Positions 1 to 37,442 of a stretch of 37,442 bases of DNA are shown piece by piece. Below the pieces are notes generated by a model, which was given only the letters and a program-made list of their open reading frames with translations, did not search any database and was not told where the DNA came from. Position 1 is the stretch's first letter. Every line of letters begins with the position of its first letter. Made by a program: the position numbers and the translations under genes. The stretch comes from Vicinamibacterales bacterium (GTDB lineage Bacteria; Acidobacteriota; Vicinamibacteria; Vicinamibacterales; 2-12-FULL-66-21), in the NCBI GenBank assembly GCA_035699745.1, contig DASSPH010000025.1, forward strand, positions 1 through 37,442, written 5' to 3'.

Positions 1-975
1 GGCCTTCGCGGCGATCACGCCGGCGGCGCGCGCGACGGTCTCGATCCGGCGATGCCCCTCGGCGTCCCACATCACCGCCTCGAGCTTGCGCTTCTCGTCG
101 GCAGTGGCGAGATAGCCGCCCTCGGCCTGCAGCGCCTCGAGGAAACGATCGTAGATCGCGGCCTCGACCAGCAGGTTGCCGTCGCACGAACAGCCGGACC
201 CGTGGTTCTGCGTCTTGCTGATGCGCGTGTTCATCGCCGCCTCGGCGAGGTCAGCCGTCTCGTCGATGACGACGGTGGCGTTCCCCGCGCCGACGCCGTA
301 GGCCGGCTTGCCGGAGCTGTAGGCGGCCTTCACCATCGCGGTGCCGCCGGTCGCGATCGTGAGATCGCAGATCGCCATCAGTTCCTGCGCCAGCGGGATG
401 CTCGGCGTCTCGAGGCAGAGGATCAGATCGTCGGGCGCGCCCTGCTTGGCGAGCGCGGCGCGCAGCACGCGGGCGATTTCCAGCGCCGTCTTGCGGCTCA
501 GCGGGTGCGGCGAGAAGATCACGGCGTCGCGGCACTTGATGGCGTTGATCGCCATGTTCACCATCGTGACCAGCGGGTTGGTGACCGGCAGCAGGCCGGC
601 GATGACGCCGGCCGGCTTGGCGTACTTGACGATGCCCTTCTCGGGAATGGTCTCGATGATCCCGACGCTCGGCGTGCGCAGCGCGTCGCGCAGGATGCCG
701 AGGATCTTCCAGCGGCGGGCCGGCACCCCTTCGGCGCTGCCCATGCCGCTTTCCTCCACGCTCATCCGGGTGAGGCGGCCGAAGGCCTGCTCGTTGGCGG
801 TGGCCCACGCGATGGCACGGCACAGACGATCGACCGTGGCCTGATCGTAATGATCGACCGCCGCCATGGCGGTCCGGGCGCGGGCCAGGAGCGCCTGCGC
901 CGCCGCCTTTTCCTCCGCCGTGGCGGTCCTCGGCGTCCGTGCATTCTGGCCGGCTGGTGCTGTTGCCGATGTCAT
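1..975 (-). CDS. CoA-acylating aldehyde dehydrogenase family protein (3' end beyond window)
   Basis: The reading frame is open from the ATG at 975 to base 1, giving the first 325 residues of a protein usually about 460-500 long. Residues 115-245 carry the cofactor-binding half seen in acylating dehydrogenases (VTNPLVT, a Ser-Pro-His-Pro stretch, ATGG at 208-211, VGAGN at 228-232). The candidate catalytic cysteine is Cys262 or Cys264 in GSGCSCDGN. This is the EutE/SucD/sulfoacetaldehyde-dehydrogenase (SauS) type, which interconverts an aldehyde and an acyl-CoA with NAD(P)H, rather than the hydrolytic ALDH type. A GGGGAG ribosome-binding site lies about 9 nt upstream. It is divergent from the PQQ dehydrogenase and has a strong sigma70-type promoter overlapping a putative GntR operator. 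The substrate cannot be told from the sequence. Confidence 0.8.
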   Translation of the reverse strand, partial: MTSATAPAGQNARTPRTATAEEKAAAQALLARARTAMAAVDHYDQATVDRLCRAIAWATANEQAFGRLTRMSVEESGMGSAEGVPARRWKILGILRDALRTPSVGIIETIPEKGIVKYAKPAGVIAGLLPVTNPLVTMVNMAINAIKCRDAVIFSPHPLSRKTALEIARVLRAALAKQGAPDDLILCLETPSIPLAQELMAICDLTIATGGTAMVKAAYSSGKPAYGVGAGNATVVIDETADLAEAAMNTRISKTQNHGSGCSCDGNLLVEAAIYDRFLEALQAEGGYLATADEKRKLEAVMWDAEGHRRIETVARAAGVIAAKA

Positions 976-1002
976 TGTCGCGAGCTCCCCGGGGATCGCC
1001 CG

Positions 1003-1037
1003 ACTATAGGCACCACCTGTCCTATTGTCAATACATG
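1003..1037 (-). promoter_or_regulatory. Sigma70-like promoter with embedded putative GntR operator (site A)
   Basis: On the minus strand TTGACA (1031-1026), 17 nt, then TATAGT (1008-1003) form a near-consensus promoter about 20-30 nt upstream of the acylating dehydrogenase start. Overlapping the -35 box is TGT-N12-ACA (1018-1035, plus strand), the same arrangement as at 13313-13330 and 18067-18084. Read on the minus strand the arms are CATGT-N12-ACAGG. A repressor here would block the minus promoter and could also affect the plus-strand PQQ gene, whose -10-like box is at 1041. Confidence 0.7.
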
Positions 1038-1040
1038 CTA

Positions 1041-1046
1041 TATACT
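1041..1046 (+). promoter_or_regulatory. -10-like box of the PQQ dehydrogenase gene
   Basis: TATACT lies 8 nt before the ATG at 1055. No Shine-Dalgarno sequence fits in between, so transcription would start practically at the start codon. No good -35 box is visible upstream. Confidence 0.4.
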
Positions 1047-1054
1047 CCCCCACC

Positions 1055-3007
1055 ATGACACGCCAGCTCTCCCTCGCTGCGGCCGCCGCCGTCGTGCTCG
1101 GCGCCGGCGTCGCCGCGCAGAATGCCGCCCCCCCGGCGTCGAGGCCCGCGGGCGCCGCCCGCCCCGCCGCCGCCGCGGCGGCCAACGGCTCCGCCGCCAA
1201 TCCGCGCGACTGGCCGACCGTCGGCAACGATCCCGGCGGCGCGAAGTACTCCGCGCTCGCGCAGATCACGCCGGCCAACGTCACCCAGCTGACCAAGGCG
1301 TGGACCTACGACACGGGTGCGCCGGCCGCCGGCTACACCATCACGCCGATCGTCGTCAGCAACGTCATGTACCTGCCGGTGCAGGGCAGCGTCGTCGTCG
1401 CGCTCCAGGCCGACACCGGCAAGGAACTCTGGAAGTTCGACCTCAAGACGCTGCCCGACATCGGCCCGAATCCCTCGGCCGGCGGGCGCGGCATCTCGTA
1501 CTGGCCCGGCACGGCGCGCGTCGCGCCGCGCATCGTCATCGCCACCACCAACGGCTTCCTCGTCCAGCTCGACGCGAAGACCGGCAGGCCGGTTCCCAGG
1601 CCCGCCGGCATGGTGAACCTCGCGGCCGGCGTGATGGAGAAGTTCGAGGGACAGCAGTACTCGACCAACATGCCGCCGGCGCTCTACAAGAACCTTGCGA
1701 TCATCGCCGCCCGCACCGGCGAGCAGGGGCGCTACGGTCTTCCGGGCGATCCCCGGGCGTTCGACCTCCTCACCGGCAAGGAGGTCTGGCGCTTCCACAT
1801 CGTCCCGCATCCGGCCGACGAGAACTTCGGCACCTGGGGGCTGAACGGCTGGCAGGATCGCCGCGGCCCCGGCGTCTGGGTGCCGGTGAGCGTGGACCCG
1901 GTCAACGATCTCGTGTTCTTCCCGATGGGCAACGCCACCGACCAGAACTACGGCGGCAGCCGTCCGGGGATCAATCTCTATGCGACGACGCTGCTCGTGC
2001 TGCGCGCCTCGACGGGCAAGCGCGTCTGGCACCAGCAGCTCACCCACCACGACATCTACGACTGGGATTTGAGCGCGCCGCCGGCGCTCGGCGAAACGGT
2101 CAAGGACGGCAAGCGCATTCCGATCGTCGTGCAGATGACCAAGCAGGGCCTGCTGTTCATGTTTCACCGGCTGACCGGCGAGCCGCTGTTCGGGATGGAA
2201 GAGCGTCCGGTGCCGCGCTTCGACGCGCCCGGCGATCAGGCGTGGCCCACGCAGCCGTTCCCGCTGAAGCCCGTGGGCCTCACGCGCGACAGCATGACCC
2301 GCAAGGAAGTCAGCAGGATCTCCCCCGAGGCGGAGAAGTACTGCACGGAGCTGTTCGACAAGTCGGTGAACATGGGGCCGTACACGCCGTACGGCATGCT
2401 TCCCAGCCTCGTGTTCCCCGGCTCCGAAGGCGGCGGCGGCTGGGGCGGCGTGTCCGTCGATGCCGATCGCGGCCTCGTCTACGTGAATACCCGGCACCTC
2501 GGCGTCATCGCGCAGCTCCAGTCCAGCGTCTCGTCTGGCGTGCTGCCGTCGTTCGGCAAGCAGAAGGTGCCGACCAACTTCTACGTCGATCAGCAGGGCT
2601 ACCCGTGCAATGCGCCGCCGTGGGCGGAGATCGCCGCGGTCAGCACCACGACCGGCGACATCGTGTGGCGAACGCCGCTTGGTGAATACCCCGAGCTGAC
2701 CAGGAAGGGCATCACCGGTACCGGGACCGCGGTCAACGACGGCGGACCGATCTCCACCGCCAGCGGGCTGGTGTTCATCGGTTCGACGACCGACTACGGG
2801 TTCCGCGCGTTCGACGCGAAGACCGGGAAGGAGCTCTGGCGCGCCACGATGGATGACGACGTGCTGATGACGCCGCTCACGTATCAGGGAGCGAACGGCA
2901 AGCAGTTCGTGGTGGCAGTCGCCGGCGGCGGCGATGCCGCGTTCCACATTCCGCCCAAGCCTTCGCCGGGCGGCAACGCGACCGTGGTCGCGTTCTCACT
3001 GAAGTAG
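1055..3007 (+). CDS. Exported PQQ-dependent dehydrogenase (Gcd-like quinoprotein, no membrane domain)
   Basis: A 650-residue periplasmic quinoprotein predicted to oxidise an alcohol or sugar with PQQ. The ATG at 1055 is preferred over an upstream TTG at 1025 because it begins a signal peptide (residues 1-21, ending Val-Ala-Ala-Gln). The mature part starts with the family hallmark WPTVGNDPGGAKYS and contains propeller W-motifs such as DTGKELW. The active-site stretch is HHDIYDWD (331-338) and the C-terminal Gcd-like block is PCNAPPW (Cys518) followed by LGEYPE. It resembles the soluble domain of membrane glucose dehydrogenase, but lacks the N-terminal membrane helices and any C-terminal CxxCH cytochrome domain, so electrons must go to a separate acceptor. 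It is followed after 8 nt by the TIM-barrel gene, probably one transcript. Confidence 0.88.
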   Translation: MTRQLSLAAAAAVVLGAGVAAQNAAPPASRPAGAARPAAAAAANGSAANPRDWPTVGNDPGGAKYSALAQITPANVTQLTKAWTYDTGAPAAGYTITPIVVSNVMYLPVQGSVVVALQADTGKELWKFDLKTLPDIGPNPSAGGRGISYWPGTARVAPRIVIATTNGFLVQLDAKTGRPVPRPAGMVNLAAGVMEKFEGQQYSTNMPPALYKNLAIIAARTGEQGRYGLPGDPRAFDLLTGKEVWRFHIVPHPADENFGTWGLNGWQDRRGPGVWVPVSVDPVNDLVFFPMGNATDQNYGGSRPGINLYATTLLVLRASTGKRVWHQQLTHHDIYDWDLSAPPALGETVKDGKRIPIVVQMTKQGLLFMFHRLTGEPLFGMEERPVPRFDAPGDQAWPTQPFPLKPVGLTRDSMTRKEVSRISPEAEKYCTELFDKSVNMGPYTPYGMLPSLVFPGSEGGGGWGGVSVDADRGLVYVNTRHLGVIAQLQSSVSSGVLPSFGKQKVPTNFYVDQQGYPCNAPPWAEIAAVSTTTGDIVWRTPLGEYPELTRKGITGTGTAVNDGGPISTASGLVFIGSTTDYGFRAFDAKTGKELWRATMDDDVLMTPLTYQGANGKQFVVAVAGGGDAAFHIPPKPSPGGNATVVAFSLK

Positions 3008-3015
3008 AGGACGTC

Positions 3016-4326
3016 ATGGATCGACGCCAGTTCATTCACACGGGGATCATGGCGACGCTCGCCGCGAAGGTGCTGGGCGACGTGACGCTCGCGAAGGCAC
3101 AGCAGCCGCCGGCGGGCGCGCCGGCAGCCGCCGGGGCACAGCCGGCCACGCCGGCGCCGGCCGCACGCAAACTGATCATGGACTGTTACACGCGGAACCT
3201 GCACTGGATCCGCGATCACGATCAGATCGCCGAGGCGGCGATCGAGATGACGTGCGGCGGAATCCAGCCGACGGTGGGCGCGTATCCGGCGCACATCGAC
3301 GTGGCGAAGGTCGGCACGGAGCTGCCCGCGTTCGTGAAGACGATGCAGAAGCACGGGCTGCGGGTGAAGCAGATCCGCGGCGGCAACCAGCGGGCGGTCG
3401 GCGATCCGGGTCTCGAGGAGATGGTCGGCGCCATGGCGCAGGCCGGCGCGACGCACTACTGGTGCGGCACGGACACCTACGATCTGACCAGGCCGATCCT
3501 GCCGCAGCTGGACGAGATCAAGAAGAAGGTCGAAGGCTTCGTCAAGCTCAATCAGAAACACGGGACGACGCTGATGTATCACACGCGCGCCGGCGCGAAC
3601 TCGGTCGGCTCGGTGGTCTGGGATCTGCTCTACGTGATGAAGGAGTTCGATCCGAAATACGTCGGCTTCCACTGGGACACGGGGCACATGGCGATGCACG
3701 GCGGCAACATGTGGGAGCTGCTGATGCGCACCGCCGGACCGTACGTCGTCGCGGTGAGCTGGAAGGATCGCTCGTGGGAGCAGAATCTCGGCTTCCTCGG
3801 TGAAGGCGGTCCGTATCCGGGCCCGGTGGACGCGGCGGCGGCCGCGGCGGCGAATCCCGGAGGAGGACGCGGAGGCAGGGGCGCGCGTGGCGCGGCAGGT
3901 GCGCCAGGGGCCCAGGGTGCGGCAGGTGCGCAGGGCGCTCCCGGGGCGCGCGGCGCGGCGGGCGCCGGGTTTGGCGAAGGGGATGCGCCGCAGGCCGGAC
4001 GTGGCCGCGGACGAGGGCGCGGCGCCGGCCCGCGCGAGTTCCCGCTGCCCCTGGCGGGCAACACCTTCGCGCGCGGCGGCGGCTGGACGTCGATCATGGT
4101 GCCGATGGGCACCGGCGTGGTCGACATCTTCCGCTACGCCCGGGTGCTCGCCGACTTGAACTTCAACGGGCCGATGGAACTGCAGGCGGAGTACCTGAAC
4201 GGCGGCGCGCAGAGCGGCGCCGACAAGATCACACTGCCGCGCGAGATGGTGATTGGCAACCTGAAGCGGGACGTGCTCACAATCCGCGCAGCGCTGCAGC
4301 AGTCAGGGACTGGATTGACGTGCTAG
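3016..4326 (+). CDS. Tat-exported sugar phosphate isomerase/epimerase-like TIM-barrel protein with collagen-like insert
   Basis: A 436-residue protein starting with a twin-arginine signal (MDRRQFIHTG, then a hydrophobic stretch to about residue 30). Residues 50-265 match the xylose isomerase-like TIM barrel / AP endonuclease 2 family: a MDCYTRNLHW strand, alternating helices, and FHWDTGHMAMHGG, where His and Asp are likely metal ligands. Residues about 270-342 are a Gly/Ala/Arg/Gln tract with collagen-like Gly-X-Y runs, after which the barrel resumes (PLPLAGNTFARGGGW to the C-terminus). The insert therefore splits the domain late in the barrel. AGAGGA 8 nt upstream of the ATG is a good ribosome-binding site, and the start lies 8 nt after the PQQ dehydrogenase stop. 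The real substrate is unknown; pairing with a quinoprotein suggests handling of an oxidised sugar or polyol. Confidence 0.8.
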   Translation: MDRRQFIHTGIMATLAAKVLGDVTLAKAQQPPAGAPAAAGAQPATPAPAARKLIMDCYTRNLHWIRDHDQIAEAAIEMTCGGIQPTVGAYPAHIDVAKVGTELPAFVKTMQKHGLRVKQIRGGNQRAVGDPGLEEMVGAMAQAGATHYWCGTDTYDLTRPILPQLDEIKKKVEGFVKLNQKHGTTLMYHTRAGANSVGSVVWDLLYVMKEFDPKYVGFHWDTGHMAMHGGNMWELLMRTAGPYVVAVSWKDRSWEQNLGFLGEGGPYPGPVDAAAAAAANPGGGRGGRGARGAAGAPGAQGAAGAQGAPGARGAAGAGFGEGDAPQAGRGRGRGRGAGPREFPLPLAGNTFARGGGWTSIMVPMGTGVVDIFRYARVLADLNFNGPMELQAEYLNGGAQSGADKITLPREMVIGNLKRDVLTIRAALQQSGTGLTC

Positions 4327-4334
4327 TGATAGTG

Positions 4335-4533
4335 GCCAGTTGCCAGTAACCAGTTGCCAGTAACCAGTAACCAGTAACCAGTGACCAGTGACCAGTGGCC
4401 AGTCGCCGGAAAACTGCTCACTGACTAGTCGGACTGGCAACTGGCAACTGGCAACTGGCAACTGGCAACCGGCAACCGGCAACCGGCAACCGGCAACCGG
4501 CAACTGGCAACTGGCTACTGGCCACTGGCCACT
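4335..4533. repeat. Heptamer tandem repeat with inverted arms
   Basis: Left arm 4335-4404 is ten 7-bp units of the form (G/A)CCAGT(N). Right arm 4436-4533 is fourteen 7-bp units: GGCAACT x4, GGCAACC x5, GGCAACT x2, GGCTACT, GGCCACT x2. The right units are the reverse-complement type of the left (CCAGTNN versus NNACTGG), so the two arms can pair imperfectly across a 31-nt spacer. The array fills the space between two convergent genes and supplies the last codons and stop of the Sel1 gene. Confidence 0.9.
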
Positions 4534-5192
4534 GGCTTCCACTCAGCAACACGACGCCTGGCCACCGCGACCGCCTGTGGCGTCATCCGCGCCGCCGAAA
4601 TGTTGCGCAGCTCGAGCAGCCCCTTGCGGTTGTCCTCGAGCGGCGTCTGTCCGGCCGCCAGCGCGAACCACACGTACGCGGATTCGTAGTCACGCGGCAC
4701 GCCGGTGCCGTCGAAATACATCTGTCCGAGCTGATATTGCGCGCGAAGATCGTCCCCATCGGCGGCACGTCTGAACCAGCGCGCCGCTTCGGCCGCATCG
4801 GCGCGGACGCCGCGTCCTTTCAGGTGGAACTCGCCGATCGCGCGCGCCGCCGGCGCGCTGCCGTGCCCGGCCGCTTTCCGGTACCATTCGAGAGCGAGGC
4901 CGTCGTCGGCGGGCACGCCGAAGCCGAACTCGTAGATCTGCCCGAGATGATGCTCCGCCGGAGCCAGCTGCTGCGCCGCGGCCTTGCGGATCCACTCGAC
5001 GCCGGCGGCGGTCTGGGTGCTGCCGTAGTAGAGATACGAACCGAGCGAGAACTGGGCAATGGGATCGCCGTTCCCGGCGCGGGCGCGGGCGGCATCGACC
5101 GCGCGGGCGACGGACGGATCGTCGGCTCGCCGTGCGCTCCCGGAGGCCACCAGCAGATGCGCGGCGCACAGGACGCTGAGGAGAAGATGCAC
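4515..5192 (-). CDS. Exported Sel1/TPR-like repeat protein
   Basis: The 225-residue product begins at GTG 5192: a hydrophobic signal (VHLLLSVLCAAHLLVASG) follows directly, and GGAGGAA precedes it, though at only 3 nt spacing. Longer upstream starts would run into the divergent gene's promoter. Four Sel1-like repeats of about 36 residues follow, with the signatures AQFSLGSYLYYG, AEHHLGQIYEFGFGV, AARAIGEFHLKGRGV and AQYQLGQMYFDGTGV, interleaved with A..W..KAA helices. Such solenoids bind partner proteins in the envelope; no catalytic domain is present. The last six codons and the TAG stop lie inside the heptamer repeat array, so the C-terminal tail looks acquired from the repeat. It is divergent from the methyltransferase gene. 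Confidence 0.8.
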   Translation of the reverse strand: MHLLLSVLCAAHLLVASGSARRADDPSVARAVDAARARAGNGDPIAQFSLGSYLYYGSTQTAAGVEWIRKAAAQQLAPAEHHLGQIYEFGFGVPADDGLALEWYRKAAGHGSAPAARAIGEFHLKGRGVRADAAEAARWFRRAADGDDLRAQYQLGQMYFDGTGVPRDYESAYVWFALAAGQTPLEDNRKGLLELRNISAARMTPQAVAVARRRVAEWKPVASGQ

Positions 5193-5202
5193 GTTCCTCC
5201 GA

Positions 5203-5208
5203 ATTATA
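5203..5208 (-). promoter_or_regulatory. -10 box (TATAAT) of the Sel1-repeat gene
   Basis: A perfect TATAAT on the minus strand ends 10 nt before the GTG at 5192. Transcription would begin within the GGAGGA motif, leaving a leader of only a few bases. No clear -35 box. Confidence 0.45.
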
Positions 5209-5221
5209 CGGAGGGGATCGC

Positions 5222-5773
5222 GTGATCCCCAGGCTCGCGGCGGCGGTTGCGGCGGCGTTGCTGCTGTTCGTGCCGGCGCACGCACAGCAGACGCCGCGGC
5301 GCAACGCCGCCAGACCCGACGTCGTCTACATCCCGACGCCGCAGCCGGTCGTCGAGGCGATGCTGCAGCTGGCGGAGGTGAAGAAGACGGACGTGGTGTA
5401 CGACCTCGGCTCGGGTGACGGCCGCATCGTCATCACCGCGGCCAGGACGTACGGCGCCCGCGGCGTCGGCGTCGAGCTGGACGCGGAGCTGATCAAGCAG
5501 GCGCGGCAGAATGCCGCCGCCGCGGGGGTGGCCGATCGCGTCCGCTTCGTGAGGCAGGATCTGTTCAAGACGGATCTGCGCCCGGCAACGGTGGTGACGC
5601 TCTATCTGCTGCAGAGTTTGAACGAGCGCCTGCGGCCGAAGCTGGTTCGCGAGCTGCGCGCCGGCGCCCGCGTCGTCTCGCACGTCTTCAACATGGGACC
5701 GGAATGGCCGCCGCTGAAAACGGAGACGGTCGAGCGCAGCCGTATCTTCCTCTGGTCGGTGCCAGGGCGATAG
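5222..5773 (+). CDS. SAM-dependent methyltransferase with signal peptide (FAM173/ATPSC-KMT-like)
   Basis: A 183-residue class I methyltransferase. GTG 5222 is supported by GGAGGGG about 7 nt upstream and by the signal peptide that follows (hydrophobic 4-18, then AHAQQ). VYIPTPQPVVEAML precedes motif I, DLGSGDGR (61-68), then an acidic motif II (GVGVELDAE), and post-II QDLFKTDL. The pattern YxPTP...DLGSGDGRIVI...GARVV resembles the DOT1-like/FAM173 lysine methyltransferase group. An exported methyltransferase is odd because SAM is cytoplasmic; either the N-terminus is a membrane anchor facing inward or the true start is further in. It is followed by the cytochrome/HhH gene 21 nt downstream. 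Confidence 0.78.
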   Translation: MIPRLAAAVAAALLLFVPAHAQQTPRRNAARPDVVYIPTPQPVVEAMLQLAEVKKTDVVYDLGSGDGRIVITAARTYGARGVGVELDAELIKQARQNAAAAGVADRVRFVRQDLFKTDLRPATVVTLYLLQSLNERLRPKLVRELRAGARVVSHVFNMGPEWPPLKTETVERSRIFLWSVPGR

Positions 5774-5776
5774 CTC

Positions 5777-5782
5777 TAAAAT
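5777..5782 (+). promoter_or_regulatory. -10-like box before the cytochrome/HhH gene
   Basis: TAAAAT lies 12 nt upstream of the GTG at 5795, just after the methyltransferase stop. A GAGG at 5787-5790 could serve as ribosome-binding site. The gene may have its own start as well as read-through. Confidence 0.35.
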
Positions 5783-5794
5783 ATTCGAGGAACC

Positions 5795-6340
5795 GTGAGC
5801 ACGCATGCATCCTTCTCCATCGGTCTGGTCGCGATCCTGCTCGGCGCGAGCATCGCGGCACGTGCGTCGACGCCGCAGGCGCCGCCGAAGAACGGCGCGC
5901 CCGCTTCCCCGGCGTTGACCAAGAACGTCGGCGACCTGTCGCCGCAGGAGGAGGACGAGTTCGTCAAGGTCACCGAAGCGACGATGGAGCGCGTGTGCGT
6001 GGCGTGCCACCCGTTCGAGAACATCATCAAGTCCCGGCGCACGCTGCCCGAGTGGAACGATCAGGTCACCCAGATGGCGATGCGCGGCGCGCCCGGCACC
6101 GAGACCGACTTCACGCTGGTCAAGAAGTACATGGCGCGCTACTACGGCATCGTCCGCGTCAACTCGGCCAGCGCGGAAGAGCTGTCGGCGGTGCTGGGCC
6201 TGCCCTCGAAGGTGGCCGCGGCGCTGGTGGAATATCGCACGACGAACGGCAAGTTCACCGACCTCGCGTCGCTGGCCAAGGTCGAGGGTGTGGACAAGGC
6301 GAAGCTGGAAGAGAACGCCGACGCCCTGCGGTTCGACTGA
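5795..6340 (+). CDS. Exported protein with a c-type haem motif and a helix-hairpin-helix (ComEA-like) domain
   Basis: A 181-residue protein: signal peptide (hydrophobic about 8-23), low-complexity Pro/Ala linker, a small domain with one haem c motif CVACH (Cys68, Cys71, His72), then from about residue 119 a ComEA/PsbU-like helix-hairpin-helix region (VNSASAEELSAVLGL, then VEYRTTNGKFTDLASL). The haem half resembles single-haem modules of quinohaemoproteins, with candidate axial methionines Met94 and Met96 in QMAMRG. A periplasmic electron carrier for the PQQ dehydrogenases is a reasonable guess. The HhH half could bind DNA as in ComEA or just be a structural module as in PsbU. GTG start with GAGG 4 nt upstream. 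Confidence 0.75.
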   Translation: MSTHASFSIGLVAILLGASIAARASTPQAPPKNGAPASPALTKNVGDLSPQEEDEFVKVTEATMERVCVACHPFENIIKSRRTLPEWNDQVTQMAMRGAPGTETDFTLVKKYMARYYGIVRVNSASAEELSAVLGLPSKVAAALVEYRTTNGKFTDLASLAKVEGVDKAKLEENADALRFD

Positions 6341-6369
6341 GGCAGCCCGGGCGGGCGGACTGGGCGCCG

Positions 6370-7449
6370 TCAGCACACCTCGAACATCACCTTCACCGCC
6401 TCGCGCGCGCGCAGCGCGGCGAAGCCGTCCAGCGCGCCGGCCAGCGGCATCCGATGCGTGATCAGCCGCTCCGGGTGCAGCCGGCCCTCGGTCACCAGCC
6501 GGATCGCTTCCGCCCAGTGCCGCCGCACGCTGGCGACCACGCCCACCCAGGTCAGCTCCTTGCGCATCACCTGCAGGGCATCGATCTGCGTGTCGCGCAC
6601 CAGTCCCAGCGTCGCGAGCGTGCCGCCGGCGGCGGCGATGTCGATCGCCGTCTGTACCGCCTCCGGCGTGCCCGCGGCCTCGACGACGAGTCCTGCTCCG
6701 ACGCCGTGCGTCAGTTCTGACATGAACGCGTTCGCCGCGGCACGATCGGCGACGAGGGCGGCGTCGGCGCCGGCCTGCGCCGCGATCGCGAGACGCGCTT
6801 CGTCGCCGGGCCTGCCGAACACCACGATCGGCCCCGCGCCGGCGGCGCGCAGCGCGAGCAGGTGCAGCAACCCGAATGGTCCGGGCCCGAGGATCGCCGT
6901 CGGCGTGCCGGGGGCGGGACGGGTGCGTTCGACCGTATTGATCGCGGTGGCGAGCGGCTCGAGCAGAGCGGCCGCGTCGAGCGACATGCCGTCGGGGAGG
7001 GGGATCAGCGACGTCACCGGCACGACGACGAAGTCCGCGAGCGCGCCGTCCATCGTCAGCCCGACGTGATGCCAGTCGGGACAGAGGTTATAGCGTCCGC
7101 GAACGCAGTGGAAGCAGGCCCCGCATCCCGCCAGCGCTTCGATGACAACCCGGGTTTCCCGAAAACGGGGACAGTCCCCTTTTCCCCTGTCGCCGGGCGG
7201 GAAAAGGGGACTGTCCCCGTTTTCGCCGAGCGCCACGATCTCGCCGGCCGCCTCGTGGCCGAGGATCAGCGGACAGGGGACGGGACGATTGCGCCCCTTG
7301 TAGACGCCGTCAGAGACGAGCAGATCGGTGCCGCACAGGCCGGAGCGCCGGACGCGGACGAGCGCGGCGCCGGGACCGGGCCGCGGCTGCGGCACGTCGA
7401 GCAACGCGAGATGGCCCGCTCCCGGAGCCGACTTGACCAGCGCGTTCAT
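6370..7449 (-). CDS. Zinc-dependent medium-chain alcohol dehydrogenase, carrying an in-frame palindromic insert
   Basis: A 359-residue NAD(P)-dependent alcohol or polyol dehydrogenase of the MDR family. Catalytic zinc residues: Cys39 in GLCGTD and His65-Glu66 in GHEAAG. Structural zinc cysteines: 109, 112, 115 and 123. The Rossmann motif is LGPGPFG. Residues 76-97 (ENGDSPLFPPGDRGKGDCPR and two more) are encoded by a 66-bp palindromic element and disturb the loop that normally reads G-x-V-x-x-F-x-x-G-D-R-V. Without it the length would be about 337, close to the family's usual 340-345. The frame is preserved and both zinc sites are intact, so the enzyme may still fold. The start lies 22 nt after the PQQ dehydrogenase stop, implying one transcript. 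Confidence 0.85.
   Translation of the reverse strand: MNALVKSAPGAGHLALLDVPQPRPGPGAALVRVRRSGLCGTDLLVSDGVYKGRNRPVPCPLILGHEAAGEIVALGENGDSPLFPPGDRGKGDCPRFRETRVVIEALAGCGACFHCVRGRYNLCPDWHHVGLTMDGALADFVVVPVTSLIPLPDGMSLDAAALLEPLATAINTVERTRPAPGTPTAILGPGPFGLLHLLALRAAGAGPIVVFGRPGDEARLAIAAQAGADAALVADRAAANAFMSELTHGVGAGLVVEAAGTPEAVQTAIDIAAAGGTLATLGLVRDTQIDALQVMRKELTWVGVVASVRRHWAEAIRLVTEGRLHPERLITHRMPLAGALDGFAALRAREAVKVMFEVC
7160..7225. repeat. REP-like palindromic element inside the alcohol dehydrogenase gene
   Basis: Two 27-nt arms (7160-7186 and 7199-7225) are perfect reverse complements, each with the core GGGGACAGTCCCC, separated by a 12-nt loop. Total length 66 nt is a multiple of three, and the element is read as 22 extra codons. 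It resembles dispersed palindromes mobilised by REP-associated (Y1/RAYT) transposases, but no such transposase and no second copy are in this window. The loop itself encodes Pro-Pro-Gly-Asp, which resembles the native GDR motif of the MDR family. Confidence 0.85.
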
Positions 7450-7471
7450 GAGACCGGCAGCGCCGCGTCCG

Positions 7472-9550
7472 CTACTTCTTGGCGGCCGGCAGCGCGAACG
7501 CGCTGATGCTGTCGTCCGTGATCGGCGCGTCGAGGAAGCCGCCGCCGGTGGACGTGATCACCACGTACTGGCGCCCGTCGCGTCCCTGATACGTGCTGGG
7601 CGTCGCGTGCGCCGCGGCGCCGAGCTTCACCGTCCACAGCTCCCTGCCCGTCTTCGCGTCGAACGCGCGGAACCGGCTGTCGTCGGTCGCGCCCACGAAC
7701 ACCAGGCCCCCCGCCGTCGCGATCGATCCGCCGTTGCCCGGCCGTCCGGTGTTCTGCTTCCCGGGGGGCAGCGAGTCGGTGACGCCGAGCGGCACGCGCC
7801 ACGCGAACTCGCCGGTGTGCACGTCGATCGCCGTGAGATTCCCCCAGGGCGGCTGCTGGCACATCATGTTCGTCGCGTCATCCTTGAAGCGGCCGCCGCC
7901 CGGCATGTTGGCGTACGGACCGCTGCCGCCGCCACCGCCGCGTCCGGCGCCGCGGCCGCGCCCGGCGGGCGCTTGCTGCTGCGCCATCTCCGGATCGCCT
8001 GCGCCCCCGGCGCGTCCCGCCGGCGCCGGCGCGGCGGCGGTCGTCGGACGATCGGCAAACCCCTGCAGCTGCCCGTACTCCGACGTGTTCACGAACAGCA
8101 GCCCGAGCGCGGGATTGTACGACGCGCCCCCCCAGTTCACGCCGCCGTGGTTCCCCGGGAACTGCAGGCGCAGACGGTTGTAGCCCACCGGCAGATACGG
8201 GCCGCCGAGCTGCACCCCGTCGACGAGCTTGCGGCACGCCGCCTCCAGCTCCGGCGTCACCGTGGCGATGTCCGCCAGCGTCATCGTCATGCGCGACAGC
8301 GGCGCCGGCTTGAGCGGGAACGGCTGCGTCTTCGCGGTGCGCTCCAGCGGCACCTCGCTCTGCGGCACCGGGCGTTCCTCGACGCCGTAGATCGACCGGC
8401 CGGTGACGCGATCCATGAAGAACACGAGGCCGCTCTTGCTCATGATGGCGACGGCGGGAATCGTCCTGCCGTCCTTCCTGATGTCGAGCAGGATCGGCGG
8501 ATTGGCGACGTCGGCGTCCCAGATGTCGTGGTGCACGACCTGGAAGTGCCACAGGTACTTTCCGGTATTCGCATCCGCGGCGACGACGCTGGAGCTGAAC
8601 AGGTTGTCGCCGGGCCGATCGCCGCCGTAGCGATCCGTCGCCGGCGCGCCGAACGGCATATAGACGATGCCGCGCGCTTCGTCGACGGTCATCAGACCCC
8701 AGACGTTCGCGCCGGACCGATTCACCCAGCTGTCCCCTTCCCAGGTCTCGTTGAACCGCTCGCCTTTGCGCGGCACCGAACGGAACGTCCAGACGAGCTT
8801 TCCGGTGTGCACGTCCCACGCCCGCACGTCACCAGCCGGACCCTGCGCCGGTCCTTCCTGCGTGCGGCCGCCGGTGATGATCAGGTTCTTGTACATGATC
8901 GGCGGCGAGCTCAGCCCGTTGTTGCCCGGCAGGCCCTGCAGGATCTCGGGGGTGTTGAGATCGACGACCCCCTTGATGCCGAACTTGTCGTTCAGCTCGC
9001 CGGTCTGCGCGTCGAGCGAATAGAGCTTCCCGTCGCTCGAGCCGAAGACGATCTGCGGCGGCGTCTGCGGATCGCCGCGGAAGTACTCGACGCCGCGCGT
9101 CGACGGATTCCCGCTCGGCAGCGCGAACACCCACTTCTCTTTCCCCGTCGTCGGATCGAGCGCGACGACGCGGCCGTAGGGCGTGGTGACGTACATGACG
9201 CCGTTGATCACCAGCGGGGTGGTCTCGCCTGACGCGAACCCGGCGGCGCTGCCGCGTCCGCCGCCGCGCCCCTGCGGCGGTCCGCCGGGCGCCGGATCCG
9301 CTGGGGCCGGTCCGCTCGCCGGCGGCTTCATGTGGTAGACCCATGCCTTCTCGAGCTGCGCGACGTTGCCCGGCGTGATCTGCGTCAGCGGCGAGAAGCG
9401 CATGCCGCCGGGATCGTGTCCGTAGGTCGGCCACTCGGCGGCGGTGGACGGCGGACGTGACGCGGCACGCTGCGGCGAGACGGCATACCCCATCGAGCCC
9501 GCAGCGCAGACCGAGGCCGCGACCGCGAGCCCCCGGGTAATCCTGAACAT
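7472..9550 (-). CDS. Exported PQQ-dependent dehydrogenase (Gcd-like quinoprotein), second copy
   Basis: A 692-residue quinoprotein, paralogous to the one at 1055-3007. Signal peptide 1-23, then EWPTYGHDPGGMRFSPL. The active-site stretch HHDIWDAD begins at residue 340, and the C-terminal block MCQQPPWGNLTAID (Cys564) matches membrane glucose dehydrogenase closely. There is no transmembrane domain and no CxxCH. Two Gly/Arg/Ala-rich inserts interrupt the propeller (about residues 77-107 and 503-550), absent from the other paralogue. It sits between the TonB receptor and the alcohol dehydrogenase on the same strand, so uptake and oxidation of one substrate group is likely. ATG 9550 has no clear ribosome-binding site. 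Confidence 0.88.
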   Translation of the reverse strand: MFRITRGLAVAASVCAAGSMGYAVSPQRAASRPPSTAAEWPTYGHDPGGMRFSPLTQITPGNVAQLEKAWVYHMKPPASGPAPADPAPGGPPQGRGGGRGSAAGFASGETTPLVINGVMYVTTPYGRVVALDPTTGKEKWVFALPSGNPSTRGVEYFRGDPQTPPQIVFGSSDGKLYSLDAQTGELNDKFGIKGVVDLNTPEILQGLPGNNGLSSPPIMYKNLIITGGRTQEGPAQGPAGDVRAWDVHTGKLVWTFRSVPRKGERFNETWEGDSWVNRSGANVWGLMTVDEARGIVYMPFGAPATDRYGGDRPGDNLFSSSVVAADANTGKYLWHFQVVHHDIWDADVANPPILLDIRKDGRTIPAVAIMSKSGLVFFMDRVTGRSIYGVEERPVPQSEVPLERTAKTQPFPLKPAPLSRMTMTLADIATVTPELEAACRKLVDGVQLGGPYLPVGYNRLRLQFPGNHGGVNWGGASYNPALGLLFVNTSEYGQLQGFADRPTTAAAPAPAGRAGGAGDPEMAQQQAPAGRGRGAGRGGGGGSGPYANMPGGGRFKDDATNMMCQQPPWGNLTAIDVHTGEFAWRVPLGVTDSLPPGKQNTGRPGNGGSIATAGGLVFVGATDDSRFRAFDAKTGRELWTVKLGAAAHATPSTYQGRDGRQYVVITSTGGGFLDAPITDDSISAFALPAAKK

Positions 9551-9758
9551 GCGGCATTCTCACTGCATTGACGACTGCGCGCCAACGGTTTAACGGTTAC
9601 ACGCCGTCGCTGAACGCGCCGTTGGCTCGACGCTCCCGCACGAAGGCGCCAGGATCACGAAGACCACACAGGCAAGTCTTCGTGGTCTTCGTGTTCTGCG
9701 TGTCTAGGTGTTCCTCGTGCCGGAGCGTGAGCCGCCGGGCGCGTCACAGCAAGTACAG
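9551..9758. other. Intergenic region with 12-bp stem-loop between PQQ dehydrogenase and TonB receptor
   Basis: This 208-nt gap has no gene. It holds a direct repeat AACGGTT (9584-9590 and 9592-9598) and a perfect 12-bp inverted repeat, CACGAAGACCAC (9656-9667) with GTGGTCTTCGTG (9682-9693), separated by 14 nt. The stem may end or attenuate transcription from the receptor gene, or protect its 3' end; there is no U-tract, so a factor-independent terminator is doubtful. Confidence 0.6.
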
Positions 9759-12700
9759 CTAGAAGCCGTACTTGACGGCGAACTGCATGATTCGCGGATC
9801 GCCGGTGGTGTTGGTCACGCGCCCGTTGGTCAGCGACGTCGAGCCGATCTGCACCGCCGGGTTCGCCCAGTTCGAGTGATTGAACAGGTTGAAGGCCTCG
9901 ACGCGCAGCTCGAGCCGCTTGCCGCCGCGGAAGTTGAGGTTGCGCGAGAACGACGCGTCGACGTTCCAGAACCCCGGGCCGACGAGATAGCCCTTGGGCG
10001 TATTGCCCCACACGCCGGGCGTGTTCGGCGCGAAGGCCGCGAGGTTGAACCACGCCCGCGACGGACTGCTGCCGGTGACCGCCCACGTGCGCTCGTCCTC
10101 GGACAGATACGGATCGACGCCGGACACGAGAATCGGACGCTGCGGCAGATTGGTCAGCGCCAGGTCGCCGGTCGTCGTCGGCGTGATCGGGCTGCCGCTG
10201 CGCGCCTGCCAGATGATGCCGGTCTGCCAGTCCTTGGTCAGCGTGCGGAGGAACCCGCCGCCGAGCCCGGGACTCACCAGCACCGCCGAGAGGTTGAAGT
10301 TGTGGCGCCGGTCGGCGACGCACGGTCCCTTGTTCGTCGACGCGTCCGGCCGCGGGTTGCTGCTGGTGATGTCCGCGATCGGCACCGGATAGGCGTTGCC
10401 GATGTCGCCGGCGCCGCCCGGTTCTCCCTCGTTGGTGCACTCGCTGTAGGTGTAGTTGGTGCTGGTGCTCCAGCCGCGGGAGAGCCGCCGCGTCAGCGTA
10501 AAGCGGACGCCCTGATACCAGCCGCGGGCATCGTCGTAGAGCTGCGCGACGGTGTTGGCGGCGTAGTACTGCCCTTCGGCGGGGTTCAGCAGTGTCAGGA
10601 GCGATCGCGCCTGGCGGTTCGCGGCGGTGGTGTTCGAGCACGGGCCGGCGGTGGTGAGCGCGTACTGCCCCGCCTGGCAGTTCCCCGGAATGTAGATGGT
10701 CGGATTCTCTTCATAGCCCGACCAGATGTGGATCGAGCGGTTCCCCATGTAGGTGACGTCGAACATCATGTTCGTGAAGAACTGCCGCTGGTACGACAGG
10801 TTCCACTGCGTCACCTGCATCGGCGTGAGGTCGACCGGCATGCTGACGAAGCCGCCCTGCACCGGGAATCTGACGCTGCTCGGCGCCACCTGCACCGGCT
10901 CGCCCTGCCGCGGATAGTTGATGGCCTTCAGCGGATCGCCGCCGGGGGTGTTCGCCCAGGGATCGGAGAAGTTCACGGCGCAGCCGTTCCGGTTCGGCAC
11001 CGGGCAGGAGGTCGGCGGCTGCGCATTCACGCGATTGCCGAACGGCGGGTTCAGCGGATGCCGCGCATAGGCCCACAGCCGGGGTGAATCGTAGTAGTGG
11101 CCGATGCCGGCGCGGATCGTCTGCTGATTGTTCCCTTTCGGATCCCAGACGATGCCGGCGCGGGGCGCGAACTGCGCCAGCCGGGTCCGGTTGTTCGAGC
11201 CGCTGTCGGGGAACCCTGGATCGCCCTTGAACATGAGGCCCGCCGGGGCGTTGGGGTACACCACGCTCCTGATGCCCTTGTCGAAGTTCTCGCGGCTGAA
11301 GGCCTGCTGGAAGCCGTTGTTGTCCTTGGCGGCGAGATACGGCTCCCAACGCACGCCGTAGTTCAGCGTGAACTTGCGGCCGGCGCGCCAGACGTCGCCG
11401 AAATACAGGCCAACGGCGTTGATCGATTGATTGTTGCGCTGGCTGCCGGCCTGGTTGAACGTCGCCGGCAGGCCGAGCACGAAGTCCGCCATCGCGAGAC
11501 CGCCGTTGGCGTTGTTCGTGCCGCTGGTGATCAGGCCGCTGAACCCGAAGGTGCCGTTGGAGGCGAACGTCCCGTCACCGTCGGTGTGGGGACGGGTCCA
11601 GACGCCGCCGAAGGACAGACTGTGCGAACCCTTGATCCAGTCGAAGTCCTGCGCGACCGACGGCGTGTCGACGTAGAACCGTCCGGTGAACCCGCTGTTG
11701 CTCCAACCGGCCGAGCCGCCGGCGAGGAAATCCTGGCCGCCGCCGGTGGTGTACTGGAAGGTGTTGACGCCGAGCGAGGTCCAGGTCGGCGCCCCCTCGC
11801 CCTGGATGCGCTCCGTCGAGGTGCTCTGATAGGTGACGCGGGTGGTGGCGACGAGCGTCGGCGAAATCACCCAGTCGTAGCCGCTCGCCATGGTCATCAT
11901 GCGGGCGTCGATGCCGAGGCCGGCGCCGCTGAGCATGAGCAGGTTCGGGTTGTTCTTGTCGAAGCCCGGCGCGTGCAGGTACTTGGTGTAGAACACGCGG
12001 CCGAACAGCCGTTTGTTCGAGGTCATCTGATAGTCGAGGCGCCCGATGTACTGCTGCTCGTCGCTGTCGTTGGGGATCTGCAGCACGTAGCGGCCGCAGC
12101 CGTCGGGATCGATCGCCGGATCCGGCAGCGGCAGCATGTTCATCATCTTCACCGCGATCGGGTGGAACAGCGACGGGTCGATGCGGTTGTTGACGTAGGG
12201 CGCGCCGAGGGTGCGGGCGGTGCCGCCGCGGCACGAGGCCGACATGATCCGGGTGAAGTCGCCGCGCCGCACGTCCGCGGTCGGGACGGTCTGGTCGGCG
12301 GCGAGCGGAGCGATGCGGGTGTTGGTGATCTGGGTCCCGCCGAAGAAGAACAGCTTGTCCTTCATCAGCGGACCGCCGAGCGTGCCGCCGATCTGATTCC
12401 GCTTCAACCCGTCGTCACGGCCGAGGCCGCCGTTCGCCTTCTTCTCGAAGTAGCGGATCGAGTTGAACCGGCTGTCGCGGACGAAGTCGAAGACGTTGCC
12501 GTGCAGGGTGTTGCCGCCGGACTTGGTGACCGCGTTGACGGTCGCGCCGGTCGACATGCCGTAGCGCGCGTTGCGCACGCCGTTCTCGGTCTTGAACTCC
12601 TGCAGCGCGTCGGGGAACGGCATCGGGTTGCCGGTGTTGTTCTGCGGATCGTTGTTGTACCCGCCGTCGACGAGGTACATCGTGCTGTTGCCGGTGCCGC

Positions 12701-13253
12701 CGGCGACCGAGATGGCCACCGCGTTGGGGTACTGGCGGTTGTCGGTGAGGGTGGTGTTCTCGACCGCGGATCCGGAGAGGACGATCAGCTGCAGGACGCT
12801 GCGGCCGTTCAGCGGCAGGCTGACGATCTGCTCCTGCGGCACGACGGCGCCGAGGTTGACGTTGCGGGTCTCGACCAGGTTGGCGTCGGACTGGACCGTC
12901 ACCGTCTCGGTCAGGCCGCCGACCTTCATGCTCACGTTGATGGAGCGGGCGTCGCCGACGACCAGCACGATGCCGGTCTGTTCGAAGGTGCTGAAGCCGC
13001 TCAGCTTGGACGACAGCTTGTAGGGGCCGACGGGGAGATTGGTGAAGATGTACTCCCCTTTCTCGTTCGTCACCATGAACCGGGTCATGCCGGTGTCGGT
13101 CTGGGTGACGGAGACCTCCACGCCGGGCAGGGCGCCGCCCGATTCGTCGAGCACCGTGCCCGAGAGCTGGGCCACCGCCACGGTCTGGGCCCGCGCCGCC
13201 GCGGGGACGAGCAACAGCGTCATTACGAACGCCAGCAAACAACGTCGCACCAT
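9759..13253 (-). CDS. Oar-like TonB-dependent outer-membrane receptor with carboxypeptidase-regulatory-like domain
   Basis: A 1164-residue outer-membrane transporter. ATG 13253 is chosen over an upstream ATG at 13313 because GGAGGGAGGAA lies just before it and the signal peptide follows at once (hydrophobic 7-21, AARAQ). Residues about 27-110 form a carboxypeptidase-regulatory-like beta-sandwich (LSGTVLDESGGALPGVEVSV). Then comes a plug domain (VPQEQIVSLPLNGRSVLQL) and a long beta-barrel ending in VKYGF with the typical terminal aromatic. The architecture is that of Acidobacteria/Myxococcus Oar-like receptors, which import large or bulky substrates using TonB energy. It heads the presumed receptor-PQQ dehydrogenase-alcohol dehydrogenase transcript and its promoter carries operator site B. 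Confidence 0.88.
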   Translation of the reverse strand: MVRRCLLAFVMTLLLVPAAARAQTVAVAQLSGTVLDESGGALPGVEVSVTQTDTGMTRFMVTNEKGEYIFTNLPVGPYKLSSKLSGFSTFEQTGIVLVVGDARSINVSMKVGGLTETVTVQSDANLVETRNVNLGAVVPQEQIVSLPLNGRSVLQLIVLSGSAVENTTLTDNRQYPNAVAISVAGGTGNSTMYLVDGGYNNDPQNNTGNPMPFPDALQEFKTENGVRNARYGMSTGATVNAVTKSGGNTLHGNVFDFVRDSRFNSIRYFEKKANGGLGRDDGLKRNQIGGTLGGPLMKDKLFFFGGTQITNTRIAPLAADQTVPTADVRRGDFTRIMSASCRGGTARTLGAPYVNNRIDPSLFHPIAVKMMNMLPLPDPAIDPDGCGRYVLQIPNDSDEQQYIGRLDYQMTSNKRLFGRVFYTKYLHAPGFDKNNPNLLMLSGAGLGIDARMMTMASGYDWVISPTLVATTRVTYQSTSTERIQGEGAPTWTSLGVNTFQYTTGGGQDFLAGGSAGWSNSGFTGRFYVDTPSVAQDFDWIKGSHSLSFGGVWTRPHTDGDGTFASNGTFGFSGLITSGTNNANGGLAMADFVLGLPATFNQAGSQRNNQSINAVGLYFGDVWRAGRKFTLNYGVRWEPYLAAKDNNGFQQAFSRENFDKGIRSVVYPNAPAGLMFKGDPGFPDSGSNNRTRLAQFAPRAGIVWDPKGNNQQTIRAGIGHYYDSPRLWAYARHPLNPPFGNRVNAQPPTSCPVPNRNGCAVNFSDPWANTPGGDPLKAINYPRQGEPVQVAPSSVRFPVQGGFVSMPVDLTPMQVTQWNLSYQRQFFTNMMFDVTYMGNRSIHIWSGYEENPTIYIPGNCQAGQYALTTAGPCSNTTAANRQARSLLTLLNPAEGQYYAANTVAQLYDDARGWYQGVRFTLTRRLSRGWSTSTNYTYSECTNEGEPGGAGDIGNAYPVPIADITSSNPRPDASTNKGPCVADRRHNFNLSAVLVSPGLGGGFLRTLTKDWQTGIIWQARSGSPITPTTTGDLALTNLPQRPILVSGVDPYLSEDERTWAVTGSSPSRAWFNLAAFAPNTPGVWGNTPKGYLVGPGFWNVDASFSRNLNFRGGKRLELRVEAFNLFNHSNWANPAVQIGSTSLTNGRVTNTTGDPRIMQFAVKYGF

Positions 13254-13296
13254 TTCCTCCCTCCGTGCCGCTACCGGAAAGGTCTGCAGGTGCGTA

Positions 13297-13332
13297 ACAC
13301 TAGGCCACAACATGTTCTAATGTCAATACAAC
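13297..13332 (-). promoter_or_regulatory. Promoter of the TonB receptor with putative GntR operator (site B)
   Basis: On the minus strand TTGACA (13326-13321), an 18-nt spacer and TAGTGT (13302-13297) give a plausible promoter about 45 nt upstream of the ATG at 13253. TGT-N12-ACA (13313-13330, plus strand) overlaps the -35 box, as at site A. About 27 positions around the -35 box and spacer are largely the same as at 1005-1035, although the coding regions downstream are unrelated. Confidence 0.65.
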
Positions 13333-13346
13333 ATGGCATTACCTGA

Positions 13347-13538
13347 TCCGGGGGCTTCGCCCCCCGGATCCCCTCCACGCTCGCTCGCTCGCCGCTCCGC
13401 CGGCTCGCTCCGTTCGCGTGGCTCGCTCGCGGCGCTCGCTCGCGTCGTACTTGGTTTCGACGTGGGCCTCCGAACTTACGTAGCGAACGAGCGCAGCGAG
13501 TGAGCGTGGAGGGGGGCGGGGGGCGAAGCCCCCCGGAT
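13347..13538. repeat. Large imperfect inverted repeat with nested GGGGGC-TTC-GCCCCC hairpins
   Basis: The left arm 13347-13380 and right arm 13505-13538 are reverse complements apart from about three or four differences. Each arm has its own hairpin (GGGGGC/GCCCCC stem). Between them are GCTCGCTCG-type short repeats. The element lies between the ThDP enzyme stop (13544) and the TonB promoter. It may terminate the ThDP operon before the receptor promoter, or be a mobile palindromic element; no ORF is convincing inside it. Confidence 0.75.
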
Positions 13539-13543
13539 AAAAA

Positions 13544-15277
13544 CTAGTCGTTGCCGTGAACGAGGAACTCGGCGATGTCCCAGTGGCCGGTGCGCGGCAT
13601 CGGCACGTCGCCGCGGGTCCAGACGTCGAGCAGGTAGGGCACGCCCGCGGCGACCGCGGCGCGCAGCGCCGCGGGCAGATCGTCCGGCTCCTGTACGCGC
13701 GCCGCGGCGATGCCGAACGCCTCCGCCAGCTTCACGAAGTCCGGGTTGTACGGCTTGCCGTCGGGGGTGGTGAACTCGGTGCCGTAGGCGTTGTTGAAAT
13801 ACGTCGTGCCGACGGTGCGGATGGTCGAGAAGCAGAAGTTGTTGAACAGCACCCAGACCACCGGAATCCCCAGCTCCACCGCCGTGGTCAGCGCGCCCAC
13901 CACCGAGAGGAACCCGCCGTCGCCGACCAGGCACATCACCGGCTTGTCGGGCGCGGCGATCTTGGCGCCGATCGCCGCCGCCGGCGCGAACCCCATCGTC
14001 GCCATGCCGCCGCTGGTGATGAAGCGCTGCGGCTGACGCGCGACCAGCTGCTGGCCGGCGCCGTTCTTGTTCCACCCGACGTCGGTCACGAAGATCGTCT
14101 CCGGCGACGCCACCCTCGAGATCTCGTTCAGCAGCCGCGCCGGATGAATGGGCGTGCCGCCGTTGCGCTGCTCCTTCGCGAGCTCCGTCTGCCAGTCGGC
14201 CTTGCCGCGCGCCAGGTCCGACGCGCGCGATGCCGACGGCCGCGCCGGCCGCGCGCGCAGCGCGTCGTGCAGCTCGCGCAGCGTCAGTTTCGCGTCGCCG
14301 ACGATGCCGACGTCGACGGGATAGATCTTGCCGATTTCCTGCGGCTCGATGTCGATCTGGATGAGGCGGGTCGGCGGAATCGAGAAGGTGTACTGCGGGT
14401 TCCACGAGCTGCAGTCCGCTTCGCCGAAGCCGGTGCCGACGGCGAGGATCACGTCCGCGGATCGCGCCGTCTCGTTCGCCACGCGCGTCCCCCAGATGCC
14501 GGTCATGCCGAGCGACAGGGCGTGATCCTCCGGAAAGATGCCCTTCGCCATCAGCGTGGTGGCGACCGGGACGGACAGCAGCTCCGCGACCTGGCGCAGC
14601 TCGGGGGAGGCCTCCGACAGCGTCGCGCCGTTGCCGGCGAAGATCATCGGCCGCGACGCCTTGGCGAGCAGATCGGCGGCGGCGGCGATGCCCGCCGGAT
14701 CGCCCGCGGTCTTGCCGTGCGTCGGACGGCGCGCCACGGTGATCGGCTCGGCGGCGATCGGCTGCGAGAACACGTCCATCGGCACGTCGAGCAGCACCGC
14801 GCCCGGGCGTCCCGTCTGCGCGAGATTGAGCGCGCGCGGCATCACGTCCGTCAGGTACCTCGCCGCGTCGATGCGCCAGACCCGTTTGCAGAACGGACGA
14901 TAGATGTCCCCCTGGGAGGCGTCGGCGTGGAAGCGGATCCCCTGGTGCGGCTCGCGCGCGTGATGGTACGACGGCGTGTTGCCGGTGATGACGAGCATCG
15001 GCGTCGAGTCGGCGGCGGCCGTCACCACGCCGGTCACCGCGTTGGTCATGCCCGGCGAGAGGTGGACGTTGAGGACGGCGAGCTTGTGCGACACGCGGAA
15101 GTAGGCGTCGGCGGCGTGCGCCGCCTGCTGCTCGTGGCGGAACGAGACATACTCGATGCCGAGCTTGTGGCAGGCGTCGATGAGCGCATAGTTGGTGTGG
15201 CCGCACTGGCCGAATACTTTCGTCACGCCCTCCTGCTCGAGGCAGCGGGCGATGAACATCGCTCCGGTCATATTCAT
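13544..15277 (-). CDS. Thiamine diphosphate-dependent enzyme (acetolactate synthase/oxalyl-CoA decarboxylase superfamily)
   Basis: A 577-residue cytoplasmic enzyme with the three domains of the ThDP decarboxylase/synthase superfamily. The PYR domain is at 1-170 with the cofactor-activating Glu49 in FRHEQQAAHAADAY. The central Rossmann-like domain is about 190-335. The PP domain follows, with the ThDP-Mg motif GDGGF about 25 residues before NN near residue 430-460. The family includes acetolactate synthase, glyoxylate carboligase, oxalyl-CoA decarboxylase, 2-hydroxyacyl-CoA lyase and sulfoacetaldehyde acetyltransferase. A class III CoA-transferase two genes upstream favours a CoA-linked C-C cleavage such as oxalyl-CoA decarboxylation or 2-hydroxyacyl-CoA lysis, but residues that would prove this are not identifiable by eye. 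Last gene of the CoA-transferase operon. Confidence 0.85.
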   Translation of the reverse strand: MNMTGAMFIARCLEQEGVTKVFGQCGHTNYALIDACHKLGIEYVSFRHEQQAAHAADAYFRVSHKLAVLNVHLSPGMTNAVTGVVTAAADSTPMLVITGNTPSYHHAREPHQGIRFHADASQGDIYRPFCKRVWRIDAARYLTDVMPRALNLAQTGRPGAVLLDVPMDVFSQPIAAEPITVARRPTHGKTAGDPAGIAAAADLLAKASRPMIFAGNGATLSEASPELRQVAELLSVPVATTLMAKGIFPEDHALSLGMTGIWGTRVANETARSADVILAVGTGFGEADCSSWNPQYTFSIPPTRLIQIDIEPQEIGKIYPVDVGIVGDAKLTLRELHDALRARPARPSASRASDLARGKADWQTELAKEQRNGGTPIHPARLLNEISRVASPETIFVTDVGWNKNGAGQQLVARQPQRFITSGGMATMGFAPAAAIGAKIAAPDKPVMCLVGDGGFLSVVGALTTAVELGIPVVWVLFNNFCFSTIRTVGTTYFNNAYGTEFTTPDGKPYNPDFVKLAEAFGIAAARVQEPDDLPAALRAAVAAGVPYLLDVWTRGDVPMPRTGHWDIAEFLVHGND

Positions 15278-15333
15278 TGGCCTCCCCTACACGCGCTCGC
15301 GCGGCAGGCTGCCGGCGCGCTCCGTTCGCGTCC

Positions 15334-15411
15334 AATCGTCAATCGTCAATCCGTCGATCGCCAACCGTCAATCGTCACTCGCCGATCGGCAATCGGCAAT
15401 CGGCAATCGGC
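15334..15411. repeat. Heptamer tandem repeat, second locus
   Basis: Eleven units of 7 bp (one of 8 bp): AATCGTC x2, AATCCGTC, GATCGCC, AACCGTC, AATCGTC, ACTCGCC, GATCGGC, AATCGGC x3. In the shifted phase the units read GTCAATC or GGCAATC, close to the GGCAACC/GGCAACT units at 4436-4533. It occupies most of the 141-nt gap between the aldehyde dehydrogenase stop and the ThDP enzyme start. Here all units point the same way. Confidence 0.85.
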
Positions 15412-15418
15412 AGTGACA

Positions 15419-16858
15419 TCAGGCCAGATTCAACGTGATCAGCCGTTCCTGGGTCATCTCCTGCATCGCGTACTTCGGCCCTTCGCGTCCCTGGCCGCTC
15501 TGCTTGACGCCGCCGAAGGGCATGAGGTCGACGCGGCTGCTCGAGGCGTCGTTGACGTGCAGCAGCCCGACCGACAGCCGCCGGGCGGCGCTCATCGCGC
15601 GGGTCAGGTCTCTGGTGAAGATGCCTGCCGCGAGGCCGAACGGCGTGTCGTTCGCCTGCGCGATGGCGGCGTCGAAGGCGTCGTAGGGAATGATCGACAC
15701 CACCGGCGCGAAGATCTCCTCGCACGACACCCGCATCGACGGCGAGACGTCGGCGAGGATCGTCGGCTGCAGCACCGCACCCTCCCGGCGGCCGCCGTGA
15801 ACCATTGTCGCGCCGGCGGCGACCGCCTCGCGCACCCACGACTCGGCGCGCGCCGCCTCCCGCTCGCTGATCATCGGTCCGACGTCCGTGCGCGGGTCGC
15901 GCGGATCGCCGACGACGAGCGCGGCGGCGGTCTCGGTGAGCCGGCGGCGGAACTCGGGTTCGACGCTGCGGTGCACGAACAGGCGCTGCGTCGAGGTGCA
16001 GACCTGCCCGGCGCGGCGGAAGGCGGACGCGGCGCAGCGCGCCGCGGCGCGGGCGAGGTCGGCGTCCTCGCACACGATCGTCGGCGAGATGCTCCCCAGC
16101 TCGAGCACCAGCGGACGCAGCCCGACGCGCTCGCGGATCCAGGCCCCGGCGCGCGCGCTGCCGGTGAACGTGTAGAAGTCCACCTGCGGGTTCTCGACGA
16201 GCCACGGTCCGAGATCCGCGCCGGCGCCGTGCACCAGGCCGAGGTGCCCCGGCGGCACGCCCGCCTCGAGCAGCAGCTCGAACAGCCGCACGCCGCTCAG
16301 CGGCGCCAGCTCGGACGGCTTCATCACCACCGCATTGCCCGACGCGAGCGCCGGCGCCACCTTGTGGCAGATCATGTTCAGCGGCGAGTTGAACGCGGTG
16401 ATCGCGCAGACCACGCCGCGCGGGACGCGGATGCTGAACGCCATCCGATGCGCCTGCCCCGGCGCCGCCTCGATCGGGACCATCTCGCCGACCAGCCGCT
16501 TCCCCTCCTCCGCCGAGACGATGCAGGTCTGCACCGCCCGCGACACCTCGGTGCGCGCGTCGCTGATCGGCAACCCGCCTTCCGCGGTGATCAGCGCCGC
16601 CAGCTCCTCGCGGTGCCGATCGATGAGGCGGGCGGTGTTCTGGAGGATGACGTAGCGCTGCTGCGGGTCGAGCGGCGTCCGGGCGAACGACGCCGCCGCG
16701 GCGGCGATCGCGGCATCGACCTGTTCGCGTCCCGCGCATTCGACGGCGCCGATCACCTCGCCGGTGTACTTGTCGCGCACGTCGAGCGGCGGCCGCGCTC
16801 CCGCGTGCCACTCGCCGCCGATGAGCAGCCGGCCGCGCCGCGGAGCAGCAGCGGCCAT
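15419..16858 (-). CDS. NAD(P)-dependent aldehyde dehydrogenase (lactaldehyde/GAPN-like)
   Basis: A 479-residue non-acylating ALDH that oxidises an aldehyde to its acid. ATG 16858 is 2 nt after the CoA-transferase stop, indicating translational coupling. Key residues: Asn157 in AFNSPLN, the NAD-binding FTGS at 231-234, general base Glu253 in LELGS, and nucleophile Cys287 in GQVCTS. The C-terminal FGGVKQSGQGREGPKYAMQE is typical of the lactaldehyde / non-phosphorylating glyceraldehyde-3-phosphate dehydrogenase branch. It probably supplies the acid that the upstream CoA-transferase activates, or removes the aldehyde released by the ThDP enzyme. The stop codon borders the heptamer repeat. Confidence 0.88.
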   Translation of the reverse strand: MAAAAPRRGRLLIGGEWHAGARPPLDVRDKYTGEVIGAVECAGREQVDAAIAAAAASFARTPLDPQQRYVILQNTARLIDRHREELAALITAEGGLPISDARTEVSRAVQTCIVSAEEGKRLVGEMVPIEAAPGQAHRMAFSIRVPRGVVCAITAFNSPLNMICHKVAPALASGNAVVMKPSELAPLSGVRLFELLLEAGVPPGHLGLVHGAGADLGPWLVENPQVDFYTFTGSARAGAWIRERVGLRPLVLELGSISPTIVCEDADLARAAARCAASAFRRAGQVCTSTQRLFVHRSVEPEFRRRLTETAAALVVGDPRDPRTDVGPMISEREAARAESWVREAVAAGATMVHGGRREGAVLQPTILADVSPSMRVSCEEIFAPVVSIIPYDAFDAAIAQANDTPFGLAAGIFTRDLTRAMSAARRLSVGLLHVNDASSSRVDLMPFGGVKQSGQGREGPKYAMQEMTQERLITLNLA

Positions 16859-16860
16859 GC

Positions 16861-18039
16861 TCAGATGACGCCGCGCTCGCGGAGGTGCTGCTGCTCGTCG
16901 CATGTGAGCCCCAGGGCGCCGTAGATGGCGTGATTGTCCTGCCCCAGCTCGCCGCCCGCCCACTGGATCTCGCCCGGGGTCTCGGAGAACCGCGGGACGA
17001 CGGCGTGCATGCGGACGGCGCCCGATCCGTTCGGCACGTCGCGGGTGAGGCCGCGCGCCCGCCAGTGCGGATGCGCCTCGATGTCGGCGATGGTCTGCAC
17101 CGGGATGGCGGTGAGCTGGTTGGCGGCGATGACGGCGACGTTCTCGGCGAGCGAGCGCGCCGCGATCGCGCCGGCGATCGCCTCGTCCAGCTCGCGGGCG
17201 TGCTCGACCCGGGCCGCGTTGGTGGCGAACCGCGGATCGTCGAGGAGATCGTCGAGGCCGTAGCTGCGGAGGAAGCGCTCCGCCATCTTCGGCGTCGAGC
17301 CGCTGACCGCGATCCACCCGCCGTCGGCGGTGCGGTAGCAGCCGCGCGGCCCGGCGTTGCGCGAGCGGCTGCCGTCGCGGCGCCGCTGGCGCCCGGTCGC
17401 GGAGTACTCGGCGGCGAGCGGCCCGAGCAGCGAGAACAGCGACTCGAACAGCGAGACGTCGATCACCTGCCCGCCGGCGTGGTGCACGTCGCGGTGGTAG
17501 AGCGCGAACATCACGGCGTTGCTGGCGTACAGCGCCGAGACGCTGTCGGCGAGCGGGAAGGCGGGCACGATCGGCCCGCGATCGGGCTCGCCGTTCATTT
17601 CCGCGAAGCCGGTGGCGGCCTCGACCAGGGTGCCGAATCCGGGACGGCCGCTGTCGGGGCCGGTCTGCCCCCAGCCCGAGATGCGCAGGAGGATCAGGCC
17701 GGGACGATGCGCCTTGAGCGTGTCCCAGTCCAGACCGAGACGCTCGAGCGTGCCGGGGACGAACGACTCCATCAGCACGTCGAACTGCGGCAGCATCTTC
17801 AGCAGCAGCGCGCGTCCTTCCGGCGCCTTCAGGTTGAGCGTGACGAACCGCTTGTTGCGGGCGTAGACCTTCCACCACAGCGGCGCGCCGTCCGCGGTCC
17901 ACTGCCGCAGCGGATCGCCGCTGCCCGGCTGCTCGATCTTGACGACCTCGGCGCCGAAGTCGGCCATCAGCATGCCGGCGATGCCGCCGGCGACCATGCG
18001 CGACAAGTCGAGAACGCGGATGCCGTGGAGCGCTTTCAT
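16861..18039 (-). CDS. Class III (CaiB/BaiF/Frc) CoA-transferase
   Basis: A 392-residue cytoplasmic enzyme that moves CoA between organic acids through an aspartyl-CoA thioester intermediate. The N-terminus LHGIRVLDLSRMVAGGIAGM and FGAEVVKIEQPGSGDP are family hallmarks, as are the RNKR at 61-64 and the GYGQTGP-like GWGQTGP at 122-128. The catalytic aspartate is Asp165 in PLADSVSALYA. Length fits the family (380-430). First gene of a three-gene operon with an ALDH and a ThDP enzyme, divergent from the GntR regulator. The exact acids are not deducible; formyl-CoA:oxalate and 2-hydroxyacid partners are both conceivable given the ThDP enzyme. Confidence 0.9.
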   Translation of the reverse strand: MKALHGIRVLDLSRMVAGGIAGMLMADFGAEVVKIEQPGSGDPLRQWTADGAPLWWKVYARNKRFVTLNLKAPEGRALLLKMLPQFDVLMESFVPGTLERLGLDWDTLKAHRPGLILLRISGWGQTGPDSGRPGFGTLVEAATGFAEMNGEPDRGPIVPAFPLADSVSALYASNAVMFALYHRDVHHAGGQVIDVSLFESLFSLLGPLAAEYSATGRQRRRDGSRSRNAGPRGCYRTADGGWIAVSGSTPKMAERFLRSYGLDDLLDDPRFATNAARVEHARELDEAIAGAIAARSLAENVAVIAANQLTAIPVQTIADIEAHPHWRARGLTRDVPNGSGAVRMHAVVPRFSETPGEIQWAGGELGQDNHAIYGALGLTCDEQQHLRERGVI

Positions 18040-18058
18040 GACGGGGTAATCAGGTGAG

Positions 18059-18086
18059 AGTATACTTGTCTGGATAACAATACAAG
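18059..18086. promoter_or_regulatory. Divergent control region with palindromic GntR operator (site C)
   Basis: CTTGT (18065-18069) and ACAAG (18082-18086) form a perfect 5-12-5 inverted repeat midway between the CoA-transferase and the regulator. On the minus strand a -10 box TATACT (18064-18059) abuts it, 20 nt before the CoA-transferase ATG. It is the most symmetric of three related sites in the window and sits where a self-regulating repressor would bind. The -35 boxes are weak on both strands. Confidence 0.7.
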
Positions 18087-18110
18087 ATAAGCGTCCCGGG
18101 TGAACTTGCT

Positions 18111-18965
18111 ATGCTCGACTCAGTGCCACGCGAAAACCGCATCGTCCCGCTGTACCACCAGGTCGAGCAGGTCATCCGTCACCGCATCGCGACGCGCCAG
18201 TACGATCCCGGCTTCCAGATTCCGTCCGAGCACGAGCTCGGGCGCGAGCTGAAGGTGAGCCGCGTCACCATTCGCGAAGCGCTGCGCGAGCTGGTGCGCG
18301 AGCACCTGCTGGTCAAGGTGCAGGGCAAAGGGACGTTCGTCGCGCCGGAGCTGCCGAAGGTCCTGCCGCCGATCAAGTACAGCGGCTTCCTCGAGGACCT
18401 CTATCAGCGCGTGCAGCAGCTCGAAGTCGTCAACGTCGAGATGACGCGCGTGCCCCCCACCGACGCGGTCCGCGAGGTGCTCCAGCTCGCCCCGACGGTG
18501 AAGGAGATCGTCCAGATCAAGCGCGCCCGCCGCGTCGACGGCGAGCCGTTCTCGTTCACCATCAACTACGTGCCGGTCGAAATCGGCGCGCGCGTCGACC
18601 CGGCGGTGTTGAAGACCGTTCCGCTCAACACGGTGTTCGAGCGCGACCTCAAGATCCCGGTGCTGCGCGCCGAGGAAACCGTCGAGGCGGCGCCGGCCAA
18701 TCCCGAAGTGGCGTCGCAGCTCGCCATCCCGGTGCTCTATCCCGTGATGCACGTCACCCGCGTGATGTTCACCGAGGGGGATCGCGCCTTCGAAGTCGTC
18801 GAGACCTTCTACCGCGCCGACAAGTATCACTACTCGGTGAATCTGAGCCGCGTGAAGCGCAACGGCAAGTGGATCTGGAGCCAGGAGGCACGCGCCCCGC
18901 GGGTCCCCACGCGCGTCAAGAAGGCGGCACGCCCGGCGCGCCGCCGCCCTTCGACCCAGCGGTAG
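18111..18965 (+). CDS. GntR-family transcriptional regulator (HutC subfamily, UTRA domain)
   Basis: A 284-residue DNA-binding regulator. Residues 12-78 are the winged helix: PLYHQVEQVIRHRI, then PSEHELGRELKVSRVTIREAL as the helix-turn-helix, then a wing ending GKGTFVA. Residues about 90-245 are a UTRA effector-binding domain (IVQIKRARRVDGEPFSFTIN, and a final strand with YRADKYHYSVNLSR). An Arg/Lys/Pro-rich tail of about 30 residues follows. HutC-type regulators are usually repressors released by a substrate or intermediate of the pathway next door. Divergent position to the CoA-transferase operon and related palindromes at two other promoters support control of the left 19 kb. ATG 18111 lacks a strong Shine-Dalgarno sequence. 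Confidence 0.92.
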   Translation: MLDSVPRENRIVPLYHQVEQVIRHRIATRQYDPGFQIPSEHELGRELKVSRVTIREALRELVREHLLVKVQGKGTFVAPELPKVLPPIKYSGFLEDLYQRVQQLEVVNVEMTRVPPTDAVREVLQLAPTVKEIVQIKRARRVDGEPFSFTINYVPVEIGARVDPAVLKTVPLNTVFERDLKIPVLRAEETVEAAPANPEVASQLAIPVLYPVMHVTRVMFTEGDRAFEVVETFYRADKYHYSVNLSRVKRNGKWIWSQEARAPRVPTRVKKAARPARRRPSTQR

Positions 18966-18999
18966 CTCCGGGCCGGCCCTTCGACGCCGCCCGGGGAGG

Positions 19000-19410
19000 C
19001 TACTTGATCGGCGAGTAGTCGGTCGCGGTGAGAAACAGCGACTCGGCCTTCGCCACGATCCGTCCGTTCACCTCGGACGCCGCCTTCGCCTTCTGCCACT
19101 CCGGATCGGCGCCGAACTCTTTCCAGTTCTTCGCCGCCGCCTCGCGGCTGGGATGCTCCAGGATGTAGATCAGGGTGGTGCCCGCGGTCGGCCCGTCCAT
19201 CGGCGTCCAGTAGCCGATGTTCTTCATGCCGTGCTTCTCGAACAGCTTGAGGGTGTGGTCGCGGAACCGCGCGTTCACGGCGTCGAACTTGCCCTCGGCA
19301 GCGGTGTAGGTCCGCATCTCGTACACCTTCGACGGGGCCGGCTGATAGGCCCGGCCGACGGCGATGCCACAGAAGAAGAGCGCGGCGGCGGCGATGAGTG
19401 TCTTGGTCAT
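19000..19410 (-). CDS. Exported NIPSNAP-domain protein
   Basis: A 136-residue protein: signal peptide 1-21 (hydrophobic AAAALFFCGIAVG), then a ferredoxin-like NIPSNAP domain recognisable from VYEMRTYTAAEGKFDAVNARF, the central HTLKLFEKHG and NIGYWTP, and a terminal EWQKAKAASEVNG helix. NIPSNAP domains are dimeric alpha/beta-barrel folds of mostly unknown function. The start is 11 nt after the lipoprotein stop, and TAGACT 8 nt before the ATG overlaps that stop codon, so it may have its own leaderless start in addition to read-through. Confidence 0.85.
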   Translation of the reverse strand: MTKTLIAAAALFFCGIAVGRAYQPAPSKVYEMRTYTAAEGKFDAVNARFRDHTLKLFEKHGMKNIGYWTPMDGPTAGTTLIYILEHPSREAAAKNWKEFGADPEWQKAKAASEVNGRIVAKAESLFLTATDYSPIK

Positions 19411-19418
19411 GACCGCAG

Positions 19419-19424
19419 AGTCTA
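19419..19424 (-). promoter_or_regulatory. -10-like box of the NIPSNAP gene
   Basis: TAGACT on the minus strand ends 8 nt before the ATG at 19410, overlapping the TAG stop of the upstream lipoprotein gene. Fits the leaderless pattern seen at other genes of the window. Confidence 0.3.
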
Positions 19425-19886
19425 CTGCAGCGTGAAGGCGAGCGGAGCAGATTCCAGCTTGTAGACCGTGTCTTCCAGCCGGCCGCGGATCGTGTACTCC
19501 CCCGGCGGCAGGACCACGAACTGCGCCTCGGGGGTGGATCCGGCCTTCACGGTGAACGGCTGCATGAACGAGACGCCCGGCAGCAGCGACAGCTCGGTGA
19601 TGACCGTCAGGCAGGCGAAGCCGCCGCCCACCGGCGTCACCGCCCGGCCGGCGCGGTCGCTGAAGGACGGCAGAACCTGGCAGCTGCTCGGGAACGTAAG
19701 ATTCACCGCCGAGCCGCTGATGTTGTCGATGCGGATTGCGAAGAGCGCCGCCCCCGCGACGAAGGTGGGGAGCCGGCTCACCGTCACGCGCACCGGGGCC
19801 GCCGGCGGCGTCGGACCGGTGGCGCCGGTGCCGCAGCCGCCGGCGAGCATCGCCGCGGCGAGCGCCAGGCGGCCCAGTCTCCGCAT
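19422..19886 (-). CDS. Lipoprotein with BsuPI-like (proteinase inhibitor-type) domain
   Basis: A 154-residue lipoprotein: signal peptide with lipobox LAGGC (Cys18), a Gly/Pro linker, then an immunoglobulin-like fold resembling the BsuPI domain (FAIRIDNISGSAVNLTFPSSCQ, a central loop, LLPGVSF, and LPPGEYTIRGRL). BsuPI proteins bind proteinases in Bacillus, but most homologues in other phyla have no known target. Two further cysteines (in PSSCQ and GFACL) could form a disulfide. It is divergent from the ECF sigma factor. Confidence 0.75.
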   Translation of the reverse strand: MRRLGRLALAAAMLAGGCGTGATGPTPPAAPVRVTVSRLPTFVAGAALFAIRIDNISGSAVNLTFPSSCQVLPSFSDRAGRAVTPVGGGFACLTVITELSLLPGVSFMQPFTVKAGSTPEAQFVVLPPGEYTIRGRLEDTVYKLESAPLAFTLQ

Positions 19887-19892
19887 GCCGGC

Positions 19893-19898
19893 ATTTTA
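19893..19898 (-). promoter_or_regulatory. -10 box of the BsuPI-like lipoprotein gene
   Basis: TAAAAT on the minus strand is followed by six bases and then the ATG at 19886. The start codon therefore coincides with the expected transcription start. Confidence 0.45.
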
Positions 19899-19907
19899 CC
19901 GTGCGCC

Positions 19908-19934
19908 TGAAACTTTCTGCCGCCGGCCGGGTTC
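19908..19934 (+). promoter_or_regulatory. Possible ECF-type promoter of the sigma factor gene
   Basis: TGAAACTTT (19908-19916) matches the A/C-rich -35 class used by many ECF sigma factors. After 14 nt comes GTTC (19931-19934) as a candidate -10. The GTG at 19944 would be at or near the transcript start. Suggests autoregulation. Confidence 0.35.
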
Positions 19935-19943
19935 TTCCCCCAG

Positions 19944-20468
19944 GTGAACGCCCATCCTTTTGAGGCGTTCGTGCGGAGGTATCAGGACATGGTGTTCGCG
20001 ACCGCGGTGCGGCTGCTCGGGAACGCCGCCGACGCGGAAGACGCGGCGCAAACCGTGTTCCTCAGGGCCTTTCAGCGGTTCGAGGACCTCGGCTCCAGTC
20101 CCGCCGCCGCCGGCTGGCTCAAGACCACGACCACGAACGTGTGCCTGAACCACCTCTCGCGCTACCGCGCCCGGTGGCGCTTCTTCAGTGAAATGGGGGA
20201 CGGCGAAGCCGGGGCGCCGGACTTCGCCGACGGGCTCGCCTCGGCGGACCCCGCGCCGCTCGACCGTCTCGAGCGCGCCGTCGCCACCGAGGCGCTCGAA
20301 GCGGCCGTGCGCGCGCTGCCGGATCACCAGCGCGTACCGCTGGTGCTGTTCCACTTCGAGGGAGCCAGTTACCAGGCGATCGCCGCCACGCTCGGCGTGT
20401 CGCTCGGCAAGGTGAAGACCGACATCCATCGCGGACGCGAGGCGCTCCGCCGGGTACTCACGCCATGA
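19944..20468 (+). CDS. ECF-type RNA polymerase sigma factor
   Basis: A 174-residue sigma-70 family factor. Region 2 is at about 5-70 (FVRRYQDMVFATAVRLLGNAADAEDAAQ and the W-L-K-T-T helix). Region 4 is at 110-172, with LPDHQRVPLVLFHFEGASYQ and the recognition helix LGVSLGKVKTDIHRGREALR. GTG 19944 is the start that keeps all of region 2. There is no Shine-Dalgarno sequence. It overlaps the next gene by 4 nt (ATGA), which in turn overlaps a third, so the three are translationally coupled. It probably directs expression of envelope functions. Confidence 0.9.
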   Translation: MNAHPFEAFVRRYQDMVFATAVRLLGNAADAEDAAQTVFLRAFQRFEDLGSSPAAAGWLKTTTTNVCLNHLSRYRARWRFFSEMGDGEAGAPDFADGLASADPAPLDRLERAVATEALEAAVRALPDHQRVPLVLFHFEGASYQAIAATLGVSLGKVKTDIHRGREALRRVLTP

Positions 20469-20857
20469 CGTTTCAGGATCTCGAACGCCACGTCCACCGC
20501 GAGCTGGGGCGGCTCCCGGTCCCGCCGGCGCCGCACACGCTGCTGCCGCGCGTGCTCGAGGCCGTCGACGCGTGGGCGCGGCGGCCGTGGTACACGCGCG
20601 CCTGGTTCACGTGGCCGGCGGGATGGCAGGCCGCCTCGATCGTGGCCGTCCTCCTCGTCGCGGCCGGCATCTGGATGCTGCCGCCCGCTCCGCCCTCGCT
20701 CGTCGTCACCAGCAACGCCGGCCGCGTGCTGTGGCGGACGATGGTCGAGCCGTTTCTCGTCTACGCCTTCGGCATCGTCGTCATCATGTGCGCCGCGTGC
20801 GCCGCCTTCGGCGCCGCGCTCAGTTACGTCTTCATCGAAAGGGCCGAACAGTCATGA
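20465..20857 (+). CDS. Two-helix membrane protein, probable anti-sigma factor
   Basis: A 130-residue protein with an N-terminal soluble part of about 55 residues, a transmembrane helix at about 57-75 and another at about 97-125. It has no zinc-binding ZAS motif and no recognised domain. Its position directly after the ECF sigma gene with an ATGA overlap, and a short cytoplasmic N-terminus followed by membrane helices, fit an anti-sigma role; this is inference from context. It also overlaps the following gene by 4 nt. Confidence 0.6.
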   Translation: MTFQDLERHVHRELGRLPVPPAPHTLLPRVLEAVDAWARRPWYTRAWFTWPAGWQAASIVAVLLVAAGIWMLPPAPPSLVVTSNAGRVLWRTMVEPFLVYAFGIVVIMCAACAAFGAALSYVFIERAEQS

Positions 20858-22407
20858 GGGTCTTCACACCGGCGATCGCCGCGCTCGCGCTCGCGATCGG
20901 CGTTCCGGCGCCGGCGGCGGCGCAGGAGGTCGACGTCGACAACCCGCCGGTGATCCGGCACTGGAGCAACAATCCGGCGCTGCGGATCGCCCAGAACTAC
21001 ACCCTGCGCGCCAACGACGTCGCCCGCGACGTCGTGGTGATCGCCGGCGATGCGATCATCGAGGGGCGCGTCGATCGCGACGTCCTCGTCGTGCTCGGCA
21101 GAGCGCAGCTGGCGCGCACCGCGGTGATCGACGGATCGCTCATCGTCGTCGGCGGCACCGCGGTGATCGACGAAGGGGCGCAGGTCCGCGAGGACCTGTT
21201 CGTCGCCGGCGGCCTCGAGAGCTTCGCCGGCTTCAACCCGGGGGGGCACCACGTCGTCATCGGCACCGCGGGCCTGGGCGATCGGCTGCGCGGGATCGTG
21301 CCGTGGCTGACGCAGGGGCTGCTGCTGGCGCGGCCGATCGTGCCCGGCCTGCCGTGGGTGTGGACGGTCGCGTTCGTCTTCTTCATCGTCAATCTGCTGC
21401 TCAATCTCGTCTTCGACACGCCGGTGCGCGCCGCCACCGTGCCGCTCCGCGCGACGCCGCTGTCGTCGTTCATGACCGGGCTGCTGGTGATGCTGCTCGT
21501 CGGTCCCGTGTGCGTGCTGCTCGCCGTGTCGGTGATCGGCATCGCCGTCGTGCCGTTCGTGCTCTGCGCGCTGCTGCTGGGAGCGCTCCTGGGCAAGGTC
21601 GCGTTCGCCCGCTGGATCGGCATGACGGTGATCCGCGAGGAGGAGCCGGAGCGCCGATCGCAGTCGCTGCGCTCGTTCCTGATCGGCTCGGTGATCATGG
21701 CGATCGCCTACATGATTCCGGTGCTCGGCCTGGTGACGTGGACGCTGGCCGGCATCTTCGGTGTCGGCGCATCCACGCTCGCCTTTTTCAGCGCCTACCG
21801 GCGCGAGAATCCCAGGCCGCCGAAGAAGAGCAAGGTTCCACCGCCGGTGGAACCCGCGGCACCGCCGCCCTTCGCGCCGCCGCCGGATGCGGCACCCGCC
21901 ATGGCGTCCGCGGCGCCGGCCCCCGAGCCGCTGCCGCCGCTATCGACCGCGGACGAACCGCTCTACGCGGCGGTGACGCCGCCGGTCGAACCGGTCGCGG
22001 CGAGCGGCCCCGCCGGCCTCGTCGTGCTGCCGCGGGCGGCGTTCCTCGAACGGCTCGCCGCCTTCGCGCTCGACGTGGTGCTGGTCGCAATCCTCGTCGA
22101 TCTCTTCGACTTCGGCCGCAACTGGGAACAGAAGGCGATGCTGGTGGCGCTCGCGTATCACGTCGGCTTCTGGACCTGGAAGGGCACGACGCTCGGCGGC
22201 ATCATCTGTCAGCTGCGGCTGGTCAAGACCGACGGCGCCGTCCTGCGCTTCGCGGACTCGTTGATCCGCGGCCTCACCGGCATCTTCTCCCTCGCCGTCG
22301 CCGGCCTGGGATTCTTCTGGATTCTGCGCGATCCCGATCGGCAGGCCTGGCACGACCGGGTCGCCGGCACGTACGTCGTCAAGGTTCCCAGGAACTGGCC
22401 GATCTGA
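20854..22407 (+). CDS. Membrane protein fusing polymer-forming repeats with an RDD domain
   Basis: A 517-residue protein. After a signal peptide (1-23, AAAQE) come beta-helix repeats at about 50-125 (NDVARDVVVIAGDAIIEGRVDR and onward) like the bactofilin / polymer-forming cytoskeletal fold. A hydrophobic membrane block of four to five helices follows (about 165-310). A long Pro/Ala linker (about 325-385) leads to a C-terminal RDD domain: AAFLERLAAFALDVVL, KGTTLGGIICQLRLVK, DPDRQAWHDRVAGTYVVK. RDD proteins are often transporters or channel-like. The coupled sigma and membrane genes suggest this is the sensor or target of the sigma system in envelope stress. Domain limits are approximate. Confidence 0.72.
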   Translation: MRVFTPAIAALALAIGVPAPAAAQEVDVDNPPVIRHWSNNPALRIAQNYTLRANDVARDVVVIAGDAIIEGRVDRDVLVVLGRAQLARTAVIDGSLIVVGGTAVIDEGAQVREDLFVAGGLESFAGFNPGGHHVVIGTAGLGDRLRGIVPWLTQGLLLARPIVPGLPWVWTVAFVFFIVNLLLNLVFDTPVRAATVPLRATPLSSFMTGLLVMLLVGPVCVLLAVSVIGIAVVPFVLCALLLGALLGKVAFARWIGMTVIREEEPERRSQSLRSFLIGSVIMAIAYMIPVLGLVTWTLAGIFGVGASTLAFFSAYRRENPRPPKKSKVPPPVEPAAPPPFAPPPDAAPAMASAAPAPEPLPPLSTADEPLYAAVTPPVEPVAASGPAGLVVLPRAAFLERLAAFALDVVLVAILVDLFDFGRNWEQKAMLVALAYHVGFWTWKGTTLGGIICQLRLVKTDGAVLRFADSLIRGLTGIFSLAVAGLGFFWILRDPDRQAWHDRVAGTYVVKVPRNWPI

Positions 22408-22421
22408 CCTGCGTCAGGACG

Positions 22422-22427
22422 TACAAT
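22422..22427 (+). promoter_or_regulatory. -10-like box of the small lipoprotein gene
   Basis: TACAAT 10 nt upstream of the ATG at 22438, leaving a leader of about four bases. Confidence 0.35.
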
Positions 22428-22437
22428 CGCATGGACT

Positions 22438-22830
22438 ATGTCGAAGGCCGTCCGTGCGCTTCTCCTCGTCCTCGCGGCGGCAGCCGCCTGCAGCAAACCC
22501 ACCCTTCGCGTGGTGGACATTCAGCTGGGTCGTTCGCTGAACGCTGACAACAGCGTCCGCGAGCATGCCGCGGCATTCACGCCAAAGGACAGCATCTACA
22601 TTTCGGTGCTCACCGCGGGCAAAGGCTCCGCTACGTTGAGCGTGCGCTGGACGCTCGGCGGCCGGGTGCTGGACGAAGCGAAGAAGCCGGTCTCGTACAC
22701 CGATGCCGCCGCCACCGACTTCGGCCTCAAGAGCGGATGGGGATTCCCCAAAGGGGAATACACCGCCGAAGTCTTCCTCGACGGTCAGCCCGCCGGATCG
22801 CGAAAGTTCCGGGTCGACGAGCGGCGATAG
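22438..22830 (+). CDS. Small lipoprotein of unknown function
   Basis: A 130-residue protein with a lipoprotein signal (hydrophobic 6-17, Cys18 followed by Ser-Lys-Pro). The rest looks like a single all-beta domain: KDSIYISVLTAGKGSATLSVRW, then GRVLDEAKKPV and a terminal GEYTAEVFLDGQPAGSRKFRV, reminiscent of immunoglobulin-like modules. It is not recognised beyond that. It follows the RDD gene by 30 nt. Confidence 0.7.
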   Translation: MSKAVRALLLVLAAAAACSKPTLRVVDIQLGRSLNADNSVREHAAAFTPKDSIYISVLTAGKGSATLSVRWTLGGRVLDEAKKPVSYTDAAATDFGLKSGWGFPKGEYTAEVFLDGQPAGSRKFRVDERR

Positions 22831-22939
22831 ACGCCTTCATCAGCAGGTAGTACATGCCGCCCGCCGCGGCAGAACTGAACGCGGGCTCGATGTCCCGGTT
22901 GTACTCGACCGGTTGGCCACCGGCCAATTGATTGACGTA

Positions 22940-22945
22940 TATAAT
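22940..22945 (+). promoter_or_regulatory. -10 box (TATAAT) of the BNR/sortilin-like gene
   Basis: Perfect TATAAT 40 nt before the ATG at 22986; no well-spaced -35 box. GGAG (22975-22978) provides a ribosome-binding site, so this gene has a normal leader, unlike several neighbours. Confidence 0.45.
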
Positions 22946-22985
22946 CGCCGGGCAAAACTCGACCGTTCCCCTTGGAGAAACATCG

Positions 22986-25900
22986 ATGAAGTTACGCGTG
23001 TTCGCTGCCGGTCTGTGCGCCGTGCTCGCGTTCGGCGGCCAGTCGCTCCTCGGCCGCCAGGCCGCATCCGCGCCGGCGTCGAGCGGTCCCTTCGACTCGC
23101 TGTACTGGCGGCCGATCGGACCCGCCACCATGTCCGGGCGGATCTCGGATCTCGCCATCTACGAAGCCAACTCGAACATCTGGTACGTCGCCACCGCGCA
23201 CGGCGGCGTGTGGAAGACCGTGAACAACGGCACCACCTTCGAGGCGCAGTTCCAGGACCAGGGACTGATGTCGATCGGCGACGTGGCCGTGTCGCAGAAC
23301 AACCCCGACCTGGTCTACATGGGCACCGGCGAGTCGAACAACCGCCAGAGCACGTCCTGGGGTGACGGCGTCTACAAGACCACCGACGGCGGCAGGACGT
23401 GGACGAACATCGGGCTCAAGACCTCCAGGCACATCAACCGGGTCGTGATCGACCCGCGCGACAACGACACGGTGTGGGTGGCGGCCACGGGGCCGCTGTT
23501 CGGCTCCGGCGGCGAGCGCGGCATCTTCAAGACCGTCGACGGCGGCAGGACCTGGAAGCAGACGCTCAAGGTCGACGAGGACACGGGCGCGAACGACCTG
23601 GTGATCGATCCGGCGAACAACAAGGTTCTGTACGCGTCGACCTACCAGCGCCGCCGTACCGCCTGCTGCATGAACGGCGGCGGTCCGGGCAGCGGCATCT
23701 GGAAGTCGACGGACGCCGGCGAGACCTGGACCCGGCTGAAAGGGAACGGCATTCCGGACGGTCCGCTCGGGCGCATCGCGATCGATGTGTATCGCAAGCG
23801 GCCGAACATCCTGTACGCGTCCATTGAAGGTCCCGCCGCAGGACGCGGCGGCGGCGGTGCCGCGCAGGGCGCGGCGGGAGCGCAGGGTGCGCGTGGCGGC
23901 GGAGCCGCGCCGGCGGCGACCACCGCCGAAGAAGCGCCTGGAGGTCAGGCGGGCGGCGGCTTCGGCGGACGCGGCGTCGCCACCGGCGTCAACGCGTCGG
24001 CGACCGGTCTCTACCGCTCGGACGACGCCGGCGCGACGTGGCGCAAGGTGAACAACGTCAACGCGCGGCCGATGTACTTCAGCCAGGTCCGCATCGATCC
24101 CAACGATCCGGAAGTGGTCTACATGGGCGGCGTCGGCCTGCACCAGTCGCTCGACGGCGGCAGGACGGTCGCCACCGACGTCGCCGAGTCGACCCATGAC
24201 GACGTGCACGCGATCTGGATCGATCCGGCGAACTCCAACCGCGTCGTCATCGGCAATGACGGCGGCCTCGCCCAGTCGTGGGACATGGGCAAGACCTGGG
24301 TGTTCGTCCCCAACCTGCCGGTGGGGCTCTTCTACCACGTCAGCGTGGACAACGCGATGCCGTTCAACATCTGCGGCGGCATGCAGGACAACTACGACTG
24401 GTGCGGGCCGAGCGCGGTGCGCGGCGCCGTCGGCATCGACAATTACCGGTGGACGACGATCCAGGGGGGCGACGGCTTCGTGGTGCTGCAGGATCCGCGC
24501 GACAATCGCGTGCTCTACAGCGAGTCGCAGGACGGCAACATCGTCCGCGTCGATCGCGTGACGAACGAGACGATGTCGATTCGCCCGGTCGCGCCGCAGG
24601 GCGAGCCGCCCTACCGGTGGCACTGGGACACCCCGATGCTGATCTCGCCGCACGACGCGGCGGTCGTCTACGTCGCCGCCAATCGCGTGTTCCGCGCGCC
24701 GGATCGCGGCCTCACGTTCACCCCGATCAGCCCGGATCTGACCACCGGCGAGGATTCCGATCGGGAGCAGATCGTGACGATGGGCCTGAAGGGCAGCGAC
24801 ATCACGATTGCCAGGAACGACGGCATCGGCGCCTACGGCACGATCGTCGCCCTCGCCGAGTCGCCGAAACAGGCGGGCGTGCTCTACGCCGGCACGGACG
24901 ACGGCCGGCTGCAGGTCACGGTGGACGGCGGCAAGGCGTGGAACGACGTCTTCACCAAGCTGCCCGACGCGCCGCGCGGCGCCTACGTCTCGCGGGTCAC
25001 GCCGTCGCGGTTCGACGCGGGGACGGCGTACATCACCATCGACGACCACCGGCGGAACAACTACGAGACGTACATCTACATGACGAAGGACTTCGGCAGG
25101 TCCTGGACGTCGATCAACGGCAATCTTCGCGGCGAGGTGATCAAGACGATCACCGAGGATCTGAAGAATCCCGACGTGCTCTACGTCGGCGCCGAGACCG
25201 GGCTGTTCCTGTCGCTGGATCGCGGCGCGGCCTGGTCGCGGCCGAAGTGGAACCTGCCGACGGTGCGCGTCGACGAGATCGTCATCCATCCGCGCGACAA
25301 CGCGATGGTGCTCGGCACCCACGGCCGCGCGATCTGGATCCTCGATCACCTCGAGCCGATTCAGGAGTACGCCGCGGCGCGCAACACCGAGGCGCGGCTC
25401 TTCACGCCGCCGCCGACGTCGATGTATCGCCGTCCGGCGCGCGATCGCAACTACGAGTTCTGGGGCAACCAGGTGTTCTACGGACAGAACCCGCCGCAGG
25501 CCGGCGTGCTCTCGTACTTCGTGAAGAGCAAGCCGGGCGACGTGAAGCTGAAGGTCAGCGATGCCACGGGCCGTGAAGTGCGCGAGATCGCCATTCCGGC
25601 CAACGCGGTGAAGGCCGGCATCAACAGCGCCTGCTGGGATCTGCGGGTGCAGCCGATCGCCGCCCCGCAGGGGGCGCAGGGCGGGCGCGGCGCCGGCGGC
25701 GGGCAGGCCGGGGCCGGCGGCGGCGGTCAGACTGGGGGCGGACAGGGTCCGTCGGCGGATTCCTTCGGGTTCGGCTGCGGCGGCGGCGCCGGCGGCTTCG
25801 GCGGCGGCTTCGGCGGGGGTGGCGGCGCCACGCCCGGCCCGTTCGTCCTCGCCGGCAGCTACAACGTCGCGCTCGTCGTCGACGGCAAGACCGTCGACAC

Positions 25901-26447
25901 CAAGGCGATGCGGGTCCTCGGCGATCCGGAAGTCGTGCTCACCGAGGCGCAGCGCAAGCAGCTCTTCGACATGGGCATGGAGATGCACGAGCTGCAGAAG
26001 CGCGCGACCGAGGCGGCGGCGGGAATCGCCTCGCTCAACCGGCAGATCGCGCAGCTCTCGCAGGAGATCGGCAGCAAGGCCGACCTCCCTGCCGACGTGA
26101 AGGCGTCGTTCGATTCGCTCAAGGCCGATACCGCGGCCCTCGCTCCGAAGCTGCCGCTGGCAGCCGGCGGCGGCCGCGGGGGCGGCGGACGCGGCGCCGC
26201 AGACACCAGCGTCAGCGGCCGGATCGCGCAGGCGAAGAACGGCATGATGGGCGGCCTCTGGCCGACCTCGATCACCATGAAGGCCTACAGCGACGCCAGG
26301 GCGGACGCCCCGAAGGCGCTGTCCGATGCGAACGCGCTCTTCGCGAAGGCGGCCGCCGTCAGCACGTCGCTCGCGAAATACAACCTGAAGCTCGATGCGC
26401 CGAAGCCGGTCGATGCCGGAACGGCCCGGAAGAAGACGACGATCTAG
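22986..26447 (+). CDS. Exported BNR/sortilin (VPS10)-like beta-propeller protein, 1153 residues
   Basis: Signal peptide 1-24 (ATG 22986 with GGAG upstream; an earlier TTG at 22932 would read through the promoter). The body, residues 33-800, holds many Asp-box (BNR) repeats, for example TTDGGRTW, TVDGGRTW, STDAGETW and SDDAGATW, forming one or two large propellers like the sortilin N-terminal domain. Cysteines in TACCMNGG and ICGGMQDNYDWCG may form disulfides. From about 840 there is a beta-sandwich-like section and a helical end. Three Gly/Ala/Gln/Arg-rich inserts interrupt it (about 23836-23980, 25665-25830, 26158-26205). Members are abundant in Acidobacteria and usually annotated as glycosyl hydrolases, but no catalytic site is proven. 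A paralogue lies at 29408-32614. Confidence 0.85.
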   Translation: MKLRVFAAGLCAVLAFGGQSLLGRQAASAPASSGPFDSLYWRPIGPATMSGRISDLAIYEANSNIWYVATAHGGVWKTVNNGTTFEAQFQDQGLMSIGDVAVSQNNPDLVYMGTGESNNRQSTSWGDGVYKTTDGGRTWTNIGLKTSRHINRVVIDPRDNDTVWVAATGPLFGSGGERGIFKTVDGGRTWKQTLKVDEDTGANDLVIDPANNKVLYASTYQRRRTACCMNGGGPGSGIWKSTDAGETWTRLKGNGIPDGPLGRIAIDVYRKRPNILYASIEGPAAGRGGGGAAQGAAGAQGARGGGAAPAATTAEEAPGGQAGGGFGGRGVATGVNASATGLYRSDDAGATWRKVNNVNARPMYFSQVRIDPNDPEVVYMGGVGLHQSLDGGRTVATDVAESTHDDVHAIWIDPANSNRVVIGNDGGLAQSWDMGKTWVFVPNLPVGLFYHVSVDNAMPFNICGGMQDNYDWCGPSAVRGAVGIDNYRWTTIQGGDGFVVLQDPRDNRVLYSESQDGNIVRVDRVTNETMSIRPVAPQGEPPYRWHWDTPMLISPHDAAVVYVAANRVFRAPDRGLTFTPISPDLTTGEDSDREQIVTMGLKGSDITIARNDGIGAYGTIVALAESPKQAGVLYAGTDDGRLQVTVDGGKAWNDVFTKLPDAPRGAYVSRVTPSRFDAGTAYITIDDHRRNNYETYIYMTKDFGRSWTSINGNLRGEVIKTITEDLKNPDVLYVGAETGLFLSLDRGAAWSRPKWNLPTVRVDEIVIHPRDNAMVLGTHGRAIWILDHLEPIQEYAAARNTEARLFTPPPTSMYRRPARDRNYEFWGNQVFYGQNPPQAGVLSYFVKSKPGDVKLKVSDATGREVREIAIPANAVKAGINSACWDLRVQPIAAPQGAQGGRGAGGGQAGAGGGGQTGGGQGPSADSFGFGCGGGAGGFGGGFGGGGGATPGPFVLAGSYNVALVVDGKTVDTKAMRVLGDPEVVLTEAQRKQLFDMGMEMHELQKRATEAAAGIASLNRQIAQLSQEIGSKADLPADVKASFDSLKADTAALAPKLPLAAGGGRGGGGRGAADTSVSGRIAQAKNGMMGGLWPTSITMKAYSDARADAPKALSDANALFAKAAAVSTSLAKYNLKLDAPKPVDAGTARKKTTI

Positions 26448-26484
26448 CTGAGCCCCTTTCCGGCCGGTTTACGCCTACCTGGGC

Positions 26485-27156
26485 ATGAGAACGTTCATGC
26501 TGGTGGTTCTGGGATGCCTGACCTGCGCAGCGCCTGCCGGCGCGCAGGCGCCCGAGCCCGGCGGCTCGGCGGGACACGGTGACGTCTATGCCGTCACCGG
26601 CTGGCAGAACCTCAGGTTGGATCGCACCGGCGACTTCGATCGGCCGGATCACAACTGGGTCCACGCCATCCTGTTCGGCGGCGCCGGAGGCGGCTGGTAC
26701 TGGACCGACCATCTCAAGACGCAGGTCGATGTCGGCGTCGGCACGCCGGCGCATCAGTACCGCTACCGCTCGCGAACGATCAACGGTTCCCCGACGAGCG
26801 AGATCTCGCGCGTCCGGATCACGCGGCCGAGCGTGTCGCTGTCGCAGCAATACCAGTTCTTCCGCAACCAGTGGTTCCACCCGCGCCTGGGCATCGGCAT
26901 CGACATCGCGCGGGAGACGCGGACCGAGCACTACGATCCGATCTGGGGCTTCGATCCGGTCAGCCGGGTGACGCGCGAGCTCGCCCCGGCCCGGAAAGAA
27001 GGGCCCGAGCACAGCACGGTCGTGCGCCCGTTCGGCGAGCTGGGCTTCAAGGCGTACATGACCCGGCGCGCGTTCTTCACCGGAGACATGCGGCTGATGG
27101 TGCGCGGCGGCATCGACCAGGCGCTGTTCCGCGCCGGGTTCGGCGTCGATTTCTGA
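26485..27156 (+). CDS. Probable outer-membrane beta-barrel protein
   Basis: A 223-residue protein with a signal peptide (1-20, AGAQA) followed by alternating hydrophobic/polar strands rich in Tyr, Trp and Arg (DVYAVTGWQNL, HAILFGGAGGGWYW, TQVDVGVGT, VSLSQQYQFF, HPRLGIGIDIA). It ends in AGFGVDF with a terminal phenylalanine, as small 8- to 10-strand barrels do. It is not assigned to a named family. The small lipoprotein follows 12 nt later. Confidence 0.7.
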   Translation: MRTFMLVVLGCLTCAAPAGAQAPEPGGSAGHGDVYAVTGWQNLRLDRTGDFDRPDHNWVHAILFGGAGGGWYWTDHLKTQVDVGVGTPAHQYRYRSRTINGSPTSEISRVRITRPSVSLSQQYQFFRNQWFHPRLGIGIDIARETRTEHYDPIWGFDPVSRVTRELAPARKEGPEHSTVVRPFGELGFKAYMTRRAFFTGDMRLMVRGGIDQALFRAGFGVDF

Positions 27157-27168
27157 TCGAGGGATGTG

Positions 27169-27579
27169 ATGACCAGACGAATCATGGCAATCGCGTTGAG
27201 CGCCGCGTTGACGACCACCGGCTGTGCCTCCGCGGCAGGACCGCGGGTCGCGGCGGATCCGGCGGCACCGCCGATCGACCGATCGACGATGGCGGAGTAC
27301 GCGCAGAGGATTCCGGCGGGAAGCCGGGTGCGCGTGGAGCAGACCGACGGCCGCAGCCTGCGCGGCACGCTGATGAAGGCCGGACCGGATTCAATCACGG
27401 TGCAGCGCAACACGCGCGTGCCCGAGCCGCCGGTGCAGATTCCGATCGAGCGGATCGCGCGCCTCACGCTCGATCAGGCGTCGTCGTCGGTCGGCAAGAA
27501 CATCGCCATCGGCGTCGCCTCAGGCGTGGGCGCGACGTTCGGCGTGCTCCTCCTCCTCGCGGCGATCTGGGGGGACTAG
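27169..27579 (+). CDS. Small lipoprotein with a C-terminal membrane helix
   Basis: 136 residues from ATG 27169 (GAGGG at about 6 nt; a GTG one codon earlier is possible). Lipobox TTTGC, then a beta-rich domain (AGSRVRVEQTDGRSLRGTLM, DSITVQRNT) like SH3/LSm-type proteins, with PIERIARLTLD. A terminal helix (KNIAIGVASGVGATFGVLLLL) resembles glycine-zipper segments. The last 60 nt overlap the convergent antiporter gene. Confidence 0.7.
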   Translation: MTRRIMAIALSAALTTTGCASAAGPRVAADPAAPPIDRSTMAEYAQRIPAGSRVRVEQTDGRSLRGTLMKAGPDSITVQRNTRVPEPPVQIPIERIARLTLDQASSSVGKNIAIGVASGVGATFGVLLLLAAIWGD

Positions 27580-28773
27580 GTCGAGCATCGGCGTGGTCAT
27601 GGCGGTCGTGACGAGCGCCATGATCACCATCATCGTGAACAGGCGCGGGCTGATGACGCCGAGGTCCAGCCCCACGTTCAGCACCACCAGCTCCATCAGG
27701 CCGCGGGTGTTCATGAGGATGCCGAGCCGCACTCCCAGGCGCTGCGGCATTCCCGTCAGGCGCGCGGCCAGCAGCGTGCCACCGAACTTCCCCGCCGTCG
27801 CCAGCACGACAATCGAGAGACAAATCGCCCAGTCCTGCCAGGACGCGAGGAGACCAATTTCCGTCCGCAGCCCGGTGACCGCGAAGAACGCCGGCAGGAA
27901 CAGGATCGTGACCACCGGCGTGCGATCGTGCTGCAGCCGGCGCGCCAGCGTGCTGCCGGCCGGGACGACCGCGCCGAAGAGAAACGCGCCGAAGATCGCG
28001 TGAATGCCGATCAGCTCCGCCACGACCGCGGACGCGAGCAGCCCGGCGAGCGCCCACGTGACGGCGGCGTGCGACAGCTCGCCGTCGGCGTCTTCGGTCA
28101 GCCGGACCGCGATCGGCCGCACCACGAGGAACATCGCGGCGATGAACGCGACCGTCAGTCCGAGGACGACGGCCGCGTCGAACAGCGTCGCGCGTGCGAT
28201 GCCGACCGTGATCGCCAGCAGGCACCACGCGCTCACGTCGTCCACCGCCGCGCACGTCAGCGCCGCCGTGCCGAGCTCGGTGCGCGACAGGCCGCGATCG
28301 GTGAGGATGCGCGCCAGCACCGGGAAGGCAGTGATCGACATCGCCACGCCCATGAACATGGCGAACGCGAGGAACGGCACGCCGGGCTGGCTCAACCCGC
28401 GATGCGTCGCCGCGGCGAGCGCCCAGCCCAGCGCGAACGGCACGGCGATGCTCGCCAGCGAAGTCACCACGTACGGCGCGGCACGCCGCCGCAGCGAACG
28501 CGGGTCGAACTCGAGGCCGACGACAAACATGTAGAGAATGACGCCGATCTGGGCGATGACGCCGAGCGTCGGCCGCGCCGCGGCCGGAAACAGAAACGCC
28601 TCGACGCCAGGCGCGACGGCGCCCAGCAGCGACGGCCCGAGCAGAATCCCGGCCAGGACTTCGCCGATGACCGGAGGCTGCCCGACCCGCGCGACCAGCA
28701 CGCCGAGCACGCGCCCGGCGATGACGACGATGGCGAGCGCGAGCAGGACGTGGAACAGCAGCTCGGTCGTCAT
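27520..28773 (-). CDS. Cation:proton antiporter, CPA2 family
   Basis: A 417-residue inner-membrane protein with about 12 hydrophobic helices. It includes GQPPVIGEVLAGILLGPSLLG near the start (the family's inverted-repeat helix), FPVLARILTDRGLSRTELG, and the ion-binding pair in AAVDDVSAW. A C-terminal GLMELVVLN...MALVTTAMTTP matches the KefB/NapA/CHX branch. No RCK/TrkA-N domain follows, unlike KefB/C, so regulation by NAD or glutathione is not expected. It exchanges Na+ or K+ for H+. The start overlaps the stop of the upstream gene by 4 nt, and the 3' end overlaps the convergent lipoprotein gene by 60 nt. Confidence 0.9.
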   Translation of the reverse strand: MTTELLFHVLLALAIVVIAGRVLGVLVARVGQPPVIGEVLAGILLGPSLLGAVAPGVEAFLFPAAARPTLGVIAQIGVILYMFVVGLEFDPRSLRRRAAPYVVTSLASIAVPFALGWALAAATHRGLSQPGVPFLAFAMFMGVAMSITAFPVLARILTDRGLSRTELGTAALTCAAVDDVSAWCLLAITVGIARATLFDAAVVLGLTVAFIAAMFLVVRPIAVRLTEDADGELSHAAVTWALAGLLASAVVAELIGIHAIFGAFLFGAVVPAGSTLARRLQHDRTPVVTILFLPAFFAVTGLRTEIGLLASWQDWAICLSIVVLATAGKFGGTLLAARLTGMPQRLGVRLGILMNTRGLMELVVLNVGLDLGVISPRLFTMMVIMALVTTAMTTPMLDLVPPDRREEEEHAERRAHA

Positions 28774-29333
28774 GAAGAGGCGGTGCCGCTCCGTCCGTCG
28801 TGCCGGCGCAGCCGTTCCCGGCGCGCGCGCTCCGTCTCGCGGATGCCGAGGTTGAACCAGAGCAGACGTCCCGCCGCCAGCAGCATGTTGATGCCGAGGA
28901 ATGCCGGCAGGATGATCTCGCGCCGTTCGTGCTCCAGGTAGGCGAACACGATGAGCGGGATGCCGGCGGCGATCAGCGCCCAGGCGATGATCTGCCGCTT
29001 CCGCAGGACGCGCGGATGGGTGTCGGCGTCCCGCGCCCGCGAAGGATGCAGCAGCGTGACGAGCGGTGGATTCGCGCGGCCGGCCGCGTCGAAGATGTCG
29101 AGGCGCATCCCGGGCGCCTTCGCGAGCGTCGCCTCGGCGAAGGCCTGGGCCGCGGAGAGCGAATCGAAGATGACGCAGGTGGCCTGGGCGGCGTCGGCGA
29201 ACGGCCGGCCGTCGGTGTCACACGGCGCGCCGCTGTCGAGGTCTTTCGCAAAGACCGCGACCTGCCCCGGCCGCACGATCTCCATCCAGCTCGCCGGCCG
29301 GCGGGACGGGTCGTGGAGCCGGACGATCTGCAC
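28770..29333 (-). CDS. Membrane protein of unknown function coupled to the antiporter
   Basis: 187 residues from GTG 29333 (six bases after a TACAAT box); ATG 29285 is an alternative that would drop 16 residues. The N-terminal 125 residues are soluble (RPGQVAVFAKDLDSG, a cysteine pair region, FDSLSAAQAFAEATL). Two transmembrane helices follow (about 133-152 and 158-175), and the tail is Arg-rich. No known domain was recognised. The ATGA overlap with the antiporter suggests an accessory subunit. Confidence 0.65.
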   Translation of the reverse strand: MQIVRLHDPSRRPASWMEIVRPGQVAVFAKDLDSGAPCDTDGRPFADAAQATCVIFDSLSAAQAFAEATLAKAPGMRLDIFDAAGRANPPLVTLLHPSRARDADTHPRVLRKRQIIAWALIAAGIPLIVFAYLEHERREIILPAFLGINMLLAAGRLLWFNLGIRETERARRERLRRHDGRSGTASS

Positions 29334-29339
29334 GGCTGT

Positions 29340-29345
29340 ATTGTA
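29340..29345 (-). promoter_or_regulatory. -10-like box of the antiporter operon
   Basis: TACAAT on the minus strand, six bases before the GTG at 29333. Supports that GTG as the first codon of a leaderless mRNA. Confidence 0.4.
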
Positions 29346-29394
29346 GGCTGCCGGAATCCGCCCGCCGCTCCGCTCTCCGCTTTCGGTGCTGGTG

Positions 29395-29400
29395 TAAACT
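29395..29400 (+). promoter_or_regulatory. -10-like box of the second BNR/sortilin-like gene
   Basis: TAAACT preceded by TGG-TG context, seven bases before the GTG at 29408; no Shine-Dalgarno sequence lies between. Divergent from the TACAAT at 29340-29345. Confidence 0.4.
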
Positions 29401-29407
29401 CCCGCAC

Positions 29408-32400
29408 GTGAAATCGAAATATTTCGTGGCTCCCGCTGCGGCGCTGGCGTTCGCCGCAGCCCTGGTGTTGGACGTCGCCGCATCGCGGCCGACGCAGACC
29501 GCCGCGGCCGACGGACCGATCGATCCGATGGTGCTGAAGGCGTACCAATGGCGCAGCATCGGGCCGCTGCGCGGCGGGCGCTCGATCGCCGTCAGCGGCG
29601 TCAAGGGGCGGCCGCGCGAAGCCTACTTCGGCGCGGTGGGCGGCGGGTTGTGGAAGACGACCGACGGCGGCGAGAACTGGAATCCGGTCACCGACGGGCA
29701 GATCAAGAGCTCCTCGGTCGGCGCCGTCGCCGTCTCCCAGTCCAACCCGGACATCGTCTACATCGGCATGGGCGAATCCTGCATCCGCGGCAACATCATG
29801 CCGGGCGACGGGATGTACAAGTCGACCGACGCGGGCAAGACGTGGACGCACGTCGGCTTCGGCGACGGCACCGTCGACGCCATCTCGAAGATCCGCGTGC
29901 ATCCGTCCAATCCCGACATCGTGTGGGTCGCCGTGTTCGGCAAATACGGCACGAACAGCGAGCAGCGCGGCGTGTTCAAGACGACGGACGGCGGCAAGAC
30001 GTGGACGAAGGTGCTCTACCGCGACACCAGGACCGGCGCGGTGGACCTGTCGGTCGATCGTCGCAATCCGAACACGATCTACGCGGCGCTCTGGGAGGCG
30101 TACCGCGTCGAGTACCAGATGTCCAGCGGCGGGCCCGGCAGCGGGCTGTTCAAGTCCACCGACGGCGGCGAGAACTGGACGGAGATCACGCGCAATCCCG
30201 GCCTGCCCTCCGGCGTCGTCGGGCGCATCGGCATCGACGTCTCCGGCGCGGACCCGAATCGCGTCTACGCCCTGGTCGAGAACGAGCGCGGCGGTCTGTA
30301 CGTCTCCGACAACGCCGGCGGCACATGGATGCTCGTCAACGAGAACCGCAACATCCGGCAGCGCGCGTTCTACTACACGCACGTCATCGCCGATCCTGCC
30401 GCCAAAGACACCGTCTACATGCTGAACACGAGCGCGTTCCGCTCGACCGACGGCGGCAAGACCGTCGCCAACGTCGGCCAGGGAACGCACGGCGACCATC
30501 ACGACCTGTGGATCGACCCCGACGATCCCAGGCATCTCGTGATCGGCAACGACGGCGGCGGGGCGGTGTCGATCGCCGCGGGCCAGGGCTGGACGGCGCA
30601 GGACTTCGCGACGGCGCAGTATTACCACGTCATCACCACCCGGCACGTGCCGTTTCACGTCTGCGGCGCACAGCAGGACGGCAGCACCGTCTGCGTGCCG
30701 AGCAACGCGACGGTCGGCGGCGGACGCGGCGCGGCTGGCGGAGCCGCCGGTGGCGGCGGACGCGGCGGCGCCGCGCCGGAGCTGTACAGCCCCGGCGGGG
30801 CGGAGCCGGGCTACGTCGCACCCGATCCGCTCAACGTCGACATCTTCTACGCCGGCGGCAACAACGGATCGCTGCTCACCCGCCTCGATCGGCGCACCAG
30901 CAACCTGCGCGAGGTCAATCCGTATCCGCGCATGTTCTCCGGGGAACCGTCGAGCGAACTGTTCGAGCGCTGGCAGTGGACCTATCCGATCATCTTCTCG
31001 CACGCCGACCCGCGCGTGCTCTACACCGCGTCGCAGCACGTGTGGAAAACCACCAACGGCGGCGACACGTGGGACAAGATCAGCCCCGATCTCACGCGCC
31101 ACGATCCCAAGACGATGGGGCCGTCGGGCGGTCCGATTACCCACGACATGAACAGCCCCGAGGTCTACGCGACCGTGTTCGCGCTCGGACCCGGCAAGAA
31201 GGACGTCAACATCCTGTGGGCCGGATCCGACGACGGGCTCGTGCACGTGACGCGCGACGGCGGCAGGAACTGGACGAAGGTCACGCCGCCCGACATGCCC
31301 GACCTCGGACGCGTCAGCCAGATCGACGCGTCCAGCTTCGAGCCGGGCGGCGCCTACGTGGCGGTGAAGAAGCCGCTGCTGGCCGACTTCGCCCCCTACG
31401 TGTTCCGCACGCGCGACTTCGGCAAGAGCTGGACGAAGATCGTGAACGGCATCCCGGCGAACGATTACGTCCACGTCGTCCGCGAAGACCCGACCCGCCG
31501 CGGCCTGCTCTATGCCGGCACGCAGCACGGGTTCTACATCTCGTATGACGACGGCGATCGGTGGCACCCGCTGTCGCTGAATCTGCCCGACGTGCCCATC
31601 GTCGATCTCTGGGTCGACGCCAACGCGATCGCCATCGCGACGCACGGCCGCAGCTTCTACGTGCTGGACGACCTCGCCGCGCTGCGTCAGGCCGGCGGCT
31701 CGACCGCGGCCGCGTCAGGCGAGTTCGTGTTGTACAAACCGGCGGATGCGATCCGCGGCGTGGGAGCCGCGAGCATTCCGTACTTGCTGCGCAAGCCGGC
31801 GCAGAAGATGACGATCGAGATCCTCGACGGGAAAGGCCAGGTCGTCGGCACGATTCAGGGCGCTCCACCGGCGGCGGGCGGAAGAGGGGCGAGAGGTGCG
31901 GCGCCGGAAACGGGTGAAGAAGCGGCGGGGGGCGGCGGCCGCGGGCGCGGCGGCCCGCCCACCGCGTCGATGGCGGCGGGGCTGAATCGCGCGAGCTGGA
32001 CGCTCAACTATCCGGGCGCCGTCACCTTCCCGGGCATGATCCTGTGGGGCGCGACGACCAACGGGCCGCTGGCGCTGCCCGGTACCTACCAGGTGCGGAT
32101 GAGCGTCGACGGCCAGACGCAGACGCAGCCGCTCGTCGTCCGCAAACATCCGCTGCGCAACACGCCGGACGCCGATCTCGCGGAGCAGTTCAACCTGGGG
32201 ATTCAGATCCGCGACAAGATCAGCGAAGCCAACAATGCCGTCATCCAGATCCGCCGCATCAAGGACGCGATCAACGAGCGGCTGAAGAAGTCGCCGGACG
32301 CGCAGCTGAAGACCGCGGGCGACGAACTGCTGATCGGCCTGAGCGCCGTCGAACAGGACATCTACCAGGTCAGGAACCAGAGCGGACAGGATCCGCTCAA

Positions 32401-32614
32401 CTTCCCGATCAAGACGAACAACCGTCTGGCGTCGCTGCTCGGCATGACGCTGCGCGGCGAGGGCAAGCCGACGGCGAACATCTATCCGATCTTCGAGGAC
32501 CTGAAGAAGGAGCTGAAGGCCGAGACCGATCGCCTCGAGCGTCTGCTGACGAAGGATCTCGCGGTGTTCAACACCGAAGCCAGGCGCGCGGGGGTCGATC
32601 CGATCGCGCGGTAG
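29408..32614 (+). CDS. Exported BNR/sortilin (VPS10)-like beta-propeller protein, 1068 residues
   Basis: Paralogue of the 22986-26447 gene. GTG 29408 begins a signal peptide (hydrophobic 6-25). The opening YQWRSIGPLRGGRS mirrors YWRPIGPATMSGRIS in the paralogue. Asp-box repeats include TTDGGENW, STDAGKTW, TTDGGKTW and STDGGENW. Two cysteines occur in HVCGAQQDGSTVC, matching ICGGMQ...WC of the other copy. A Gly/Arg/Ala insert is at about 30715-30780 and another at 31868-31965. The C-terminal 200 residues hold a beta-sandwich segment (PGTYQVRMSVDG) and a long helical end (RDKISEANNAVIQIRRIKDAI). Likely surface or periplasmic; activity unknown. Confidence 0.85.
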   Translation: MKSKYFVAPAAALAFAAALVLDVAASRPTQTAAADGPIDPMVLKAYQWRSIGPLRGGRSIAVSGVKGRPREAYFGAVGGGLWKTTDGGENWNPVTDGQIKSSSVGAVAVSQSNPDIVYIGMGESCIRGNIMPGDGMYKSTDAGKTWTHVGFGDGTVDAISKIRVHPSNPDIVWVAVFGKYGTNSEQRGVFKTTDGGKTWTKVLYRDTRTGAVDLSVDRRNPNTIYAALWEAYRVEYQMSSGGPGSGLFKSTDGGENWTEITRNPGLPSGVVGRIGIDVSGADPNRVYALVENERGGLYVSDNAGGTWMLVNENRNIRQRAFYYTHVIADPAAKDTVYMLNTSAFRSTDGGKTVANVGQGTHGDHHDLWIDPDDPRHLVIGNDGGGAVSIAAGQGWTAQDFATAQYYHVITTRHVPFHVCGAQQDGSTVCVPSNATVGGGRGAAGGAAGGGGRGGAAPELYSPGGAEPGYVAPDPLNVDIFYAGGNNGSLLTRLDRRTSNLREVNPYPRMFSGEPSSELFERWQWTYPIIFSHADPRVLYTASQHVWKTTNGGDTWDKISPDLTRHDPKTMGPSGGPITHDMNSPEVYATVFALGPGKKDVNILWAGSDDGLVHVTRDGGRNWTKVTPPDMPDLGRVSQIDASSFEPGGAYVAVKKPLLADFAPYVFRTRDFGKSWTKIVNGIPANDYVHVVREDPTRRGLLYAGTQHGFYISYDDGDRWHPLSLNLPDVPIVDLWVDANAIAIATHGRSFYVLDDLAALRQAGGSTAAASGEFVLYKPADAIRGVGAASIPYLLRKPAQKMTIEILDGKGQVVGTIQGAPPAAGGRGARGAAPETGEEAAGGGGRGRGGPPTASMAAGLNRASWTLNYPGAVTFPGMILWGATTNGPLALPGTYQVRMSVDGQTQTQPLVVRKHPLRNTPDADLAEQFNLGIQIRDKISEANNAVIQIRRIKDAINERLKKSPDAQLKTAGDELLIGLSAVEQDIYQVRNQSGQDPLNFPIKTNNRLASLLGMTLRGEGKPTANIYPIFEDLKKELKAETDRLERLLTKDLAVFNTEARRAGVDPIAR

Positions 32615-32623
32615 CCCGGCGAC

Positions 32624-32995
32624 TTACTCGTCCGCGCGCAGCGTGAAGGTCAACTCGATCTGCACCGCGACGTCGACGGCCTTCGCGTCCTTCGTGCCGG
32701 GTCGGAAGCGCCACTCCTTCGTGGCGTTCACTGCCTGCTCGTCCAGTTCGGGATCGAGCGACTTGATCACCGTCACGTCGCCGACGGTGCCGTCGGCCTT
32801 GACGATGGCCTCGACCTCGACGCTCCCCTGCACCTGCCGCTCCATGGCCCCGGCGGTGTACTTCGGCCTGACCTCTTTGATCACGACCGGAGCCTTGACC
32901 CCTTCGTCGGTCGACTTGTACGGCTTGCTCTGCTGTGCGTACCCGGCCGCGGAGGTCACGACGGCGAGGAGCGCGACGGTCAGGATCTGTCTCAC
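32624..32995 (-). CDS. Periplasmic TonB C-terminal-domain protein
   Basis: 123 residues from GTG 32995, with AAGGAGG just upstream. Signal peptide 1-20 (AGYAQ), then a TonB C-terminal domain: VIKEVRPKYTAGAMERQVQGSV, VEAIVKADGTVGDVTVIKSL, and ATKEWRFRPGTKD. It lacks the Pro-rich spacer and the inner-membrane anchor of true TonB, so it cannot transduce energy by itself. Such stand-alone domains are common in Acidobacteria and Bacteroidetes; the role is unclear. It ends 9 nt from the convergent BNR gene. Confidence 0.85.
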   Translation of the reverse strand: MRQILTVALLAVVTSAAGYAQQSKPYKSTDEGVKAPVVIKEVRPKYTAGAMERQVQGSVEVEAIVKADGTVGDVTVIKSLDPELDEQAVNATKEWRFRPGTKDAKAVDVAVQIELTFTLRADE

Positions 32996-33027
32996 GGGGC
33001 CTCCTTGTCCGTTGTATCTGACGTCAC

Positions 33028-33045
33028 CCGGCCGCGTTTGGCCGG
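33028..33045. repeat. Small hairpin between the DsbD-like and TonB-domain genes
   Basis: CCGGCC-N6-GGCCGG in the 116-nt gap (32996-33111). It could stop transcription of the DsbD-like operon before the TonB-domain gene; no U-tract follows on either strand. Confidence 0.4.
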
Positions 33046-33111
33046 ACGATGCTCAGTTTACCGCCATTGCGCCCCGCGGGCCGAGGGTCCAGCGTCCCGG
33101 CTCCTGAGCGG

Positions 33112-34281
33112 TCAGTCGATGGGACGGAGCGCGATATACGTGGGAAACCCGACGACGCCGAGCCGGTCCAGCACGTCGCTCACGGGCGATTCGTCCGGAC
33201 GTTCGCTCAGGTACTTGATCTTCACGAAGCCGTCGAGGGCGGCGTCGACTGCCGGGTCGGCGAGCGTCGTCCGATCCATGACGAGGCAGTCGCGGCACCA
33301 GGTGGCCCACATGTCGATGACAACGAGCCTGCGCTCGCGCCGTGCCCGGGCGAGGCCCTCCTCCAGGGATGTGGCCCACCCGCCGGTGAACGCTTCGGAA
33401 TGCCCTCCGTCGCGCAGCGTGACAATGGTGTAGGTCTGGTGGGCGTAGTAGGCGGCGGTCGCGAGTATGAACGCCGCGAACGCACGCTTCACATGGACCA
33501 TCCACCGGCCCGGTCGTGGAAGTGACGCGAGTCCGCCGCCGACCAGCGGCCATGGCGCTGCCATCCCGATCCCGAGCCCCAGCGGCAGGGCGATCGCCAT
33601 CACGGTCCCGCCGGCATACAGGCGGCTCGCGAAGAGGATCACCTCGATCACGACCGGAGCCACACAGGCGCCGGCGAGCAGGGCGGAGAGCCCGCCCATG
33701 GTCAGGGCGAGCGCATACCCGCGCCCACGTTCTCGCCCGGGGCGGCGATGCCAGAATCGCGAGAAGTCGATCGTCACGAGATCGAGCATCGCGAACGCCA
33801 GCACCACGAAGAGCGCCGCCAGCGCGGCGTTGAACCACGGCGACGCATTCAGCGTGCCGAATCGCCCGGCGGTCAGGATCACGACCGCACCCAGGACACC
33901 GTAGACGATCGCCATCGCCAATCCATACGCCCCGCCGAGGAGGAACCCTCTCGCGCGGGACCGCGCCTGCGTCCCGGCCCCGATGATCGCCAGGTTGATC
34001 GGGATCATCGGGAGCACGCACGGCGTGAGGTTCAGGGCGAAGCCGCCGAGCAGCGCCAGCCCGAGAATCGCCAGCGGACCGCGTCCGGAAAACGCCTCTC
34101 GTGCCGGCGCGCCGCGCTCGGCATCCTCGATGAAGCGCAGGAACGCGGGCGCGTCGCCATACCCCGTCCGGGCGACGACGACGAAGTGATCGAGTGCCGC
34201 GACCTCCGTCCGTGCGTCCTGGGCGCCGGCGAACGCCGCCGGCCCCAGGAGCAGGACGAGGATCGCCACGACCCGGGCCAT
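33112..34281 (-). CDS. DsbD/ScsB-like thiol:disulfide transporter with thioredoxin domain, short form
   Basis: 389 residues. ATG 34281 overlaps the peroxiredoxin stop by one base (TGATG), so the two are coupled. After a signal peptide and about 45 periplasmic residues, the CcdA/DsbD membrane domain follows with redox cysteines Cys88 (NLTPCVLPMIPI) and Cys206 (LAGACVAPVV). The C-terminal thioredoxin-like domain has Cys329-x-x-Cys332 (ATWCRDC). The usual N-terminal immunoglobulin-like domain with its own cysteine pair is missing. It would carry electrons from cytoplasmic thioredoxin across the membrane to periplasmic partners, plausibly including the exported peroxiredoxin upstream. Confidence 0.88.
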   Translation of the reverse strand: MARVVAILVLLLGPAAFAGAQDARTEVAALDHFVVVARTGYGDAPAFLRFIEDAERGAPAREAFSGRGPLAILGLALLGGFALNLTPCVLPMIPINLAIIGAGTQARSRARGFLLGGAYGLAMAIVYGVLGAVVILTAGRFGTLNASPWFNAALAALFVVLAFAMLDLVTIDFSRFWHRRPGRERGRGYALALTMGGLSALLAGACVAPVVIEVILFASRLYAGGTVMAIALPLGLGIGMAAPWPLVGGGLASLPRPGRWMVHVKRAFAAFILATAAYYAHQTYTIVTLRDGGHSEAFTGGWATSLEEGLARARRERRLVVIDMWATWCRDCLVMDRTTLADPAVDAALDGFVKIKYLSERPDESPVSDVLDRLGVVGFPTYIALRPID

Positions 34282-34865
34282 CAGCGTCCCCGATCTGCCA
34301 GTGCGTTCAGTGCCGCGACCACGTCGGACGCCTTGGCGCGGCCGTCGTGCGCGTTGCTGATCTGCGCGAACCGCACGATGGACGTTCGGTCGATCACGAA
34401 TGTCGAGGGGTACGACGTCTCGTTCGGAGCATCCCATCGCAGCCCATAGGCATTCGTGAACGTGTAATCCGGATCCGTCACGAACCGGAAGCTGGCGGGA
34501 AGCGGCTGCGACGCCACGAATTCCTTCGCACGCTGTACGACCTGGTCCGACGGACCGGGATAGACCCACACCACGTTGGCCCCGCGGGCCTCGAATTCCT
34601 TCGCGTGTGCCACGAAGTCCGCGAACTGCCGCGTGCAGAAGGGGCACTGATAGCCCGGCCACCCGCGCGCGAGCACCAGGACGACCGGACCGCGCGCGGT
34701 TTCGCCCGCCAGGCTGACCGTGGTGCCGTCGAGGGCGGTGAGCGCAAACGGGCGCGCCCGGTCGCCAATCTTCGGCGCGGCGCCGAACCCGGCCGACAGA
34801 GTCGCCGTCGCCAGGACTGCCGCTGCGGCGAGCGACGGAATGCGCCGCTTCAGGATTGCTGTCAT
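34281..34865 (-). CDS. Exported peroxiredoxin (AhpC/TSA family)
   Basis: 194 residues from ATG 34865, with GGAGG 8 nt upstream; an ATG further upstream has no such site. Signal peptide 1-29, then a thioredoxin fold beginning KIGDRARPFALTALDG, with Cys74-x-x-Cys77 in ARGWPGYQCPFCTRQF, resembling the RGxWCPxC site of bacterioferritin-comigratory-protein-like peroxiredoxins. The C-terminal half keeps VYPGPSDQV and TYPSTFVIDR. It probably reduces peroxides in the periplasm using electrons from the coupled DsbD-like protein. Divergent from an ECF sigma gene. Confidence 0.85.
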   Translation of the reverse strand: MTAILKRRIPSLAAAAVLATATLSAGFGAAPKIGDRARPFALTALDGTTVSLAGETARGPVVLVLARGWPGYQCPFCTRQFADFVAHAKEFEARGANVVWVYPGPSDQVVQRAKEFVASQPLPASFRFVTDPDYTFTNAYGLRWDAPNETSYPSTFVIDRTSIVRFAQISNAHDGRAKASDVVAALNALADRGR

Positions 34866-34907
34866 CAACGTAACCTCCGCAGCCTTCATTGCCCCGGCCG
34901 GCCGCAA

Positions 34908-34930
34908 TATTCCCTCTTCGGGCGGGAATA
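34908..34930. repeat. Inverted repeat TATTCCC-N9-GGGAATA in the peroxiredoxin/sigma divergent region
   Basis: The two 7-nt arms place a GGGAAT box on each strand. The plus-strand copy is the -35 of the sigma gene promoter; the minus-strand copy (34914-34909) faces the peroxiredoxin gene and may be a second ECF -35 box, though its -10 is not clear. Confidence 0.6.
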
Positions 34931-34956
34931 AACCGGCAGTCGCGAGACATATCTCC
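34924..34956 (+). promoter_or_regulatory. ECF-type promoter of the sigma factor gene (autoregulation)
   Basis: GGGAAT (34924-34929), 18 nt, CATATCTCC (34948-34956), followed 9 nt later by the sigma ATG. The same boxes with the same spacing occur at 36297-36329. The spacer sequences differ, so the match is not from duplication. Confidence 0.65.
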
Positions 34957-34964
34957 TTTGTTAC

Positions 34965-35507
34965 ATGGAGCACACCCGTGCGCCGGCCGGCGCCCCTGAC
35001 TGGAGGACGTTCGAGGCCGAAGCCTTGCCGCACGTCGACCGTCTGTTCAGGCTGGCCATGTGGTTCGAGCGCGATCGCCAGGACGCGGAGGATCTCGTGC
35101 AGGAAACGATGATCCAGGCGCTGCAGTCGTTCCATCGCTTCACGCCGGGCACGAACTGCCGGGCGTGGCTCGTGTCCATCCTTCAGCACGTCCGCAGCCA
35201 TCGCTGGCGGGCTCGCTCGCGGTCGCGGCTCGTCCCGGATCCCGGCGACCGGATCGCCGAATCCGTGCCGTTCGTGCCGCCGGTCTCCCAGGTGCTCACC
35301 GACGAAGACCTGCTCGCGGCCCTCCGGAGGCTGCCGACGCGATTCCAGGAAGTCGTCGTGCTCTCCGACGTCGAGGAGTTGACCTACAAGGAGATTTCCG
35401 CCGCCCTTGGCATCCCGCTCGGTACCGTGATGTCGCGGCTGCATCGCGGCCGAGGACTGCTCCGTGCGGAGCTGCAGAAACCGGAGATGTTGCATGCAGT
35501 GCGCTGA
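34965..35507 (+). CDS. ECF-type RNA polymerase sigma factor, second
   Basis: 180 residues. Region 2 is at about 15-85 (VDRLFRLAMWFERDRQDAED, LVQETMIQALQSFHRF, CRAWLVSILQHVRSH). Region 4 is at 115-172 (RRLPTRFQEVVVLSDVEELT, YKEISAALGIPLGTVMSRLHRG). ATG 34965 lacks a strong ribosome-binding site but is close to the predicted transcription start. The anti-sigma gene overlaps its 3' end by 14 nt. The sigma protein probably recognises GGGAAT-N18-CATNTCTCC boxes, which precede it and the propeller gene at 36378. Confidence 0.92.
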   Translation: MEHTRAPAGAPDWRTFEAEALPHVDRLFRLAMWFERDRQDAEDLVQETMIQALQSFHRFTPGTNCRAWLVSILQHVRSHRWRARSRSRLVPDPGDRIAESVPFVPPVSQVLTDEDLLAALRRLPTRFQEVVVLSDVEELTYKEISAALGIPLGTVMSRLHRGRGLLRAELQKPEMLHAVR

Positions 35508-36261
35508 AGCCCGAAGGCTCGCCGATTCGTTCGTCGCGGGTGAACTGCCGGCGGAAACGCGCCATCAGCTCCTCCGCCACCTCGACACCTGCGCGGGCTG
35601 CCGCGCCGACGTCCAGGACCGCCGCCGCACACGCGATCGCCTTCGCCAGGCATTTGTTCGCGCGCCGGAGCTGGCGCCGGCGCCGGAGCTCACGGCCCGC
35701 GTACGCGAGAGCCTGCGGCGCCAGTCATTGGCGGTGCGGCCGCAGGACCGCCGACGCTCCTTCAGGCGATGGATCGCCGCGGCCGCCGCCTGCGTGTTCG
35801 CGTGCGCCGGACTGTTGTGGGTGTACCAGGCAGCGCTCGGCGACACGCTCATGGCGGCGGCCGTCGGCGACCATCGCTATTGCGCGCAGCCCGGGAACGC
35901 GCCGCCGTTGCGCGAAGCCACCGCGCTCGAGGAGGCGGCTTACCGTCGACTCGAAGCCGTGCCCCGGACCATCTCGCCCGTGCCGGGCGAGGACATCGTG
36001 GTGCTCGAACGCCATGTGTGTCTCCATGGCGGACGGCGATTCGTGCACCTGGTGCTGCGGCGTCGCGGCGAGCGCCTGTCACTGGTCGTGAGCGCTGCCG
36101 CGGATCGGGCACCTGCTCAGTTTCGTACGGCGCGCGTCGACGGCATGAACGTCGTGGCGTTCCGCTCCGGCACGCTCACGCTCTTCGTCATCGGGGAGCT
36201 GTCCAGCACCGATCTCCGCGCCGTCGCGACGGTCGTCGAACGGCACCTTCGCCAGACGTAG
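35494..36261 (+). CDS. Anti-sigma factor with ZAS zinc finger and Cys/His-rich periplasmic domain
   Basis: 255 residues from ATG 35494, inside the sigma gene's 3' end. The N-terminal zinc-binding motif is His29-x3-Cys33-x2-Cys36 (HLDTCAGC), with Cys3 as a possible fourth ligand. A transmembrane helix is at about 94-113. The periplasmic part contains His127-x2-Cys130 (DHRYCAQ) and His174-x-Cys176-x-His178 (RHVCLHGG), then VHLVLRRRGERLSLVVS. Two periplasmic cysteines with flanking histidines suggest disulfide or metal sensing, such as copper or zinc; this is inference. It would hold the sigma factor at the membrane until the signal arrives. Confidence 0.88.
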   Translation: MQCAEARRLADSFVAGELPAETRHQLLRHLDTCAGCRADVQDRRRTRDRLRQAFVRAPELAPAPELTARVRESLRRQSLAVRPQDRRRSFRRWIAAAAACVFACAGLLWVYQAALGDTLMAAAVGDHRYCAQPGNAPPLREATALEEAAYRRLEAVPRTISPVPGEDIVVLERHVCLHGGRRFVHLVLRRRGERLSLVVSAAADRAPAQFRTARVDGMNVVAFRSGTLTLFVIGELSSTDLRAVATVVERHLRQT

Positions 36262-36296
36262 TCCCGCCGACCCGGTCCCGCCGCCACTCGCCCGCC

Positions 36297-36329
36297 GGGA
36301 ATGTTTCCCGCGCGGGCGGCCATCTCTCC
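36297..36329 (+). promoter_or_regulatory. ECF-type promoter of the exported propeller gene
   Basis: GGGAAT (36297-36302), 18 nt, CATCTCTCC (36321-36329); identical in layout to the sigma gene promoter. The ATG at 36378 is 48 nt downstream. The -35 box also forms a short hairpin (GGGAA-TGT-TTCCC). Confidence 0.65.
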
Positions 36330-36377
36330 TCCAGCGGGCAATCGTGCCCCGATTCAGTGGAGGCGACGGAAACATTT

Positions 36378-37406
36378 ATGAAACGTATTTCCTGTCTGAT
36401 GATGGTGGCCGTTCTCAGTTCGGCCGCCGCGGTGTTCGCCGCGGACCGCAACGGTGCTCTCGTAGTGACCGCCTCGAACGGGCCGCAGAACCAGCTGCTC
36501 GTCTATGACACGGGCGGCCAGTTGCTTCAGAGCGTCGCGACGCTGGGCCAGGGCGGCGCCGGCAACAATGCCGGAGGCATCGCGGCGGCCGGGGATCTGA
36601 TCGCCGTCGTGAACTTCGGATCGCAGAACGTATCGACGTTCGTTCGCGGCGACGACGGTTTCACACTGCGCGATCTGCTGCCCGTCGCGTCACCGCCGCT
36701 GAGCGTGGCCTTCAGCAAGGACCACCTCTACGTGCTCGGTACCGCAACGGTTGAATCGCACGCACTGACTGCCGGCGCGGTCGATCCGGTCGCCGATGGC
36801 ACGGCAGCGCTGATCGCGGCTGATGGATCGGCGGCCCAGGTCGGCGTCGTCGGCGATCGAGTCGTCATCACCGAGAAGAGCGGCGTGGTCGAGACCGTCG
36901 CGCTGCGGGGCGGCGCCATCACCGGCGCAGCGTCAGCGCTCGCGCTCCCGGCCGCCGCGCTGGCGACGCCGTTCGGCTTCACGACGCGCGGCGCCAATGC
37001 GTACGTGACGGTCGCCGGGTCGGACCTCGTCACCGTGCTCCGGAACGGAGAGCTCACCGCCGCGGTCGCCACCGGAATTCCCGGCGGCGCCGGCCAGCAG
37101 TCCCCGTGCTGGGCCGCTCTCGTCGGTCCGTACCTGTTCACGTCGAACACGCCGAGCCGCAGCGTCTCGCGCTTCGTGGCGGCGTCGAACAGCCTGTTCC
37201 TCGATCGCGAAGTGGCCGCCCGGACGGTGGGCACACCGAGCGACATCGCCGCCGAAGGCGGATTGCTCGCGCTCATCGAGGGCAATGGCGGGGGGACGGC
37301 GCACGTGACGCAGTTCCGCCTCACCGCCGACGGCGACCTCGTCCAGACGGCGACGACCGCCATCGGCTCGCCGGCGAACGGCATCGCGATCGTTGCGGGC
37401 AAGTAG
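36378..37406 (+). CDS. Exported beta-propeller protein (lactonase/YncE-like)
   Basis: 342 residues with a signal peptide (1-21, VFAAD), followed by repeated four-stranded blades of about 40-45 residues: NQLLVYDTGGQLLQ, GDLIAVVNFGSQNVSTFV, DHLYVLGTATVESHAL, NAYVTVAGSDLVTVLRNGE, GPYLFTSNTPSRSVSRFV and AHVTQFRLTADGDLV. This matches secreted 6-phosphogluconolactonase-like / YncE-like seven-bladed propellers. Active-site residues of a lactonase are not evident, and one cysteine (SPCWAAL) is present. It follows the sigma/anti-sigma genes and has its own ECF-type promoter, so it is the likely effector of the regulon. Confidence 0.82.
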   Translation: MKRISCLMMVAVLSSAAAVFAADRNGALVVTASNGPQNQLLVYDTGGQLLQSVATLGQGGAGNNAGGIAAAGDLIAVVNFGSQNVSTFVRGDDGFTLRDLLPVASPPLSVAFSKDHLYVLGTATVESHALTAGAVDPVADGTAALIAADGSAAQVGVVGDRVVITEKSGVVETVALRGGAITGAASALALPAAALATPFGFTTRGANAYVTVAGSDLVTVLRNGELTAAVATGIPGGAGQQSPCWAALVGPYLFTSNTPSRSVSRFVAASNSLFLDREVAARTVGTPSDIAAEGGLLALIEGNGGGTAHVTQFRLTADGDLVQTATTAIGSPANGIAIVAGK

Positions 37407-37418
37407 GCAAGAGAGCGG

Positions 37419-37442
37419 CGGCCGCGGGAATAGCCGCGGCCG
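37419..37442 (+). terminator. Probable terminator hairpin after the propeller gene
   Basis: CGGCCGCGG (37419-37427), a six-base loop, and CCGCGGCCG (37434-37442) form a perfect 9-bp stem 12 nt after the stop codon. Any U-tract would lie beyond the window edge, so factor independence cannot be judged. Confidence 0.55.

Follow-up and report, generated by a model that had tools for sequence, protein, structure and literature searches.

The window, the whole 37,442-nucleotide stretch analysed here, carries three copies of one operator-like element (sites A, B and C) among genes for uptake, oxidation and CoA-linked enzymes and a GntR-type regulator. The features are listed with the plus strand reading rightward and the minus strand leftward.

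1..975, minus: acylating aldehyde dehydrogenase (SauS/AdhE-like, under curated cut-offs), leftward of A; the contig end cuts the gene
1003..1031, minus: sigma-70-type promoter TTGACA-17-TATAGT, overlapping operator A (promoter scan, 11/12)
1018..1035, minus: predicted operator A, TGTATTGACAATAGGACA; 42 bp to the aldehyde dehydrogenase start (975), 19 bp to the PQQ1 start (1055)
1055..3007, plus: PQQ-type dehydrogenase (PQQ1), rightward of A
3016..4326, plus: xylose-isomerase-like TIM-barrel protein, downstream of PQQ1
6370..7449, minus: zinc alcohol dehydrogenase family protein, leftward of B
7472..9550, minus: PQQ-type dehydrogenase, leftward of B
9759..13253, minus: TonB-type outer-membrane receptor (OMP_b-brl_4, CarboxypepD_reg), first gene leftward of B
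13313..13330, minus: predicted operator B, TGTATTGACATTAGAACA, with TTGACA inside; 59 bp to the likely TonB receptor start (13253)
13544..15277, minus: thiamine-pyrophosphate (TPP) enzyme, third gene leftward of C (domain search, PDB comparison)
15419..16864, minus: aldehyde dehydrogenase, second gene leftward of C (domain search; start codon assumed)
16861..18039, minus: CoA-transferase family III, first gene leftward of C (domain and family searches)
18038..18066, plus: promoter-like pair ATGACG-17-TATACT before gntR (promoter scan, 9/12; shuffle mean 0.1)
18067..18084, minus: predicted operator C, TGTATTGTTATCCAGACA, adjoining TATACT; 27 bp to the CoA-transferase start (18039), 26 bp to the gntR start (18111)
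18111..18965, plus: HutC-type GntR regulator (GntR PF00392 and UTRA PF07702)

A sequence-only reading had reported TGT-N12-ACA ending in CAATACA at all three sites, and each indeed reads TGT-N8-CAATACA. The promoter hexamers that it placed there were also recovered, with minus-strand TTGACA at 1031-1026 in A and at 13326-13321 in B and TATACT at 18061-18066 beside C, as was the perfect CTTGT-N12-ACAAG palindrome at C, between the regulator and the CoA-transferase. The palindromic symmetry of the element spans 18-22 bp, its centre falling between bases 9 and 10 of the 18-mer. Scored over 22 bp, C has 8 matching pairs of 11, and A and B are poor palindromes with 5 of 11 each. Across sites the consensus is itself palindromic, CNTGTATKGWY·RWCMATACANG, with GT-N12-AC. 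The location of A suits both directions, leftward to the acylating aldehyde dehydrogenase and rightward to the predicted PQQ-dehydrogenase operon. The promoter scan found nothing at B and no leftward promoter at C, where its single match reads rightward to gntR. Because AGTATACT is identical on both strands, a leftward -10 within it (18064-18059) is possible but unproved.

The unit leftward of B comprises the TonB receptor, a PQQ dehydrogenase and the alcohol dehydrogenase. Among PDB neighbours of the TPP enzyme, BbmA is closest, followed by glyoxylate carboligase and acetolactate synthases. Candidate pathways that were considered are an oxalate-type, a 2-hydroxyacyl-CoA lyase and a sulfoacetaldehyde route; in an NCBIfam comparison of ten proteins, with the best 25 matches for four of them, no curated cut-off was reached among the matches listed. 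In the related loci L037 and L111, the TPP and CoA-transferase genes have citrate-synthase-like and MFS-transporter genes between them.

The regulator proved to be of the HutC type that the earlier reading had assigned to it, with a GntR winged helix-turn-helix (68.9 bits, residues 14-77) and a C-terminal UTRA (chorismate-lyase-like) domain (98.9 bits, residues 108-240). The same domain order occurs in the GntR/HutC repressors NagR/YvoA and DasR, and NagR and DasR are its top PDB matches. It reached no curated NCBIfam cut-off, the Rv0792c family scoring best (109.2 of 400 bits) and HutC (100.5/220), TreR (84.2/211.95) and PhnF (75.3/156.8 bits) also falling below theirs. A divergent gene shares its site with gntR, a trait common in HutC regulators but not defining. 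The GT-N4-AC operator, usual but not universal for HutC, is not the form of the consensus here; since HutC membership rests on domains, this weakens no more than the case for a standard operator.

Rarity was assessed in the window's genome (6,304,472 bp, 110 contigs), where the exact TGT-N8-CAATACA has three matches, all of them A, B and C, and the backward-read control has none. The whole-genome search that the earlier reading proposed thus revealed no further copies of the exact element, which is therefore infrequent at unrelated promoters. Under random placement, the chance that matches two and three share the first match's contig is about 3.5e-5. Relaxed patterns carry less information: with up to two mismatches, the window alone gives 7 matches against a shuffle mean of 4.44, a non-significant count that 12 of 100 shuffles reach, and a relaxed minus-strand form with one mismatch has 6 genome places against 3 for its reversed control. 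The case for the element stands on exact matches and conservation.

Regulator orthologues with 55-68% identity are present in six other genomes (G049, G004, L037, which is G120, L038, which is G132, L039 and L040). With a matrix trained on the three window sites only and a score of at least 20 defining a strong site, 142,595 bp of orthologous loci contain 11 strong sites spread over five of the six genomes; none of 60 simulated sets has one (with a GT/ACA prefilter). At a score of at least 12, the orthologous loci give 14 matches against a null of 1.4. Nine of the 11 strong sites precede homologous genes or a citrate-synthase-like gene. In L111, two sites initially spotted by the matrix scan lie before TonB (9053) and CoA-transferase (16578) genes and score 20.2 and 29.0 with the window-only matrix. 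The element thus recurs before orthologous genes in other genomes, and a site common to gntR and the divergent gene is found in the window, G049, G004, L037 and L038. Upstream of the L037 TonB gene the best score of the window-only matrix is 6.1, and a further place in that locus (16761) was dropped as a site: it scores 16.0 on 22 bp, but its 11.3 on the 18-bp core is within background.

The regulator is the sole match among 16 window proteins in L039, a Methylomirabilota locus, yet two strong operators are present there, one of them preceding a transporter operon; the motif therefore follows the regulator. L039 and L040 are near neighbours, with transporter proteins 90-99% identical, and so count as one lineage. 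With the window-only matrix L040 has no site of at least 20, and the gntR-proximal site in L039/L040 scores 17.6 (22 bp) and 16.9 (18-bp core), without the right AC; background places score as high (18.8).

A survey of the class, which we take to be Vicinamibacteria for the Acidobacteriota genomes, found no match to the stringent pattern in 187 of the 188 genomes without the regulator. The pattern is present in 4 of 5 with the regulator, a circular figure because it had been shaped on sites from those four. The G030 match of this survey lies inside a frame resembling a response regulator and was rejected. AT-rich control DNA from distant loci gave 3 matches of at least 20 in 1,145,100 bp, so the matrix score is less specific in such DNA. 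In five genomes the one-mismatch pattern matches 54 places and its reversed control 33; it is mostly background. All 10 places on the regulators' contigs score at least 21.3 with the window-only core matrix; among the 44 off those contigs only one does, G049:C333 (22.8), and the other 43, at 18.8 or below, were rejected as background. These include G004:C18 (18.8) and G000:C110 (17.1, in the window's genome), both at ends of long reading frames with no visible gene start downstream, and G120:C3 (15.0). The gene that follows the G049:C333 site shares 37% identity with the one at 3016-4326 in the window. A separate place, G004:C63:121658, is a candidate only, lying at some distance ahead of a TRAP-transporter gene (TAtT) and inside another reading frame.

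These findings make the element, very probably, the operator of the HutC-type regulator acting as a repressor, a prediction drawn from sequence comparison. Its spacing departs from the family's habit: most HutC operators are GT-N4-AC according to the available part of PMC4494728, so a 12-bp spacer is as unusual as the earlier reading had supposed, and the half-sites are about 8 bases wider apart. GT-N12-AC occurs in 14 of 17 collected sites and GT-N4-AC in 7, A and B included. N4 spacing appears in the upstream regions of 4 of 44 distant relatives, N12 spacing in none.

R51, the equivalent of NagR R48, is kept in 7/7 regulators; in NagR, R48 contacts the G of GT (PMC4333415, available part). 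The position of NagR R38 is H, N or S in these regulators, fitting TGT rather than GGT. TreR also has a non-Arg residue there, and TreR/HutC-type operators (TTGTATATACAA) carry the same outer TTGTAT half-site as here, whereas the halves here are separated by 8 more bases. The NagR palindrome GTGGTCTAGACCAC is GT-N4-AC, its half-sites six nucleotides apart in that paper's counting (PMC4333415, available part), in contrast to the GT-N12-AC with TGTAT halves here. The interdomain linker has no large insertion relative to NagR, so nothing in the sequence accounts for the wide spacing. Exceptions to the GT-N4-AC rule are on record within HutC in the accessible text of PMC4494728: SdhR has a longer palindrome, as here, although its sequence and spacing (GT-N10-AC as we read its quoted letters) differ, and FarR and NagQ also break the rule, with direct repeats rather than a palindrome. 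A narrow literature search on SdhR found no paper. The YtrA subfamily, also described there, resembles our element in that its conserved GT and AC stand well away from the centre of the palindrome, but its proteins have a short C-terminal domain, whereas the regulator here has a full UTRA domain.

If the regulator is the reader of the element, how it does so is less sure. We lean slightly toward a HutC lineage, spanning Acidobacteriota (Vicinamibacteria-like) and Methylomirabilota, in which one dimer with changed geometry would read TGTAT half-sites 8 bp wider apart than in NagR and usual HutC proteins. Alternatively, the regulator might read a normal short HutC site, TGTATTGACA (GT-N4-AC, 10 bp), within the element, the outer symmetry being secondary. 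The GT-N4-AC found in A, B and other collected sites agrees with this, but 10 of 17 lack it where 14 have GT-N12-AC (a partly circular comparison, the sites having been picked by such motifs), and 18 of 24 half-sites have G at base 7, a position at which a short TGTATATACA-type palindrome calls for T, which makes this reading unlikely. Somewhat less unlikely, though still doubtful, are two dimers acting jointly on overlapping half-elements, the long palindrome being a dimer of dimers. Suvorova et al. (PMC4494728, available part) describe, for 4 HutC groups, additional half-sites at 7-12 nt from the centre of the site; against such an arrangement stand the same 10 sites without GT-N4-AC and the crowding that we would expect of dimers 8 bp apart.

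Binding by some other, unlinked regulator, with gntR just one target, gains from the departure from usual HutC spacing (PMC4494728, available part) and from binding by the GntR protein being a prediction; we consider it improbable given the two strong operators of L039, where the regulator is the sole matched window protein, the near absence of the stringent motif from class genomes without the regulator, and the retention of R51, whose NagR equivalent reads the G of GT. We give almost no credence to chance, or to merely conserved promoter hexamers: the window count with two mismatches is not unusual and TTGACA lies in 6 of 17 collected sites, but it is absent from 11, the exact match is rare, and the reversed control of the palindromic pattern has 0 matches in all 7 genomes. 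Chance was rejected on the strength of the class survey and of the search of the whole genome for the exact element.

In the favoured single-dimer reading, the regulator dimer most likely binds the consensus palindrome at A, B and C and would stop transcription there, lying over the TTGACA -35 box at A and B and beside TATACT at C. It would repress its own gene; through B, the outer-membrane uptake and PQQ oxidation unit; through C, the CoA-transferase, aldehyde dehydrogenase and TPP-enzyme operon; and through A, the acylating aldehyde dehydrogenase and the PQQ1 operon, the operon extents being those we infer. A small molecule at the UTRA domain may release it; a carboxylate, or the CoA or aldehyde derivative of one, is a candidate. 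Genomic rarity and conservation before orthologous genes support the single local regulon proposed earlier, made up of the units flanking the three sites and the regulator itself and including the TonB receptor.

The regulon is of an ordinary kind and the operator spacing, as far as our literature search shows, is new; we know of no UTRA-domain GntR protein with the DNA-binding-domain geometry proposed here. A narrow literature search for such an Acidobacteriota regulon found none. HutC-type proteins account for about 30% of GntR regulators, and most of their sites fit GT-N4-AC (PMC4494728, available part). If the reading is true, a lineage that keeps the reading residue yet widens its operator would mean that the GT-N4-AC rule can mislead regulon prediction, and it would be a clear-cut example for studying how the spacing of an operator is set by DNA-binding domains that are loosely attached, in a compact, testable regulon in Acidobacteriota.

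The genome that carries the window (G000) comprises 6.3 Mb in 110 contigs, the window being one whole contig of 37,442 bp. As the sequence-only reading stated, TGT-N8-CAATACA matches it at three places:
Site A, 1018-1035, minus-strand reading TGTATTGACAATAGGACA
Site B, 13313-13330, minus-strand reading TGTATTGACATTAGAACA
Site C, 18067-18084, minus-strand reading TGTATTGTTATCCAGACA
The element is not frequent elsewhere, as the exact pattern has no further match in the 6.3-Mb genome; a genome-wide search with its reversed control gave no match. Allowing one mismatch in the minus-strand form added three matches in G000 beyond A, B and C, and the reversed control also gave three. With two mismatches allowed, the match count in the window alone was unremarkable, so the claim depends on the exact genome-wide match and on comparison with relatives.

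The sites are flanked by the following genes:
Leftward from A: acylating aldehyde dehydrogenase, truncated where the contig stops
Rightward from A: 1055-3007, PQQ dehydrogenase (PQQ1); 3016-4326, TIM-barrel protein
Leftward from B: TonB-type receptor, probably starting at 13253; 7472-9550, PQQ dehydrogenase; 6370-7449, zinc alcohol dehydrogenase
Leftward from C: 16861-18039, CoA-transferase III; 15419-16864, aldehyde dehydrogenase; 13544-15277, TPP enzyme
Rightward from C: the regulator gene gntR (GntR and UTRA domains)
Arrays of 7-base units (CCAGTAA; ACTGGCA, 14.9 copies, 95%; CAATCGT) lie between island genes at 4331-4536 and 15333-15409. A GC-rich inverted element, with GGGGGCTTCGCCCCCC flanking CGCTCG-type repeats on both sides, occupies 13340-13540 between B and the TPP gene; a pattern for it gave two matches on other contigs and missed the window copy, and is no count of the element. 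The same contig encodes two long repeat proteins (22932-26447 and 29408-32614), which we take to be BNR/sortilin-like in appearance.

The promoter boxes named in the sequence-only reading are present at all three sites. Site A overlies the -35 box of a leftward TTGACA-17-TATAGT (11/12; shuffle mean 0.0), and TATACT adjoins C, where the scan found ATGACG-17-TATACT directed towards gntR (9/12; shuffle mean 0.1); B holds TTGACA, yet the scan found no promoter there. No leftward promoter was found at C, where a leftward -10 box may exist because AGTATACT is its own reverse complement. The checked start codons lie 42 and 19 bp from operator A, 59 bp from operator B, and 27 and 26 bp from operator C, an arrangement that fits a repressor acting by obstruction of RNA polymerase.

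Orthologues of the regulator, 55-68% identical over the alignment, occur in G049, G004, G120 (locus L037) and G132 (L038), and in the Methylomirabilota G543 (L039) and G544 (L040). Within the class, 5 of 193 genomes, the window's own counted, had the regulator (E 1e-50); in a sample of 396 genomes across the phylum it was detected in 2, both within that class (E 1e-40; few candidates scored per genome). Beside the L040 orthologue, near hydantoinase genes, lies a second UTRA-domain GntR gene (8356-9135; 28% identical).

The element is conserved upstream of orthologous genes: a matrix trained on A, B and C alone found 11 sites scoring at least 20 in 142,595 bp of orthologous loci, in five of six genomes, and none in 60 simulated sets.

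Sites scoring at least 20 at orthologous loci
Between gntR and CoA-transferase: G049, L037, L038
Between gntR and acylating aldehyde dehydrogenase: G004
Upstream of TonB receptor: G049, G004, L038
Upstream of CoA-transferase: G004
Between gntR and citrate-synthase-like gene (Pfam): L038
Upstream of branched-chain-type transporter operon (Pfam): L039
Upstream of FAD-binding protein gene (Pfam): L039, within its longest possible reading frame, the true start probably lying further inside

The L037 TonB gene lacks a good site (6.1), and the fetched L040 locus has none of at least 20. At L037:16761-16778 a weak GT-N12-AC element, its core score within background, is flanked by a short GntR-like gene (16848-17273) and by frames that resemble the genes next to site A for the PQQ dehydrogenase, the TIM-barrel protein and the aldehyde dehydrogenase. 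In L039 the operator and the adjoining promoter-like stretch, ~60 bp of downstream sequence included, occur as two nearly identical copies at 3737 and 9760, 6 kb apart. The G004 TonB receptor orthologue (L111:5614-9007) is divided between two overlapping reading frames, reflecting either gene disruption or misassembly.

At L039, which has two strong operators, the regulator is the sole match among 16 window proteins. The L040 genome carries a perfect operator copy on gntR's contig, where coordinates place it ~27 kb away from that gene, preceding a transporter operon equivalent to that of L039 (proteins 90-99% identical). Across the class, a stringent pattern occurs in 4 of the 5 regulator-carrying genomes versus 1 of the 188 others, the lone match falling inside a reading frame. 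The Fisher value of 4.4e-7 is descriptive only, because the four positives include genomes that shaped the pattern; the informative part is the absence of the pattern from 187 of the 188 genomes without the regulator. Tests with the window-only matrix, at orthologous loci and genome-wide, are free of this circularity. The one-mismatch pattern discriminates poorly, with 54 matches across five genomes versus 33 for the reversed control, and the 18-bp window-only matrix separates its matches: all 10 on regulators' contigs score at least 21.3, whereas among the 44 elsewhere only G049:C333:7869-7886 (L138:1501; 22.8) does so, the next reaching 18.8. This near-copy of operator B is probably an unlinked regulon member, since it precedes a TIM-barrel gene homologous to the window's 3016-4326 gene (37% identity). 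The palindromic consensus with two mismatches gave 13 places in seven genomes, 10 on the regulator's contig and none in G120; reversed controls gave none in any of the seven.

Twelve sites, collected with motifs of the same shape and counted on both strands, yield the consensus C-N-TGTAT-K-G-W-Y followed by R-W-C-M-ATACA-N-G, with GT and AC invariant (24/24 half-sites) and base 7 a G in 18/24. GT-N12-AC is present in 14 of 17 sites, and GT-N4-AC somewhere in 7. That such a spacer is unusual for the HutC type agrees with Suvorova et al. (PMC4494728), where most sites have a 4-nt distance and FarR, NagQ and SdhR are among the exceptions. As a control, upstream regions were taken from 44 loci of distant relatives (the 40 with near full-length matches among 72 loci, plus four more); demanding all four extra pairs there gave GT-N4-AC palindromes in four (expected 0.16; reached by 0/100 shuffles), N9 in two (expected 0.2), N7 and N18 in one each, and N12 in none. 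With three of four pairs, N12 was most prominent among the seven orthologues (3/7; expected 0.52; reached by 3/200 shuffles), followed by N5 (2/7; 16/200). These counts suggest that the wide spacing is particular to this regulator lineage.

According to the NagR study (PMC4333415), Arg48 and Arg38 read guanines G-4 and G-5, the G of GT and the preceding G. By alignment to NagR, their counterparts in the regulator are R51, invariant in all seven orthologues, and H41, a position occupied by H, N or S. This pattern fits a TGT rather than a GGT half-site and supports the putative protein-operator pairing; the wide spacing stays unexplained by it. Spacings other than NagR's are conceivable, because DNA-bound NagR has loosely attached DNA-binding domains (PMC4333415).

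The earlier reading of the element, its GntR regulator and a local regulon is thus correct in substance. From family knowledge and gene content we infer repression, ligand and substrate: the regulator would be an autoregulated local repressor keeping A, B and C shut without ligand, and ligand at the UTRA domain would switch on uptake across the outer membrane, oxidation by PQQ enzymes and the CoA-dependent degradation of a small acid or alcohol. The literature surveyed, at limited depth, yielded no description of a wide GT-N12-AC operator for a UTRA regulator. As a regulon this is a familiar type; what is new is that the putative operator, for a regulator with a UTRA domain, has the wide GT-N12-AC spacing.
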